DNA from: Flavobacterium crassostreae
GTDB lineage: Bacteria > Bacteroidota > Bacteroidia > Flavobacteriales > Flavobacteriaceae
Reading direction: 5' to 3'
Assembly (NCBI RefSeq): GCF_001831475.1
Contig: NZ_CP017688.1
Location: 2,170,001 to 2,234,000 of the forward strand
Length of the DNA stretch: 64,000 bases
Shown: positions 1 to 64,000 of the stretch, in pieces
Numbering within the stretch: position 1 is the first letter of the stretch
How the letters are laid out: each line of letters begins with the position of its first letter
The notes under the pieces: generated by a model
What the model saw: only the letters and a program-made list of their open reading frames with translations
The model's database searches: none
What the model was told of the DNA's origin: nothing
Made by a program: the position numbers and the translations under genes

Positions 1-408
1 ATTCCCGCATGTATTTGGTTTTTACGCAGAGAAAAAGCCAACCACAGCCGTGAAGTACTGTTTATTGACGCTAGTGAACTAGGTTTTATGAAAGACCGAG
101 TACACCGTGATTTGGCTCATGAAGACATGGACTTAATTACAACTACGTATCACAATTGGCGTAAAAGTGAAAACTACCACAACATCAAAGGTTTTTGCAA
201 ATCTGCAACTATTGCCGAAATAGAAAAACACAACCATGTTTTAACACCAGGGCGTTATGTAGGCATTGAAGCCGTAGCAGACGACGGAATCCCTTTTGAA
301 ACCAAAATGGAAGCATTGACTACTACCTTAAAAGAACAAATGGACAAAGAAGTAGCACTGAATAACGAAATAGCTACACAATTAGCTAAAATTGGATTAT
401 CGTTATGA
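1..408 (+). CDS. hsdM: Type I restriction-modification methyltransferase subunit HsdM (3' end)
   Basis: This is the C-terminal part of a type I adenine methyltransferase; the 5' end lies outside the window. The frame is open from base 1 and reads IPACIWFLRREKANHSREVLF, the segment after the NPPF catalytic motif in HsdM proteins, followed by the VLTPGRYVG motif typical of the HsdM C-terminus. A C-terminal helix (about the last 40 residues) would contact HsdS. The stop overlaps the hsdS start (ATGA), so translation is probably coupled. HsdM uses S-adenosylmethionine to methylate the site chosen by HsdS. Confidence 0.93.
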   Translation: MPACIWFLRREKANHSREVLFIDASELGFMKDRVHRDLAHEDMDLITTTYHNWRKSENYHNIKGFCKSATIAEIEKHNHVLTPGRYVGIEAVADDGIPFETKMEALTTTLKEQMDKEVALNNEIATQLAKIGLSL

Positions 409-1637
409 GTGAAGTGAAAAACATACCTGAGGGTTGGGTGGAATCATCCTTGAGTGAAATTGCCCTAGTAAATCCAAGAGAATCAATATCTAAAGGATCT
501 ATTGCAACAAATATTCCAATGGACTGTATAGATTCATTTTCAAAAAAGATTCAACGCTATTATTCAAAAGGATTTGAAGGCGGTACAAAATTTAGAAACG
601 GTGATACTTTATTAGCAAGAATAACACCTTGTTTAGAAAATGGAAAGACCGCTTTTGTAGATATTCTTTACGAAAATGAAATTGGATTTGGATCAACTGA
701 ATATTTAGTTTTTAGAGAGATTAAAGAAAAAAGCGATAAGCATTTTATATATTATCTTTCTATTTCACCAAGATTTAGAGAAATTGCAATAAAAGCAATG
801 AGTGGAACTTCTGGAAGACAGAGAGTTCAAACAGATATGCTAATAAATCACAAATTTTATCTTCCAAAATATGAAGAACAAAAATCCATAGCCGCAATCC
901 TAACCGCTTTTGATGATAAAATTGAATTACTACAAGCCCAAAACAAAACCCTAGAAGAAACGGCACAAACTATTTTTGCTGAATGGTTTGGGAAATATCA
1001 AATTGAGGATGAATTGCCTGATGGTTGGAGAGTTGGGAAGTTATCAGAAATAGCAAATTTAAAATCTGGTTTTGCATTTAAAGCAGAAGATTTTATTGAA
1101 GAATCAAATTATAAAGCAATAAAAATTAAAGATTTAAAAGGAAATGGAAACATTAGTTTAACTGATGTTTCAGCAATTACCGAAGAGATTACAAAATTGG
1201 ACAGAGTTCAATATTTCAAATTAAATGAAGGAGATATTTTGTTAGCAATGTCTGGAAATACTACAGGTAAGATTGGTGTTTTACCATCATCAGACAATGA
1301 AATTTATTTAAATCAGCGAGTTGGTAAATTTTTTATGAAGCAAAATAAATACAATAGCTTCTTGTATAATTTTTTAATGTCTGGTTCTTTTGAAGAGAAA
1401 ATATTAGCTATGGGATACGGAAGTGCTCAACCAAATATCAATCCAAGTCAGATTGAAAATATTGAGATTATATATCCTGATGAGACCAAAATGATTGATT
1501 ATTTAAATATTTCAAATCCAATTTTTGAAAAAGTATTAAAAAACAACACCCAAATCCAAACCCTCACCAAAACCCGTGATGAATTATTACCAAGATTAAT
1601 GAGTGGAGCCGTGCGGGTAAATGAATTTAAAAAATAA
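405..1637 (+). CDS. hsdS: Type I restriction-modification specificity subunit HsdS
   Basis: A 410-residue DNA-recognition subunit with two target recognition domains. TRD1 spans about 1-165 and TRD2 about 205-370. They are separated by a conserved helical spacer (IAAILTAFDDKIELL.., about 165-200) that is echoed at the C-terminus (QTLTKTRDELLPRLMSG). Each TRD opens with a GW-x5-L-x-EIA-like motif (GWVESSLSEIALVNP; GWRVGKLSEIANLKSG), typical of the family. The start overlaps the hsdM stop by 4 bases. Length is normal for HsdS. The recognition sequence cannot be read from the protein. Confidence 0.95.
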   Translation: MSEVKNIPEGWVESSLSEIALVNPRESISKGSIATNIPMDCIDSFSKKIQRYYSKGFEGGTKFRNGDTLLARITPCLENGKTAFVDILYENEIGFGSTEYLVFREIKEKSDKHFIYYLSISPRFREIAIKAMSGTSGRQRVQTDMLINHKFYLPKYEEQKSIAAILTAFDDKIELLQAQNKTLEETAQTIFAEWFGKYQIEDELPDGWRVGKLSEIANLKSGFAFKAEDFIEESNYKAIKIKDLKGNGNISLTDVSAITEEITKLDRVQYFKLNEGDILLAMSGNTTGKIGVLPSSDNEIYLNQRVGKFFMKQNKYNSFLYNFLMSGSFEEKILAMGYGSAQPNINPSQIENIEIIYPDETKMIDYLNISNPIFEKVLKNNTQIQTLTKTRDELLPRLMSGAVRVNEFKK

Positions 1638-1641
1638 ACCT

Positions 1642-2658
1642 ATGAAAGATAAATCTATAATTCGTTCTTCATCGGCAGAATATCTAACATTTATTGCCGC
1701 AACTGGCCAAGGTGGTGTAGAGGCAGTTTATGCAGATGAGAATATTTGGCTTTCCCAAAAAATGATGGGAGCGTTATATAATGTAAATGTAAGAACCATT
1801 AACGATCATCTTCAAAAAATATTTAACGACAGTGAATTGCAAAAAGATTCAGTTGTCCGAAATTTTCGGATAACTGCCACAGACGGTAAAAACTATAACA
1901 CACAGCACTATAATCTCTCTGCAATTATTGCAGTGGGTTACAAAGTAAATTCAGAACGAGCCATACAATTCCGAAAATGGGCAACAACAATCGTACAAGA
2001 GTTTACCATAAAAGGGTTTGCCATGGACGACGAGCGGTTGAAAAACGATGGCACTATCTTGGGTAAAAAATATTTTGAAGAGCAATTGCAACGCATCAGA
2101 GAAATACGGTTGAGTGAACGAAAATTTTATCAAAAAATAACCGACATATATGCAACTGCCATAGATTATGATTTGAATGCAATAAGTACCAAACGTTTTT
2201 TTGCAACGGTTCAAAACAAACTACATTGGGCAATACACGGTAAAACCGCAGCCGAAGTTATTGTAGATAGAGCTAACCACCAAAACGAAAACATGGGATT
2301 AACCACATGGAAAGATGCTCCAAAAGGTAAAATTCAAAAATTTGATGTAAGTGTTGCTAAAAATTATTTATCAGAAAGCGAAATGCAACAATTACAACGT
2401 TTAGTGTCTGCTTATCTTGATATTGCTGAAGATATGGCAATTAGACAAATACCCCTAACTATGGAAGATTGGGAAAGTAAATTGAATAAATTTATTGAAG
2501 CTACCGATAGAGAAATATTGCAAAACACAGGCAAAGTAACCGCAGAAATTGCAAAAGCGCATGCCGAAACCGAATTTGAAAAATACAGAATAATTCAAGA
2601 CCGATTATTCGAAAGTGATTTTGATAAGGCAATAAAACGATTACAAGACAATGAATAA
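1642..2658 (+). CDS. rhuM: RhuM family protein inside the hsd operon
   Basis: A 338-residue protein resembling the RhuM (virulence protein) family: N-terminal DNA-binding-like part with WLSQKMMGALYNVNVRTINDHL and the family signature YNLSAIIAVGYKVNSERAIQFRKWA. RhuM genes often sit beside or within type I R-M operons; their role is not settled. The start chosen is the ATG at 1642, just after the hsdS stop; an in-frame ATG at 1621 would overlap hsdS and is also possible. The 3' end overlaps hsdR by 8 bases, so it is co-transcribed. A link to R-M control is inference from position. Confidence 0.85.
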   Translation: MKDKSIIRSSSAEYLTFIAATGQGGVEAVYADENIWLSQKMMGALYNVNVRTINDHLQKIFNDSELQKDSVVRNFRITATDGKNYNTQHYNLSAIIAVGYKVNSERAIQFRKWATTIVQEFTIKGFAMDDERLKNDGTILGKKYFEEQLQRIREIRLSERKFYQKITDIYATAIDYDLNAISTKRFFATVQNKLHWAIHGKTAAEVIVDRANHQNENMGLTTWKDAPKGKIQKFDVSVAKNYLSESEMQQLQRLVSAYLDIAEDMAIRQIPLTMEDWESKLNKFIEATDREILQNTGKVTAEIAKAHAETEFEKYRIIQDRLFESDFDKAIKRLQDNE

Positions 2659-5600
2659 TTTAACCGAAAACCACATAGAACAAGCACTAATTGGGCAATT
2701 GCAACAGCAAGGCTACACCTATTTTTATGGTCCTGATATCGCACCTTACAGCAACAATCCCCAAAGAGAAAACTTTGCTTCGGTTGTTTTAGAGAATCAT
2801 TTTAAGGATTGTTTGAAAAAACTAAATCCTAACGTACCTGAGTCGGCTCGAGTGGAAGCATTTCAAAAAGTCATAAACTTGGGTACCGAAGATATTATGG
2901 AAAACAACGAACGTTTCCATAACCATCTAACCAATGGCGTTACAGTAGAATATACAAAAGGCGAAAATACTATTGGTATTCCGGTTACATTATTAGATAC
3001 TGAAAATATAGAGAATAATAGTTTTTGGGTTGTCAATCAATTAGTAGTCAAAGAAAACAACACCGAAAAACGGTTTGATGTTGTACTATATATCAACGGT
3101 TTACCCTTAGTTTTTATAGAATTAAAAAATGCTGCCGATGAAAAAGCAACAGTACTAAAAGCATTTCAACAAATACAAACCTATAAAAAAGCGGTTCCTA
3201 GTGTTTTTTATTACAATGCACTTTGTATCATTTCTGATGGTATCGATGCCAAAGCATCAAGCGTCTCTGCTCCTTTTTCCAGATATTTACCTTGGAAAGC
3301 GCCTAAGCATAATGACAGCGAAGTAAAAACCGAGTTGCAAATTCTAACGCAATATATGTTAGATAAAAAAACGTTGGTAGAACTCATTCGCTACTGTACT
3401 GTTTTTGAATCGGACGAAATAAAAGACCAGAAAACAGAATTAATTTTTCAAACAAAAGTTAAAAAAGTAGCGGCTTATCATCAATATTACGCAGTGCAAA
3501 AAGCCGTAGCACAAACCATACGAGCGACACACAGTACAGATGGCGACAGAAAAGCAGGTGTAGTTTGGCACACACAAGGAAGTGGAAAGTCATTAACAAT
3601 GGTTTTTTATAGCGGACAAATTATTACGCATCCACTAATGGAAAACCCAACCATTGTAATGCTTACAGACCGCAACGATTTAGACGACCAATTGTTTGGC
3701 ACCTTTGGTAATTGCGTGGGTTTACTGCGTCAAAAACCCATTCAAGCCCAAAATAGAGAACACATTAAGGAACTATTAAAGGTTTCGGGTGGTGGCGTAA
3801 TCTTCACTACTATTCAAAAATTCTCTCCAGAAACAGGTAATGTTTACGATACTTTATCCGAACGAACTAACATAGTTGTAGTTGCTGACGAAGCGCACCG
3901 CAGTCAATATGGTTTTGCAGGAAAAGAAGTTGAGACCGAAAAAGGTATGGAAACCCGCTATGGCAATGCAAAGTATTTGCGTGACGCCTTGCCTAATGCT
4001 TCTTACATAGGGTTTACGGGAACGCCAATAGAAAAAGAAGATAAATCAACACCAGCAGTTTTTGGGGATTATATTGATGTTTATGACATCAAGCAAGCCG
4101 TTGACGATGGAGCAACAGTGCCTATTAGTTATGAATCCCGTTTAATAAAAATTAAACTAGACGATGCGACCACAGCAACCATCGATGCTGAAATTAATGC
4201 CATCGCTGATGCTACTGAGGAACAATTAGAAAAAGCCAAACAGAAAGTGGCTACTATTGATGCAGTTGTAGGGCATCCAGACCGTTTGAAGGATATTGCC
4301 AAAGACATCGTTACCCATTTTGAAAAACGTCAAGAAGTGTTTGAAGGAAAAGCGATGATCGTTTGTATGACAAGAACGATTTGCGCCAAGCTTTATCAAG
4401 AAATTATAACCTTAAAACCAGATTGGCATAATACCGATCAAGACAAGGGGAAAATAAAGGTTGTAATGACCAGCACTTCAGATGATGTTGCATTGTTACA
4501 ACCACACCATACCACAAAAAAACAGCGTAAAGATTTAGCAACAAGGATGAAAGATCCTAGCGATGAACTAAAACTCGTTATTGTTAGGGATATGTGGCTT
4601 ACTGGATTTGATGCACCAAGTTTGAATACGATGTATGTTGATAAAAAAATGCAAGGTGCTAATTTGATGCAAGCCATTGCAAGAGTAAACCGAGTTTATA
4701 AAGACAAACCAGGAGGATTGATTGTAGACTACATTGGTATTGGTCAAGATTTAAGAAATGCGATGGCAATTTATTTGCAAAGTGGCGGTGAAGGAACACC
4801 AATATTTGATATTAAGGAAGCTATTGCAGGGATGAAAGAGAAGTTTGAAGTGGTAGAGCAAATGTTTAATGGCTATGACTTTAAAGTGTATTTTAAATCA
4901 GAAACCGCTCAAAAGCTACAAGTATTATTAGGAGCTCAAAACTTTATTCTTTCGAGTGAAAAATTAAAAGAACGATTCTTAAAAGAAGTAACTTTGTTAT
5001 CAAGACTATTTGCAATGTCTATCCCTAGTCCTGATGCTGACAGGATTAAAAATGGTGTAGCGTTTTTTCAAGCCGTAAAATCAAGAATAAATAAGTTTTC
5101 TAGTAATGGCGTGAAATCAGATTATGAAGTAGAAACCGCTATAAAACAAATCGTAGACGAGGCACTTTCAAGTGATGGCGTTATTGATATTTTTGAAGCT
5201 GCAGGAATCAAAGCGCCATCTGTTGGTATTCTATCCGATGAATTTTTGTTGGAAGTAAAAAACATGCAACAAAAAAATGTTGCGTTTGAACTACTCAAAA
5301 AATTATTAAGTGACGAAGTAAAAGTTCGCAAAACAAAAAATCTAGTTCAAGGAAAAAAGTTTTCTGAAATGCTAGAATCAGTTGTAAAGCGGTATCACAA
5401 CAATCAGATAGACTCAGCACAAGTTTTAGCAGAGCTCTCAGATATTGCCAAAGAAATGCAATTAGAGGATAAAAAGTCAGATGATTTAGGTTTAACAGCT
5501 GCCGAATATGCTTTTTACAGTGTTTTAAAAGACAATGACTCTACATCTTTCTTAGAGGATGACAAAATGAAAGATTTGATTCATACTATAGTTGATGTAA

Positions 5601-5776
5601 TCAGAAAAAATGCAACAGTAGATTGGAGTAAACGAGATGACGTAAGAGCGCAATTGCGATTAACAGTAAAGAAAATCTTAATGCGTTATGGTTATCCTCC
5701 AGACGTTGCTAAAATGGAAGCGGACAGAGTAATTGCTCAAAGCGAAAGCTTGGCAGATGTTTTTTCCAGACAATAA
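2651..5776 (+). CDS. hsdR: Type I restriction endonuclease subunit HsdR
   Basis: A 1041-residue motor and nuclease subunit. The N-terminal HSDR_N nuclease domain carries the PD-(D/E)XK residues (FDVVLYINGLPLVFIELKN, about 140-158). The SF2 translocase has Walker A HTQGSGKS (about 305-312), Walker B DEAHRS (about 412-417), motif III FTGTP and motif VI QAIARVNRVY. It has full length for the family and no internal stop, so the R-M system appears intact. It cleaves DNA after ATP-driven translocation when the HsdMS target is unmethylated. It is the last intact gene of the operon. Confidence 0.96.
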   Translation: MNNLTENHIEQALIGQLQQQGYTYFYGPDIAPYSNNPQRENFASVVLENHFKDCLKKLNPNVPESARVEAFQKVINLGTEDIMENNERFHNHLTNGVTVEYTKGENTIGIPVTLLDTENIENNSFWVVNQLVVKENNTEKRFDVVLYINGLPLVFIELKNAADEKATVLKAFQQIQTYKKAVPSVFYYNALCIISDGIDAKASSVSAPFSRYLPWKAPKHNDSEVKTELQILTQYMLDKKTLVELIRYCTVFESDEIKDQKTELIFQTKVKKVAAYHQYYAVQKAVAQTIRATHSTDGDRKAGVVWHTQGSGKSLTMVFYSGQIITHPLMENPTIVMLTDRNDLDDQLFGTFGNCVGLLRQKPIQAQNREHIKELLKVSGGGVIFTTIQKFSPETGNVYDTLSERTNIVVVADEAHRSQYGFAGKEVETEKGMETRYGNAKYLRDALPNASYIGFTGTPIEKEDKSTPAVFGDYIDVYDIKQAVDDGATVPISYESRLIKIKLDDATTATIDAEINAIADATEEQLEKAKQKVATIDAVVGHPDRLKDIAKDIVTHFEKRQEVFEGKAMIVCMTRTICAKLYQEIITLKPDWHNTDQDKGKIKVVMTSTSDDVALLQPHHTTKKQRKDLATRMKDPSDELKLVIVRDMWLTGFDAPSLNTMYVDKKMQGANLMQAIARVNRVYKDKPGGLIVDYIGIGQDLRNAMAIYLQSGGEGTPIFDIKEAIAGMKEKFEVVEQMFNGYDFKVYFKSETAQKLQVLLGAQNFILSSEKLKERFLKEVTLLSRLFAMSIPSPDADRIKNGVAFFQAVKSRINKFSSNGVKSDYEVETAIKQIVDEALSSDGVIDIFEAAGIKAPSVGILSDEFLLEVKNMQQKNVAFELLKKLLSDEVKVRKTKNLVQGKKFSEMLESVVKRYHNNQIDSAQVLAELSDIAKEMQLEDKKSDDLGLTAAEYAFYSVLKDNDSTSFLEDDKMKDLIHTIVDVIRKNATVDWSKRDDVRAQLRLTVKKILMRYGYPPDVAKMEADRVIAQSESLADVFSRQ

Positions 5777-6070
5777 TATTCAACAAGTTTAGATTTATCA
5801 CAATCGGATTTGATTCGTAATTTCATATTAATGGACTTACCTCCAAAAGACCAAAACAGAATTTTTGAAACCATCTGGAACCCTATTGAAGAAAATGCAA
5901 AAGACCTAATAAAACAAAGCTCCTTAGTTTCAGAATTCATAAGAGATTACCTAACGCTACGCAATAAGAAAATACCCAATAAAAACAAAGTTTACGCAGA
6001 GTTTAAAAGCCTGTATTCAAACAAAAAAGAGGATGCTTTTTTGACCCCTATAAAACAAGACTATTATTGA
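5777..6070 (+). pseudogene. DUF262-family gene fragment
   Basis: An open frame directly after the hsdR stop reads SLDLSQSDLIRNFILMDLPP.. and later FIRDYLTLRNKKIPN.., characteristic of the N-terminal DUF262 (GmrS/DndB-like) domain found in anti-phage nucleases. There is no start codon or upstream part of the domain; only about 95 residues remain. Its last residues (LTPIKQDYY) are encoded by a sequence nearly identical to the end of the insertion sequence at 41650. I read it as a gene remnant cut at both ends, possibly from a lost defence gene next to the R-M operon. Confidence 0.7.
6039..6069. repeat. Solo insertion-sequence end (remnant)
   Basis: About 30 of 31 bases match the left end of the complete IS3-family element at 41650 (TTTTGACCCCTATAAAACAA, then GA-TATTATTG). 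No transposase follows. It marks an old insertion or an IS-mediated deletion that truncated the DUF262 gene. Confidence 0.7.
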
Positions 6071-6106
6071 AAAGTAAACGTTAAGTTTCTATATTACATA
6101 AATTAA

Positions 6107-6143
6107 ATGCGGTGAACAACAACCCTATTCATCGCATTTTTTT
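6107..6143 (+). terminator. Rho-independent terminator after the hsd operon
   Basis: Stem ATGCGGTGA / TCATCGCAT (one G-U pair) with a 13-base loop, followed by seven T residues. Confidence 0.65.
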
Positions 6144-6462
6144 GGCAGAAATTATAAAAACATCCCCATTCTACTTTCCAACAAATCCAAATATTTCTCC
6201 TTCATTTCAATGGAAAGAAAAAAAATTTCAAGCAACTCCTTCCATTTTGGCGTGGCTTTATTGATTTGTTTCAAAATAGTTGCTAGTATCTTTTTATAAA
6301 AACAGGATCGAATATAAATTAATATTAAAATACTTTGTATTCCAGAAACTATTTTAAGAAGAAAAATCAAAGAAAACAAACGGAATTATGCTTATATTTA
6401 GAACTTTTGTTTGGAAGTCGGATATATTAAAAATTACAACCACTAGATTTAAACCATAAAAA
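6144..6462. other. Intergenic stretch without a convincing gene
   Basis: AT-rich spacer between the hsd operon terminator and the next gene. A 75-codon frame on the - strand exists but has no recognisable domain or ribosome binding site, so I do not call it. No repeat or RNA gene was seen. Confidence 0.5.
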
Positions 6463-7452
6463 ATGACCACTAAAAACACCAATACTACCAACTACACTGC
6501 GGATATCTTGGGTTCAGGTTTTGAAAAATTAACGCTACTATTTCCAGACGATTATGAGGGCAAAGTACACGCCACGCTAGTTAGACGCAAGAGTAACTTG
6601 CAAACTACCAAAGCAATATTGTACATCCATGGGTTTAATGATTATTTCTTTCAACAACAAATGGCCTTAAAATTCAATGAACAGGGCTATCATTTTTATG
6701 CTCTAGATTTAAGAAAATATGGCCGTTCTTTGTTGCCGCATCAAAAACTCAATAACGTGCGTTCTCTCTCAGAATATAATGCCGAGATAGATACTGCCTT
6801 ACAAATTATCCAATCCGAGAACAACCAACAACTTATCCTAAAAGGCCATTCTACCGGCGGTCTCATAATAACCAATTATGCTATAAACCATCCAAATAGC
6901 ATTTTGTTTGATGCCTTGATATGTAACAGTCCATTTTATGAATTTAATTTAAATTACATAGAACGAAAAATAGGCATTCCGTTGCTATCCTTTTTGGGCA
7001 AGTATTTTCCGAATATTGCAGTAGATGCAGGTTTATCTAATTTGTATGGCTATAGTTTACACCAAAAAAAGCATGGCGAATGGATCTATTCTCTCGCTTG
7101 GAAACCTCATGCTATTCCAAAAGTCAATTTAGGTTTTTTGAGAGCCATACATCTAGCCCAAAACAACATCCAAAACCACCCTAAATTAGGGGTTCCTATG
7201 TTGGTTCTGTACAGCAGCCGTTCTATTTTTGAAAAAAAATGGTCCGAAAATTTCTTGAAAAGCGATGCCGTTCTAAACGTGAAACATATTGAAAAATACG
7301 CCAAGCAAATTAACGGAAACGTTGCCACTTGTGAGATACAAAATGCCTTACATGATGTACTATTGTCTGCTAAACCAGTACGAGAAAACGCCTACCAAAA
7401 AATAGCTGCTTGGTTAGAAACACTACCCAATACAACTCCAAAGACCCAGTAG
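6463..7452 (+). CDS. Alpha/beta hydrolase (monoacylglycerol lipase/serine aminopeptidase type)
   Basis: A 329-residue cytoplasmic hydrolase of the Hydrolase_4 group. The oxyanion segment YIHGFNDY (about 54-61) and nucleophile elbow GHSTGG (Ser130) are clear; a late LHD (about residue 300) would supply the catalytic His. No signal peptide is seen. The group includes monoglyceride lipases and lysophospholipases, but the substrate cannot be read from sequence. The gene stands alone and converges on the helicase gene 5 bases downstream. Confidence 0.88.
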   Translation: MTTKNTNTTNYTADILGSGFEKLTLLFPDDYEGKVHATLVRRKSNLQTTKAILYIHGFNDYFFQQQMALKFNEQGYHFYALDLRKYGRSLLPHQKLNNVRSLSEYNAEIDTALQIIQSENNQQLILKGHSTGGLIITNYAINHPNSILFDALICNSPFYEFNLNYIERKIGIPLLSFLGKYFPNIAVDAGLSNLYGYSLHQKKHGEWIYSLAWKPHAIPKVNLGFLRAIHLAQNNIQNHPKLGVPMLVLYSSRSIFEKKWSENFLKSDAVLNVKHIEKYAKQINGNVATCEIQNALHDVLLSAKPVRENAYQKIAAWLETLPNTTPKTQ

Positions 7453-7457
7453 AGGCT

Positions 7458-8882
7458 TTATTCCAAAAAGCTATCCTCTTTAAATCCAATTAAATACAGT
7501 TTGCTCTTGGCACGGGTCATGGCGGTATACAACCATCGGATGTAGTCCCGATCTATACCATTGGGCAAATAGGGTTGCTCTATAAAAACCGTATTCCACT
7601 GTCCTCCTTGGGATTTGTGACAGGTTATGGCGTAAGAAAATTTGACTTGTAGCGCATTAAAATAGACGTTAGCTTTTACTTTCTGGAATTTTTTATATTT
7701 GGTAGTTTCAGATTCGTAGTCCTTCATAACCTCTTCGTACAATCGGTTGGATTCTTCGTAGGTCATTGAGGCAGATTCGCTGGAAATGGTATCCAGCAAC
7801 AAAACGGTTTCTAAGGGTTTTTGATTAGGATAATCGATCATGCGTATTTTTACACTCGCAAATTTAAAACCATATAATTCCTGAATTTTAAATATTTCGA
7901 GTATTTCAATAATATCGCCATTGGCAATAAAACCAGCTTCGTCTGCATCTTTGAGCCAAAAATAATTGTTTTTGACTACCATCAAAAAATCTCCAGTGGC
8001 AAGAGCACTTTCTTTGTCCAGAATTTTAGTTCTAATTTGTTCATTATATTGGTTGGCTCTTTTGTTAGAACGCACAATAAATGCAGTGTCTTCAATACTG
8101 TAGTTGCCATAAGCAGCATGGATTGCATCCTGAATGTCGTACCCATCGGTCAAACGCACAATATCCTTAAACCGCTTGACATCAAATTTAAAATCTGTTA
8201 TAAAAGCCTCGTTCAACACCAATCGCAGCTCTGTAGCATTGTATAATATGCCCGAATCTTGTTCTTGACGCATCACTTCATCCAACTCAATATGTGCTAT
8301 TTCTTTGTTATAATGCAACCCTAGTGATTGGATGTCTAAGGCAGGACTAAGGTCTAAATTTACTGGTGGAAGTTGTGCGGTATCTCCCAGCAAAATCATT
8401 TTGCAATTGGTGCCAGAATACACATAAGTGATCAAATCCTGTAACAAAGAACCATTTTCATATAATTTAGAATCCGAGTTAGAATCCGAAATCATAGAAG
8501 CCTCATCTACAATAAATATGGTGTTTTTGTGCTTGTTAGCTTGTAAAATAAATGAGACTCCTCCGGTAGAGGATTTTTTTGGAAAATAGATTTTTTTATG
8601 AATCGTAAAGGCTGGTTTTTCGGAATAATTTGCAATCACCTTGGCCGCACGACCTGTAGGTGCCAGTAAAACATACTTTTGATGGAGCTCCAATAGGTTG
8701 TTTACAATAGTAGAAATAACTGTAGTTTTGCCCGTTCCAGCATAGCCTTTGAGCACAAAAATGGTGTCGTTGGAGGTGTCGGTCAAAAAAATAGCGATTT
8801 TTTGAAAAAAAATATCCTGGTTATAGGTAGGAATAAACGGAAATTTTTTTTGCAAAAGGCTATAAAACGCAGAAGAATTCAT
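7458..8882 (-). CDS. RecD-like ATP-dependent DNA helicase (SF1)
   Basis: A 474-residue SF1B helicase. Walker A GYAGTGKTT (about 46-54), Walker B DEASM (126-130), motif III LLGDTAQLPP, and the C-terminal UvrD_C2 motif YAITCHKSQGGQW with YTAMTRAKSKL (motif VI). It corresponds to the short AAA_30/RecD2-type helicases common in Bacteroidota, lacking the long N-terminal region of full RecD2. It likely acts in DNA repair. Its promoter lies at 8911-8937 on the - strand. Confidence 0.9.
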   Translation of the reverse strand: MNSSAFYSLLQKKFPFIPTYNQDIFFQKIAIFLTDTSNDTIFVLKGYAGTGKTTVISTIVNNLLELHQKYVLLAPTGRAAKVIANYSEKPAFTIHKKIYFPKKSSTGGVSFILQANKHKNTIFIVDEASMISDSNSDSKLYENGSLLQDLITYVYSGTNCKMILLGDTAQLPPVNLDLSPALDIQSLGLHYNKEIAHIELDEVMRQEQDSGILYNATELRLVLNEAFITDFKFDVKRFKDIVRLTDGYDIQDAIHAAYGNYSIEDTAFIVRSNKRANQYNEQIRTKILDKESALATGDFLMVVKNNYFWLKDADEAGFIANGDIIEILEIFKIQELYGFKFASVKIRMIDYPNQKPLETVLLLDTISSESASMTYEESNRLYEEVMKDYESETTKYKKFQKVKANVYFNALQVKFSYAITCHKSQGGQWNTVFIEQPYLPNGIDRDYIRWLYTAMTRAKSKLYLIGFKEDSFLE

Positions 8883-8910
8883 GGTATTTGGGTTAGGGCA
8901 AAGTGAGGCT

Positions 8911-8937
8911 CAAATATAGCAAGTAATTTTGCAGCAA
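8911..8937 (-). promoter_or_regulatory. Promoter of the RecD-like helicase gene
   Basis: On the - strand: TTG (8937-8935), 16-base spacer, TATATTTG (8918-8911), an exact match to the Bacteroidota -7 element TAnnTTTG, 29 bases before the start codon. Confidence 0.6.
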
Positions 8938-9008
8938 CCACCTAATTTGGGTATAAATCCCCTCAGAAATGCCATAAAACTATTCCTGAATTTAACGCAG
9001 AATCTTTG

Positions 9009-9016
9009 TAACTTTG
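9009..9016 (+). promoter_or_regulatory. -7 element upstream of mutS2
   Basis: TAACTTTG matches TAnnTTTG and sits 25 bases before the mutS2 start. The same octamer precedes uvrA. No good TTG is present at -33. Confidence 0.5.
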
Positions 9017-9041
9017 CTACTTTACTTTTTTACCATAAAGA

Positions 9042-11210
9042 ATGATATCCATTACAGAAAAAACATTACAAGATTTACAATTTCCGACCGTTCTTGAAAC
9101 CATTTCAGCCATATGCAACACGGATTTAGGAAAACAAAAAGCTTTAGAAATAACCCCATTTAAAGACCAAGAAAGTTTGATGGAGTCTTTAATGCAAACC
9201 TCAGAGTATGTTTCTTCTTTTGAGAACAATAACGCCATACCCAATCATGGTTTTGATGCCATCACACACGAAATAAAATTTCTAGCCATTGAGGATAGTT
9301 TTTTAGAAGTGGGCAGTTTTAGAAAAATTGCTACCCTATCTAGCACCGTAAACTTTTTGTTGCTCTATTTTAAAAAATTTGCAGACTACTACCCCAATTT
9401 ACATAACCGTGCCCAAAAGGTAGCATACACCAAAGATATTCTTACTCAAATTGATAGTATTGTAGATAAATATGGAGAGATCAAAGACAATGCATCGCCA
9501 TTATTGCTAGATATCCGAAGAAATATCAATATGGTTCGAGGCAAAGTGAACCAAAGTTTTGGGTCTGCACTAACCCAATACAATGGTTTAGGATATCTAG
9601 ATGATATCAAAGAGAGTTTTGTACAAAACCGGCGGGTGTTGGCAGTTTTGGCCATGTACAGACGTAAAGTAAAAGGATCCATTATGGGCAGTTCCAAAAC
9701 CGGAAGTATTGCCTATATAGAGCCCGAAGCTACCCTAAAATATTCTAGAGAATTAAGCAACTTAGAATACGAAGAAGCAGAAGAAATTACCCGTATTTTA
9801 AAAACACTATCCAATAGTATCCGTCCTTATTTGCCGTTACTAATCGAGTACCAAGATTTTTTGAGTACCATAGATGTGATTGCTGCTAAGGCAAAATATG
9901 CCAATAAAATTAATGGTATTCTGCCTCAAATAACTACAAACAGACGCTTGTATTTTAGAGATGCCTACCACCCTATTTTGTATCTAAATAACAAACAAAA
10001 AAAAGAAATTACCCATCCGCAAACCATAGAATTACAACAAGAAAACAGAATTATAGTAATCTCAGGTCCCAATGCAGGAGGAAAAACCATTTCGTTAAAA
10101 ACCGTAGGATTGTTGCAACTAATGCTACAATCCGGAATGTTGATTCCGGTGCACGAACGTTCCGAAACCTTTTTGTTTGATCGCATACTTACCGATATTG
10201 GAGACAACCAATCTATTGAAAATCATTTGAGTACCTACAGTTACCGCCTCAAAAACATGAACTACTTTTTGAAGAAGTGTAATGCTAAAACCATGTTTTT
10301 AATTGATGAATTTGGTACGGGTTCTGATCCAGAATTAGGAGGAGCCTTGGCAGAGATTTTTTTAGAAGAATTTTACCATAGAGAAGCTTTTGGAATTATT
10401 ACAACGCATTATTCTAACCTGAAGATTCTTGCAAACGAGCTGCCTTTTGCAACCAATGCCAACATGCTTTTTGACGAAAAAACACTAGAACCCATGTACA
10501 AATTAGTATTGGGTCAAGCCGGTAGTTCTTTCACCTTTGAAGTAGCCCTGAAAAATGGTATTCCGTTTAGTTTAACCAACCGAGCCAAAAAGAAGATTGA
10601 AGTCGGTAAAGTACGTTTTGACAAAACCATCGCCACCCTTCAAAAAGAGCGTTCCAAGATGGAAAAAACTTCTCAAACACTCAAAGAAGAAGAAACCAAA
10701 GCCCGAGAGGAAGGCAAAAAAATGGAGACCATCAATACCCGAATAAAACAAAAACTAGAGAGCTACCAAGAGCTATATGATAGCAATCAAAAAACCATTT
10801 ATATAGGCCAAAAAATTGAAGATATAGCCGAGAAATATTTCAATAACAAGAATAAAAAAGATTTAATTGGAGAGTTTTTAAAAATCATTGAAATAGAAAA
10901 CTCCAAACGCAAAATAGCCACTCCAAAACAAGTAAAAGCTATTGTTGCCAAGAAAAAAGAAATAATTCAAGAAGCAGAAGTCCTTGTAGAGGAAATACGC
11001 AAAGAGAAAAAAGAAAAAAAACACCAACCAATCCTTGAAAAACCCAAAGCAATTATCCGTTTAGGAGATCGAGTCCGAATGTTAGAGGGCAAAGCCGTGG
11101 GTACTCTAGAGGCAATCGAAAAAAACAAAGCTACCGTAAATTATGGCATCTTTACCTCCAAGGTAAGCATGGACCAACTAGAATTGGTAGAGGCAATCAA
11201 AAAGAAATAA
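9042..11210 (+). CDS. mutS2: MutS2 family DNA-binding ATPase without Smr domain
   Basis: A 722-residue MutS-family protein. The core/clamp region spans 1-320. The ABC ATPase has Walker A GPNAGGKT (about 343-350) and Walker B LIDEFGTGSDPELGG (about 417-431). A long charged coiled coil follows (about 525-680), then a short KOW-like beta segment (RLGDRVRMLEGKAVGT). Classic MutS2 ends with a Smr nuclease domain of about 80 residues; that domain is absent here, as is usual for this shorter Bacteroidota form. The family has been tied to suppression of recombination and to rescue of collided ribosomes. It is translationally coupled to the next gene (TAATG). Confidence 0.9.
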   Translation: MISITEKTLQDLQFPTVLETISAICNTDLGKQKALEITPFKDQESLMESLMQTSEYVSSFENNNAIPNHGFDAITHEIKFLAIEDSFLEVGSFRKIATLSSTVNFLLLYFKKFADYYPNLHNRAQKVAYTKDILTQIDSIVDKYGEIKDNASPLLLDIRRNINMVRGKVNQSFGSALTQYNGLGYLDDIKESFVQNRRVLAVLAMYRRKVKGSIMGSSKTGSIAYIEPEATLKYSRELSNLEYEEAEEITRILKTLSNSIRPYLPLLIEYQDFLSTIDVIAAKAKYANKINGILPQITTNRRLYFRDAYHPILYLNNKQKKEITHPQTIELQQENRIIVISGPNAGGKTISLKTVGLLQLMLQSGMLIPVHERSETFLFDRILTDIGDNQSIENHLSTYSYRLKNMNYFLKKCNAKTMFLIDEFGTGSDPELGGALAEIFLEEFYHREAFGIITTHYSNLKILANELPFATNANMLFDEKTLEPMYKLVLGQAGSSFTFEVALKNGIPFSLTNRAKKKIEVGKVRFDKTIATLQKERSKMEKTSQTLKEEETKAREEGKKMETINTRIKQKLESYQELYDSNQKTIYIGQKIEDIAEKYFNNKNKKDLIGEFLKIIEIENSKRKIATPKQVKAIVAKKKEIIQEAEVLVEEIRKEKKEKKHQPILEKPKAIIRLGDRVRMLEGKAVGTLEAIEKNKATVNYGIFTSKVSMDQLELVEAIKKK

Positions 11211-11626
11211 TGCAAAACCTACCCCAAAACAAAAAAATTATACTCTTTGATGGCGTATGCAACCTCTGCGATACAGCAGTGCAGTTTATCCATAAGCGCG
11301 ATACTAAAGATATTTTTAGATTTGCATCTTTGCAGTCCAAAATGGGTCAGGATATTATCCAATACCTTGGAGTAGCTGCAACCGCACCAGATAGTATTAT
11401 ACTCTATGAGCCCGGTATTGCGTACTATTATAAGTCCCAAGCCGCTCTACGTATTGCCAAAGAGTTACGAGGGTTACAAATTCCGGCGCTAATTTTCAGT
11501 ATTTTTCCGAGCAGTTGGATGGATTATGGCTATACTTTTATTGCCAAAAACAGGTACCGTTGGTATGGTCAAAAAGCATCTTGTGAGCTAGCCAATCCAG
11601 AGTTAAAAGCTAAATTTATAGACTAA
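11210..11626 (+). CDS. DCC family thiol-disulfide oxidoreductase
   Basis: A 138-residue protein of the DUF393/DCC family. The eponymous motif FDGVCNLCD (about 13-21) has a thioredoxin-like CxxC. The C-terminal part (YTFIAKNRYRWYGQ) is also typical. The redox partner is unknown. Its start codon overlaps the mutS2 stop, so the two are co-translated. Confidence 0.9.
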   Translation: MQNLPQNKKIILFDGVCNLCDTAVQFIHKRDTKDIFRFASLQSKMGQDIIQYLGVAATAPDSIILYEPGIAYYYKSQAALRIAKELRGLQIPALIFSIFPSSWMDYGYTFIAKNRYRWYGQKASCELANPELKAKFID

Positions 11627-11630
11627 AAAA

Positions 11631-11662
11631 TACCCCTTTGGACTCTAAAATCCAAAGGGGTA
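11631..11662 (-). terminator. Rho-independent terminator between DCC gene and glmM
   Basis: A perfect 12-bp stem (TACCCCTTTGGA / TCCAAAGGGGTA) with an 8-base loop. On the - strand it is followed by TTTTTTAG, so it mainly ends glmM transcription; it may also stop the convergent + strand operon. Confidence 0.85.
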
Positions 11663-11689
11663 CTGGTTGTGTATATCCTAAAGCCGGTT

Positions 11690-13087
11690 TTAGATTCCGG
11701 CAATAGCTTTAATTTCTAAAATGAAGCGTTCTGCCAAAAGATCTGCTGCCTCTTGTGATCCTGCTTCGGTATAAATACGAATAATAGGCTCTGTATTGGA
11801 TTTTCGCAGATGTACCCACTCTTTAGCAAAATCAATTTTTACACCATCAATGGTAAGAATGTTTTCGGTGCTATAGGTATTGGTTATTGCACTCAAAATA
11901 GCATCTACATCAATTTGCGGTGTCAATTCAATTTTGTTTTTACTCATATAGTATTCTGGATACGAAGCTCGTAAGGCAGAAACGGTTGTTTTTTGTTTTG
12001 CCAAATGGGTCAAAAACAAGGCTACACCTACCAAACTATCTCTACCATAATGGGATTCTGGATAGATAATTCCGCCATTGCCTTCGCCACCGATAACGGC
12101 GTTGTTTTTTTTCATTAATTCGACCACATTTACCTCTCCTACTGCAGAGGCCTGGTAGGTACTGTTATGCTGGTTGGTAATATCTCGTAAAGCACGAGAA
12201 GAAGACATGTTCGAAACCGTATTTCCAGGTGTGTTGCGCAATACATAATCTGCACAAGCTACCAAGGTGTACTCCTCTCCAAACATTTCACCATCTTCGC
12301 AGATAAAAGCCAAACGATCTACATCTGGATCCACTACTACTCCCAAATGCGCTTGCTCCTTTAGTACCAGTGCCGAAATATCGGTTAAATGTTCTTTTAA
12401 TGGTTCTGGATTATGCGGAAAGTGTCCGTTAGGTTCGCAGTATAGTTTTACGACCTCTACTCCCATTAATTCTAATAACTTTGGAATAATAATCCCACCA
12501 GAGGAGTTTACTCCATCTACAACCACTTTAAATTTTGCCGCTTTGACGGCTGCAACATCTACCAAGGGTAGGTTTAATACTTCATCAATATGGATGTCCA
12601 TATAGGCATCGTTTATGGTAATTTCGCCCAGATGGTCTACCTCTGAGAAATCAAAACGTTCTTCGGCGGCAATGAGTAGTATTTTTTCGCCCTCTATTGC
12701 GTTCAAAAATTCGCCTTTATCATTTAATAATTTCAGAGCATTCCATTGTTTTGGATTGTGCGAAGCTGTCAAAATAATTCCACCATTGGCTTTCTCCAAA
12801 GGGACTGCAATCTCTACAGTAGGTGTGGTAGACAAGCCTAAATCGATTACATCAATTCCTAGACCTATTAGTGTATTTACTACCAAGTTGTGAATCATTG
12901 GGCCAGATATACGGGCATCACGACCTACAACCACTTTTAATTTTTCGTTGCTTGGAGTAGCTAAACTGTTTTTTAGCCAAGTACCATAAGCCGAAGCAAA
13001 TTTTACGGTATCTAATGGGGTTAGGTTATCCCCTACTTTGCCTCCTATGGTTCCACGGATTCCGGATATTGATTTTATTAATGTCAT
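11690..13087 (-). CDS. glmM: Phosphoglucosamine mutase GlmM
   Basis: A 465-residue alpha-D-phosphohexomutase that converts glucosamine-6-phosphate to glucosamine-1-phosphate for peptidoglycan and LPS precursors. The active-site phosphoserine loop is TASHNPKQWNA (Ser109). The metal loop DPDVDRLAF and the sugar-binding loop GGEGNGGI are present, and the C-terminal phosphate-binding motif is RKSNTEPIIRIYTE. Bacteroidota members of this size are annotated GlmM, but phosphomannomutase/phosphoglucomutase activity cannot be excluded. A TATATTTG -7 element lies on the - strand at 13141-13134. Confidence 0.9.
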   Translation of the reverse strand: MTLIKSISGIRGTIGGKVGDNLTPLDTVKFASAYGTWLKNSLATPSNEKLKVVVGRDARISGPMIHNLVVNTLIGLGIDVIDLGLSTTPTVEIAVPLEKANGGIILTASHNPKQWNALKLLNDKGEFLNAIEGEKILLIAAEERFDFSEVDHLGEITINDAYMDIHIDEVLNLPLVDVAAVKAAKFKVVVDGVNSSGGIIIPKLLELMGVEVVKLYCEPNGHFPHNPEPLKEHLTDISALVLKEQAHLGVVVDPDVDRLAFICEDGEMFGEEYTLVACADYVLRNTPGNTVSNMSSSRALRDITNQHNSTYQASAVGEVNVVELMKKNNAVIGGEGNGGIIYPESHYGRDSLVGVALFLTHLAKQKTTVSALRASYPEYYMSKNKIELTPQIDVDAILSAITNTYSTENILTIDGVKIDFAKEWVHLRKSNTEPIIRIYTEAGSQEAADLLAERFILEIKAIAGI

Positions 13088-13133
13088 TATTTAAATTGTA
13101 TTAAAATATGGGTAAATCGGTATTAAGTTTGTA

Positions 13134-13141
13134 CAAATATA
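13134..13141 (-). promoter_or_regulatory. -7 element upstream of glmM
   Basis: TATATTTG on the - strand, 46 bases upstream of the glmM start, exactly fits TAnnTTTG. Confidence 0.5.
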
Positions 13142-13189
13142 ATAATTGTGGTTTTAAAATAAGTCATTTAGATTTCCTAATTTAGGCGA

Positions 13190-13777
13190 ATGAATTTTTT
13201 AGCACACATCTACCTTTCGGGTAACAATGCCCATATCCAAATTGGCAATTTTATGGCTGATGGTATTAGAGGCAAACATTTGGATCATTTTCCTTCGGAT
13301 ATCCAAAGAGGAATTATACTGCATCGGGCCATTGATACCTATACAGATGCGCATCCTGTTTTTAGAAAAAGCACCAAAAAATTGCACGCCAATTACCACC
13401 ATTATGCGGGCGTAATTGTGGATATTTTTTACGATCATTTTTTGGCCAAAAATTGGTCTGCTTATTCGGATGAAAATCTTGAAGAATATATTGCTTCTTT
13501 TTATGACTCCTTAAAAGAAAATGAATCCCATTTGACTCCAAAAACATTGGGTTTAATGCCATATATGGTCCAGCAAAATTGGTTATCTAGTTACCAAACC
13601 ATTGCCGGAATTAAGGGTATTTTGACCCAAATGGATCGGCGTACCCAAAATGCTTCTCGAATGCGTTTTGCAACTCAAGAATTGGTGTTGCATTATACTG
13701 AATTTGAACAAGAATTTACTGCGTTTTTTGAAGATTTAAAACAGCATGCCCAAGCGCACTTAGCCGCAAATTTTTAG
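13190..13777 (+). CDS. acpH: Acyl carrier protein phosphodiesterase-like protein
   Basis: A 195-residue member of the AcpH/DUF479 family, related to HD-type hydrolases that remove the 4'-phosphopantetheine arm from acyl carrier protein. The N-terminal signature MNFLAHIYLSG..IQIGNFMADGIRG is strong. A conserved GIILHRAIDTYTDAHP segment (about 40-56) and YDHFLAKNW (about 80) carry the metal-binding His and Asp residues. Start ATG 13190 gives the standard N-terminus. Confidence 0.87.
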   Translation: MNFLAHIYLSGNNAHIQIGNFMADGIRGKHLDHFPSDIQRGIILHRAIDTYTDAHPVFRKSTKKLHANYHHYAGVIVDIFYDHFLAKNWSAYSDENLEEYIASFYDSLKENESHLTPKTLGLMPYMVQQNWLSSYQTIAGIKGILTQMDRRTQNASRMRFATQELVLHYTEFEQEFTAFFEDLKQHAQAHLAANF

Positions 13778-13934
13778 CCTTATACGCATTAAAACTTTTG
13801 TCTGAGATGCCTTAGTTGTTGTTCCGGGCGTATTTTTGATTGCAAAGCGAAGTGTTTTTTTAGCAAAAAGAAGCTTCCAAAAGTTGACTTACCGCCTAAA
13901 ATAGTAGTAATTTAGCGCTTTCAAAAAAAAATAG

Positions 13935-15719
13935 ATGTTCAAAAAATATATTTCTAAACTAGAAAGTATACTTGCTTGGTCTCAATCCATACTTACAGAG
14001 AAGCAATTTATTTTCTTATCTAGTATTTTGGTTGGGATTACGGCTGCCTTTGCGGTGATTGTTTTAAAAACCTTTGCCCACTGGGTGTTTTTGTTTGCCA
14101 CTTACATTAACGGGATCCTAAAATTAAGCTTTATAAACAGTATTTTGCCCATTGCTGGTTTGGTTTTGACAGTTTTGGTGGTCAAACGTTTTTTGGGAGG
14201 ATCTATTGAAAAAGGAACTTCTCAGATTTTGTATGCTGTGGCCAAAAAAGCAAGCATCATTCCGAAGAAACAAATGTATGCCCAAATTTTTACTAGTTCC
14301 TTAACCGTTGGTTTGGGAGGTTCTGCGGGTTTAGAGAGCCCTATTGTGGTTACAGGAGCGGCTTTTGGATCTAATTATGCTCAAAAATACAAATTAAGCT
14401 ACAAAGATAGAACGTTGCTCATTGGTTGTGGGGTTGCTGCCGGAATTGCTGCAGCCTTTAATGCTCCAATTGCAGGGGTTTTGTTTGCTATTGAATTTTT
14501 GCTTGTAGATGTGAGCATTTCGGCCTTTACACCTATTATGATTGCTGCTGCAACTGGAGCCTTAGTTTCGGTAATTACGCTAGACGAAACTATTTTGTTG
14601 AACTTTAAACAACAACAGGTATTTGATTACCACAAAATTCCGTTTTATGTGCTTTTGGGTATCATAACTGGTTTTTTGTCTATTTATTACACCCGTAACT
14701 TTCAGAGAACCGAACATTTTTTTCAAAAATTAAAACTAAATCCGTACAAAAAAGCATTGTTGGGAGCTTCGGTATTGGCGGTGTTGATTTTTGTTTTTCC
14801 GACTCTTTTTGGAGAAGGTTATGAGAGTATTAAAACACTATCGGATAACAATCCCGGAAAAATATTAGAAAACACCTTGTTTAGCAAATACAGCACCAAC
14901 AACTGGGTTTTAATTGCTTTTGTGGGACTAACGATGATGCTCAAGGTGTTTGCCACGGGTATTACTTTGGGTGCTGGTGGTAATGGAGGAAACTTTGCTC
15001 CGTCGTTGTTTGTGGGTTCGTATGTTGGTTTTGTTTTTTCTAAAACTATAAATTTAACCGGATTGACCCATTTGCCGGTAAGTAACTTTACTATGGTAGG
15101 TATGGCGGGGATATTGAGTGGCTTGTTTCATGCTCCCTTAACGGCTATATTTTTAATTGCCGAAATAACTGGAGGATACAGTCTGATGCTTCCGTTGATG
15201 CTTGTTGCCTCGATTAGTTTTGCTATTTCTAAACGGTTTGAAAAACACTCTATGGATGTTAAAGATTTGGCACAAAAGGGCCATGCTTTTACCAGCAATA
15301 AGGATACCAATGTGCTTTCTACTCTGGAGACCAGTGCCATCATTCAGACGGATTATCTTACGTTATCTCCGGATGAAAATTTAGAGAAATTGGTGGATTT
15401 GATTTCGCATTCTAATCAAGTTATTTTTGCGGTTGTAGATAAAGAGAAACAGTTGTTGGGTGTGGTACATTTTAATAATATTAGAGAAATTATCTTTAAT
15501 ACCTATCGGGTCAAATATACGTTGGTCAAAGATATTATGACTACTCCTTTAGAGATTGTTTATCCGTTTCATAGTATGGAAACGGTTATGAATAAATTTG
15601 AACGCTCTAAAATGGCTTTTTTGCCGGTGATTAAAGACGAAAAATATTTTGGTTTTATCTCTAAATCTGTAGCCTTAGAGGCCTATAGAAGCAAATTAAA
15701 AGCCATGACTATTGAATAA
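13935..15719 (+). CDS. CLC-type chloride channel/transporter with CBS domains
   Basis: A 594-residue inner-membrane protein. The CLC domain (about 25-435) has roughly a dozen hydrophobic segments. The selectivity loop GGSAGLESP (about 128-136) includes the putative gating Glu134, which suggests H+/Cl- exchange. AAAFNAPIAGVLFAIE and GAGGNGGNFAPSLFVG are further CLC signatures. The C-terminal part (about 460-590) holds a CBS pair, a nucleotide-sensing module. The gene stands alone. Confidence 0.92.
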   Translation: MFKKYISKLESILAWSQSILTEKQFIFLSSILVGITAAFAVIVLKTFAHWVFLFATYINGILKLSFINSILPIAGLVLTVLVVKRFLGGSIEKGTSQILYAVAKKASIIPKKQMYAQIFTSSLTVGLGGSAGLESPIVVTGAAFGSNYAQKYKLSYKDRTLLIGCGVAAGIAAAFNAPIAGVLFAIEFLLVDVSISAFTPIMIAAATGALVSVITLDETILLNFKQQQVFDYHKIPFYVLLGIITGFLSIYYTRNFQRTEHFFQKLKLNPYKKALLGASVLAVLIFVFPTLFGEGYESIKTLSDNNPGKILENTLFSKYSTNNWVLIAFVGLTMMLKVFATGITLGAGGNGGNFAPSLFVGSYVGFVFSKTINLTGLTHLPVSNFTMVGMAGILSGLFHAPLTAIFLIAEITGGYSLMLPLMLVASISFAISKRFEKHSMDVKDLAQKGHAFTSNKDTNVLSTLETSAIIQTDYLTLSPDENLEKLVDLISHSNQVIFAVVDKEKQLLGVVHFNNIREIIFNTYRVKYTLVKDIMTTPLEIVYPFHSMETVMNKFERSKMAFLPVIKDEKYFGFISKSVALEAYRSKLKAMTIE

Positions 15720-15982
15720 TGGTTTGGTGTAGACTTTTTTTTTGAACAGCCTGCTTGGTATGCTTTATTTGGAATACTAAACACTCTCTTTAGCCCCGAT
15801 TGTAGCAAAAATCCGTATTTGGCAGGGGTTCTGCCAAATACTATTGTAGCGTAAAGCGGGACTGCTTTTCATTGGGATTGTTTGGTTGCTGCTGCTGCAA
15901 AAGGGAATTGTTTTGGTGTTTTTAGGTAGGGATTTTAACATAAAGTTCTAAAGTGTTCTATCAAAAGAATAAATCAAAAGAG

Positions 15983-15990
15983 TAACTTTG
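15983..15990 (+). promoter_or_regulatory. -7 element upstream of uvrA
   Basis: TAACTTTG, 16 bases before the uvrA start, identical to the mutS2 element. Confidence 0.5.
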
Positions 15991-16006
15991 CTTTTTTGCA
16001 AAAATT

Positions 16007-18859
16007 ATGTCAGATAAAAACAGTTTTATTGAAGTTCAGGGTGCCCGTGTGCATAATCTCAAAAATATAGATGTTTCTATCCCTCGGGAAAAACTTGTGG
16101 TCATAACGGGACTTTCGGGTTCTGGAAAATCTTCTTTGGCCTTTGATACCATTTATGCCGAAGGACAACGCCGGTATGTAGAAACGTTTTCGGCCTATGC
16201 CAGACAATTTTTGGGTGGTTTGGAACGCCCGGATGTGGATAAAATTGATGGCTTGTCTCCGGTTATTGCCATTGAGCAAAAAACTACCAGTAAGAGTCCG
16301 CGATCTACGGTGGGAACCATTACGGAGATTTATGATTTTTTGCGTTTGCTCTATGCTCGCGCCGCCGATGCATATAGTTACAATACGGGCGAAAAAATGG
16401 TTTCATATTCCGATGAGCAGATCAAGGATTTGATTACTCAAGATTTTGATGGAAAGCGGATCAACATTTTGGCCCCAGTTATTCGAGCCAGAAAAGGACA
16501 TTATGGCGAATTATTTCAGCAAATTGCCAAACAAGGCTTCTTGAAAGTACGTGTGGATGGACAAATTCTGGACATTAGTAGTGGCATGAAATTGGATCGT
16601 TACAAAACCCACGATATTGAGATTGTAATTGACCGTCTCGAAATTACTCCTCCTACGCAGGCTGGTGGACTTGATAATCAAAAAAGACTCAGCGAAAGCA
16701 TCCATACAGCCATGCACCATGGAGAAGATGTGTTGCTGGTTTTGGACCAAGATACCCAAGAGGTGCGTTATTTTAGTAGAAATTTGATGTGTCCTAGTTC
16801 GGGGATATCGTACCAAAGTCCGGAGCCTAATTTGTTTTCGTTCAACTCCCCTAAGGGCGCTTGTGATGCTTGCAAAGGTTTGGGTACGGTAAATGAGATT
16901 AATCTTCAAAAAATAATTCCGAACCCTAAATTGTCTATCAAAGCCGGTGGTTTTGCTCCCTTGGGAGAGTATAAATCGTCTTGGATTTTTAAGCAATTAG
17001 AAAGTATTGGCGAAAAATTTGATTTCAAATTAACGGATCCCATTGCATCTATTCCGGACACGGCCATGGAAATGATTTTGAATGGTGGAAAAGAAAAATT
17101 TGCAATCCAATCCAAAGTTGCTGGAATTACTAAAGAATACAAAATTGATTTTGAAGGCATCTCTGCTTTTATAAAAAACCAATATGATGCAAGCGGATCT
17201 GCAACGATCAAACGTTGGGCTAAAGAATTTATGGACGAAATTAGTTGTCCGGTTTGTGCGGGTTCTCGTCTAAAAAAAGAAGCGTTATTTTTTAAAATTA
17301 ATCAAAAAAATATTGCCCAATTATGCGCTATGGATATCTCGGATATAACGCTTTGGTTTGAAGAACTAAACCAGCATTTGTCGGATAAACAAAAACGCAT
17401 AGCCACTGAGGCAATCAAAGAAATTAAAGACCGTTTGCATTTTTTGATGAATGTTGGTTTGGATTATTTGGCCCTCAACCGAAGTTCTAAGTCACTCTCT
17501 GGCGGTGAGGCGCAACGCATTAGATTGGCTACGCAAATTGGTTCTCAATTGGTGGGTGTGTTGTATATTCTGGACGAACCCAGTATTGGTTTGCACCAAA
17601 GGGATAATGCCAAATTGATTCATTCTTTAGAACAGTTGCGCGATCTTGGTAACTCTGTTATTGTGGTCGAGCATGACAAAGACATGATAGAACAAGCAGA
17701 TTATGTGATTGATATTGGCCCCAAAGCCGGAAAATTTGGAGGAGAAATCATTAGTATGGGTACTCCTGCCCAAACCTTGGCATCCAATACCATTACGGCA
17801 CAGTATCTGAACGGAAAAATGCGGTTAGAAATTCCGGAAAAACGCCGAGAAGGCAATGGCAAATTTTTGAAATTATCTGGAGCCACAGGAAATAACCTCA
17901 AAAACGTTAGTATATCCTTGCCTTTGGGCAAATTGATTTGCGTAACGGGAGTTTCTGGAAGCGGCAAATCTACTTTGATCAACGAGACGCTCTACCCTAT
18001 TCTGAACGCGTATTATTTTAATGGGGTCAAAAAACCACAGCCTTACAAAAAAATAGAAGGACTGGAGCATATTGATAAAGTAATTGCTATAGATCAAAGT
18101 CCAATAGGTAGAACACCTCGTTCTAATCCGGCTACATATACCGAAGTTTTTACCGAAATTAGAACCTTGTTTACCAAAACCTCCGAAAGCATGATTAGAG
18201 GCTATAAGGCTGGACGTTTTAGTTTTAATGTTAAAGGCGGACGTTGTGAGACCTGTCAAGGCTCCGGAGTGCGCACTATTGAGATGAATTTTCTGCCAGA
18301 TGTTTATGTAGAATGCGAAACCTGCCAAGGCAAACGTTTTAATAGAGAAACTCTAGAGATTAGATATAAAGGAAAATCCATCTCGGATGTATTAAATATG
18401 ACGGTAGATGAGGCGGTTCCGTTTTTTGAAATGATTCCTAAAATTTATCGAAAAGTAAAAACAATTCAGGATGTTGGTCTGGGGTACATCACCCTCGGAC
18501 AACAAAGCACTACACTATCTGGTGGCGAGGCACAACGCATTAAATTAGCCGGAGAACTAGCCAAAAAAGATACCGGTAACACTTTTTATATTCTGGATGA
18601 ACCCACAACAGGGCTCCATTTTGAAGATATTAGAGTACTCATGGAAGTGATCACTAAATTAGTAGATAAAGGCAATACCATCTTAATTATAGAACACAAT
18701 ATGGATGTTATAAAACTAGCCGATTATATCTTAGATATTGGTCCAGAAGGTGGTAAAGGTGGTGGATTGCTTGTAGCCAAAGGAACCCCCGAAGAGATTG
18801 CTACCAACAAAAAAAGCCATACTGCCAAGTTCTTAAAAAAAGAACTAGCAGCTCTTTAA
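16007..18859 (+). CDS. uvrA: Excinuclease ABC subunit UvrA
   Basis: A 950-residue DNA-damage sensor of nucleotide excision repair, with two ABC ATPase modules. Walker A motifs are GLSGSGKSS (about 35-43) and GVSGSGKST (about 650). Zinc-finger CxxC pairs are seen in CPVCAGSR and [16 protein letters not shown], and signature motifs LSGGEAQRI occur twice. It has full length for the family. UvrA dimers load UvrB at lesions. Confidence 0.97.
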
Positions 18860-18969
18860 ATATCCCAAAATAAAGCTTTTTTTTTGGATGCTTGGTCCTT
18901 GAATTGTTTTTTGTAACATGGCTAAAGGTATTCTGTTTTTTATATCTTTAGGCACGAAATCAATACATT

Positions 18970-20010
18970 ATGAATTGGACAGGAAAACTCATTGAATATA
19001 AATCTCAAAAACGCATTGCTGTATTGTTTGCAAAAGATCCAGAATTACTTTTGGAAGTGCGGAAAATAGATGGCGCAAAATGGAGTCCACAAAAAGTGTT
19101 TTGGCATATTCCGGATACCCTCGAAAACCGAATTAAATTTGAAATTGTACCAGATATCTCTGCACCCAAATCCGAAGCAATAGCCCAAATAGAAAAATTC
19201 AGACAATGGCTGCGCTCCAAACGCTATAGCGAAAATACGGTTGCAACCTACTGTGATGCCTTAAAATCGTTCTTGCTTTTTTATCAAGACAAACCCGTTA
19301 GTCAAATAACAAACGAGGATGTTATTATTTATAACAACCAATATATTTTAAAAAACAATCTATCGGCATCGTACCAAAATCAAATTGTGAACGCAATTAA
19401 ATTGTTTTTTAAAACCGTTAGAGAAACCAAAATTGAAATCGACAAAATTCATCGTCCTAAAAGAATCAAATTATTGCCCAATGTATTGAGTAAAGAAGAA
19501 ATTAAAAGTATCTTAAATGCACACCGTAATCTTAAACACAGAGCCATGCTATCTCTGATTTATAGTTGTGGCTTGCGCCGAAGCGAACTTTTGAATTTAA
19601 AACCCGCCGATATAGACTCCAAAAGAGGAATCGTAATTATCAAACAAAGCAAAGGAAGAAAAGACCGTATTGCTCCATTATCTACCAAAATATTAGAGAT
19701 TCTCCGAGAATATTATACCTATTACAAACCTAAAATATGGCTCTTTGAAGGACAAATTTCTGGAACGACTTATTCCGAAAAAAGCTTGCAATCCATTTTA
19801 AAACAAGCCTTGCATAAAACCAACATACAAAAACCAGTAACTCTACATTGGCTTAGACATAGTTATGCCACCCATTTGTTAGAAAACGGCACCGACTTGA
19901 GGTATATTCAGGAATTATTAGGACATTCTAGCAGCAAAACTACCGAAATTTATACCCATGTAAGCACCAAAAATTTACAACAAATAAAGAGTCCCTTTGA
20001 TGATTTATAA
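18970..20010 (+). CDS. Tyrosine recombinase (Xer-like) adjoining the cassette array
   Basis: A 346-residue site-specific recombinase. Residues 1-62 form an extra N-terminal domain (KWSPQKVFWHIP motif, HARP-like in appearance). Residues 70-155 are the SAM-like core-binding domain and 170-346 the catalytic domain. Catalytic residues visible: Arg203 (GLRRSEL), Lys228 (SKGRKDR), His293/Arg296 (HWLRHS), His319 (LGHS) and Tyr328 (EIYTH). Lys-to-His spacing is 65, close to XerD (72) and far from IntI1 (106), so the IntI-specific insertion is missing. The C-terminus IKSPFDDL resembles IntI ends. It is encoded co-directionally with the cassettes and 104 bases before the first one. I infer that it moves the cassettes. 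Confidence 0.88.
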   Translation: MNWTGKLIEYKSQKRIAVLFAKDPELLLEVRKIDGAKWSPQKVFWHIPDTLENRIKFEIVPDISAPKSEAIAQIEKFRQWLRSKRYSENTVATYCDALKSFLLFYQDKPVSQITNEDVIIYNNQYILKNNLSASYQNQIVNAIKLFFKTVRETKIEIDKIHRPKRIKLLPNVLSKEEIKSILNAHRNLKHRAMLSLIYSCGLRRSELLNLKPADIDSKRGIVIIKQSKGRKDRIAPLSTKILEILREYYTYYKPKIWLFEGQISGTTYSEKSLQSILKQALHKTNIQKPVTLHWLRHSYATHLLENGTDLRYIQELLGHSSSKTTEIYTHVSTKNLQQIKSPFDDL

Positions 20011-20030
20011 CCAGAATATTTCTATATTTG
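19996..20030 (+). promoter_or_regulatory. Putative array promoter (Pc-like)
   Basis: TTTG (19996-19999), 23-base spacer, TATATTTG (20023-20030): both boxes match the Flavobacterium consensus TTG-N17-23-TAnnTTTG. It overlaps the 3' end of the recombinase gene and points across attI into cassette 1, the job done by Pc in classical integrons. Confidence 0.6.
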
Positions 20031-20120
20031 GTATAGAATACCCTCACAACACTATTAGACCTATCCCACCAAATTGGGTGCGATAAGGATGATTTTGTTA
20101 TACGTATTCGCTAGTTGTGC
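20031..20120 (+). other. Putative attI site
   Basis: Sequence between the recombinase stop and cassette 1, ending in CTAG/TTGTGCG (crossover inferred at 20114/20115). It lacks the large attC hairpin but has a CACAAC (20045-20050) complementary to GTTGTG at the crossover and an inverted repeat CCCA-N6-TGGG (20065-20078). Location by analogy with integrons. Confidence 0.5.
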
Positions 20121-20205
20121 GTCATTTTGCCCGAACAGAATAGAAAAAAACGAACCCAAAAAAATAAATTTATAGTTGTATAAATTGTAGAATAAGAATA
20201 ACGGA

Positions 20206-20745
20206 ATGAAATATACATTAGAAGGAGAAGAAACGGAAAGGTTAAAATTTAGGCTATTAAATATTGAGGATTTTGATGATTGTATTGAATTGTTCAAAGA
20301 CAATGAAGTTTGTCGTTTTTTAGGAGTTGACAAAATTGAAACTCCAAATGAAAGATGTAAACTTTGGTTTGAAATGACATTTGATAGATATAAAAACGAT
20401 TTAGGCGGACAAAATATATTGATAGAAAAAAATACAAATAAAATTGTTGGACAAAGTGGACTTTTAGTAAGAGAAATTGAAGGAAAACAAGAAATTGAAA
20501 TTGCATATTCAATTTTGCCAGAATACAGAAAAAAGGGATTTGCAACAGAATCAACTGAAAAATGTAAAAATTTTGCATTTGAAAATAAATTTACTGAAAG
20601 TTTAATTTCAATAATTCATACTGAAAATATTAATTCTGAAAAAGTTGCAGACAGAAACGGAATGAGGAAAGATAAAACCACCGAATTTAAAGGAATGTCA
20701 GTAACCATTTATAGAATAAATTCCAGTGAATGGAAAAATAAATAA
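20206..20745 (+). CDS. GNAT family N-acetyltransferase (cassette 1)
   Basis: A 179-residue acetyltransferase of the RimJ/RimL-like group (Acetyltransf_3). It opens TERLKFRLLNIEDFDD, and the acetyl-CoA region is EIAYSILPEYRKKGFATES with the R/Q-x-x-G-x-G/A loop at RKKGFA (about 108-113). The C-terminal NSEKVADRNGMRK is typical. The substrate is unknown; relatives acetylate ribosomal proteins or antibiotics. As the first cassette it is best placed to be read from the Pc-like promoter. Confidence 0.85.
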   Translation: MKYTLEGEETERLKFRLLNIEDFDDCIELFKDNEVCRFLGVDKIETPNERCKLWFEMTFDRYKNDLGGQNILIEKNTNKIVGQSGLLVREIEGKQEIEIAYSILPEYRKKGFATESTEKCKNFAFENKFTESLISIIHTENINSEKVADRNGMRKDKTTEFKGMSVTIYRINSSEWKNK

Positions 20746-20755
20746 AAAAACGAAC

Positions 20756-20879
20756 GCACAACAGCCATTTTGAGCTAGCTGGAGTTTAGTGGAATTACCG
20801 TTTCGCATCAAGTTTTCGTTAAGCCGAAAATTGAGCGGTTACGAACTTCCAGCCATCTCAAAGTGGCATAACGTTGGCA
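20756..20879 (+). other. attC-1 (stem family I)
   Basis: R'' GCACAAC pairs with this cassette's first bases (GTTGTGC at 20114). Family I stems: gagctagctgg and cttccagccatctcaaa; crossover at 20873/20874. Confidence 0.85.
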
Positions 20880-20943
20880 GATATTATCCCAAATGTCGAG
20901 TCCTAAAATAGGTTGACTAAAACTTAAACACCTTTAGCAACCA

Positions 20944-21327
20944 ATGGAAACACCCGAAAATCAGCCCGTCCGAAGAAGAAACGGAAAACAAGTAAGTTTT
21001 GAATACAAACTTTCTGTAATTCAACAAATCAACAATGGACAAATTTCTTTAAATTACGCTTCTAAAAAATACGCTATTTCTAAAAGCACAATCGAATACT
21101 GGATGAAGAAACTAACCAATTACGAGCAAACCAATAAATCTATTAGTAAAGACGATGAAATTCGTTTGCTAAAAAATAAAATAGAAGATTTAGAAGGAAT
21201 TAAAGCATTTCAACAAGAGGTAATCATTGAATTTGAGTCTGTTACTGGGGAGGAACTTTCAAAAAAGTACTTGCCCGATTGGTTAGCAAACGAAATTCAG
21301 AAAAAGAAGAAAAAGCTTTTAAAATAA
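20944..21327 (+). CDS. IS3-family transposase OrfA
   Basis: 127 residues with an N-terminal helix-turn-helix (VSFEYKLSVIQQINNGQ..NYASKKYAISKSTIEYWMKK) that binds the IS ends, and a C-terminal coiled coil. It overlaps orfB by 49 bases in the 0/-1 arrangement; A-rich AAAAAG runs near 21301-21316 are candidate slippage sites for an OrfAB fusion. Confidence 0.88.
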   Translation: METPENQPVRRRNGKQVSFEYKLSVIQQINNGQISLNYASKKYAISKSTIEYWMKKLTNYEQTNKSISKDDEIRLLKNKIEDLEGIKAFQQEVIIEFESVTGEELSKKYLPDWLANEIQKKKKKLLK

Positions 21328-22187
21328 AATGGATTTACGAATCAATCGGGATTAGTAAACAAGCTTATTATCAAAGAATTGAATCCTATAAAATCAAAGA
21401 AATACGCAATAACATTGTGATTGATTTGGTCTTGGAAATACGCGAAAGAATGCCAGGAACAGGAACAAGAAAACTCTTAGATCACTTAAAAGAAAAGTTT
21501 GTTCAACATAACATAAAAATGGGCAGAGATGCACTGTTTGATTTGCTCAGAGTTAGAGGTTTATTCATAAAGAGAACCAAACGTTTTCACATCACAACGG
21601 ACTCTAAACACTATTTTTACAAGTCTCCTAACCTACTCTATAACTTAGCAATAACACACGCTGAACAAGTTTTTGTTGCAGATATAACTTATGTAAAAAC
21701 CGATGCAGGACATGCTTATTTAGCCTTGGTTACAGATGCCTATTCTCGAAAAATAATGGGTTGGTCATTAGAGAACAATATGCGGGTAGAAATGGTTAAA
21801 AACGCACTTAATATGGCTTATAAAAATTGTATTTTTAATCCTAAAAATATCATTCATCATAGCGATAGAGGCATACAATATTGCTGTCCAGACCATAGTG
21901 AATTTGCTGAAAAAAAGGGGTTTATATTAAGTACAACGCAAAAATATGACCCTTACGAAAATGCAATTGCAGAGCGTATTAACGGAATTTTAAAATATGA
22001 ATTTGGACTAAAAAAAACAATTAAATCCATTCAAATAGCAAAAGCAATGACCAAAGAAGCTGTAGAAATTTACAATAACGAAAGAACTCATTGGAGTTTA
22101 GACTTAAAAACACCACAATCTGTTCATTTACAATACAATAAACAGAAAAATAAATCTTATAAAAAGACAAAAAAAATTGCTATTTAA
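21279..22187 (+). CDS. IS3-family transposase OrfB (DDE integrase)
   Basis: 302 residues: HTH_21-like segment, then an rve catalytic core with DDE residues in VADITYVKT (first D), HHSDRGIQY (second D) and NAIAERINGILKYE (E). Ends with WSLDLKTPQSVH, typical of IS3. Intact, so the element may be active. Expressed as a -1 frameshift product with OrfA; the annotated start (TTG) is only the open-frame limit. Confidence 0.9.
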   Translation: MVSKRNSEKEEKAFKIKWIYESIGISKQAYYQRIESYKIKEIRNNIVIDLVLEIRERMPGTGTRKLLDHLKEKFVQHNIKMGRDALFDLLRVRGLFIKRTKRFHITTDSKHYFYKSPNLLYNLAITHAEQVFVADITYVKTDAGHAYLALVTDAYSRKIMGWSLENNMRVEMVKNALNMAYKNCIFNPKNIIHHSDRGIQYCCPDHSEFAEKKGFILSTTQKYDPYENAIAERINGILKYEFGLKKTIKSIQIAKAMTKEAVEIYNNERTHWSLDLKTPQSVHLQYNKQKNKSYKKTKKIAI

Positions 22188-22456
22188 ACACCGATTTACT
22201 ACTATTGTAATGCTATGTGAGGATGGAAACGAGCAATACTGAGGAGCAACTCGAAGAGTGCCAAAATCATAGTCAAAGAAAATGAAGATGGCATTTTCAA
22301 AATGCCACTTCTTTAATCTTCATTTTTTTTGAAGAAAAAACTAAAAAAACCTAAACCAAAATTGGCAAACCGATTTGGTTATTTTTAACCTAATTTTTAA
22401 CAAAAAAAAGGTCAACCTAGGCTAGGACAAGACAAAAAAAGACGAAAAAACGAAAA

Positions 22457-23452
22457 ATGATAAAAAAATTAGTAATAATAGTTTTAATATTTTCTTTAAC
22501 TTCTTGTGCAACAATTTTCACAAAGAAAACATATAAATTAGAAATAAAATCATTTGCAAATACAAAGGTAAAAGTATATGATAGTATTTATAATTTACCA
22601 GCAAAAATAGAAGTTAAACGGTCAAAAAATGTTTTGCCAATTGTATTAATTTCAGACACTATAAAGAAAAATTATTCTTTAAAACCATCAATAAGTCCAA
22701 AATATCTATATGGAAACTTATCTTTTGTACATTTTGCTCCAGTAAGTTATTTGGTAGATTTAACAACAGAAAAAAGATTTTATTATGGTAAATCTGTATT
22801 CTTAAACATTAGTGACACGATTACTCAAATTAAAACGCCAATTACAAAATCATATTTAGATTTCAAAAATGATTTTTCAAATTATTTTACTAAAAAGCAC
22901 ATTACTTATAAAGGACAAATAAATTTCACATTTTCAATTCCTTGGATAAATAATTTTGATTTTAAACCAAATGGAGAAGATCAAAAAACTAGCACTGGAT
23001 TTTTAGGTATTTCAACAGGAATAGAATATTATCATAGTGAATATAAATTTATAAATTTAAATGCAAGTGCGGTAATGAATTCTATTGCACCAGTACCTGC
23101 ACCAGTTTCATACGAGGGAGAAGTAGAATTTTTAAGTGCGTTAGCCATTAGTTTAACCGAAAATCATAAATTTAATAGATTTACTTTTGGATACGGACTT
23201 AATTTTTCTAAAAACAATTGGAAGTTCGATAATACAGAATATGATGAAAATGTTCCAAACTCAAAAAAGCCAATTTTTAAATCAAACTACGGAATTGGAT
23301 TTATTACTAATGGGTATTTTAGAGCTGGTGAAAATTTTTATATTGGCATAAATTATAAACCAACATTATTAAATATAAAACCTGTAAGTAAATTTCAATA
23401 TGAACACGTAATAAGTTTTGATTTAATGTGGAAAATTAGGTTAAAAAAATAA
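22457..23452 (+). CDS. Predicted outer-membrane-associated lipoprotein (cassette 2)
   Basis: 331 residues with a lipoprotein signal peptide (LIFSLTSC, lipobox Cys17). The rest alternates polar and aromatic residues in short strands, ending in FDLMWKIRLKK, which suggests a beta-rich or barrel-like C-terminal domain. No known family recognised. The cassette leader before it has been interrupted by the IS, which moves the gene about 1.5 kb from the cassette start and may change its transcription. Confidence 0.75.
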   Translation: MIKKLVIIVLIFSLTSCATIFTKKTYKLEIKSFANTKVKVYDSIYNLPAKIEVKRSKNVLPIVLISDTIKKNYSLKPSISPKYLYGNLSFVHFAPVSYLVDLTTEKRFYYGKSVFLNISDTITQIKTPITKSYLDFKNDFSNYFTKKHITYKGQINFTFSIPWINNFDFKPNGEDQKTSTGFLGISTGIEYYHSEYKFINLNASAVMNSIAPVPAPVSYEGEVEFLSALAISLTENHKFNRFTFGYGLNFSKNNWKFDNTEYDENVPNSKKPIFKSNYGIGFITNGYFRAGENFYIGINYKPTLLNIKPVSKFQYEHVISFDLMWKIRLKK

Positions 23453-23456
23453 CATC

Positions 23457-23587
23457 TGCCAACAGCCGTTTGGCAAGATTGCGAATTTTGTAGTAAATTC
23501 ACGTTTACATTTCGTAAGAAATTTTATCTTAGCCGAAAATACTCGGTTACGAAGTTCGCAACCTCGCCAAGCGGCGGAACGTTAGCT
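23457..23587 (+). other. attC-2 (stem family V)
   Basis: R'' TGCCAAC (extended TCTGCCAAC) matches the cassette start GTTGGCAGA at 20873, across the IS. Family V stems: gcgtttggcaagattgcgaa-like and ttcgcaacctcgccaagcg; crossover 23581/23582. Confidence 0.85.
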
Positions 23588-23609
23588 GTAACCTTACAAA
23601 AAAAATCGT

Positions 23610-24380
23610 GTGAAGAAATGTATATGGTGTTCTAAAACAGAAGAAAAAGTAGAATTTAAAAAATTGGCTCACACAATTCCTCAAACACTTGGTGGTAAAA
23701 AAACTTGTCAAAATGTTTGCGATGAATGTAATTTATATTTTGGAAGCTATAATAATAAACTACCTCCAATTGAAACTGTAATCAAAGAAACTTTCAACAT
23801 TTCTAGAGCAAGATTCTTGCAGACGGATAATCAGATTGGAAAAAACAAAGCATTGCCGAAGTTCTCATCAATTTATTTTAATGTTGATTTTGTTAAGAAC
23901 AAATTAGCACTAAAAGCAGGTTATAAATACAATGCCCACTTTCAAGAGAAAATATCTAGACAATTGAAAAAAGGTTTATATAAAATATTTCTAGAAGAAA
24001 CGGAAAGACAAAATCAAGATGGACATAACGAAAAATATGATTTTATCCGAGAATTTAGTCGTTATGATTTAGGTGATTATCCTGTCTTCTATTTTGAACG
24101 TAATCACGGAATAATTTTGATGACAAAAGATTGGGCAAAAACACCTGAATTATTTTTACACGATGATTTTAAATTAAAGTATTTAATTAACGAACCTTGT
24201 TTCTTTGAATTTGAACTTTTAGGTCACGTTTTTGGTATTGCAACATCTAGACATTGGCAAATTGCTTTTGATAATTATATAAAAAAAACGAAAGAAGCAA
24301 AAAAAGACCATTTTAAAAGCTTTAAAATAGTTAAGAATTTTAATGACATTGATTTAACATTATCAATTTTAAATGGATAA
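23610..24380 (+). CDS. HNH endonuclease-like protein (cassette 3)
   Basis: 256 residues starting at GTG. The N-terminus is an HNH fold: Cys4-x2-Cys7, LAHTIPQTLGGKK (His21) and VCDECN (Cys37, Cys40, Asn41). The remainder (about 60-256) has no recognised domain. HNH proteins in accessory DNA often act as defence nucleases; that role is inference. It starts 29 bases into the cassette. Confidence 0.7.
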   Translation: MKKCIWCSKTEEKVEFKKLAHTIPQTLGGKKTCQNVCDECNLYFGSYNNKLPPIETVIKETFNISRARFLQTDNQIGKNKALPKFSSIYFNVDFVKNKLALKAGYKYNAHFQEKISRQLKKGLYKIFLEETERQNQDGHNEKYDFIREFSRYDLGDYPVFYFERNHGIILMTKDWAKTPELFLHDDFKLKYLINEPCFFEFELLGHVFGIATSRHWQIAFDNYIKKTKEAKKDHFKSFKIVKNFNDIDLTLSILNG

Positions 24381-24389
24381 AAAGGCTAC

Positions 24390-24521
24390 AGCTAACACAC
24401 GCTACAAGCAATTTGGGTATTAGGCTTAATGGAAAAATGGTTTTGTATTTGGAAGATTTGGCAAATCCGAATAATGGGCTTAATTTAGTCCCAAACTGCT
24501 TGTAGCGCGGGAACGTTGGCA
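24390..24521 (+). other. attC-3 (stem family IV)
   Basis: R'' AGCTAAC (TACAGCTAAC) matches its start GTTAGCTGTA, ten paired bases. Family IV stems: cgctacaagcaatttggg and cccaaactgcttgtagcgcg; crossover 24515/24516. Confidence 0.88.
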
Positions 24522-24580
24522 GTAATCTTGCCTCGAAAACCGCAAAAAATTAAAATTTATAAAATTTATAGATTGGATTT

Positions 24581-25507
24581 ATGACAATGATAAGTAGGTT
24601 GGGATTTAAACCAACCAAAACAAATAATATAAAATCTGAATTACTGAAATCAACAAATGAAATCACAATCGTAATTCCAGTTAAAAATAATCAAAATGGA
24701 ATTGAATTATTTTTAGAACAATTTTTCAAAACTCATAAATCAGAAAATTATCCGAAAGAAATAATAATAGTCGACAATAATTCAAAACCAAGTTTGAAAA
24801 TTGAAACTAAAAAATATCCTCTAACTATAAAAATTTTAAGTTGCTCTAAAATTGGACCTGCAAGTGCAAGAAATTTTGGCGTTGAAAGTGTGAAATCTGA
24901 ATGGATACTTTTTACTGATAGTGATTGTATTCCTACTGCAAATTTACTAACTGGATATTTGAAAAACCAAAATTATTCTATCGGCTATGCTGGAAATATT
25001 ATTTCTGAAAGTAAAGATTTAATTTCAAAGTATTACGAAGAGCAAGAAATATTAATTCCACCAGAAGTTTATCAAAACGGAAAGAAACCACGACCAGATT
25101 ATTTAGTAACTGCAAATTGTTTAGTTTGGAAAAAAGCGTTTGAAATTGTCGGAGGATTTAATGAAGAAATCAAAATTGCTGGCGGTGAAGATATTGATTT
25201 GGGTTTTAAATTTCTAAATATAGGCGAACTTTCGTACGCTTTTGATAGCGTTTCAAAACATAATTTTGGTGGTGGAATTTCCGATTTTAAAAATAGATTT
25301 ATTAGATATGGGCTTGGCAACAAAATAATAAGTGAAATTTATAATTTAGATTTAGAACCAAAATTATTTAAACCAAATAAAAAAACTATTGTAAATTATT
25401 TATTAGCATATTTGCAATATAAATGGTTGAAAAAAGGTTACAGAATGAAACAAAATATTAAAAAAAAGACTACTGCCAACAGCGGTTTGGCGCAATTGGG
25501 GTTTTAG
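24581..25507 (+). CDS. Glycosyltransferase family 2 (cassette 4)
   Basis: 308 residues with a GT-A fold: ITIVIPVKNNQNGIEL at 28-43, the DxD motif in LFTDSDCIPT, and GGEDIDLGFKF (ED acceptor motif). It transfers a sugar from a nucleotide donor, probably to a surface glycan. The reading frame continues 27 bases past the R'' box, so the last residues (TTANSGLAQLGF) are encoded by the attC site itself. Confidence 0.87.
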   Translation: MTMISRLGFKPTKTNNIKSELLKSTNEITIVIPVKNNQNGIELFLEQFFKTHKSENYPKEIIIVDNNSKPSLKIETKKYPLTIKILSCSKIGPASARNFGVESVKSEWILFTDSDCIPTANLLTGYLKNQNYSIGYAGNIISESKDLISKYYEEQEILIPPEVYQNGKKPRPDYLVTANCLVWKKAFEIVGGFNEEIKIAGGEDIDLGFKFLNIGELSYAFDSVSKHNFGGGISDFKNRFIRYGLGNKIISEIYNLDLEPKLFKPNKKTIVNYLLAYLQYKWLKKGYRMKQNIKKKTTANSGLAQLGF

Positions 25508-25607
25508 GCAAACTCATAGGTTGGTTTTGTACTTGGAAGTTCGGTCTTAAATCGATACATTTGGCTAACCAAATCCCCAACTGACGCCAAGCCACGAGAC
25601 GTTATGG
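25474..25607 (+). other. attC-4 (own stem type)
   Basis: R'' TGCCAAC (TACTGCCAAC) matches GTTGGCAGTA. Stems ggcgcaattggg and ccccaactgacgcc; crossover 25601/25602. Overlaps the 3' end of the glycosyltransferase gene. Confidence 0.8.
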
Positions 25608-26221
25608 GCTAGTTTTGCCCATTTTGCGCAGATAAAGCCGTTTTTATAAGAAAAAAACTGTTTAAAATTTTAAGGTTTAGGGTTCTTAATTCCTAAAAAA
25701 ACGCAATAAAATGGATTCTTAAAAGCCAAAAAAAATATTTTGTTGTTTAAAGAGTATTACTTAAAAACAGAAAATAATCCAAAACAAAATAATGACATAA
25801 AACAGCGTGATTTGCGGTTTACAGAGTGATTTTTTAAAATAAGAAAATCCCCAAGTTGAAGCGCAAACGGCATTTTATCATCGTGACGCAAAAAATTAAA
25901 TGAGTGTAATTTGTGTTTTACAAAGTGATTATCCAAATAAGAAAAATCTCGGATTTAAATCTTAAAACGGGATTTTATCAGCGTTACGGGAAAAATTAAA
26001 AAAGAGTGATTTATTCTTTACAAAGTGAGAATCTAAATAAAAAAATCTCGAATTTAAAGCAGAAATTTGTTTGTGTTTTTAGGTTTGTGAAGAAAAAACC
26101 AGCCCATAACAATCGTCTTAACTAATTTGCAGATTCTGTGGAATTACCGTTTTTAATTGTATATTCGTTATGAAGAAAAACATCCGTATCCAAAGCCTGC
26201 AAACTAGTTAAGGCGGGAACG
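25602..26221 (+). repeat. Non-coding cassette 5, family A
   Basis: 620 bp, no plausible gene. It begins TTATGGGCTAGTTTTGCCCA and carries three imperfect internal repeats with about 100-bp period (GTG cores at 25807, 25904, 26006). Confidence 0.85.
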
Positions 26222-26227
26222 TTGGCA
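26104..26227 (+). other. attC-5 (stem family II)
   Basis: R'' CCATAAC. Family II stems: cgtcttaactaatttgcag and ctgcaaactagttaaggcg; crossover 26221/26222. Confidence 0.87.
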
Positions 26228-26273
26228 GACAGTTTGGTAGAACTGAATAAGAAAATTATTTAATTGAAAACTT

Positions 26274-26768
26274 ATGAAGAATCAAATTCTAATTTTAATC
26301 ACTTTAATTCTACTTTCTTGTTCAAAAAGACAAGAAAATATTGATTTATATATTTCCAATTCAAATTATGAATTGAATTTGAAAACTGGAGATTTTAAAA
26401 TTAACTGGTATAATAATTATAAGGATAAAATAGAATTATCTAAAAATGAGAAAAACCAAATAAGAAAATTGATTTTTAAATATAATGTTGACACTTTTAA
26501 AGGCGAAAAAAATGTTTTTGGTGAAGAACTGTTAATAATGCCAAATTTTAACGACAAATTTACTCTAGTTATAAATAATAAAATAGAAAGCGAAATTTCT
26601 ATCTCAAAACAAGTAAAATTAGAAAAATCAAAGCTGAATAAAATTGATACAGATATTTATAATTTTAAAACAGAAATTTTTAAATTGCTAAGTCAAAATA
26701 AAGATTTTGAAAGAAATATGGACACTGTGAAACTTGCAAATAAAAAAATAAAACGATTATTTCTATAA
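26274..26768 (+). CDS. Small predicted lipoprotein (cassette 6)
   Basis: 164 residues with a lipoprotein signal (LILLSCSKR, Cys16). The mature part is Lys/Asn/Ile-rich with no known domain. It sits 52 bases into the cassette with a short leader and no visible promoter of its own. Function unknown. Confidence 0.7.
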   Translation: MKNQILILITLILLSCSKRQENIDLYISNSNYELNLKTGDFKINWYNNYKDKIELSKNEKNQIRKLIFKYNVDTFKGEKNVFGEELLIMPNFNDKFTLVINNKIESEISISKQVKLEKSKLNKIDTDIYNFKTEIFKLLSQNKDFERNMDTVKLANKKIKRLFL

Positions 26769-26818
26769 ATTCACAATGTTCTGAAATTGAAAAATCCGTT
26801 TCAAAAGAAAAACCGATC

Positions 26819-26942
26819 TGCCAACAGCCATTTTGAGCTAGCTGGAGTTTAGTGGAATTACCGTTTCGCATCAAGTTTTCATTAAGCCGAAAATTGAGCG
26901 GTTATGAACTTCCAGCCATCTCAAAGTGGCATAACGTTATAT
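26819..26942 (+). other. attC-6 (stem family I)
   Basis: R'' TGCCAAC (TCTGCCAAC) matches GTTGGCAGA. Nearly identical to attC-1 although the genes are unrelated; crossover 26936/26937. Confidence 0.86.
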
Positions 26943-26972
26943 TCCAGCTTGCTTGGAGTCGATATGCGTTAC

Positions 26973-27206
26973 TTAATTCCATTTAAACGGATTTCTCAAA
27001 TCAGCTTCTTTCCAAAATCCAATAAAACCGAAACAAAATATTCCTACTATTAAAGTAATAGGAATAAGAATGTAACTTAACGGGTTGTAAGGATTAATTC
27101 TGTGAGCTTCAAAATATCCTCTACCAAGTCTTTTTAAACCGTTTTTATGTCTATTTTCGTTTGAAACTGTTTGTATTATTTTAAATAATTTTAATGCTTT
27201 TCTCAT
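26973..27206 (-). CDS. Small membrane protein, antisense (cassette 7)
   Basis: 77 residues on the - strand, the only sizeable frame in this cassette. A basic N-terminal half (HKNGLKRLGRG) is followed by a hydrophobic segment (SYILIPITLIVGIFCFGFIGF, about 44-64). Family not recognised. Orientation is opposite to the array, so it must use its own promoter or one within the attC. Confidence 0.6.
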   Translation of the reverse strand: MRKALKLFKIIQTVSNENRHKNGLKRLGRGYFEAHRINPYNPLSYILIPITLIVGIFCFGFIGFWKEADLRNPFKWN

Positions 27207-27269
27207 AGTTTTAATTTTAATTGTGGCGAATTCGCCGTAATAAGAATAATTTCGTTTAAAAAGCCGAGA

Positions 27270-27395
27270 ATATAACAGCCATTTTGAGCGATAGCCGTTT
27301 AGTTTTCAATGATTGATACTCAGTTAGTTTTAATATTTTGTTTTACAATTTTTGTTTTGTGATCGCCTACCCCTCAAACTGGCAGGACGTTGTAG
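27270..27395 (+). other. attC-7 (stem family VII)
   Basis: R'' ATATAAC pairs with GTTATAT at the cassette start. Stems cattttgagcgatagccg and cctacccctcaaactgg; crossover 27389/27390. Confidence 0.82.
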
Positions 27396-28006
27396 GCAAG
27401 TTGCGCCCAAATCGCGCATAATTAACCTTTTAATTAAGAAAAAACTGTTTATAATTTTAAAGTTTAGGGTTCTTAATTCCTAAAAAAACGCAAAAAAATG
27501 GATTCTTAAAATCCAAAAAAAAAGATTTTGTTGCTTAAAGAATATTATTTCCAACCTGAAAATAATTCAAAACAAAATAATGACATAAAACAGCGTGATT
27601 TGCGGTTTACAGAGTGATTTTTCAAGCAATAAAATCCCCAAGTTGAAGCGCAAACGGCATTTTATCAGCTTTACGGAAAAAATTAAATGAGTGTAATTTG
27701 TTCCTTACAAAGTGATTATCCAAATAAGAAAAATCTCGGATTTAAATCTTAAAAAAAATCAATAAGGAAAATTAAAAAGCTGAAATAGAGTGATTTGTTT
27801 TTTAAAGAGTGAGAATCTAAATAAAAAAATCTCGAATTTAAAGTAGGAATTTGTTTGTGTTTTTAGGTTTATGAAGAAAACAACCAGCCTACAACAATCG
27901 TCTTAACTAATTTGCAGATTCTGTGGAATTACCGTTTTAAATTGTATATTCGTTATGAAGAAAAACACCCGTATCCAAAGCCTGCAAACTAGTTAAGGCG
28001 GGAACG
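27390..28006 (+). repeat. Non-coding cassette 8, family A (GTTGTAGGC type)
   Basis: 617 bp. The body is that of family A but the ends read GTTGTAGGCAAG..CCTACAAC instead of GTTATGGGC..GCCCATAAC. Confidence 0.85.
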
Positions 28007-28012
28007 TTGTAG
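27889..28012 (+). other. attC-8 (stem family II)
   Basis: R'' CTACAAC, covarying with the cassette start GTTGTAG; crossover 28006/28007. Confidence 0.87.
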
Positions 28013-28622
28013 GCAAGTTGCGCCCAAATCGCGCATAATTAACCTTTTAATTAAGAAAAAACTGTTTAGAATTTTAAGGTTTAGAATTCTAAATTCTTAA
28101 AAAAATGTAAAAAACGGATTCTTAAAAGCCAAAAAAAGCGTTTTGTTGTTTAAAGAATATTATTTCCAACCTGAAAATAATCCAAAACAAAATAATGACA
28201 TAAAACAGCGTGATTTGTGGTTTAAAGAGTGATTTTTTAAAACAAGAAAATCCCAAAGTTTAAGCGCAAACGGCATTTTATCAGCTTTACGGAAAAAATT
28301 AAATGAGTGTAATTTGTTCCTTACAAAGTGATTATTCAAATAAGAAAAATCTCGGATTTAAATCTTAAAAAAAATCAACAACGAAAATTAAAAAACTGAA
28401 ATAGAGTGATTTGTTCTTTAGAAAGTGAGAATCTAAATAAAAAAATCTCGAATTTAAAGTAGGAATTTGTTTGTGTTTTTAGGTTTATGAAGAAAACAAC
28501 CAGCCTACAACAATCGTCTTAACTAATTTGCAGATTCGGTGGAATTACCGTTTTTAATTGTATATTCGTTATGAAGAAAAACATCCGTATCCAAAGCCTG
28601 CAAACTAGTTAAGGCGGGAACG
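28007..28622 (+). repeat. Non-coding cassette 9, family A (GTTGTAGGC type)
   Basis: 616 bp, tandem neighbour of cassette 8 but with many point differences, so not a fresh duplication. Confidence 0.85.
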
Positions 28623-28628
28623 TTGTGC
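28505..28628 (+). other. attC-9 (stem family II)
   Basis: R'' CTACAAC; crossover 28622/28623, where a GTTGTGC cassette begins. Confidence 0.87.
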
Positions 28629-28667
28629 GTCATTTTAGAACGACAGAAAACCGAAAGAAAATTTGAA

Positions 28668-29636
28668 ATGAAAAAAACAAGCTTTTTACTGATTTTGCTT
28701 TTAACATCTTTTGTTTGTCAAAGTCAAAAATTTGAAAATATTAATGTTCTCAAAATCGACACTACCGAAATTGTTCAAATCGGTGGAATTAAACAATTTA
28801 TTAGCATAAAAGGAAATAACAAAGAAAATCCAATTCTTTTATTTTTACACGGTGGACCTGGAACTTCTTTAGTAGAAAGTTCAGAAAAATTCACTGAAAA
28901 ACTAAAAAATGAATTTGTAGTTGTAAATTGGGATCAAAGAGAAACTGGAGAAACAGGAAAAATAAATTCAGTAAATGAAAATTTAACTCCTGAACTTTTT
29001 AAAAATGACGCTTATGAATTGATTAAGTACGTTTTAGATAAATTCAAACATAAAAAATTATACTTGGTTTCGCATTCTTGGGGTTCAGTTCTTGGCTTTG
29101 ACATTGCAGAAAAACATTCCGAATTATTATATGCTTACATTCCAATAAGTCCAATTGTAGACCAAAATAAAGCATCAAAATTAACTATGGAAATGTTGAA
29201 CAATTGGGCAATAAAAACTAAAAATAGTAATGCAATAACCGAACTTAACTTGGTAAAAATTCCATTTGAAAATCAAAATGATTTGTTTTATTCTCAAAAA
29301 TGGTTGTTTATTCATAATGGAGTAGAATTTGCAAGAAAAGAGGATTTCAAAACCAACTATTATAAATGGTTGGCAACTTGGTTTCCAATTTGGAAAAAAT
29401 CGACAGAAAACAATCTTTTTGAAACTTTACGGAAAATTAATTGCCCAATATATTTTATCGAAGGAAACGGAGATAAACTTAAATCTCATTATATCGTAAA
29501 AGATTACTTTGAATTTATAAAAGCACCAAAAAAGAAGATGTTTTGGATGAAAAAATCTGGACACACAGTTTATAATTCAGAACCAGAAAAATTACAGAAA
29601 ATAATAATCGAAAAGATTAAACCAGAAACATTGTGA
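28668..29636 (+). CDS. Alpha/beta hydrolase, proline iminopeptidase-like (cassette 10)
   Basis: 322 residues from the ATG at 28668; an upstream in-frame TTG at 28623 lies on the crossover point and is unlikely. Signal peptide at 1-19 (LLILLLTSFVCQSQ). Peptidase S33 features: oxyanion HGGPGTS (about 60-66), NWDQRETGET, nucleophile SHSWGS (about 137-142), late SGHTVYN for the His. Probably a secreted aminopeptidase or esterase. Confidence 0.85.
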   Translation: MKKTSFLLILLLTSFVCQSQKFENINVLKIDTTEIVQIGGIKQFISIKGNNKENPILLFLHGGPGTSLVESSEKFTEKLKNEFVVVNWDQRETGETGKINSVNENLTPELFKNDAYELIKYVLDKFKHKKLYLVSHSWGSVLGFDIAEKHSELLYAYIPISPIVDQNKASKLTMEMLNNWAIKTKNSNAITELNLVKIPFENQNDLFYSQKWLFIHNGVEFARKEDFKTNYYKWLATWFPIWKKSTENNLFETLRKINCPIYFIEGNGDKLKSHYIVKDYFEFIKAPKKKMFWMKKSGHTVYNSEPEKLQKIIIEKIKPETL

Positions 29637-29648
29637 AAAAAAACGAAC

Positions 29649-29781
29649 GCACAACAGCTAGTAAGCAATAGTCGGGAATTAGGCTTAATGGAAAAATGGT
29701 TTTGTATTTGGCAAATTAGTGATAATCCGAAAATAATTGCTTTATTTAGCCCGACCATCGCCTACTAGCAAGACGTTATGG
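29649..29781 (+). other. attC-10 (stem family VI)
   Basis: R'' GCACAAC. Stems ctagtaagcaatagtcggg and gcccgaccatcgcctactag; crossover 29775/29776. Confidence 0.86.
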
Positions 29782-30394
29782 GCTAGTTTTGCCCATTTTG
29801 CGCAGATAAAGCCTTTTTTATTAGAAAAAACTGTTTATAATTTTAAGGTTTAGAGTTCTTAATTCTTAAAAAAACGCAAAAAAAATGGATTCTTAAAAGC
29901 CAAAAAAAACATTTTGTTGTTTAAAGAGTATTACTAAAAAACAGAAAATAATCCAAAACAAAATAATGACATAAAACAGCGTGATTTGTGGTTTTCAGAG
30001 TGATTTTTTAAAACAACAAAATCCCCAAGTTGAAGCGCAAACGGCATTTTACCAGCTTGACGAAGAAATTAAATGAGTGTTATTTGTGTTTTACAAAGTG
30101 ATTATTCAAATAAGAAAAATCTCGGATTTAAATCTTAAAACAGGATTTTACCAGCTTTACGAGAAAAATTAAAAAAGAGTGATTTGTTCTTTAGAAAGTG
30201 AGAATCTAAATAAAAAAACCTCGAATTTAAAGCAGAAATTTGTTTGTGTTTTTAGGTTTGTGAAGAAAAAACCAGCCCATAACAATCGTCTTAACTAATT
30301 CGCAGATTCTGTGGAATTACCGTATTTAATTGTATATTCGTTTCGAAGAAAAACATCCGTATCCAAAGCCTGCAAACTAGTTAAGGCGGGAACG
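29776..30394 (+). repeat. Non-coding cassette 11, family A
   Basis: 619 bp, GTTATGGGC ends, close to cassette 5. Confidence 0.85.
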
Positions 30395-30400
30395 TTGTGC
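30277..30400 (+). other. attC-11 (stem family II)
   Basis: R'' CCATAAC; loop reads cgtttcgaagaa instead of cgttatgaagaa; crossover 30394/30395. Confidence 0.87.
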
Positions 30401-30462
30401 GACAGTCAAAACCAAAATTACGCAAGAAATAGAATAATAAAAACTGAATATTTAAATCAAAA

Positions 30463-31002
30463 ATGAACAACGTAAATTTTAAAACTGAAAGACTGAATTT
30501 AAGACCAATTTCAGAAAATGATATTGAAAATATTCATAAATTACATAGTTTAGCCGAAACCGATAAGTTTAATACTTTAGGAATTCCAAAGGATATAACT
30601 GAAACAAAAATTATTGTCGAGAAATGGATTTCTGATAATAATTTAGAGAATAATAAAAGTTACACCTTTGCAATTGAACTAAATGAAGAAAAAGAATTTA
30701 TTGGATTAATTGGAATTAATTTAGGAAAAGAGAAATATAAAAATGCGGAGGTTTGGTTTAAATTTGATTACGCTTTTTGGAATAAAGGTTTCGCTACAGA
30801 AAGCTTGAAAAAGATTATAGCTTTTGGTTTTGAAACCTTAAATCTTCATAGAATTGAAGCAGGTTGTGCAATTGAAAATATTGGATCAATAAATGTTTTA
30901 GAGAAAGTTGGAATGTTGCGAGAAGCGCACACAAGAAAATTATTACCACTAAAATCAGGTTGGTCTGATAATTACGGTTACGCAATTTTATCAACAGATT
31001 AA
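30463..31002 (+). CDS. GNAT family N-acetyltransferase (cassette 12)
   Basis: 179 residues, RimJ/RimL-type: TERLNLRPISENDIENIHKL start, WFKFDYAFWNKGFATESLKKI acetyl-CoA region (NKGFAT about 104-109), then HRIEAGCAIENIGSINVLEKVGM, the hallmark of ribosomal-protein-alanine acetyltransferase relatives. It is distinct in sequence from the cassette 1 GNAT. Substrate not known. Confidence 0.88.
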   Translation: MNNVNFKTERLNLRPISENDIENIHKLHSLAETDKFNTLGIPKDITETKIIVEKWISDNNLENNKSYTFAIELNEEKEFIGLIGINLGKEKYKNAEVWFKFDYAFWNKGFATESLKKIIAFGFETLNLHRIEAGCAIENIGSINVLEKVGMLREAHTRKLLPLKSGWSDNYGYAILSTD

Positions 31003-31060
31003 GAAAAAAAATAACAAAAAGTAGAAATAGAAATCAACATTTCGTTCCAAATGACCGATC

Positions 31061-31192
31061 GCACAACACACGCTACAAGCAATTTGGGCATTAGGCTTAA
31101 TGGAAAAATTAGTTTGTACTTGGAAGATTTGGCAAATCCGAAGAATGGGCTTAATTTAGTCCCAAACTGCTTGTAGCGCGGGGACGTTATGT
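31061..31192 (+). other. attC-12 (stem family IV)
   Basis: R'' GCACAAC (TCGCACAAC) matches GTTGTGCGA; crossover 31186/31187. Confidence 0.87.
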
Positions 31193-31794
31193 GGCATAGC
31201 TCCGAAAATTCGTTTTTAAAATAGAAAATTAACGTTTTTAAGCATCTATTTTTTAAAAGTAATGTAAGTCAAACTCCCCTCCTTTTCTCTTAGAAACGGC
31301 TTTTTATTGCCGAAAAATCGGGCGAATTAGTATAATTTTTTACCAAATAATATTTAAGGAAAATAAAGTATAAAAGGAATAAATGTTGCGATTTAAAACC
31401 GAAAAAATCAATCAAAATAAGTTGCATAAAAGAGAGTGACCAGAAATTTAAGCCCAAAAGAGAAAAAGGTTAGACGGAATTGAAACGGATCTTTTTTGCA
31501 ACGTCAAAAGTGTGTAATGATATTTTCAGAGTGTTTATTTTACAAAAGAAAATCTTTAATTTTATAAGAAAAACTACTCAATAATGTGTTTTTTAAATGG
31601 AAAATGTTTCTGTTTTTAAAGAGAATTTCCGCCAATAAAAGCTAGATAGAAGTACTTTGTGGCTATTGCTACGCCACATAACACACGTCTCAAGCAATTT
31701 GCAGATTCTGTGGAATTACCGTTTTTAATTGTATATTCGTTACGAAGAAAATAATCGCATCCAAAAGCTGCAAACTGCATGAGGCGCGAAGACG
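31187..31794 (+). repeat. Non-coding cassette 13, family B
   Basis: 608 bp, no plausible gene. It begins TTATGTGGCATAGCTCC and ends GCTACGCCACATAAC, a 15-base terminal inverted match with one mismatch. Confidence 0.85.
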
Positions 31795-31800
31795 TTACCT
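31676..31800 (+). other. attC-13 (stem family III)
   Basis: R'' ACATAAC. Family III stems: cgtctcaagcaatttgcag and ctgcaaactgcatgaggcg; crossover 31794/31795. Confidence 0.87.
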
Positions 31801-31826
31801 GCAATTTTACCGAAAAACCGACTAAA

Positions 31827-32405
31827 ATGAATATTTTAATTTTTTCAATCTTTCTAAATATTATAATTTTAGCTGTTATGTATTTATCATCAAAAGAGAA
31901 AACTAATAGCTTTAAAATAATAACATATTTTGGAATTTTTATCGGAATTACTTCTTTAAGTTTTAATTTTTTATTTAAATCTTGTTTCGGTGCATCAACA
32001 CCAATTGACATCAAAACAGAAAATTTAACCAAACAGAACTTAAAAATATATGGAATTGCATTTTTCGAAGATTACGGAAATGGAACCGGAAATTATGTGG
32101 AATATAATGCTGAATTAAAACCTAACGAAATTTCAGAATTTTGTATTGATAGCGATGGAGGAAAATTTTGGGTTGTTGCTAAAAATACAGAAAATGAAAT
32201 AGTTTACCTTGAAGAAACAGAAAATAAGAAAACAAATTTTAAAATAATTGCAAACCAAAACACCAAATGCAATGAAAGTGAAATCGCAAAAGAATTGACT
32301 TTTAAAAAAGACAAAAGTGTGGAATTTGAAAAGTATTTAGTTTGGACAAACGTAATTTTAATAATTTTGCTAGTGTTGAATTGTTGCAAAAAGCCTGAAA
32401 AATGA
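31827..32405 (+). CDS. Membrane protein of unknown function (cassette 14, gene 1)
   Basis: 192 residues from ATG 31827; an in-frame ATG at 31779 lies inside attC-13 and is rejected as start. Two N-terminal hydrophobic segments (about 4-21 and 32-54), a soluble central part, and a C-terminal one (YLVWTNVILIILLVLNCC). Family unknown. Its stop overlaps the start of the next small gene (ATGA), so the two are coupled. Confidence 0.68.
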   Translation: MNILIFSIFLNIIILAVMYLSSKEKTNSFKIITYFGIFIGITSLSFNFLFKSCFGASTPIDIKTENLTKQNLKIYGIAFFEDYGNGTGNYVEYNAELKPNEISEFCIDSDGGKFWVVAKNTENEIVYLEETENKKTNFKIIANQNTKCNESEIAKELTFKKDKSVEFEKYLVWTNVILIILLVLNCCKKPEK

Positions 32406-32560
32406 AAAAAGTAAAGACAATTTTAATCGCAATCTTAATTATAGGCTTTGTATGTTTTGCAATTTTAAAAGTTAACCAATTTATTGAAATAGATAAATGC
32501 TTAGATAATGGAAATAAGTGGAATTATTCTGCTAACAAATGTGAATGTGAAAATAAATAA
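32402..32560 (+). CDS. Small membrane-anchored Cys-rich peptide (cassette 14, gene 2)
   Basis: 52 residues: hydrophobic anchor TILIAILIIGFVCFAIL (6-22), then IDKCLDNGNKWNYSANKCEC. The C-(L)-D-x-G-x-W-N-x4-(K)-C-x-C pattern recurs in small exported Bacteroidota proteins. Start overlaps the preceding stop. Confidence 0.65.
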   Translation: MKKVKTILIAILIIGFVCFAILKVNQFIEIDKCLDNGNKWNYSANKCECENK

Positions 32561-32618
32561 AAAGTACAAACTAAAAAAAAACGATTTTAAAATAGAATAT
32601 TAACAAAGAAAAAACTGC

Positions 32619-32750
32619 AGGTAACACACGCTACAAGCAATTTGGGGATTTGGCATAATGGAAAAATCGGTTTGTATTTGGAAGATTTGGCAAATCCGAA
32701 AGATAACGCTTCCTTAATCCCAAACTGCTTGTAGCGCGAGAACGTTACCT
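32619..32750 (+). other. attC-14 (stem family IV)
   Basis: R'' AGGTAAC (GCAGGTAAC) matches GTTACCTGC; crossover 32744/32745. Confidence 0.86.
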
Positions 32751-32802
32751 GATATTTTGAGAACCGAAAACGACCAAAGACAAAAAATACAATCATCTAA
32801 AT

Positions 32803-33366
32803 ATGTTAAAGAAACTCTCAATAATCAGTTTTTTGATTCTATTCCTTCCTTTTTTTCAAACTTGTTCTGACAAAAACATTTCTGAAAATAAAATTCTAAA
32901 AAATAGTCCATTATGGGAAGAAGTAAAAAAGGATTCTAAAACTGAACTTAATGGAAAAGAATATAATTTAACTTTCGAAGAATTAACTTTAAAAAAGCAA
33001 AAAGCAATTACAGATTTTGTTAAACTCAAAAAAGAATTAACGTTAAATGGCTACCAAATTGGAAGATTATTCATTGAGGATATTGAAACACCTCAATGGC
33101 CACTAATGCCATTTTCGATGTCGATTTTAGTGAATATATTTTTAGTTATTTATTCGTTTAAAGAACAACCAAAAATGACTTTTATTTTAGGTATACTAAA
33201 CATATTCTTATTATTAATCCCTCTAATAATGTTATATTTCGGGAAAATATTTGAAGAAATTGAACAACTAAAAAGTGGCTATTATTTACTAACATTTAAT
33301 CTGATAATAATTATTTTTGAATCATATTCCCAAATGAAACCAAAAAAAACATCAGGTAACAGCTAG
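32803..33366 (+). CDS. Membrane protein of unknown function (cassette 15)
   Basis: 187 residues. An N-terminal signal-like segment ends FFQTCSDK (possible lipobox); a charged region (25-95) and three hydrophobic segments follow (about 100-120, 126-148, 160-178). The stop lies 6 bases beyond the R'' box, so the C-terminus (TSGNS) is encoded partly by attC-15. Family unknown. Confidence 0.68.
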   Translation: MLKKLSIISFLILFLPFFQTCSDKNISENKILKNSPLWEEVKKDSKTELNGKEYNLTFEELTLKKQKAITDFVKLKKELTLNGYQIGRLFIEDIETPQWPLMPFSMSILVNIFLVIYSFKEQPKMTFILGILNIFLLLIPLIMLYFGKIFEEIEQLKSGYYLLTFNLIIIIFESYSQMKPKKTSGNS

Positions 33367-33485
33367 TAAGCAATAGTCGGGAATCAGGCTTAATGGGAAA
33401 ATGGTTTTGTATTTGGAAAATTAGTGATAATCCGAAAATTTGTCTTTACTTAGCCCGACCATCGCCTACTAGCGGAACGTTGTGC
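33354..33485 (+). other. attC-15 (stem family VI)
   Basis: R'' AGGTAAC (ATCAGGTAAC) matches GTTACCTGAT; crossover 33479/33480. Confidence 0.86.
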
Positions 33486-33511
33486 GATATTATAGAAAAC
33501 CGCAGTGAAAA

Positions 33512-34798
33512 ATGATAAAAAGAGAAGGATTAAGTAAAAAAATTAGATTTGAAATTTTCAAAAGAGATAAATTTATTTGTCAATATTGCGGTGCGAAATC
33601 TCCAGAAGTAATTTTAAATGTTGACCATATTAATCCAGTAGCTAAAGGTGGAAAAAACGAAACTTTAAACTTAATTACAAGTTGCTTTGACTGTAATAGT
33701 GGTAAAAGTGATAGAATTTTGAATGATAGCTCTATATTAGAAAAACAAAGAAAACAGTTAGAAAATTTACAAGAAAGAAGAGAGCAAATTGAATTAATGT
33801 TAGAATGGAAAAAATCACTTTCCAATTTTGACAACGATATAAGCGAAATGATTACTGAATATGTAGAAAGTAAAATGAAACCGTATATATTAAACGAAAA
33901 TGGAAAAAAATCTATTTCTGAATTGAGTAAAAAATTTGAAGTAGGGAAAATTTTAGACGCAATAGACATTTCAGCAAATAAATATATCAAATATGGAAAT
34001 GAAGAACTTGAAAAAGAAAGTATTGAAGATTTCGTAAATAAAATTTCAGGTATAGTTTATGTTCAAGGTTTATCTCCAATAAAACAAAAACTCGCTTATA
34101 TTAAAGGAATAGCTCGCAATAGGTTTTATTGGGATGACAAAATAGGTTCTATAATTTTATCAAATTATTTAAAACAACTTGAAAAGCATTACAACGAAGA
34201 ACAGATTCTTGCAGATTTAGAAAATGAAGTTATTAAATTAACTAAAGAAGCTAAAAATTGGTCAGAATGGCGAAATACGTTAGAAAATTGGACTTCACAT
34301 ATTGAAAATCAATGGGGAATAGAATCAGAACCAGAACAAAAAAACATTTCTAATTCTGAAAAAGAATATACAACTGAATATTTAGAAAGTATAGCTTATA
34401 ACAATTCCTGTGATCAAGAAGATTCCATTAAAGCAGTAGAACATATTGCAAAAATATTTCCAAAATTTACAAAATCAAAATTTAGAAAACTTTTAAAAAA
34501 ACACTTATTAGATTTTATAAAAACAAAAAATGATTTTGAAAATGGCGCAACAGAAAGAACTGATGCAAGAGAATTTATTGATAAATATATCCAAGAATCA
34601 GAAATCATAAATTTGTTTGATATTGATTATCAAAATGACAATATCAATTTAGGAATTTTAATTGTTTTAGAACCTAAAATACTTGAAATTATAACTGAAA
34701 TATTTATGTTTTTCTACTTTCCAGTTTGGGGAATGAAAAAAGAATACTTGAAAATAATTATTGAAATTCATATTAAAGAATTAACCGTAAAAAAATAA
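33512..34798 (+). CDS. HNH endonuclease domain protein (cassette 16)
   Basis: 428 residues. The N-terminal HNH domain (about 10-66) is complete: RDKFICQYCG (Cys23, Cys26), NVDHINPVAKGG (Asp38-His39), ETLNLITSCFDCNSGK (Cys58, Cys61, Asn62). Residues 70-428 are a long helical region without recognised family. It is the longest gene in the array and could be a defence nuclease or a DNA-modification-linked enzyme; this is inference. Confidence 0.82.
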   Translation: MIKREGLSKKIRFEIFKRDKFICQYCGAKSPEVILNVDHINPVAKGGKNETLNLITSCFDCNSGKSDRILNDSSILEKQRKQLENLQERREQIELMLEWKKSLSNFDNDISEMITEYVESKMKPYILNENGKKSISELSKKFEVGKILDAIDISANKYIKYGNEELEKESIEDFVNKISGIVYVQGLSPIKQKLAYIKGIARNRFYWDDKIGSIILSNYLKQLEKHYNEEQILADLENEVIKLTKEAKNWSEWRNTLENWTSHIENQWGIESEPEQKNISNSEKEYTTEYLESIAYNNSCDQEDSIKAVEHIAKIFPKFTKSKFRKLLKKHLLDFIKTKNDFENGATERTDAREFIDKYIQESEIINLFDIDYQNDNINLGILIVLEPKILEIITEIFMFFYFPVWGMKKEYLKIIIEIHIKELTVKK

Positions 34799-34802
34799 CA
34801 TC

Positions 34803-34926
34803 GCACAACAGCTGTTTTGAGCTAGCTGGAGTTTAGTGGAATTATCGTTTCGCATCAACTTTCTGCAAAGCCGAAAGTTGAAAGGTTACGAACTTCCAGC
34901 CATCTCAAAGCAGCGAGACGTTATGA
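34803..34926 (+). other. attC-16 (stem family I)
   Basis: R'' GCACAAC (ATCGCACAAC) matches GTTGTGCGAT, ten paired bases; crossover 34920/34921. Confidence 0.87.
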
Positions 34927-34944
34927 CCAATGCGGTTGGAGTCG

Positions 34945-35190
34945 CTAAACAGACTCTATTTCCTTTCTCACATCTTCCCAAAATTTAGTTCTTCTTTCGT
35001 TGTACGGAATCCTTGGTAAACCTGATAGTTCATAAATTATTTCGTTAATAGAAATTAACGCCATTTCTTTTGCGTTTTTGTCAATTTGTTCAGGATATTC
35101 TGTATTTGTCAACATAGAACTTCCTACATATCCATTTGCATAACGAGTGTATTTTAACACTAATTCTTTTGCTTTTTCTTTTGGTGTCAT
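34945..35190 (-). CDS. Hypothetical protein, antisense (cassette 17)
   Basis: 81 residues on the - strand from the ATG at 35190 (MTPKEKAKELVLKYTRYANGY); a start 9 codons earlier is possible. The mix of helices (KEMALISINEIIYELSGL) looks like a small soluble protein such as those of prophages and Bacteroidota mobile DNA. It is the only gene in the cassette. Confidence 0.65.
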   Translation of the reverse strand: MTPKEKAKELVLKYTRYANGYVGSSMLTNTEYPEQIDKNAKEMALISINEIIYELSGLPRIPYNERRTKFWEDVRKEIESV

Positions 35191-35220
35191 AAGTTTTGTT
35201 TTTGTGAGTAAAAGCACTGC

Positions 35221-35346
35221 TCATAACAGCCATTTTGAGTGATAGCCGTTTAGTTTTCAATGGTTGATACTCGGTTAATTTTAATGTTTTGTTTTATAAT
35301 TTTTGTTTTGTGATCGTCTACCACTCAAACTGGCAGGGCGTTATGG
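35221..35346 (+). other. attC-17 (stem family VII)
   Basis: R'' TCATAAC matches GTTATGA; same stem type as attC-7, whose cassette also carries an antisense gene. Crossover 35340/35341. Confidence 0.84.
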
Positions 35347-35960
35347 GCTAGTTTTGCCCATTTTGCGCAGATAATGCCGTTTTTATAAGAAAAAACTGTT
35401 TATAATTTTAAGGTTTGGAGTTCTAAATTCCTAAAAAAAAGCGCAAAAAAACTGGATTCTTAAAAGCCAAAAAAAATATTTTGTTGTTTAAAGAGTGTTA
35501 TTTAAAAATAGAAAATAATCCAAAACAAAATAATGACATAAAACAGCGTGATTTGTGGTTTAAAGAGTAAATCTGAAAATAAGAAAACTCCCAAGTTGAA
35601 GCGCAAACGGCATTTTATCAGCTTTACGAAAAAATTAAATGAGTGTAATTTGTGTTTTACAAAGTGATTATTCAAATAAGAAAAATCTCGGATTTAAATC
35701 TTAAAACGGAATTTTATCAGCGTTACGGGAAAAATTAAAAAAGAGTGATTTATTCTTTACAAAGTGAGAATCTAAATAAAAAAATCTCGAATTTAAAGCA
35801 GAAATTTGTTTGTGTTTTTAGGTTTGTGAAGAAAAAACCAGCCCATAACAATCGTCTTAACTAATTTGCAGATTCTCTGGAATTACCGTTTTTAATTGTA
35901 TATTCGTTACAGCGAAGGTAATCGTATCCAAAGCCTGCAAACTAGTTAAGCCGCGAAACG
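35341..35960 (+). repeat. Non-coding cassette 18, family A
   Basis: 620 bp, GTTATGGGC type; middle repeat slightly divergent (gtaaatctgaaaataag). Confidence 0.85.
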
Positions 35961-35966
35961 TTATGG
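35843..35966 (+). other. attC-18 (stem family II)
   Basis: R'' CCATAAC; distal stem reads gttaagccgcgaaacg; crossover 35960/35961. Confidence 0.86.
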
Positions 35967-36584
35967 GCTAGTTTTGCCCATTTTGCGCAGATAAAGCCGT
36001 TTTTTTTTTAAGAAAAAACTGTTTATAATTTTAAGGTTTAGAGTTCTAAATTCTTAAAAAAGCGCAATAAAAATGGATTCTTAAAAGCCAAAAAAAAAGA
36101 TTTTGTTGTTTAAAGAATATTTTTCCAACCTGAAAATAATCCAAAACAAAATAATGACTTAAAACAGCGTGATTTGTAGTTTACAGAGTGATTTTTTTAA
36201 ACAAGAAAATCCCCAAGTTGAAGCGCAAACGGCATTTTACCAGCTTGACGAAGAAATTAAATGAGTGTTATTTGTTCCTTACAAAGTGATTATCCAAATA
36301 AGAAAAATCTCGGATTTAAATCTTAAAACAGGATTTTACCAGCGTTACGGGAAAAATTAAAAAAGAGTGATTTGTTCTTTAGAAAGTGATTATCCAAATA
36401 AGAAAAATCTCGAATTTAAAGCCAAAAAATGTTTGCTTTTTTTAGGTTTGTGAAGAAAAAACCAGCCCATAACAATCGTCTTAACTAATTTGCAGATTCT
36501 GTGGAATTACCGTTTTTAATTGTATATTCGTTTCGAAGAAAAACATCCGTATCCAAAGCCTGCAAACTAGTTAAGGCGGGAACG
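35961..36584 (+). repeat. Non-coding cassette 19, family A
   Basis: 624 bp, GTTATGGGC type, with an expanded T tract near its start. Confidence 0.85.
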
Positions 36585-36590
36585 TTACAG
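36467..36590 (+). other. attC-19 (stem family II)
   Basis: R'' CCATAAC; crossover 36584/36585. Confidence 0.87.
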
Positions 36591-37191
36591 GGCATAGCTC
36601 CGAAAAAATCGATTTTTAAATAGAAAATTAACGTTTTTAAGCATATATTTTTTAAAAGTAATGTAAGTCAAAACTCCCCTCCTTTTCTTTTAGAAACTGC
36701 TTTTTATTGCCGAAAAATGGGGCGAATTAGTATAATTTTTCACCAAATAATATTTAAGGAAAACAAAGTATAAAAGGAATAAATGTTGCGATTTAAAACA
36801 GAAAAAATCAATCAAAATAAGTTGCATAAAAGAGAGTGACCAGAAATTTAAGCCCAAAAGGGAAAAAGGTTAGACGGAATTGAAACGGATTTTTTTTGCG
36901 ACGTCAAAAGTGTATAATGGTATTTTCAGAAAGTTTATTTTACAAAAGAAAAACTTTAATTTTATAAAAAAAACCACTCAATAATGTGTTTTTTAAATGG
37001 AAAATGTTTCTATTTTTAAAGAGAATTCCCGCCAAAAAAAGCAAGATGGAAGCGTTTTGTGGCTATTGCTACGCCCTGTAACACACGTCTCAAGCAATTT
37101 GCAGATTCTGTGGAATTACCGTTTTTAATTGTATATTCGTTACGAAGAAAATAATCGCATCCAAAAGCTGCAAACTGCATGAGGCGCGAAG
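36585..37191 (+). repeat. Non-coding cassette 20, family B (GTTACAGGGC type)
   Basis: 607 bp. Ends are GTTACAGGGC..GCCCTGTAAC. Very close to cassette 42 except for a 3-base deletion at its attC end. Confidence 0.85.
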
Positions 37192-37197
37192 TTGTAG
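37076..37197 (+). other. attC-20 (stem family III, 3-base deletion at R')
   Basis: R'' CTGTAAC. The junction reads gcgcgaag/ttgtagg where other family III sites have gcgcgaagacg/tt; the ACG just before the crossover is missing. Confidence 0.8.
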
Positions 37198-37810
37198 GCA
37201 AGTTGCGCCCAAATCGCGCATAATTAACCTTTTAATTAAGAAAAAACTGTTTATAATTTTAAGGTTTAGAGTTCTAAATTCTTAAAAAAAAGCAAAAAAA
37301 ACTGGATTCTTAAAATCTAAAAAAACAGGTTTTGTTTTTTAAAGAGTATTACTAAAAAACAGAAAATAATCCAAAACAAAATAATGACATAAAACAGCGT
37401 GATTTGTGGTTTGCAGAGTGATTTTTTTAAACAATAAAATCCCCAAGTTGAAGCGCAAACGGCATTTTATCAACTTGACGGAAAAATTAAACGAGTGTAA
37501 TTTGTTCCTTACAAAGTGATTTTGCAAATAAGAAAAATCTCGGATTTAAATCTTAAAAAAAATCAATAAGGAAAATTAAAAAGCTGAAATAGAGTGATTT
37601 GTTTTTTAAAGAGCGAGAATCTAAATAAAAAAATCTCGGATTTAAAGTAGGAATTTGTTTGTGTTTTTAGGTTTATGAAGAAAACAACCAGCCTACAACA
37701 ATCGTCTTAACTAATTTGCAGATTCTGTGGAATTACCGTTTTTAATTGTATATTCGTTATGAAGAAAAACATCCGTATCCAAAGCCTGCAAACTAGTTAA
37801 GGCGGGAACG
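37192..37810 (+). repeat. Non-coding cassette 21, family A (GTTGTAGGC type)
   Basis: 619 bp with GTTGTAGGC..GCCTACAAC ends. Confidence 0.85.
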
Positions 37811-37816
37811 TTAGCA
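37693..37816 (+). other. attC-21 (stem family II)
   Basis: R'' CTACAAC; crossover 37810/37811. Confidence 0.87.
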
Positions 37817-37905
37817 GCAAGTGTCCAAAATTGCGCCAAAATTACTGCGACTATTAGAAATTATTACACTTACAAAAAAATGCAATTACAAACATTTTGA
37901 ATTTT

Positions 37906-38478
37906 ATGAAAAATAGAAAAGCACTATTGATAATCGATATGCAAAAAGGTTCATTCACGCCTAAGACGCCTAGATTTGACACGAATGGAATTGTAAATCG
38001 AATTAATTTACTTGCTGAAATTTTTAGAGAGTCTAACTTACCCGTTATTTTCATTCAACATGACGGTACAGAAATGGGTGAATTCAAACCAAACACAATT
38101 GAATGGGAATTATTAGATGAATTAAAAGTAAGTCCAAATGATATTACTATCAACAAGTATGCTAATGACGTGTTTTACAATTCTATACTTCAATCAAAAC
38201 TAACCGAACTAAATATAAATGAATTATTTATCACAGGTTGCGCAACTGACTTTTGTGTTGAATCAACAATACAGTCAGCCTTAACTAAAGATTATAATAT
38301 AATAGTGGTTGAAGATGCTCATACAACTGGAGAAAGACCACACTTAAAAGCTGAAAAAGTAATTGAACATTATAATTGGGTTTGGCAAAATATGATCCCG
38401 ACAAAGGGTAAAATAGAAGTTAAAAATTTTGAGGATATAAAAAAAAGCGCTGATTTTTTAATAAGAACCGAACAATAA
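37906..38478 (+). CDS. Isochorismatase-family hydrolase (cassette 22)
   Basis: 190 residues from ATG 37906. The cysteine-hydrolase triad of the family is visible: Asp11 (ALLIIDMQ), Lys84 (INKYAND) and Cys117 (GCATDFCVES). Family members hydrolyse isochorismate, nicotinamide or related amides; the substrate here is not evident. Cytoplasmic. The leader is longer (about 95 bases) than in most cassettes. Confidence 0.87.
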   Translation: MKNRKALLIIDMQKGSFTPKTPRFDTNGIVNRINLLAEIFRESNLPVIFIQHDGTEMGEFKPNTIEWELLDELKVSPNDITINKYANDVFYNSILQSKLTELNINELFITGCATDFCVESTIQSALTKDYNIIVVEDAHTTGERPHLKAEKVIEHYNWVWQNMIPTKGKIEVKNFEDIKKSADFLIRTEQ

Positions 38479-38492
38479 AAAATTACACCAGC

Positions 38493-38624
38493 TGCTAACA
38501 GGCGTTTGGCAAGATTGCGAATTTTGTAGTAAATTCACGTTTATTTCTCGCAAGAAATTTTATCTTTGATAGAAATTAATCGGTTCCGAAGTTCGCAACC
38601 TCGCCAAGCGCCGGGACGTTAACG
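38493..38624 (+). other. attC-22 (stem family V)
   Basis: R'' TGCTAAC (GCTGCTAAC) matches GTTAGCAGC; crossover 38618/38619. Nearly identical to attC-23. Confidence 0.86.
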
Positions 38625-38652
38625 GCAAGCAGAAAAAAACGAAACTGCAAAA

Positions 38653-39162
38653 ATGACAGAAATCATAGATTTATTCGAAAAAATTTTAATATTAGAAAGA
38701 AATGAATATCTAAAAGTTAAAGGAAGTATTGATACAAATATTTATTTTATCGAAAGTGGAAGTTTGCGAATCTTTATTTTGGACGATTACGAAGAACAAA
38801 TTATTCGATTCGGTTATGATAATGATTTAATTGTTTCTTTAGACTCATTTTTAACTGAAAAACCTTCTGATTTTTATATTCAAGCCATAAAGAAAACTAT
38901 AATAAAGGTAATTCCGAAGAAAAAAGTTACAGAATTAATAAATCTGAATGAAACTAATAAACAAAATTGGATTAAAATTTTGGAAGATTTGATTTTACAA
39001 CAAATTGAAAGAGAAAAAGATATATTGACAAGTTCGCCAAAAGCAAGATTTGAAAGAGTTCTGAAAAGAAGTCCGAAGTTGTTTCAAGAAATACCAAATA
39101 AACATATTGCCAATTATTTGAGAATGAGTCCAGAAACTTTGTCAAGATTAAAAAAATCTTGA
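38653..39162 (+). CDS. Crp/Fnr-like regulator (cassette 23, gene 1)
   Basis: 169 residues. The cyclic-nucleotide-binding-like beta barrel (about 20-95) includes YFIESGSLRIFI and RFGYDNDLIVSLDSF. A helical connector follows and a short winged-helix end (HIANYLRMSPETLSRLKKS, about 151-169). It resembles the short Bacteroidota Crp-type regulators that often flank small enzymes. Followed after 54 bases by a DinB-like gene it may control. Confidence 0.78.
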   Translation: MTEIIDLFEKILILERNEYLKVKGSIDTNIYFIESGSLRIFILDDYEEQIIRFGYDNDLIVSLDSFLTEKPSDFYIQAIKKTIIKVIPKKKVTELINLNETNKQNWIKILEDLILQQIEREKDILTSSPKARFERVLKRSPKLFQEIPNKHIANYLRMSPETLSRLKKS

Positions 39163-39216
39163 TTTGTATCAAGTTTTTTGAAATTTAAAAAACTGAACTT
39201 TGAAAAAATAATAAAT

Positions 39217-39777
39217 ATGAAAACGCTATCAGAAACTTTAATATTAGATTTAATTGAAACAACTAGACAAAATCTAAACTTTGTAGAATTACTAAAACAA
39301 AAAAAAGATGCTGAATTAAACTGGAAAGAGAATTCAGAAAATTGGAGCATTTTAGAATGTTTGCAACATCTAAATTTATATGGACATTTTTATATTCCAG
39401 AAATTGAAAAAACAATAAAAAACTCCAACCATAAAAGTGAAACAAAATTCAGAAGTGGATTATTAGGAAACTATTTTGCAGAAAGTATGCTTCCAAAACA
39501 GAAATTAAATAAAATGAAAACTTTTAAGGACAAAAATCCTTTGAATAGTCTTCTGGACAGAAAAGTTATTGATGAATTTATAAATCAACAAATTAAACTT
39601 ATCGATTTATTGAATAAATCAAAAACGGTAAGTTTGAACAATAATAAAGTTAAAATTTCTTTGACAAAATGGATAAAACTGAAACTTGGAGATATATTTA
39701 GAGTTGTAATTAATCATAATTTTAGACATATTAAACAAATAGAAAATAATATAAAAACCGAAACTGCCAGCCGTTAA
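39217..39777 (+). CDS. DinB-like protein (cassette 23, gene 2)
   Basis: 186 residues from ATG 39217; an upstream TTG at 39178 is less likely. Four-helix DinB/DUF664-type fold: ENWSILECLQHLNLYG (about 42-57, candidate metal His) and VVINHNFRHIKQIEN (about 164-178, HNxxH). This superfamily includes thiol-dependent metal enzymes. The stop lies within the R'' box of attC-23. Confidence 0.75.
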   Translation: MKTLSETLILDLIETTRQNLNFVELLKQKKDAELNWKENSENWSILECLQHLNLYGHFYIPEIEKTIKNSNHKSETKFRSGLLGNYFAESMLPKQKLNKMKTFKDKNPLNSLLDRKVIDEFINQQIKLIDLLNKSKTVSLNNNKVKISLTKWIKLKLGDIFRVVINHNFRHIKQIENNIKTETASR

Positions 39778-39903
39778 CAGGCGTTTGGCAAGATTGCGAA
39801 TTTTGTAGTAAATTCACGTTTATTTCTCGCAAGAAATTTTATCTTTGATAGAAAATAATCGGTTCCGAACTTCGCAACCTCGCCAAGCGCCGGAACGTTA
39901 TAA
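39772..39903 (+). other. attC-23 (stem family V)
   Basis: R'' CGTTAAC (GCCGTTAAC) matches GTTAACGGC, nine paired bases; crossover 39897/39898. Confidence 0.87.
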
Positions 39904-39909
39904 GCCATT

Positions 39910-40122
39910 TTAATCGACCTTTTCCGCATAATCATTTCCGTGTAAGTTATCAAACATTACATTATTACACTCAGGACAACAACTTTGGTCATAACCAAAA
40001 TCATATTCATTTTTACATTCTTCTCTTGTTCCTATCCATCCACATTCATCACACAAAAAACGGCTTATAACAGCGGTTTTGTCGAATTGTGGCACTTGGG
40101 TATTTTTTGAAAGTTTAGTCAT
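39910..40122 (-). CDS. Zinc-ribbon protein, antisense (cassette 24)
   Basis: 70 residues on the - strand with paired CxxC motifs: CDECGW (Cys24, Cys27) and CCPECNN (Cys49, Cys52), a rubredoxin/zinc-ribbon-like fold. The first 20 residues (start at 40122) are encoded by the attC-24 sequence read backwards, so the cassette's recombination site doubles as the gene's 5' end. Role unknown. Confidence 0.65.
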   Translation of the reverse strand: MTKLSKNTQVPQFDKTAVISRFLCDECGWIGTREECKNEYDFGYDQSCCPECNNVMFDNLHGNDYAEKVD

Positions 40123-40200
40123 AATTTTAAATTTTAGTTATTATTTGTTAAGTTTGGTCTTAAATCGCCACAACGACGACAAAGCCACAGGACGTTATGG
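40065..40200 (+). other. attC-24 (own stem type)
   Basis: R'' TTATAAC (GGCTTATAAC) matches GTTATAAGCC, ten paired bases. Stems ggttttgtcgaattgtgg and ccacaacgacgacaaagcc; crossover 40194/40195. Contains the start of the antisense gene. Confidence 0.82.
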
Positions 40201-40812
40201 GCTAGTTTTGCCCATTTTGCGCAGATAAAGCCGTTTTTATAAGAAAAAACTGTTTATAATTTTAAGGTTTAGGGTTCTTAATTCCTAAAAAAGCGTAAAA
40301 AAACTGGATTCTTAAAAGCCAAAAAAAACATTTTGTTGTTTAAAGAATATATTTCTAACCTGAAAATAATCCAAAACAAAATAATGACATAAAACAGCGT
40401 GATTTGTAGTTTACAGAGTGATTTTTTAAAATAAGAAAACCCCCAAGTTGAAGCGCAAACGGCATTTTACCAGCTTGACGGAAAAAATTAAATGAGTGTA
40501 ATTTGTATTTTACAAAGTGATTTTGCAAATAAGAAAAATCTCGGTTTTAAATCTTAAAACAGGATTTTATCAGCGTTACGAGAAAAATTAAAAAAGTGTG
40601 ATTTGTTCTTTACAAAATGAGAATCTAAATAAAAAAATCTCGAATTTAAAACCAAAAAATGTTTGCGTTTTTAGGTTTGGGGAGAAAAAACCAGCCCATA
40701 ACAATCGTCTTAACTAATTTGCAGATTCTGTGGAATTATCGTTTTTAATTGTATATTCGTTACAGCGAAGGTAATCGTATCCAAAGCCTGCAAACTAGTT
40801 AAGGCGGGAACG
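40195..40812 (+). repeat. Non-coding cassette 25, family A
   Basis: 618 bp, GTTATGGGC type. Confidence 0.85.
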
Positions 40813-40818
40813 TTAGCG
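40696..40818 (+). other. attC-25 (stem family II)
   Basis: R'' CCATAAC; crossover 40812/40813. Confidence 0.87.
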
Positions 40819-40869
40819 GTCAGTTGAGCGCACCTGATGAAAATAAGCTGAAATTACGACTAAAAAGAA

Positions 40870-41172
40870 ATGTGTACAGAAGTAAAAAAGATTAATACCG
40901 AAAAAAGAAATGCTTTATTATCATTGCTTTTTTATGCAATTTCTGCAATAGCAATAGCTATTTTTAATTCGTCTGCGGAGTATAAATCTGGACCTTGCAC
41001 GCCGAATTTAGATTTGTTATCTGTCTTCTTAATTGCAATTATAAATGTTATTCTATTAATTATAAATGGAATATTATCTTTTGGTTTGAATAAGGAAACA
41101 AAGTATTCATTCTTTATACATTTATTTGTGTTTGTAATTTGGATATCTATTTTCATATTTAATAGTCAATGA
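40870..41172 (+). CDS. Small integral membrane protein (cassette 26)
   Basis: 100 residues with three hydrophobic segments (about 15-32, 48-70, 80-97) separated by short loops; one loop holds SGPCTPNLD. Family unknown. It is followed by about 275 bases of AT-rich sequence without a gene before attC-26, an unusually long tail for this array. Confidence 0.68.
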   Translation: MCTEVKKINTEKRNALLSLLFYAISAIAIAIFNSSAEYKSGPCTPNLDLLSVFLIAIINVILLIINGILSFGLNKETKYSFFIHLFVFVIWISIFIFNSQ

Positions 41173-41448
41173 AAAATGATTTAACTCAAAAATTAAATTA
41201 AGATAATTCGAAAAGAATTTAAAAAACTAAAATGTTTAAAAATAGAAATTTTAACAGCAGAATATTATTTAATTTTTAATAAGCAGAAGTTTCACAAAAT
41301 TTACTGATTACAATAATCGAAAACAAAAACTTGAAAAGTAATTTTTATTCGTAAAATTTTATAGTAAGAAAAGGAAAATAAGAAAGAATTAAAAAGCAAA
41401 ATCATTTTAAATTCTAATAGAAAATTGTATTAAATAGAACAACCGAAC

Positions 41449-41579
41449 CGCTAACAGCGGTTTGCATAAATGGCGAAATATGTGGTAAATTCACGATTAT
41501 CTTTCGCAAGAAATTTTATCTTAGCCGAAAAATCTCGGTTACGAAGTTCGCCACTTCTGCAAGCCGCGAAACGTTATGG
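41449..41579 (+). other. attC-26 (stem family V variant)
   Basis: R'' CGCTAAC (ACCGCTAAC) matches GTTAGCGGT; crossover 41573/41574. Confidence 0.83.
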
Positions 41580-41699
41580 GCTATTTTTGCCCATTTTGCG
41601 CAGATAAAGCCGTTTTTATAAGAAAAAACTGTTTATAATTTTAAGGTTTTGTTTTGACCCCTATAAAACAAGAGTATTATTGTAAATTTCGATTATTAT

Positions 41700-42545
41700 T
41701 TATGCGGTTAATTTTTTCATCAAAATTAGATGCTTATCCTGGTTCCATTTCTCTATTGGGGTAATGCGTCCTAAAAGTCCATGTAGCCTAGTATTATTAT
41801 AGAAAATCACATATCTTTTTAGTATTAGTTCAATTTCTCCAAAAGTTCTATAATCAACTCTTTGGAACACTTCTTTTTTTAGTATTCCATGATAGGCTTC
41901 AATATGTGCATTTTCTTCTGGTGTTGCTACATGGGTAAATTCTTGCTGAACTCCAATGAGTCCAAGGTATTCCCGAACTCTTTTGGCAATAAATTGACTT
42001 CCATTATCACTTCTTATCACAACATTTTCAGGGTATTGGTATTCTAAAAATAAATCAGAAAGCAAAGCGATTACTTTGTTTTGTTTTATAGAAAAAGAGA
42101 AAAAATCCTTTAATATTCTGCGAGTATGAACGTCTATTATAGATAGTAAATAAGCGTTTTTACCTACCTTTGGGATCCAAACCATCTTAATATCCATTTC
42201 TAAACATTCAAAAGGTTTAGTGGTTTTAACTTTTCTATATTTTACAAATTTACGACCAGAACCACTCCTGTTTATTCGGTTTTCTAGTTTCAACAAACCC
42301 TCTTCTCTCATAATTCGATACAACTTTTTAGGATTAATTAAGTACCCCTCTCGTTGTAAATAGGAAGTCATTAAACGGTAACCGCAGTCAATAAACTCAT
42401 TACTTAAAACATCTTTAACAGATTCAACAACAGTATCTTGACTTACATATCCTTGATGTTTATTAAAGGTAAATTCACTAGGTTTAATACCTTTCTTACC
42501 TGAGCTTGGTCTTCTATAATAACTACTTTGAACCATGCCTACCAT
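41700..42545 (-). CDS. IS3-family transposase OrfB
   Basis: 281 residues from the first ATG of the frame. DDE core: EMDIKMVWIP (first D), VIRSDNGSQF (second D) and ENAHIEAYHGILKKE (E). The frame is open upstream to join orfA by a -1 shift at an A9G run (plus-strand T9 at 42627-42635), giving an OrfAB transposase. Intact. Confidence 0.9.
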   Translation of the reverse strand: MVGMVQSSYYRRPSSGKKGIKPSEFTFNKHQGYVSQDTVVESVKDVLSNEFIDCGYRLMTSYLQREGYLINPKKLYRIMREEGLLKLENRINRSGSGRKFVKYRKVKTTKPFECLEMDIKMVWIPKVGKNAYLLSIIDVHTRRILKDFFSFSIKQNKVIALLSDLFLEYQYPENVVIRSDNGSQFIAKRVREYLGLIGVQQEFTHVATPEENAHIEAYHGILKKEVFQRVDYRTFGEIELILKRYVIFYNNTRLHGLLGRITPIEKWNQDKHLILMKKLTA

Positions 42546-42595
42546 AGCAATAATTTTAGTTTTACTAATCTTATGTTTACTATAAAAACTATCTA

Positions 42596-42907
42596 CTAAA
42601 TCTTTCTTGGATCGGATGTCCCAAACTTTTTTTTTAAAAGTTCACGCCCGATTTCTAATTCGATTTCCTTGTTAGCTAATAATTTGCGTAGAATTCTGTT
42701 TTCTTCCTCAGCTTGCTTTAGCTCTTTACTACTAGTGTCATAAGTTACTTTTAAACCTGCTTCTCCCTGCTTCTCGTGTTTCTTCTTCCAGCTATACAAA
42801 GTGCCAGTGCTAAGGCTGTATTTACGGCAGGTTTCAACGGCTCCTAATTCTTCTGAAAAGGATAGGATTTCTAGCTTTTCTTCTAAACTCCATTTCTTGT
42901 ATTTCAT
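42596..42907 (-). CDS. IS3-family transposase OrfA
   Basis: 103 residues: HTH_Tnp_1 domain (WSLEEKLEILSFSEELGAVETCRKYSLSTGTLYSWKKK) and a leucine-zipper-like end (LKQAEEENRILRKLLANKEIE). It ends just past the A9G slippage run shared with orfB. Confidence 0.9.
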   Translation of the reverse strand: MKYKKWSLEEKLEILSFSEELGAVETCRKYSLSTGTLYSWKKKHEKQGEAGLKVTYDTSSKELKQAEEENRILRKLLANKEIELEIGRELLKKKFGTSDPRKI

Positions 42908-43397
42908 ATCTCAAATGTACTATTTGAAATTTAAAATATCACTCCGAACTATTAAGGGGCTAAAATAGGTTTAGAGTTCTTAATTCCTAAAAAAACGCAA
43001 AAAAATGGATTCTTAAAATCAAAAAAAAAAAGATTTTGTTGTTTAAAGAATATTATTTCCAACCTGAAAATAATTCAAAACAAAATAATGACATAAAACA
43101 GCGTGATTTGCGGTTTACAGAGTGATTTTTCAAACAAGAAAATCCCAAAAGTTGAAGCGCAAACGGCATTTTACCCACTTGACGAAAAATTAAATGAGTG
43201 TAATTTGTGTTTTACAAAGTGATTTTACAAATAAGAAAAATCTCGGATTTAAATCTTAAAACAGGATTTTACCAGCGTTACGAGAAAAATTAAAAAAGAG
43301 TGATTTGTTCTTTAGAAAGTGAAAATCTAAATAAAAAAAATCTCGAATTTAAAGCCAAAAATATTTGCGTTTTTAGGTTTGTGAAGAAAAAACCAGC

Positions 43398-43521
43398 CCA
43401 TAACAATCGTCTTAACTAATTTGCAGATTCTGTGGAATTACCGTTTTTAATTGTATATTGGTTATGAAGAAAAACATCCGAATCCAAAGCCTGCAAACTA
43501 GTTAAGGCGGGAACGTTATGG
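43398..43521 (+). other. attC-27 (stem family II)
   Basis: R'' CCATAAC; loop has ttggttatg for ttcgttatg; crossover 43515/43516. Confidence 0.86.
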
Positions 43522-44136
43522 GCTAGTTTTGCCCATTTTGCGCAGATAAAGCCGTTTTTATAAGAAAAAACTGTTTATAATTTTAAAGTTTAGGGTTCTT
43601 AATTCCTAAAAAAACGCAAAATAACTGGATTCTTAAAAGCCAAAAAAAAATATTTTGTTGTTTAAAGAATATTATTTCCAACCTGAAAATAATCCAAAAC
43701 AAAATAATGACTTAAAACAGCGTGATTTGTAGTTTACAGAGTGATTTTTTTAAACAAGAAAATCCCCAAGTTGAAGCGCAAACGGCATTTTACCAGCTTG
43801 ACGAAGAAATTAAATGAGTGTTATTTGTGTTTTACAAAGTGATTATTCAAATAAGAAAAATCTCGGTTTTAAATCTTAAAACGGGATTTTATCAGCGTTA
43901 CGGGAAAAATTAAAAAAGAGTGATTTATTCTTTACAAAGTGAGAATCTAAATAAAAAAATCTCGAATTTAAAGCCAAAAAATGTTTGCGTTTTTTAGGTT
44001 TGTGAAGAAAAAACCAGCCCATAACAATCGTCTTAACTAATTTGCAGATTCTGTGGAATTACCGTTTTTAATTGTATATTCGTTATGAAGAAAAACACCC
44101 GTATCCAAAGCCTGCAAACTAGTTAAGGCGGGAACG
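43516..44136 (+). repeat. Non-coding cassette 28, family A
   Basis: 621 bp, GTTATGGGC type. Confidence 0.85.
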
Positions 44137-44142
44137 TTGTGC
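44019..44142 (+). other. attC-28 (stem family II)
   Basis: R'' CCATAAC; crossover 44136/44137. Confidence 0.87.
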
Positions 44143-44168
44143 GATATTTTGACCAAAAAAACCGAAAA

Positions 44169-45125
44169 ATGAAAAACATAATAATTTTTGCATTAATTTT
44201 TAACCTTATATCTTGTAAAGCACAAGAATTTGAGAAAATATCCATTTCAAAAACTGATATTTCCGAATTGTATGTTAACGATGAAAATTCAACAGAACTA
44301 TTTTATTATAAATATCTGCCGAAAAACAATATTATAGGAGTTTTAGTTGTAATTCCTTCTGGTGGAGAACTTGTTGAAAACACATTAAAACAAATAACTC
44401 TTCAAAAAATAGCAGTTGAAAAAGGAATTATGGTAATTGTTCCATCAATAAATTGGGGAACAGATAATCGAGAAGCAGAATTCAAATTACTTGATAAAAT
44501 TTTCAGTGAAATTGTCGCAAAGCATCAAGTATCAAAAGATAAATTTATAATCGGTGGACTTTCGAGTGGCGCAATGATTTCTTTAACGTACGCTGAAAAG
44601 GCAACTAAAAATCCCGAAAAGTATTTTATAATTCCAAAAGGTATTTTTGCATTAGACGCACCTTTAGACCAAGCAAGATTTTATAAATATTGCGAAAGAG
44701 AAATCGAAAGAAATATTTATGAGCCAGCTGTAGATGAGGCAAAATGGATGAAGAATAATTGGGACAGTATTTATGGAGGATCGCCAGAAAAATTTCCTGA
44801 AAAATATATAGAAAACTCTATTTACTCCTATGGAGCAAAAGATGGCGGAAACGCAAAGTATTTAAAAAAAATGCCTCTTTTAATGTTTACTGATTTGGAT
44901 ACAGATTGGTTAATTAATGAAAGACATCGTGACTTAAATGATTGGAATGGAATTGATATAATCTCAATGATAAACCAATTAAAAATAATGGGAAATAAAA
45001 ACGCTAGAGTAATCGTTAGTCAAGGAAAAGGAGTTCGATTAGACGGAACTAAAAATCCACATTCTTGGTCAATTATGGATTCCGAAATTTGTCTGAATTG
45101 GATAATAGAAACATTTGAAAAATAA
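44169..45125 (+). CDS. Alpha/beta-hydrolase-like lipoprotein (cassette 29)
   Basis: 318 residues from ATG 44169; the open frame from 44139 begins at the crossover. Lipoprotein signal FNLISCKA. A nucleophile-elbow-like GGLSSGAMIS (about 128-137) and late NPHSW suggest a hydrolase fold; the Ser elbow is G-L-S-S-G. Likely anchored at the outer membrane. Substrate unknown. Confidence 0.75.
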   Translation: MKNIIIFALIFNLISCKAQEFEKISISKTDISELYVNDENSTELFYYKYLPKNNIIGVLVVIPSGGELVENTLKQITLQKIAVEKGIMVIVPSINWGTDNREAEFKLLDKIFSEIVAKHQVSKDKFIIGGLSSGAMISLTYAEKATKNPEKYFIIPKGIFALDAPLDQARFYKYCEREIERNIYEPAVDEAKWMKNNWDSIYGGSPEKFPEKYIENSIYSYGAKDGGNAKYLKKMPLLMFTDLDTDWLINERHRDLNDWNGIDIISMINQLKIMGNKNARVIVSQGKGVRLDGTKNPHSWSIMDSEICLNWIIETFEK

Positions 45126-45134
45126 AAAAACATC

Positions 45135-45258
45135 GCACAACCGCCATTTTGAGCTAGCTGGAATTTAGTGGAATTACCGTTTCGCATCAAGTTTTCGTTA
45201 AGCCGAAAACTGAAGAGTTACGAACTTCCAGCCATCTCAAAGTGGCATAACGTTAGCC
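45135..45258 (+). other. attC-29 (stem family I)
   Basis: R'' GCACAAC (ATCGCACAAC) matches GTTGTGCGAT; crossover 45252/45253. Confidence 0.87.
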
Positions 45259-45308
45259 GTTATTTTGGCGCTACAGAAAACCAAGAAAAAGAAAAAGAAA
45301 AAATAAAA

Positions 45309-46466
45309 ATGAAATTATTCTTAAAAATTGTTACGTTCTTCATAGTTTTTAGTTTTCAAAAAACTCAATCTCAAATAATTGATACTTTGGTAGATGTTGG
45401 AAATCATAAATTACATTTCAACATTATAAAAGGAACAGGTATTCCAATTCTTTTTGAGGCTGGTGGCGGAAGTGATGGTACAGTTTGGAGTTCTATTTTA
45501 AAACCAATTGCAGAAATTACTGGAGCAACTTTAATTACTTATGACAGAGAAGGTTTTGGAAAAAGTACAATAAATACTTTAGAAACTGAAATTTCAAAAC
45601 ACGGAATAACAAACAGCATTTTGGATTTAGAAATAGGATTAAAAAAATTGGGTTATAACAAACAAATTATGTTAGTTTCCCATTCTTTTGGCGGTTACTT
45701 TTCAACTTTATATTCGGTAAGAAATCCAAATCTTGTAAAATCGATTGTGTTGATCGATGTGAACCATAATTTTATGGAAAAGTTTGTGGAAAGTGATTTA
45801 AAAAAACAAGAAAAACTTATTCCAGAATGGAAGAAAACCAATCTTGGTTTATTTTATATGGCTTCAAATATTCGTGAAACCACAAAAATGATGAGTGAAT
45901 TATCAATTCCACAAAATATTCCCGTAGTAGATTTAATAAATGGAATTTCACCATTTAAAGAAACTGAAAAAGTAGAATATTGGAAAGAATGTCATAAAAA
46001 GTTTGTTGAAAGTCATCCAAAAAGCATTGGAATTACAGCATTTGAATGCGGTCACGGAATTTGGTTTGACAATCCAAGTTTGGTAATTACAACAATTGCT
46101 AAAAGCTATGCTGAAACATTAAATAAAAAACAAAAAATAGAAGTTTATGAACGTATTCTAAATTATGCCATTAGTTCATCAAATAATGTAAAGAAAGAAA
46201 ATAAGACATATTTACATTCAGAAGATAATCTAAATAATTTAGGCTATGAATATTTAAACAAAAATGAAAATGAAAAAGCTTTAGAAACCTTCAAACTTAA
46301 TGTTTTATTATATCCAAATAGCGGAAATGCTTATGATAGTTATGGAGAAATATTATTAAAACTAAATAAAAAAGAAGATGCAATTAAAATGTATAAAAGG
46401 TCGATTGAATTAAATCCCGAAAATGAAAATGGGAAAAAAGTAATAATTGAACTTTCAAAACAATGA
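45309..46466 (+). CDS. Alpha/beta hydrolase with C-terminal TPR repeats (cassette 30)
   Basis: 385 residues from ATG 45309; 47 further codons upstream are open but run through attC-29. Signal peptide (VTFFIVFSFQKTQSQ). Hydrolase features: YDREGFGKS, nucleophile SHSFGG, late CGHGIW. The last 75 residues form two TPR-like helices (NLGYEYLNKNENEKALETF; AYDSYGEILLKLNKKEDAI), as in several Bacteroidota secreted hydrolases. Substrate unknown. Confidence 0.85.
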   Translation: MKLFLKIVTFFIVFSFQKTQSQIIDTLVDVGNHKLHFNIIKGTGIPILFEAGGGSDGTVWSSILKPIAEITGATLITYDREGFGKSTINTLETEISKHGITNSILDLEIGLKKLGYNKQIMLVSHSFGGYFSTLYSVRNPNLVKSIVLIDVNHNFMEKFVESDLKKQEKLIPEWKKTNLGLFYMASNIRETTKMMSELSIPQNIPVVDLINGISPFKETEKVEYWKECHKKFVESHPKSIGITAFECGHGIWFDNPSLVITTIAKSYAETLNKKQKIEVYERILNYAISSSNNVKKENKTYLHSEDNLNNLGYEYLNKNENEKALETFKLNVLLYPNSGNAYDSYGEILLKLNKKEDAIKMYKRSIELNPENENGKKVIIELSKQ

Positions 46467-46482
46467 TAAATAAAAAAACAAC

Positions 46483-46614
46483 GGCTAACACACGCTACAA
46501 GCAATTTGGGCATTAGGATTAATTTGAAATTGGTTTTCTATTTGGAAGATTTGGCAAATCCGAAAAATGGGCTTAATTTAGTCCCAAACTGCTTTTAGCG
46601 CGGGGACGTTATGT
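46483..46614 (+). other. attC-30 (stem family IV)
   Basis: R'' GGCTAAC (ACGGCTAAC) matches GTTAGCCGT; crossover 46608/46609. Confidence 0.86.
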
Positions 46615-47217
46615 GGCATAGCTCCAAAAATTCGTTTTTAAAATAGAAAATTAACGTTTTTAAGCATATATATTTTAAAAGTAATGTAAGTCAAAACCTC
46701 CCTCCTTTTCTCTTAGAAACGGCTTTTTATCGCCGAAAAATCGGGCGAATTAGTATAATTTTTTACCAAATAATATTTAAGGAAAATAAAGTATAAAAGG
46801 AATAAATGTTGCAATTTAAAACCGAAAAAATCAATCAAAATAAGTTGCATAAAAGAGAGTGACCAGAAATTTAAGCCCAAAAACGAAAAAGGTTAAACGG
46901 AATTGAAACGGATTTTTTTTGCGACGTCAAAAGTGTGTAATGATATTTTCATAGTGTTTATTTTACAAAATAAAATCTTTAATTTTATAAGAAAAACTAC
47001 TCAATAATGTATTTTTTAAATGGAAAATGTTTCTCTTTTTAAAGAGAATTCCCGCCAAAAAAAGCAAGATAGAAGTATTTTGTGGCTATTGCTACGCCAC
47101 ATAACACACGTCTCAAGCAATTTGCAGATTCTGTGGAATTACCGTTTTTAATTGTATATTCGTAATGAAGAAAATAATCGCATCCAAAAGCTGCAAACTG
47201 CATGAGGCGCGAGGACG
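46609..47217 (+). repeat. Non-coding cassette 31, family B
   Basis: 609 bp, GTTATGTGGC type. Confidence 0.85.
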
Positions 47218-47223
47218 TTATGT
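47099..47223 (+). other. attC-31 (stem family III)
   Basis: R'' ACATAAC; crossover 47217/47218. Confidence 0.87.
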
Positions 47224-47825
47224 GGCATAGCTCCGAAAATTCGTTTTTAAAATAGAAAATTAACGTTTTTAAGCATCTATTTTTTAAAAGTAATGTAAGT
47301 CAAAACTCCTCTCCTATTCTCTTAGAAACGGCTTTTTATTGCCGAAAATCGGGCGAATTAGTATAATTTTTCACTAAATAATATTTAAGGAAAATAAAGT
47401 ATAAAAGGAATAAATGTTGCAATTTAAAACCGAAAAAATCAATCAAAATAAGTTGTATAAAAGAGAGTGACCAGAAATTTAAGCCCAAAAGAGAAAAAGG
47501 TTAGACGGAATTGAAACGGATTTTTTTTGCGACGTCAAAAGTGTGTAATGATATTTTCAGAGTGTTTATTTTATAAAAAATAATCTTTAATTTTATAAGA
47601 AAAACTACTCAATAATGTATTTTTTAAATGGAAAATGTTTCTCTTTTTAAAGAGAATTCCCGCCAAAAAAAGCAAGATAGAAGTACTTTGTGGCTATTGC
47701 TACGCCACATAACACACGTCTCAAGCAATTTGCAGATTCTGTGGAATTACCGTTTTTAATTGTATATTCGTAAAGAATAAAATAATCGCATCCAAAAGCT
47801 GCAAACTGCATGAGGCGCGAGGACG
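47218..47825 (+). repeat. Non-coding cassette 32, family B
   Basis: 608 bp; appears identical by eye to cassettes 34 and 35. Confidence 0.85.
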
Positions 47826-47831
47826 TTATGG
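47707..47831 (+). other. attC-32 (stem family III)
   Basis: R'' ACATAAC; loop reads cgtaaagaataaaata; crossover 47825/47826. Confidence 0.87.
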
Positions 47832-48445
47832 GCTAGTTTTGCCCATTTTGCGCAGATAAAGCCGTTTTTATAAGAAAAAACTGTTTATAATTTTAAGGTT
47901 TAGAGTTCTAAATTCTTTAAAAAAGCTCAAAAAAAATGGATTCTTAAAATCTAAAAAAACAGGTTTTGTTGTTTAAAGAGTATTACTAAAAAACTGAAAA
48001 TAATCCAAAACAAAATAATGACTTAAAACAGCGTGATTTGTGGTTTTCAGAGTGATTTTTTTAAACAAGAAAATCCCCAAGTTGAAGCGCAAACGGCATT
48101 TTATCAGCGTGACGTAAAAAATTAAATGAGTGTAATTTGTTCCTTACAAAGTGATTATCCAAATAAGAAAAATCTCGGATTTAAATCTTAAAAAAAATCA
48201 ATAAGGAAAATTAAAAAGCTGAAATAGAGTGATTTGTTTTTTAAAGAGTGAGTATCTAAATAAAAAAAATCTCGTATTTAAAGCCAAAAAATGTTTGCGT
48301 TTTTAGGTTTGGGGAGAAAAAACCAGCCCATAACAATCGTCTTAACTAATTTGCAGATTCTGTGGAATTACCGTTTTTAATTGTATATTCGTTATGAAGA
48401 AAAACATCCGTATCCAAAGCCTGCAAACTAGTTAAGGCGGGAACG
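47826..48445 (+). repeat. Non-coding cassette 33, family A
   Basis: 620 bp; appears identical to cassettes 47 and 50. It sits between identical family B copies. Confidence 0.85.
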
Positions 48446-48451
48446 TTATGT
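48328..48451 (+). other. attC-33 (stem family II)
   Basis: R'' CCATAAC; crossover 48445/48446. Confidence 0.87.
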
Positions 48452-49053
48452 GGCATAGCTCCGAAAATTCGTTTTTAAAATAGAAAATTAACGTTTTTAA
48501 GCATCTATTTTTTAAAAGTAATGTAAGTCAAAACTCCTCTCCTATTCTCTTAGAAACGGCTTTTTATTGCCGAAAATCGGGCGAATTAGTATAATTTTTC
48601 ACTAAATAATATTTAAGGAAAATAAAGTATAAAAGGAATAAATGTTGCAATTTAAAACCGAAAAAATCAATCAAAATAAGTTGTATAAAAGAGAGTGACC
48701 AGAAATTTAAGCCCAAAAGAGAAAAAGGTTAGACGGAATTGAAACGGATTTTTTTTGCGACGTCAAAAGTGTGTAATGATATTTTCAGAGTGTTTATTTT
48801 ATAAAAAATAATCTTTAATTTTATAAGAAAAACTACTCAATAATGTATTTTTTAAATGGAAAATGTTTCTCTTTTTAAAGAGAATTCCCGCCAAAAAAAG
48901 CAAGATAGAAGTACTTTGTGGCTATTGCTACGCCACATAACACACGTCTCAAGCAATTTGCAGATTCTGTGGAATTACCGTTTTTAATTGTATATTCGTA
49001 AAGAATAAAATAATCGCATCCAAAAGCTGCAAACTGCATGAGGCGCGAGGACG
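48446..49053 (+). repeat. Non-coding cassette 34, family B
   Basis: 608 bp, tandem with an identical copy (cassette 35). Confidence 0.85.
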
Positions 49054-49059
49054 TTATGT
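48935..49059 (+). other. attC-34 (stem family III)
   Basis: R'' ACATAAC; crossover 49053/49054. Confidence 0.87.
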
Positions 49060-49661
49060 GGCATAGCTCCGAAAATTCGTTTTTAAAATAGAAAATTAAC
49101 GTTTTTAAGCATCTATTTTTTAAAAGTAATGTAAGTCAAAACTCCTCTCCTATTCTCTTAGAAACGGCTTTTTATTGCCGAAAATCGGGCGAATTAGTAT
49201 AATTTTTCACTAAATAATATTTAAGGAAAATAAAGTATAAAAGGAATAAATGTTGCAATTTAAAACCGAAAAAATCAATCAAAATAAGTTGTATAAAAGA
49301 GAGTGACCAGAAATTTAAGCCCAAAAGAGAAAAAGGTTAGACGGAATTGAAACGGATTTTTTTTGCGACGTCAAAAGTGTGTAATGATATTTTCAGAGTG
49401 TTTATTTTATAAAAAATAATCTTTAATTTTATAAGAAAAACTACTCAATAATGTATTTTTTAAATGGAAAATGTTTCTCTTTTTAAAGAGAATTCCCGCC
49501 AAAAAAAGCAAGATAGAAGTACTTTGTGGCTATTGCTACGCCACATAACACACGTCTCAAGCAATTTGCAGATTCTGTGGAATTACCGTTTTTAATTGTA
49601 TATTCGTAAAGAATAAAATAATCGCATCCAAAAGCTGCAAACTGCATGAGGCGCGAGGACG
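49054..49661 (+). repeat. Non-coding cassette 35, family B
   Basis: 608 bp, identical by eye to cassette 34. Confidence 0.85.
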
Positions 49662-49667
49662 TTGTAG
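49543..49667 (+). other. attC-35 (stem family III)
   Basis: R'' ACATAAC; crossover 49661/49662. Confidence 0.87.
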
Positions 49668-50278
49668 GCAAGTTGCGCCCAAATCGCGCATAATTAACCT
49701 TTTAATTAAGAAAAAACTGTTTATAATTTTAAAGTTTAGGGTTCTTAATTCCTAAAAAAACGCAAAAAAATGGATTCTTAAAATCCAAAAAAAAAGATTT
49801 TGTTATTTAAAGAATATTATTTCCAACCTGAAAATAATTCAAAACAAAATAATGACATAAAACAGCGTGATTTGTGATTTACAGAGTGATTTTTCAAATA
49901 AGAAAATCCCCAAGTTGAAGCGCAAACGGCATTTTATCAGCGTGACGTAAAAAATTAAATGAGTGTAATTTGTTCCTTACAAAGTGATTATTCAAATAAG
50001 AAAAATCTCGGATTTAAATCTTAAAAAAAATCAACAACGAAAATTAAAAAGCTGAAATAGAGTGATTCGCTCTTTAAAGAGCGAGAATCTAAATAAAAAA
50101 ATCTCGAATTTAAAGTAGGAATTTGTTTGTGTTTTTAGGTTTATGAATAAAACAACCAGCCTACAACAATCGCCTTAACTAATTTGCAGATTCTGTGGAA
50201 TTATCGTTTTTAATTGTATATTCGTTATGAAGAAAAACATCCGTATCCAAAGCCTGCAAACTAGTTAAGGCGGGAACG
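49662..50278 (+). repeat. Non-coding cassette 36, family A (GTTGTAGGC type)
   Basis: 617 bp with GTTGTAGGC..GCCTACAAC ends. Confidence 0.85.
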
Positions 50279-50284
50279 TTGGCA
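50161..50284 (+). other. attC-36 (stem family II)
   Basis: R'' CTACAAC; stem reads cgccttaact; crossover 50278/50279. Confidence 0.87.
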
Positions 50285-50310
50285 GTAATAACTTTGAAAA
50301 TCAGACGGAT

Positions 50311-51156
50311 ATGGAATTACCAAATAATGAAGAATCAATTAATTTATATAATAATACTTCTCAAGAGAAATTATCCGGACTTTCGCCATCTCAAACATTT
50401 GAAATAATCCATAATCCTTTGGGTGAAAAATCACCTATAAAATTCAGAGATGGTATAAATAATGAAACACTTAACAAAATCCCTTTCTTTAAAATTACGG
50501 AAGAGTTTCTTAAAATTATTCAACGTGATAAATTTATAAAACTTACTCCACTTGGCGCTTTACCAAAGAAAATAATGGTAGAACTTTATGCTTACAAATT
50601 TATTCCTGAAGATTTCATAGAATCAGGAATAACCAAACTTTGGAAAGAAGATGATAGTATTTCAATTAAGTCTGCAAAAATTGTATGTGAATTAGCAAAG
50701 CTTACAAAAAAAGTTAATGGAAAAATTTTACTTACTAAAAATGGAGAAAAATTTTTAAAGGAAGAAAGTCGGTTATTTTTATTTAAACAAATTTATTTGA
50801 CATTTACGGAAAGTTTCAATTGGAGTTTTAATGATGGTTTTGTCGAGGAACCAGTTGGTCAATACGGTTCATTATTTTCAATTTATTTACTTCTAAAATA
50901 CGGAGAAAGTGAAAAGAAAACTCTCTTTTATTCCGAAAAATATCTTTCCGTTTTTTTTAACTTCCTTCCTCTTTTCGTTGATGATTATGCAACTCCAGAA
51001 GAACAATTTAACAATTGTTATTCTGTTCGTACATTTGAAAGATTTACTAATTGGTTTGGATTAACTTATTTTTCAGAACCCAAAAACAACTATGATAATA
51101 AAAACAACAAAATTAAATCAACCGAATTATTAACAAAGCTTTTTATTATGGAATAA
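50311..51156 (+). CDS. Hypothetical protein (cassette 37)
   Basis: 281 residues, soluble, no signal peptide. I do not recognise the family. The N-terminus has a Pro-rich linear stretch (LSGLSPSQTFEIIHNPLGEKSPI); residues 60-150 look like two small winged-helix-type segments (FLKIIQRDKFIKLTPLGALP; LTKNGEKFLKEES), which would fit a DNA- or protein-binding adaptor. It starts 33 bases into the cassette. Confidence 0.7.
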   Translation: MELPNNEESINLYNNTSQEKLSGLSPSQTFEIIHNPLGEKSPIKFRDGINNETLNKIPFFKITEEFLKIIQRDKFIKLTPLGALPKKIMVELYAYKFIPEDFIESGITKLWKEDDSISIKSAKIVCELAKLTKKVNGKILLTKNGEKFLKEESRLFLFKQIYLTFTESFNWSFNDGFVEEPVGQYGSLFSIYLLLKYGESEKKTLFYSEKYLSVFFNFLPLFVDDYATPEEQFNNCYSVRTFERFTNWFGLTYFSEPKNNYDNKNNKIKSTELLTKLFIME

Positions 51157-51177
51157 CGGAAAGGTAATTGTTACTAC

Positions 51178-51309
51178 TGCCAACACACGCTACAACGGAT
51201 TTGGGCAATTAGCATAATGGAAAGTTGGTTTTGTATTTGGAAGATTTGGCAAATCCGAAAATAGGGCTTAATTTAGTCCCAAACCCGCTGTAGCGAGAGA
51301 ACGTTACAG
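51178..51309 (+). other. attC-37 (stem family IV)
   Basis: R'' TGCCAAC (TACTGCCAAC) matches GTTGGCAGTA; stems changed together: cgctacaacggatttggg and cccaaacccgctgtagcg. Crossover 51303/51304. Confidence 0.87.
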
Positions 51310-51913
51310 GGCATAGCTCCGAAAATCCGTTTTTAAAATAGAAAATTAACGTTTTTAAGCATATATATTTTAAAAGTAATGTAAGTCAAAACCTCCCTCC
51401 TTTTCTCTTACAAACGGCTTTTTATTGCCGAAAAATGGGGCGAATTAGTATAATTTTTCACCAAATAATATTTAAGGAAAACAAAGTATAAAAGGAATAA
51501 ATGTTGCAATTTAAAACAGAAAAAATCAATCAAAATAAGTTGCATAAAAGAGAGTGACCAGAAATTTAAGCCCAAAAGGGAAAAAGGTTAGACGGAATTG
51601 AAACGGATTTTTTTTGCGACGTCAAAAGTGTATAATGGTATTTTCAGAAAGTTTATTTTACAAAATAAACTTTTTTAATTTTATAAGGAAAACCACTCAA
51701 TAATGTATTTTTTAAATGGAAAATGTTTCTGTTTTTAAAGAGAATTCCCGCCAAAAAAAGCAAGATGGAAGTGTTTTATGGCTATTGCTACGCCCTGTAA
51801 CACACGTCTCAAGCAATTTGCAGATTCTGTGGAATTACCGTTTTTAATTGTATATTCGTTACGAAGAAAATAATCGCATCCAAAAGCTGCAAACTGCATG
51901 AGGCGCGAAGACG
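51304..51913 (+). repeat. Non-coding cassette 38, family B (GTTACAGGGC type)
   Basis: 610 bp with GTTACAGGGC..GCCCTGTAAC ends. Confidence 0.85.
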
Positions 51914-51919
51914 TTAGGC
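51795..51919 (+). other. attC-38 (stem family III)
   Basis: R'' CTGTAAC; crossover 51913/51914. Confidence 0.87.
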
Positions 51920-51954
51920 GTCAGTTTAGCGGAACGCAGAAAAAATTGAACAAA

Positions 51955-52716
51955 ATGAACATATGTAATTATTCCATTTACTTTTTTATATTCCTAATAA
52001 TAATTAGTTGTTCTGAAAAGAATAATAAAAATGTTGAAAAATCAATTCAAAATACAATCGAAAGATTTCCTCAACTAAAAACTGATAAGAAAAACTTTGA
52101 CAATGATTACAAACTTGTTAAAAGTGTAAAAAACGGAGAACTTAATTTTGAAATTCAATTATTTTCTGAAGCAGACAGTATAGAAAATAAACAACAAATA
52201 ATTGTTCTGATTAATTCAAAAAAAGAATGTTCGTCAATTCCATTCTTTAATAATAAATATAAAGACTATTGGGAGTTTCCATTTGATAAACCAATAAAAA
52301 ATGTTCCCCATATAGCTTCAACTTTTAGAGTTGAATTAAATAATGCGTTGAATATATTTCAAACACCCAAAAACAGAAAAGAAAAAAACTTAAAATATGA
52401 AGTTGTAAATGAAATTTTGAAGTCATTGTTGATTTGTAAAAATTTACAAGAGAAGGACAGTCTGCTTATTTATAGTACGATAATTCCAAATTCAAATATT
52501 CCAAACGAAGATTCTGATTCTGCTTTTGTAAGACTTCGCAAAAATTATAAAAAAATGAAAAGTGAATGGCATCCAGAAAATTATGTAATTAATTATAACT
52601 GTTATTTAGATGAAAGAAATGGGAGAATATATCAATTAAATTACAACGAAAAAACCAAAAGTTATGATGTGAAAAGTTATAGACAAGATTGGGGATTCAC
52701 TCCATTGAGTTTGTGA
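51955..52716 (+). CDS. Predicted lipoprotein (cassette 39)
   Basis: 253 residues from ATG 51955; the open frame from 51898 begins inside attC-38 and is not the start. Lipoprotein signal (FLIIISCSEKN). The mature part is Lys/Asn-rich with no recognised domain; the C-terminus YRQDWGFTPLSL looks compact. Function unknown. Confidence 0.7.
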   Translation: MNICNYSIYFFIFLIIISCSEKNNKNVEKSIQNTIERFPQLKTDKKNFDNDYKLVKSVKNGELNFEIQLFSEADSIENKQQIIVLINSKKECSSIPFFNNKYKDYWEFPFDKPIKNVPHIASTFRVELNNALNIFQTPKNRKEKNLKYEVVNEILKSLLICKNLQEKDSLLIYSTIIPNSNIPNEDSDSAFVRLRKNYKKMKSEWHPENYVINYNCYLDERNGRIYQLNYNEKTKSYDVKSYRQDWGFTPLSL

Positions 52717-52724
52717 AACCGAAC

Positions 52725-52848
52725 GCCTAACAGCTGTTTTGAGCTAGCTGGAATTTAGTGGAATTATCGTTTCGCATCAAGTTTTCGTTAAGCCGAAAAT
52801 TGAGCGGTTACGAACTTCCAGCCATCTCAAAGCAGCAAAACGTTATGT
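52725..52848 (+). other. attC-39 (stem family I)
   Basis: R'' GCCTAAC (CGCCTAAC) matches GTTAGGCG; crossover 52842/52843. Confidence 0.86.
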
Positions 52849-53451
52849 GGCATAGCTCCGAAAATTCATTTTTAAAATAGAAAATTAACGTTTTTAAGTA
52901 TATATTTTTTAAAAGTAATGTAAGTCAAAACTCCCCTCCTTTTCTCTTAGAAACGGTTTTTTATCACTGAAAAATCGGTCGAATTAGTATAATTTTTCAC
53001 CAAATAATATTTAAGGAAAATAAAGTATAAAAGGAATAAATGTTGCGATTTAAAGCCGAAAAAATCAATCAAAATAAGTTGCATAAAAGAGAGTGACCAG
53101 AAATTTAAGCCCAAAAGCGAAAAAGGTTATACGGAATTGAAACGGATTTTTTTTGCGACGTCAAAAGTGTATAATGGTATTTTCAGAGTGTTTATTTTAC
53201 AAAATAAAATCTTTAATTTTATAAGAAAAACTACTCAATAATGTGTTTTTTAAATGGAAAATGTTTCTGTTTTTAAAGATAATTCCCGCAAATAAAAACG
53301 AGATAGAAGTACTTTGTGGCTATTGCTACGCCACATAACACACGTCTCAAGCAATTTGCAGATTCTGTGGAATTACCGTTTTTAATTGTATATTCGTAAT
53401 GAAGAAAATAATCGCATCCAAAAGCTGCAAACTGCATGAGGCGCGAAGACG
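52843..53451 (+). repeat. Non-coding cassette 40, family B
   Basis: 609 bp, GTTATGTGGC type. Confidence 0.85.
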
Positions 53452-53457
53452 TTATGT
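53333..53457 (+). other. attC-40 (stem family III)
   Basis: R'' ACATAAC; crossover 53451/53452. Confidence 0.87.
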
Positions 53458-54059
53458 GGCATAGCTCCGAAAATTCGTTTTTAAAATAGAAAATTAACGT
53501 TTTTAAGAATGTATTTTTTAAAAGTAATGTAAGTCAAAACTCCCCTCCTTTTCTCTTAGAAACGGCTTTTTATTGTCGAAAAATCGGGCGAATTAGCATA
53601 ATTTTTCACCAAATAATATTTAAGGAAAATAAAGTATAAAAGGAATAAATGTTGCGATTTAAAACCGAAAAAATCAATCAAAATAAATTGCATAAAAGAG
53701 AGTGACCAGAAATTTAAGCCCAAAAGAGAAAAAGGTTAGACGGAATTGAAACGGATTTTTTTTGCGACTTCAAAAGTGTATAATGATATTTTCAGAGTGT
53801 TTATTTTATAAAAGACAATCTTTAATTTTATAAGAAAAACTACTTAATAATGTGTTTTTTAAATGGAAAATGTTTCTGTTTTAAAGAGAATTCCAGCAAA
53901 TAAAAACAAGATAGAAGTACTTTGTGGCTATTGCTACGCCACATAACACACGTCTCAAGCAATTTGCAGATTCTGTGGAATTGCCGTTTTTAATTGTATA
54001 TTCGTTACGCAGAAAATAATCGCATCCAAAAGCTGCAAACTGCATGAGGCGCGAAGACG
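53452..54059 (+). repeat. Non-coding cassette 41, family B
   Basis: 608 bp, GTTATGTGGC type, diverged from its neighbours at scattered sites. Confidence 0.85.
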
Positions 54060-54065
54060 TTACAG
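53941..54065 (+). other. attC-41 (stem family III)
   Basis: R'' ACATAAC; loop reads gtggaattgccg; crossover 54059/54060. Confidence 0.87.
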
Positions 54066-54669
54066 GGCATAGCTCCGAAAAAATCGATTTTTAAATAGAA
54101 AATTAACGTTTTTAAGCATATATTTTTTAAAAGTAATGTAAGTCAAAACTCCCCTCCTTTTCTCTTAGAAACTGCTTTTTATTGCCGAAAAATGGGGCGA
54201 ATTAGTATAATTTTTCACCAAATAATATTTAAGGAAAACAAAGTATAAAAGGAATAAATGTTGCGATTTAAAACAGAACAAATCAATCAAAATAAGTTGC
54301 ATAAAAGAGAGTGACCAGAAATTTAAGCCCAAAAGGGAAAAAGGTTAGACGGAATTGAAACGGATTTTTTTTGCGACGTCAAAAGTGTATAATGGTATTT
54401 TCAGAAAGTTTATTTTACAAAAGAAAAACTTTAATTTTATAAAAAAAACCACTCAATAATGTGTTTTTTAAATGGAAAATGTTTCTATTTTTAAAGAGAA
54501 TTCCCGCCAAAAAAAGCAAGATGGAAGTGTTTTGTGGCTATTGCTACGCCCTGTAACACACGTCTCAAGCAATTTGCAGATTCTGTGGAATTACCGTTTT
54601 TAATTGTATATTCGTTACGAAGAAAATAATCGCATCCAAAAGCTGCAAACTGCATGAGGCGCGAAGACG
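54060..54669 (+). repeat. Non-coding cassette 42, family B (GTTACAGGGC type)
   Basis: 610 bp, near-identical to cassette 20 but with an intact ACG at the attC end. Confidence 0.85.
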
Positions 54670-54675
54670 TTATGG
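54551..54675 (+). other. attC-42 (stem family III)
   Basis: R'' CTGTAAC; crossover 54669/54670. Confidence 0.87.
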
Positions 54676-55286
54676 GCTAGTTTTGCCCATTTTGCGCAGA
54701 TAAAGTCGTTTTTATAAGAAAAAACCGTCTATAATTTTAAGGTTTAGAGTTCTTAATTCTTAAAAAAACGCAATAAAATGGATTCTTAAAAGCCAAAAAA
54801 AAGGTTCTATTGTTTAAAGAGTATATTTCTAACCTGAAAATAATTCAAAACAAAATAATGACATAAAACAGCGTGATTTGTGATTTACAGAGTGATTTTT
54901 CAAACAATAAAATCCCCAAGTTGAAGCGCAAATGGCATTTTACCAGCTTGACGAAAAAAATTAAATGAGTGTTATTTGTATTTTACAAAGTGATTATCCA
55001 AATAAGAAAAATCTCGGATTTAAATCTTAAAACAAGATTTTATCAGCGTTACGTGAAAAATTAAAAAAGTGTGATTTGTTCTTTACAAAATGATAATCTA
55101 AATAAAAAAATATTGAATTTAAAACCAAAAAATATTTGCGTTTTTAGGTTTGTGAAGAAAAAACCAGCCCATAACAATCGTCTTAACTAATTTGCAGATT
55201 CTGTGGAATTATCGTTTTTAATTGTATATTCGTTATGAAGAAAAACACCCGTATCCAAAGCCTGCAAACTAGTTAAGGCGGGAACG
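54670..55286 (+). repeat. Non-coding cassette 43, family A
   Basis: 617 bp, nearly identical to cassette 53 (aaagtcg near the start). Confidence 0.85.
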
Positions 55287-55292
55287 TTATGG
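55169..55292 (+). other. attC-43 (stem family II)
   Basis: R'' CCATAAC; crossover 55286/55287. Confidence 0.87.
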
Positions 55293-55905
55293 GCTATTTT
55301 TGCCCATTTTGCGCAGATAAAGCCGTTTTTATAAGAAAAAACTGTTTATAATTTTAAGGTTTAGAGTTCTTAATTCCTAAAAAAACGCAAAAAAATGGAT
55401 TCTTAAAATCAAAAAAAAAAAGATTTTGTTGTTTAAAGAATATTATTTCCAACCTGAAAATAATTCAAAACAAAATAATGACATAAAACAGCGTGATTTG
55501 CGGTTTACAGAGTGATTTTTCAAACAAGAAAATCCCAAAAGTTGAAGCGCAAACGGCATTTTACCCACTTGACGAAAAATTAAATGAGTGTAATTTGTGT
55601 TTTACAAAGTGATTTTACAAATAAGAAAAATCTCGGATTTAAATCTTAAAACAGGATTTTACCAGCGTTACGTGAAAAATTAAAAAAGAGTGATTTGTTC
55701 TTTAGAAAGTGAAAATCTAAATAAAAAAATCTCGAATTTAAAGCCAAAAAATATTTGCGTTTTTAGGTTTGTGAAGAAAAAAACAGCCCATAACAATCGT
55801 CTTAACTAATTTGCAGATTCTGTGGAATTACCGTTTTTAATTGTATATTCGTTTCGAAGAAAAACATCCGTATCCAAAGCCTGCAAACTAGTTAAGGCGG
55901 GAACG
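55287..55905 (+). repeat. Non-coding cassette 44, family A
   Basis: 619 bp. Start GGCTATTTTT and end AAAAACAGCCC form a longer matched pair than in most copies; body close to cassettes 27 and 51. Confidence 0.85.
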
Positions 55906-55911
55906 TTAGGC
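55788..55911 (+). other. attC-44 (stem family II)
   Basis: R'' CCATAAC; crossover 55905/55906. Confidence 0.87.
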
Positions 55912-55937
55912 GTTATTTTGCCCAAAAACACGAAAAT

Positions 55938-57110
55938 TTGAATCGAGATAATATTTTTAAAGGACTAGATTTTTCTACAGATTTTACTGTTGAAGATTGG
56001 AACGCCTTAATAAAACTTAAATTCAAAAAATACCTAACAAATGAAGATTTAATAGAACAAAACAAAGAAGTTTTAAAAACCGAAATTGTAAATTATATTA
56101 GAGTTTCAGCAAAAAAAGAGTACTTAGAACTTTTTGAATGGACATTAAAAATTTTTGCTGATTGCATAATTTTTGATAAGGAAAAAACAATAAATATTAT
56201 TTCAGAATCATTTGATGAAATTTGTAATACTGACTATAAATGGATGACAAATGTATTAACTCAACCAAATTTTGCAGACTTTTCTGAAAGAGATAAAATT
56301 ACTTTTTATTTTAAAATTATAGATGAAACTTTAGAGGGAGTTTTTAAACCACGCTTCAAACTATTTGATAAATTAACTAACTTCTTAATAACCCAAAATG
56401 TAATTGATAATTCGAATTATGATTTTGGAAAAATTATTTCAGATTTTCCAAAGCAATATGAAAATAATGCAAAACTTTTTTTAAAAGATCCAATACATTC
56501 TATTTCAACAAGTCAGTGGCGAAATATTTCAGCACATAAATCCTTTTCAATAAGCAAAGAGAATATTAAAGTTGAATACGGAAAAACAAACAAAAAAACT
56601 GTTTTTATAAAATTTGAAGATTTTTATAAAATCGTATTTTGGACACAAGACATATATCGAGTAATCCGATTATCTCAAGTTATTACTTGTATAAACCATA
56701 TGAAGGAAATTGTTGACATAATTGGTGATTCAGAAAAATCTAATCATCGTTTTGAATCTTCACTTTTAAATTTAGTGCATAATATGCAAATAGTAGGTTT
56801 TGAATTTATTTCGACTGAAATTGAAAATGAAACATTTTGTTTAAAACTGAAAGAAAAAAAAGAACACGATTTGAAATCTTCACTTATTCACGCATCGCAA
56901 TGTTTAGACCAACTATCTTGTGCTATTTACGATGATGTTTTCATTAGAGATAACTATAATAAAACAAAAGTTATAATCTACAACGAATATACTAATGAAA
57001 TTGGTTCTGCCACAATTCCAATAGATGTAGCATTAAAAAAAGTTAAAAGTGAAATAAATATGAATGAATATCTAGACAATATGGAATTTGAAATAAAAAA
57101 CAACGCCTAA
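55938..57110 (+). CDS. Hypothetical protein (cassette 45)
   Basis: 390 residues from a TTG start, 32 bases into the cassette. No recognised family and no signal peptide. A largely helical first 200 residues are followed by SQWRNISAHKSFSISKENIKVEYG, similar in style to the R-x4-AHK/H motifs of Abi- and HEPN-like proteins, so an RNase or defence role is possible but unproven. The stop overlaps the R'' box. Confidence 0.68.
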   Translation: MNRDNIFKGLDFSTDFTVEDWNALIKLKFKKYLTNEDLIEQNKEVLKTEIVNYIRVSAKKEYLELFEWTLKIFADCIIFDKEKTINIISESFDEICNTDYKWMTNVLTQPNFADFSERDKITFYFKIIDETLEGVFKPRFKLFDKLTNFLITQNVIDNSNYDFGKIISDFPKQYENNAKLFLKDPIHSISTSQWRNISAHKSFSISKENIKVEYGKTNKKTVFIKFEDFYKIVFWTQDIYRVIRLSQVITCINHMKEIVDIIGDSEKSNHRFESSLLNLVHNMQIVGFEFISTEIENETFCLKLKEKKEHDLKSSLIHASQCLDQLSCAIYDDVFIRDNYNKTKVIIYNEYTNEIGSATIPIDVALKKVKSEINMNEYLDNMEFEIKNNA

Positions 57111-57239
57111 CAGCGGTTTTAAGAAATTGGGGTTTTAGGGCTTAATTTAAAGTTTGTTTTGTACTTTTGAATTTGGGTGTTTAATCGAAAGTTTCGGGTT
57201 TACAAATCCCCAACTTCTTAAAGCCGCGAAACGTTAGCA
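57105..57239 (+). other. attC-45 (stem family VIII)
   Basis: R'' GCCTAAC (CGCCTAAC) matches GTTAGGCG. Stems cggttttaagaaattgggg and ccccaacttcttaaagccg; crossover 57233/57234. Confidence 0.87.
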
Positions 57240-57260
57240 CCAATTTAAAAAAAAAACGAA

Positions 57261-58007
57261 ATGGATACAATTGAATTTCATAAATCAACCGCAAAAGAAT
57301 TACTAGCAATTAAAGATAGAGTAAGAAACTTAGTAAATCATTGGGGTGAAGATGGACGCCATCAAGAAGCTGTAATAAAAACAATGATTCAAAGATTTTT
57401 ACCTGAAAAATTTAGAATAGGTACTGGTTTTATTGTTAGACAAACTAGACAAAGAGGAAACCACGAACCTTCCAAGCAAATTGATTTAATAATTTATGAT
57501 ACTTCATACCCTGTTTTGTTTAAAGACAATGATTTTGTTATTTTAACTGCTGATTCTGTTTTAGGAATTATAGAAGTCAAGGCAAATGCTACAAATCAAG
57601 GCTTAAGTGATATTGTTAAAAAAGCAAATGAAAATGGAAAATTTATTTTTGATGGTAGAGTTAACAAATCAAAGCCATTATTTAATGGAATTTTTTCATA
57701 TGAATCTACCGTAAATAATGTTGATACAATTGCTAATCATATAAAAAATCCTTGGGACGAATTAGGTGAAAACCGACAAAAATATAGTGTTAACCATATT
57801 TCTCTCACTCAAGATTGGTTCTATAAGTTTTGGGAGCACGAATTTATTGATGGTAATTTACCTCATTATTTATATAAAATAAAAGAGCTTTCCTTTTCTT
57901 TTTTTATTTCAAACCTAATAGACTGGATTAGTGAGACATCAGTAATTGAAAACAGTAACTTATGGTTTCCCGTTGACAAATCAATAGAAGTAAAAAAATG
58001 TTTTTAA
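57261..58007 (+). CDS. DUF6602-like nuclease-fold protein (cassette 46, gene 1)
   Basis: 248 residues. The pattern QIDLIIYD (Asp75) followed by VLGIIEVKAN (Glu105, Lys107) is a PD-(D/E)XK-type signature, and the opening (RHQEAVIKTMIQRFLPEKFRIGTGFI) fits the DUF6602 family. A DNA- or RNA-cleaving role is inference. It is followed after 9 bases by a DUF4145-like gene; the pair fills one cassette. Confidence 0.75.
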   Translation: MDTIEFHKSTAKELLAIKDRVRNLVNHWGEDGRHQEAVIKTMIQRFLPEKFRIGTGFIVRQTRQRGNHEPSKQIDLIIYDTSYPVLFKDNDFVILTADSVLGIIEVKANATNQGLSDIVKKANENGKFIFDGRVNKSKPLFNGIFSYESTVNNVDTIANHIKNPWDELGENRQKYSVNHISLTQDWFYKFWEHEFIDGNLPHYLYKIKELSFSFFISNLIDWISETSVIENSNLWFPVDKSIEVKKCF

Positions 58008-58016
58008 CTTACAATT

Positions 58017-58643
58017 ATGAAATATATAAAACCTGTTGTTTATGGAAATTCATTTTCTTGTCCGCATTGTGGTGCAATTGCAAAACAAGACTGGTGGCAT
58101 TGCAATTGGAATGGTTCACAATATCCAGAAAATTCTTCTAATCCGTTGAAAGTAGCGAATTGTCAGCATTGTAATGATAACTCTGTTTGGATTGAAAATA
58201 AAATGTATTTCCCTGATTTAGGAAATTCACCCTTCCCTAATCCCGAAATGCCAGATTCAGTGTTAAAACTATATACTGAAGCTTCGGGTATATGTTCTAA
58301 ATCTCCAAGAGGTGCCTCAGCGTTATTACGTTTATCAATTCAAGTTTTATGCAAAGAACTTGGTGAAGATGGTAAAAACATAAATACCGACATTGGGAAC
58401 CTTGTAAAAAAAGGACTTCCAGTCATAGTCCAACAATCACTTGACATCGTTCGAGTGACAGGAAATGACGCTGTTCATCCTGGACAAATTGATACAGACA
58501 ATCCATCAACGGTTGGACAACTTTTTGACTTGATTAATATTATCGTTGAATATATGATAGCTTTACCGAAAAAAGTTAACGGTATTTACAATGCGCTTCC
58601 AGCTGACAAAGTTAAAGGAATAAATAATAGAGACGGAAAGTAA
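58017..58643 (+). CDS. DUF4145-domain protein with zinc ribbon (cassette 46, gene 2)
   Basis: 208 residues. An N-terminal zinc ribbon (CPHCG at Cys15/Cys18, CQHCN at Cys49/Cys52) is followed by the DUF4145 helical domain (YTEASGICSKSPRGASALLRLSIQVL, VRVTGNDAVHPGQ). The R-x-N/H-like motif VRVTGNDAVHPG resembles HEPN-type domains. DUF4145 proteins commonly neighbour restriction or other defence genes. Confidence 0.78.
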   Translation: MKYIKPVVYGNSFSCPHCGAIAKQDWWHCNWNGSQYPENSSNPLKVANCQHCNDNSVWIENKMYFPDLGNSPFPNPEMPDSVLKLYTEASGICSKSPRGASALLRLSIQVLCKELGEDGKNINTDIGNLVKKGLPVIVQQSLDIVRVTGNDAVHPGQIDTDNPSTVGQLFDLINIIVEYMIALPKKVNGIYNALPADKVKGINNRDGK

Positions 58644-58652
58644 AAAAACTGG

Positions 58653-58776
58653 TGCTAACCGCTGTTTTGATATAGCTGGAATTTAGTGGAATTATCGTTC
58701 CGCATCAAGTTTCCGTTAAGCCGAAAATTGAGCGGTTACGAACTTCCAGCCATCTCAAAGCAGCATAACGTTATGG
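58653..58776 (+). other. attC-46 (stem family I)
   Basis: R'' TGCTAAC (GGTGCTAAC) matches GTTAGCACC, nine paired bases; crossover 58770/58771. Confidence 0.87.
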
Positions 58777-59390
58777 GCTAGTTTTGCCCATTTTGCGCAG
58801 ATAAAGCCGTTTTTATAAGAAAAAACTGTTTATAATTTTAAGGTTTAGAGTTCTAAATTCTTTAAAAAAGCTCAAAAAAAATGGATTCTTAAAATCTAAA
58901 AAAACAGGTTTTGTTGTTTAAAGAGTATTACTAAAAAACTGAAAATAATCCAAAACAAAATAATGACTTAAAACAGCGTGATTTGTGGTTTTCAGAGTGA
59001 TTTTTTTAAACAAGAAAATCCCCAAGTTGAAGCGCAAACGGCATTTTATCAGCGTGACGTAAAAAATTAAATGAGTGTAATTTGTTCCTTACAAAGTGAT
59101 TATCCAAATAAGAAAAATCTCGGATTTAAATCTTAAAAAAAATCAATAAGGAAAATTAAAAAGCTGAAATAGAGTGATTTGTTTTTTAAAGAGTGAGTAT
59201 CTAAATAAAAAAAATCTCGTATTTAAAGCCAAAAAATGTTTGCGTTTTTAGGTTTGGGGAGAAAAAACCAGCCCATAACAATCGTCTTAACTAATTTGCA
59301 GATTCTGTGGAATTACCGTTTTTAATTGTATATTCGTTATGAAGAAAAACATCCGTATCCAAAGCCTGCAAACTAGTTAAGGCGGGAACG
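58771..59390 (+). repeat. Non-coding cassette 47, family A
   Basis: 620 bp, identical by eye to cassettes 33 and 50. Confidence 0.85.
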
Positions 59391-59396
59391 TTAGGC
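59273..59396 (+). other. attC-47 (stem family II)
   Basis: R'' CCATAAC; crossover 59390/59391. Confidence 0.87.
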
Positions 59397-59447
59397 ATCA
59401 CTTTGGCACGACGCATGGAAAAACAGAAATAAATCATATTTTTTTTA

Positions 59448-59469
59448 ATACCATTAATTGGTATATTTG
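59448..59469 (+). promoter_or_regulatory. Promoter/operator of the ParDE-like pair
   Basis: TATATTTG (59462-59469) matches TAnnTTTG and overlaps an inverted repeat ATACCA-N5-TGGTAT (59448-59464), a plausible site for autorepression by the antitoxin. Confidence 0.55.
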
Positions 59470-59485
59470 TATAAAATTGAAAATT

Positions 59486-59731
59486 ATGGCCCGAAATACA
59501 TCAATTCTAATTGGAGAATATTATGAGAATTTCATAAACAGACAAATTGCTACAGGAAAATATAATTCTGTAAGCGAAGTTGTCAGAACTGCATTGAGAC
59601 ATTTTGAAGAAGAAGAAATTCAAAAAAAATCTTTGATTATCGAATTAGAAATTGGAGAAAAAAGCCGAAAAATTAAAAATTTTGACAGAAAAGAAAACTT
59701 AGATATGCTGAATAATAACTTCCAAAAATAA
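59486..59731 (+). CDS. ParD-like antitoxin (cassette 48, gene 1)
   Basis: 81 residues from ATG 59486 (an in-frame TTG 9 bases earlier is possible). N-terminal ribbon-helix-helix: RNTSILIGEYYENFINRQIATGKYNSVSEVVRTALRHFEEEE, the typical ParD/CopG type II form; the charged C-terminus would wrap the toxin. Overlaps the toxin gene by one base (TAATG). Confidence 0.9.
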   Translation: MARNTSILIGEYYENFINRQIATGKYNSVSEVVRTALRHFEEEEIQKKSLIIELEIGEKSRKIKNFDRKENLDMLNNNFQK

Positions 59732-60030
59732 TGGCGGAATATATAATCAGTGAAAAAGCTCTTGAAGATTTAAATAATATTTGGATTTACACTGCCGAAA
59801 ATTGGTCTGTTGAACAAGCAAACAGATATTACAACTTAATTGTTGATGAAATAGAATATGTATCAGGAAATTTTGAGGTAACTAAAGATTTCGACAATAT
59901 TAGAAAAAATTATAAATTTTCAAAAGTTAAATCTCATTTGGTGTTTTATAAGAAAACAGAAAATACAGAAATGGAAGTCGTGAGAATTTTACACGAAAGA
60001 ATGGACTTAAAAAATAGAATTAACGATTAA
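59731..60030 (+). CDS. ParE-like toxin, RelE/ParE superfamily (cassette 48, gene 2)
   Basis: 99 residues. Family landmarks: YIISEKALEDLNNIWIYTAENW start, YYNLIVDEIEYVSGN helix, and C-terminal HLVFYKK..VVRILHERMD. ParE relatives poison gyrase and RelE relatives cleave mRNA; sequence favours ParE. Toxin-antitoxin cassettes are well known for stabilising long integron arrays, a role that fits here. Confidence 0.9.
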   Translation: MAEYIISEKALEDLNNIWIYTAENWSVEQANRYYNLIVDEIEYVSGNFEVTKDFDNIRKNYKFSKVKSHLVFYKKTENTEMEVVRILHERMDLKNRIND

Positions 60031-60045
60031 AAAAGAAAAGCGAAT

Positions 60046-60169
60046 GCCTAACAGCCATTTTGAGCTAGCTGGAATTTAGTGGAATTACCGTTTCGCATCA
60101 AGTTTTCGTTAAGCAGAAAATTGAGAGATTACGAACTTCCAGCCATCTCAAACTGGCGAAACGTTAGTG
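60046..60169 (+). other. attC-48 (stem family I)
   Basis: R'' GCCTAAC (ATGCCTAAC) matches GTTAGGCAT; crossover 60163/60164. Confidence 0.87.
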
Positions 60170-60215
60170 GCAACTCAAAAAAAAAAGCAGAATTCACCTA
60201 TAAAAAAACTTGCTG

Positions 60216-61043
60216 ATGATGAATGAAGGATATGAATTTGACTCTAAATATTTTATAGAATGGAACAGAGAGTTAAAACAATGGGATTATTTAGAAAATG
60301 GTGAATTAATACCCGAAACAACTGAAACACTATACAAATATCTGTCGTGGAATGAAAAGACGATTGCATCTTTAATAGGGAATTATTTATGGTTAAGTAA
60401 TCCTGTGCATTTTAATGATCCTTTTGATTGTAACAGAAGTATGATATTTAACTATAATTTCTCTGATGAAGAGCGTTTAAAAAAAAGAAACTATTTTGAT
60501 GACATTGGAATAATATCATTCACAGAAAATAAATTCTGTCCTTTAATGTGGGCTCACTATACAGGAAATTATAATGGAATTGTATTAAAATTCAAAGCAA
60601 AAGAGTTTAATAAATTCAAAAATGAAAATCAATTTAACCAAATAAAATTGCGAAAAGTATTGTATCCAGAACAATTTAAATTATTCCCATTAGGACATAC
60701 TTTTTCAAAAGAGTTAATGCTTTTCATTAAATCAAAAAACTGGAATTATGAAAAAGAATGGCGATTAGTAGCGGACTTAAAACAACCATACAATAGATTC
60801 TTGAGATTTGATCCTCTATCTTTAGAAGAAATTTATATTGGTCATAATCTTTTTGAAAATCTAAATAGCAGTGCTATTCAAATTTTGACTCAAATTAGAG
60901 ATTCTTTTTATCCTAAAACTAAATTAATAAGAATATTTCCGGATAGTAAAGTTTTTGGAAAAATCGTATTCCGTGATTGGGACAAAGAAATGGACAAAAA
61001 TTCAAGAGGAAATGAGCAGCCACTAACAGCCATTTTGATATAG
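60216..61043 (+). CDS. DUF2971 domain protein (cassette 49)
   Basis: 275 residues from ATG 60216 (60219 also possible). DUF2971 landmarks: LYKYLSWNEKTIASLIGNYLWLSNPVHFNDPFDCN, FTENKFCPLMWAHYTGNYNGIVLKF and NYEKEWRLVADL. The biochemical role of the family is unknown; it is frequent in accessory DNA. The last five codons (PLTAILI region) lie in the attC. Confidence 0.85.
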   Translation: MMNEGYEFDSKYFIEWNRELKQWDYLENGELIPETTETLYKYLSWNEKTIASLIGNYLWLSNPVHFNDPFDCNRSMIFNYNFSDEERLKKRNYFDDIGIISFTENKFCPLMWAHYTGNYNGIVLKFKAKEFNKFKNENQFNQIKLRKVLYPEQFKLFPLGHTFSKELMLFIKSKNWNYEKEWRLVADLKQPYNRFLRFDPLSLEEIYIGHNLFENLNSSAIQILTQIRDSFYPKTKLIRIFPDSKVFGKIVFRDWDKEMDKNSRGNEQPLTAILI

Positions 61044-61144
61044 CTGGAATTTAGTGGAATTATCGTTCCGCATCAAGTTTTCGTTAAGCTGAAAATTGAG
61101 CGGTTACGAACTTCCAGCCATCTCAAACTGGCAAAACGTTATGG
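61021..61144 (+). other. attC-49 (stem family I)
   Basis: R'' CACTAAC (GCCACTAAC) matches GTTAGTGGC; crossover 61138/61139. Confidence 0.87.
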
Positions 61145-61758
61145 GCTAGTTTTGCCCATTTTGCGCAGATAAAGCCGTTTTTATAAGAAAAAACTGTTTA
61201 TAATTTTAAGGTTTAGAGTTCTAAATTCTTTAAAAAAGCTCAAAAAAAATGGATTCTTAAAATCTAAAAAAACAGGTTTTGTTGTTTAAAGAGTATTACT
61301 AAAAAACTGAAAATAATCCAAAACAAAATAATGACTTAAAACAGCGTGATTTGTGGTTTTCAGAGTGATTTTTTTAAACAAGAAAATCCCCAAGTTGAAG
61401 CGCAAACGGCATTTTATCAGCGTGACGTAAAAAATTAAATGAGTGTAATTTGTTCCTTACAAAGTGATTATCCAAATAAGAAAAATCTCGGATTTAAATC
61501 TTAAAAAAAATCAATAAGGAAAATTAAAAAGCTGAAATAGAGTGATTTGTTTTTTAAAGAGTGAGTATCTAAATAAAAAAAATCTCGTATTTAAAGCCAA
61601 AAAATGTTTGCGTTTTTAGGTTTGGGGAGAAAAAACCAGCCCATAACAATCGTCTTAACTAATTTGCAGATTCTGTGGAATTACCGTTTTTAATTGTATA
61701 TTCGTTATGAAGAAAAACATCCGTATCCAAAGCCTGCAAACTAGTTAAGGCGGGAACG
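61139..61758 (+). repeat. Non-coding cassette 50, family A
   Basis: 620 bp, identical by eye to cassettes 33 and 47. Confidence 0.85.
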
Positions 61759-61764
61759 TTATGG
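61641..61764 (+). other. attC-50 (stem family II)
   Basis: R'' CCATAAC; crossover 61758/61759. Confidence 0.87.
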
Positions 61765-62377
61765 GCTAGTTTTGCCCATTTTGCGCAGATAAAGCCGTTT
61801 TTATAAGAAAAAACTGTTTATAATTTTAAGGTTTAGAGTTCTTAATTCCTAAAAAAACGCAAAAAAATGGATTCTTAAAATCAAAAAAAAAAAGATTTTG
61901 TTGTTTAAAGAATATTATTTCCAACCTGAAAATAATTCAAAACAAAATAATGACATAAAACAGCGTGATTTGCGGTTTACAGAGTGATTTTTCAAACAAG
62001 AAAATCCCAAAAGTTGAAGCGCAAACGGCATTTTACCCACTTGACGAAAAATTAAATGAGTGTAATTTGTGTTTTACAAAGTGATTTTACAAATAAGAAA
62101 AATCTCGGATTTAAATCTTAAAACAGGATTTTACCAGCGTTACGTGAAAAATTAAAAAAGAGTGATTTGTTCTTTAGAAAGTGAAAATCTAAATAAAAAA
62201 ATCTCGAATTTAAAGCCAAAAAATATTTGCGTTTTTAGGTTTGTGAAGAAAAAAACAGCCCATAACAATCGTCTTAACTAATTTGCAGATTCTGTGGAAT
62301 TACCGTTTTTAATTGTATATTCGTTATGAAGAAAAACATCCGTATCCAAAGCCTGCAAACTAGTTAAGGCGGGAACG
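61759..62377 (+). repeat. Non-coding cassette 51, family A
   Basis: 619 bp, close to cassette 44. Confidence 0.85.
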
Positions 62378-62383
62378 TTGTCG
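62260..62383 (+). other. attC-51 (stem family II)
   Basis: R'' CCATAAC; crossover 62377/62378. Confidence 0.87.
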
Positions 62384-62526
62384 GACAGTTACAAAAAACT
62401 GAAGTAAATTGAAAATCAAATATTTAAATCAAGAAAAATCAAAATGAAAATTCGGAAAAGCATAGAAACCGAACAGAAAAATAATGCTTAAATAAAACTC
62501 AAAGTGGGTAAACAATAATTTTTTAA

Positions 62527-62829
62527 ATGAAAAGAATGAAAAGAACATTCAAAGTTTTGTCGATTGCTTTTGCAATGTCAATTATGTTAACGTCTTGTTT
62601 TTCTTACACAAGCGTAGTTGGAAAAGGTGCACAAGGTAGCACCGAAGTTACTAAATGGAATCATTATGTAATTGGTGGATTAGCACCAGTTGGAGTTTCA
62701 GATTCTAAAGAAATGGCTGGTGGAGCAACAGATTACACTGTATTTACGAGACAGAGTTTTGTAAATGGGTTAATTGCTGCATTGACATTCAGTATTTATA
62801 CTCCTACTACAACAACTGTAACAAAATAA
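62527..62829 (+). CDS. Bor-family lipoprotein (cassette 52, gene 1)
   Basis: 100 residues. Lipoprotein signal (MSIMLTSCFSY, Cys24). The mature part has NHYVIGGLAPVGVSDSKEMAGGA and RQSFVNGLIAALTFSIYTP, closely resembling the FVNGLLGFITLGIYTP motif of phage lambda Bor, a surface lipoprotein linked to serum resistance. The 150-base leader is long for this array and holds a 15-codon frame (62444-62491) of uncertain meaning. Confidence 0.82.
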   Translation: MKRMKRTFKVLSIAFAMSIMLTSCFSYTSVVGKGAQGSTEVTKWNHYVIGGLAPVGVSDSKEMAGGATDYTVFTRQSFVNGLIAALTFSIYTPTTTTVTK

Positions 62830-62838
62830 CAGAACTAA

Positions 62839-62866
62839 AAGCGGTAATAGTAAAATATTACCGCTT
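62839..62866 (+). terminator. Hairpin between the two genes of cassette 52
   Basis: Perfect 11-bp stem AAGCGGTAATA / TATTACCGCTT with a 6-base loop, then aattttaaag. Could terminate or attenuate transcription after the Bor-like gene. Confidence 0.6.
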
Positions 62867-62879
62867 AATTTTAAAGAAA

Positions 62880-63077
62880 ATGAAAAAAATTTTATTTTAC
62901 GGCTCTATAATTATCCTAATATATTTGATTTACATTGTAATAAATATTTTCACTTATCACTATGAAAATCTTAATAACTATGGAAATGGATTCTTAATTG
63001 GGAAAATATTATTGATATTAATTTTTGGATTTGTAATTTACAAAACAAATCCGTTTAAGGAAAAAACAAAATATTAG
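62880..63077 (+). CDS. Small membrane protein (cassette 52, gene 2)
   Basis: 65 residues, two hydrophobic segments (about 4-25 and 39-55) with a YHYENLNNYGNG loop and a basic tail (KEKTKY). Family unknown. It begins 13 bases after the internal hairpin, so its expression may depend on read-through. Confidence 0.62.
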   Translation: MKKILFYGSIIILIYLIYIVINIFTYHYENLNNYGNGFLIGKILLILIFGFVIYKTNPFKEKTKY

Positions 63078-63099
63078 AAATTCAAAAAAATAACCGCTC

Positions 63100-63234
63100 C
63101 GACAACAGCGGTTTTAAGAAATTGGGGTTTTTGGACTTAATTTAAAGTTTGTTTTGTACTTTTTTTTTTCGATGTTTAATCGAAAGTTTTGGACTTACAA
63201 ATCCCCAACTTCTTAAAGCCGCGAAACGTTATGG
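63100..63234 (+). other. attC-52 (stem family VIII)
   Basis: R'' CGACAAC (TCCGACAAC) matches GTTGTCGGA; crossover 63228/63229. Confidence 0.87.
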
Positions 63235-63845
63235 GCTAGTTTTGCCCATTTTGCGCAGATAAAGTCGTTTTTATAAGAAAAAACTGTCTATAATTTTAAG
63301 GTTTAGAGTTCTTAATTCTTAAAAAAACGCAATAAAATGGATTCTTAAAAGCCAAAAAAAAGGTTCTATTGTTTAAAGAGTATATTTCTAACCTGAAAAT
63401 AATTCAAAACAAAATAATGACATAAAACAGCGTGATTTGTGATTTACAGAGTGATTTTTCAAACAATAAAATCCCCAAGTTGAAGCGCAAATGGCATTTT
63501 ACCAGCTTGACGAAAAAAATTAAATGAGTGTTATTTGTATTTTACAAAGTGATTATCCAAATAAGAAAAATCTCGGATTTAAATCTTAAAACAAGATTTT
63601 ATCAGCGTTACGTGAAAAATTAAAAAAGTGTGATTTGTTCTTTACAAAATGATAATCTAAATAAAAAAATATTGAATTTAAAACCAAAAAATATTTGCGT
63701 TTTTAGGTTTGTGAAGAAAAAACCAGCCCATAACAATCGTCTTAACTAATTTGCAGATTCTGTGGAATTATCGTTTTTAATTGTATATTCGTTATGAAGA
63801 AAAACACCCGTATCCAAAGCCTGCAAACTAGTTAAGGCGGGAACG
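63229..63845 (+). repeat. Non-coding cassette 53, family A
   Basis: 617 bp, nearly identical to cassette 43. Confidence 0.85.
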
Positions 63846-63851
63846 TTAGTA
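63728..63851 (+). other. attC-53 (stem family II)
   Basis: R'' CCATAAC; crossover 63845/63846. Last complete site in the window. Confidence 0.87.
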
Positions 63852-63852
63852 G

Positions 63853-64000
63853 CTATGCGGTTGGAACGTATAAACTAGCGTCTTCGTTATTTGCTTCCCA
63901 GTAGAAAATTTCCCAATATCCAAATAAAGAATAACCCATATCTCTATATAATTTTCTGTATAGCTCTGAATTTTTATCGTAACCTAATTCTGTAAGTAAC
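63853..64000 (-). CDS. Hypothetical protein, antisense, partial (cassette 54)
   Basis: The - strand is open from the window edge to a TAG at 63855-63853, reading LLTELGYDKNSELYRKLYR..YWEIFYWEANNEDASLYVPTA. The 5' end is outside the window. Acidic, aromatic-rich C-terminus; family not recognised. It is the fourth antisense cassette gene seen. Confidence 0.6.
   Translation of the reverse strand, partial: LLTELGYDKNSELYRKLYRDMGYSLFGYWEIFYWEANNEDASLYVPTA

What the first reader, a model, noticed from the sequence alone, without database searches (positions are those of the whole stretch)
18970..64000. Large integron-like cassette array in a Flavobacterium-like chromosome
At least 53 tandem units end in sites with attC architecture, and each unit's R'' box is the reverse complement of that unit's own first 7-10 bases (for example GTTAGCTGTA..TACAGCTAAC, GTTAACGGC..GCCGTTAAC). 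That pairing only makes sense if units circularise and recombine via a folded strand, as in integrons. Array size rivals the large sedentary chromosomal integrons of Vibrio, but the host looks like Bacteroidota, where such arrays are, to my knowledge, little described.
Basis: partly seen in the sequence, partly recalled or inferred. Interest (0 to 1): 0.95.

Follow-up and report, generated by a model that had tools for sequence, protein, structure and literature searches.

The report
Giant integron without classic integrase helix
A Flavobacterium-like chromosome holds 177 gene-cassette-type sites in two large arrays, one directly behind a recombinase that likely captures and shuffles the cassettes as folded single strands, although it lacks the protein part that known integron enzymes use for that step.

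Summary
The window carries 53 attC-like sites, and in 52 of 52 units between them R'' is the reverse complement of the unit's own start. Array A runs past the window: 119 sites over 124 kb; a second array has 58 over 57 kb. The sites are covarying hairpins, and near-identical cassettes sit at distant places with homology stopping at the unit ends. It is integron-like, but not of the known make. The adjacent recombinase (18970-20010) has all six catalytic residues, yet 54 residues where 19 of 19 canonical IntI have 95: the IntI-specific insert is missing. The sites also mostly lack the 5'-arm extrahelical bases that such an insert reads: 95 of 98 have none, against 0 of 15 canonical sites. Relatives in Flavobacterium, Kaistella, Cloacibacterium, Halpernia and on a Chryseobacterium plasmid show the same recombinase-then-sites order. 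Fragments of homologues lie just upstream of tet(X3)/tet(X5) in 50 plasmid records and of blaVEB-3 on one plasmid examined. Against: 14 of 17 same-genus genomes without a close homologue also have sites. Recombination itself is inferred.

The parts
18970..20010 (+). Tyrosine recombinase, 346 aa, candidate integrase of the array; N-terminal extension (about residues 1-70), core-binding domain (75-155), catalytic domain (172-333); no IntI-specific insert
   Evidence: Pfam PF00589, PF13495; TIGR02249 207 bits against a cut-off of 265, NF040815 219.8 against 220; 54 residues where 19 of 19 IntI have 95, catalytic R K H R H Y present
20030..20116 (+). attI-like site: imperfect hairpin, then G^TT with the G at 20114; the first cassette starts here
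   Evidence: Junction placed by the own-end rule; hairpin alignment of 14 relatives
20114..64000 (+). Array A, window part: 53 attC-like sites, continuing to 2314502 of G000 (144.5 kb in window coordinates)
20756..20879 (+). First attC-like site, end of the first cassette (GNAT acetyltransferase gene 20206-20745)
   Evidence: 102.5 bits with model R1; PF13302
23457..23587 (+). Example of a strong attC-like site; the unit that starts here ends in TACAGCTAAC
   Evidence: 120.6 bits; own-end match of 10 nt for the following unit
25601..26220 (+). Example of the ORF-less cassette family a (42 copies in arrays A and B)
31186..31793 (+). Example of the ORF-less cassette family b (28 copies in arrays A and B)
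24515..25600 (+). Coding cassette (glycosyltransferase-like) with a 100% identical copy in array B (G000 2724131)

Best explanation
This is a chromosomal integron-like system in which a dedicated tyrosine recombinase without the IntI-specific insert likely captures, excises and reshuffles cassettes by recombining folded single-stranded attC hairpins with each other and with an attI-like site about 100 bases beyond its own stop codon. Shown: the gene, the attI-like junction, 177 sites in two arrays, own-end complementarity, covarying stems, cassettes repeated with exact ends, and the same recombinase-then-sites order in other genera. Inferred: that this recombinase acts on these sites; that the bottom strand is the substrate (nearly every site keeps an A.C opposition that becomes T.G on that strand); that cassettes enter next to attI; that the same enzyme serves array B in trans; and that replication resolves the junction, as in known integrons. 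Because the insert and most of the extrahelical bases it would read are absent, strand choice and the block of second-strand exchange are predicted to rest on something else, perhaps the conserved mismatch positions and the N-terminal domain.
For: Own-end complementarity far above shuffles. Stem covariation. Of 12 repeated-cassette pairs with listed identity, 10 are 98.5-100% identical, 4 of them one copy in array A and one in B; in 12 of 13 pairs identity stops 1-6 bases past the unit ends. attI-like junction: in 13 of 14 relatives where it could be placed it lies 106-118 bases from the last codon counted, with different first cassettes; G026 is an outlier at 228. Sites follow the recombinase on the same strand in 11 of 13 fetched relatives with 1 kb or more downstream and in 9 of 10 such named loci, remnants included. 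Insert absent in 16 of 16 family members aligned. 5'-arm extra bases absent in 95 of 98 own and 48 of 52 nonredundant sites, present in 15 of 15 canonical ones.
Against: No recombination was observed. Array B has no recombinase of this family nearby among the matches. L088 has none in 3.8 kb and the second Chryseobacterium plasmid none in 9 kb downstream. In G022 (42% identical homologue) weak sites lie on the other side and strand. Extra bases in the 3' arm occur in 14 of 52 nonredundant sites. L040 has N in place of one catalytic H. The energy preference for the bottom strand is weak (35 of 52).
Confidence: 0.78

Rival explanations
1. The arrays are relics (CALIN) of a canonical IntI integron that was lost, and the neighbouring recombinase is incidental.
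For: 14 of 17 same-genus genomes without a close homologue still carry sites; CALINs are common in bacteria (PMC9668308, passages read).
Against: Sites directly follow the recombinase in several genera. The hit genomes for canonical IntI are 85 of other classes and 1 of the same class, none of the same order, family or genus. The sites lack the 5'-arm extra bases of canonical ones. Remnants of this recombinase, not of IntI, sit beside sites in G004, Cloacibacterium and F. weaverense.
Confidence: 0.1
2. Host XerC/XerD, present in these genomes, recombine the sites, and the dedicated recombinase has another job.
For: XerC/XerD-type proteins occur in the own genome and in relatives that have sites but no close homologue.
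Against: Relatives of other families have Xer matches and yet 17 of 23 have no sites by the model. Xer sites are duplexes of conserved sequence (recalled), while here pairing is kept and sequence is not.
Confidence: 0.06
3. The units are ordinary tandem repeats spread by homologous recombination or replication slippage, with no site-specific enzyme.
For: Two ORF-less families make up 70 of 159 units, often side by side.
Against: Identical units lie in arrays about 400 kb apart with unrelated flanks. Own-end complementarity with many different end sequences is not expected (30 distinct 7-mers in A, 17 in B).
Confidence: 0.04

Closest known systems
Sedentary chromosomal integrons with IntI (Vibrio type recalled; canonical IntI loci of other Bacteroidota classes used here as controls)
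   Same: attC-like arrays with R''/R' ends (RYYYAAC/GTTRRRY), own-end pairing, G^TT crossover, recombinase at one end, many small accessory genes and ORF-less cassettes
   Different: No IntI-specific insert; most sites without 5'-arm extrahelical bases; gene points towards the array; hairpin at the attI-like site; N-terminal extension
Integrons of Archaea (PMC9668308, passages read)
   Same: attC arrays outside the usual hosts
   Different: Their IntIs are reported to have the IntI-specific additional domain
XerA / XerC / XerD recombinases
   Same: The core aligns straight through with XerA (4a8e, 5hxy); NF040815 219.8 bits, just under its cut-off of 220
   Different: Dedicated gene at the head of cassette arrays; N-terminal extension; the own genome has separate Xer-type genes
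'xerD-tet(X)' modules of Acinetobacter plasmids (PMC7494873 and PMC7473080, passages read)
   Same: The 'recombinase' before tet(X5) on p29FS20-1 is a C-terminal piece of a homologue (query residues 126-346, 57% identical), followed by a hairpin and GTTATGT before the gene
   Different: Recombinase truncated; no attC found after the gene

Membership tests
Canonical integron (IntI-defined) | Array of attC-type sites, R''/R' = RYYYAAC/GTTRRRY, with R'' matching the cassette's own start | tested here: met
   108 of 118 and 51 of 57 units; shuffles 10.6 and 6.5
Canonical integron (IntI-defined) | attC folds into a hairpin conserved in structure, not sequence | tested here: met
   881 of 1092 cells Watson-Crick, slid partners 234-271
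Canonical integron (IntI-defined) | Extrahelical bases in the 5' (L'') arm | tested here: not met
   None in 95 of 98 own and 48 of 52 nonredundant sites; 15 of 15 canonical control sites have one to three. Own 3' arms: extra bases in 7 of 98 (14 of 52 nonredundant)
Canonical integron (IntI-defined) | Recombinase with the IntI-specific additional domain (I2) | tested here: not met
   53-54 residues in 16 of 16 family members, 95 in 19 of 19 IntI; alignment break against 2a3v
Canonical integron (IntI-defined) | Scores as integron integrase (TIGR02249) | tested here: not met
   207 bits, cut-off 265
Canonical integron (IntI-defined) | Recombinase falls in the IntI clade | tested here: not met
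   The 19 IntI rows form one branch, 99/99, without the family; long branches, few Xer rows; the family itself needs 2 changes on this tree
Canonical integron (IntI-defined) | attI next to the recombinase gene, with cassettes starting at G^TT | tested here: met
   Junction placed in the window and 14 relatives, 13 of these at 106-118 bases, one at 228; function untested
Canonical integron (IntI-defined) | Cassettes are excised and integrated by the recombinase | not testable with these tools
   Only the footprint: repeated cassettes with exact ends
Xer family (XerA equivalog NF040815) | Score over the curated cut-off | tested here: inconclusive
   219.8 bits against 220
HARP domain (N-terminal extension) | Structural match to SMARCAL1 HARP (4o66) | tested here: inconclusive

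The most novel reading that the evidence does not exclude
Flavobacteriia run a second kind of integron that solved single-strand cassette capture without the I2 helix: hairpins read through conserved mismatches instead of flipped-out bases, with an N-terminal domain (perhaps a HARP-like fork or hairpin reader) in place of I2, and a structured attI. Its platforms gave rise to the 'xerD-tet(X)' and recombinase-blaVEB modules now on Acinetobacter and Klebsiella plasmids, where the resistance gene sits as the attI-proximal cassette.
Probability: 0.4. Interest if true: 0.96.

Novelty: new variant of a known kind. Interest (0 to 1): 0.88.

Why it matters
The I2 helix docking extrahelical bases is held to be what gave integrons single-strand recombination, and I2 was said not to occur in any other protein (PMC7790495, abstract and introduction read). 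A natural system with folded attC-like sites but without I2, and mostly without such bases, makes that claim directly testable and offers a natural comparison for how single-strand recombination evolved. An IntI-keyed RefSeq survey reports one complete integron in Bacteroidetes proper, in Salinibacter ruber M1 (PMC9024848, passages read), so a large cassette reservoir in Flavobacterium and relatives may have been missed. It may also explain why a 'xerD' fragment of unknown role sits upstream of tet(X3) and tet(X5).

Tried and rejected
Rfam gathering search: one Flavo-1 RNA at 15788-15867, nothing in the array. tRNA: none in the window. uvrA as a conserved anchor: no hit in the flanks held of 23 loci (no positive control was run, and flanks were 10 kb or less upstream in most). 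Body of ORF-less family a in relatives: only 25-37-base weak matches in 3 genomes besides the own (10 candidates scored per genome). Strand preference by folding energy: weak, 35 of 52, canonical 6 of 15. N-terminal domain: no Pfam match, no significant structural match. A first bulge count with long arms took in loop sequence; I then restricted it to the inner stem, and one search is the one used. attC after tet(X5) or blaVEB-3: none. Strain-level cassette order could not be compared.

Limits: one search kept 159 of 175 units (own-end match of 7 or more) for clustering. One search scored 150 of 4916 candidates, one search scored 56 per genome, so genome-wide site numbers are lower bounds. A1 holds 52 sites: from 55 selected by script, one was skipped as divergent, one because it spans two loci and one because it holds N. 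The tree used 39 hand-picked rows. The canonical control comes from 4 of 13 IntI loci, those with chained sites; reverse-strand duplicates of one locus were dropped. The attI alignment of 14 left out G026 (outlier) and L084 (near copy of L083) and included G032, placed by eye; no slid control was run for it. Of the recombinase homologues, regions were fetched for 16 genomes only, two of these holding C-terminal fragments. The model R1 also gives 2 hits (42 and 29 bits) in the 13 canonical loci. The cassette protein scan used 72 ORFs, 71 representatives plus the first cassette's gene; 25 of 49 Pfam families were shown.

Literature: the listings showed me no report of an integron without I2 or of a Flavobacterium cassette array; subscription papers and preprints are not held, so absence from print is not shown. 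Passages only: PMC8618304, PMC9668308, PMC9024848, PMC2426708, PMC8352920, PMC7494873, PMC7473080; PMC9892861 was searched and gave no passage; PMC7790495 abstract and introduction.
Full report
Observation. A scan for AAC...ACGTT pairs with complementary inner flanks found a dense series of sites on the + strand from 20760 on; with the neighbouring stretches it ran on to 115.6 kb in window coordinates, while the reverse strand gave three scattered weak pairs. A covariance model R1 was built from 52 nonredundant sites of this and related genomes. With it, 53 sites lie in the window and all 52 units between them obey the own-end rule. Array A has 119 sites (2190756-2314509), array B 58 (2701501-2758560); 10 further + strand sites lie elsewhere, and one search lists two on the - strand (2298834 and about 2765.9 kb). 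Over both arrays the rule holds in 108 of 118 and 51 of 57 units, against shuffle means of 10.6 and 6.5.

Fold. The stem pairs in 881 of 1092 cells, against 234-271 for slid partners, and 20 of 21 pairs occur with two or more Watson-Crick types. Sequence drifts while pairing stays, as expected of a site read as a folded single strand. One opposition, A in the 5' arm against C, is kept in 50 of 52 sites; on the other strand it is T.G. A second position is T.G on the top strand in 36 of 52.

Recombinase. The gene directly before the array encodes 346 residues with a full tyrosine recombinase core. Against IntI4 (2a3v) the alignment breaks where IntI has extra residues, whereas XerA aligns straight through. 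In a common alignment, 16 of 16 family members have 53-54 residues between two landmarks where 19 of 19 canonical IntI of the same phylum have 95; 15 of the 16 have all six catalytic residues, and L040 has N for one H. The tree puts the 19 IntI on one branch with 99/99 support; it warns of long branches, and the family itself is not one branch in it. The 120 homologues listed are 346-387 residues long; the source names seen include integrase/recombinase XerD, site-specific integrase and site-specific tyrosine recombinase/integron integrase. The small N-terminal domain is predicted as beta-beta-alpha-beta-beta-alpha, with no significant structural relative; SMARCAL1 HARP ranks first but at E 0.61.

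Sites and enzyme fit each other. By one procedure, 95 of 98 array sites and 48 of 52 nonredundant sites have no unpaired base in the inner 5' arm, while 15 of 15 sites from canonical IntI loci have one to three. In the 3' arm, 7 of 98 and 14 of 52 have one or two extra bases, canonical 0 of 15. Known integrases use I2 to dock extrahelical bases (PMC7790495). Here I2 is absent and the bases are mostly absent.

Platform. The junction of platform and first cassette could be placed by the own-end rule in the window and in 14 relatives. In the window and 13 of these it lies 106-118 bases from the last codon counted (for the window, the G is base 20114 and the stop codon ends at 20010); G026 is an outlier at 228. 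The sequence to the left is similar and the cassette to the right differs. A hairpin ending about ten bases before the crossover pairs in 10-14 of 14 sequences at each of seven positions, G.T counted, with several pair types.

Spread. 59 of 60 genomes, own included, have some match to the recombinase, in many only ordinary Xer proteins by score. With 180 bits as dividing line, 19 of 36 same-genus genomes have a close homologue. Sites occur in 32 of 36 same-genus genomes and in 6 of 23 others. They occur in 18 of the 19 with the homologue and in 14 of the 17 without it (medians 12 and 8, p = 0.049). Of 13 fetched relatives with a homologue and 1 kb or more downstream, 11 have sites downstream on the same strand; G032 has none in 1.1 kb, and in G022 three weak sites lie on the other side and strand. 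G004 keeps a C-terminal fragment next to sites; G017 keeps a fragment and has none nearby. In named genomes, 9 of 13 loci have sites downstream: F. psychrophilum DSM 3660, F. frigidarium, a Flavobacterium MAG, two Kaistella, two loci of Cloacibacterium rupense (fragments), Halpernia humi (cut by the contig start) and F. weaverense (broken). L088 has 3.8 kb and none; L086, L089 and L090 have 30-319 bases downstream and cannot tell. A Chryseobacterium plasmid carries the recombinase and four sites; a second has the recombinase and none in 9 kb. Canonical IntI matches were found in 86 of 296 genomes of the phylum, 85 of other classes and 1 of the same class.

Genus name. The genus is read as Flavobacterium because contig C48 of G025, a same-genus genome, has the length (100844) of the contig of a hit named Flavobacterium sp. 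UMI-01, and because of the Flavo-1 RNA.

Mobility footprint. 159 well-bounded units form 78 clusters. Besides the two ORF-less families there are 13 pairs; of the 12 with listed identity, 10 are 98.5-100% identical, one is 83% and one 71%. Four of the 10 have one copy in A and one in B. In 12 of 13 pairs exact identity runs 1-6 bases past the unit and stops; in the other, the right neighbour shares 56 bases. Families a (42) and b (28) make up 70 of 159 units. 82 units have a + strand ORF of 80 aa or more as their longest, 3 a - strand one, 74 none. Cassette proteins include GNAT acetyltransferases, hydrolases, ParE, Gp49 and HepT-like proteins, transposase (rve) domains, and single matches to defence models such as NucC.

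Resistance link. A C-terminal fragment of a homologue (query residues 126-346, 57% identical) ends 189 bases before tet(X5) on A. baumannii p29FS20-1. The stretch from this fragment into tet(X) is matched over at least 80% in 50 of 64 plasmid records with any match: 49 Acinetobacter and one uncultured, each with tet(X3), tet(X5) or tet(X) under the match. Between the two lies a short perfect hairpin followed by GTTATGT, as in the attI-like sites. On a K. michiganensis plasmid another fragment (51%) ends 110 bases before blaVEB-3, again with a hairpin and GTTAGCG. No attC was found after either gene. So these fit first cassettes of truncated platforms, but this is not proof. Published reports note the xerD neighbour without a mechanism (PMC7494873, PMC7473080, passages).

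Verdict. It works, in all likelihood, like an integron. It is not filed as a member of the IntI-defined family, since four defining features were tested and not met.

Noticed in passing
G000:C1:2701501-2758560 (L045-L048): Second array of 58 sites on the same strand, with no recombinase of this family among the matches nearby; shares identical cassettes with array A.
   Followed up: partly
window 25601-26220 and 31186-31793 and many copies: Two ORF-less cassette families (42 and 28 copies) make up 70 of 159 units; family a's body has only short weak matches in the 60 genomes searched besides the own. Their role is unknown.
   Followed up: partly
window 20944-22187: IS3-like transposase genes (rve domains) inside the second cassette.
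   Followed up: no
G000:C1:2165149-2166141, 2886183, 2968969-2977263, 502530: Small groups and singles of attC-like sites away from the two arrays.
   Followed up: no
L114 4516-5371 and L115 5142-5864: Fragments of homologues of the recombinase just upstream of tet(X5) and blaVEB-3 on Acinetobacter and Klebsiella plasmids, each followed by a hairpin and a GTTRRRY-like start.
   Followed up: partly
L042 (G022): A 42% identical homologue with weak sites on the opposite strand and side, an arrangement like the divergent one of classical integrons.
   Followed up: no
window 15788-15867: Flavo-1 RNA (Rfam RF01705), 55.1 bits.
   Followed up: no
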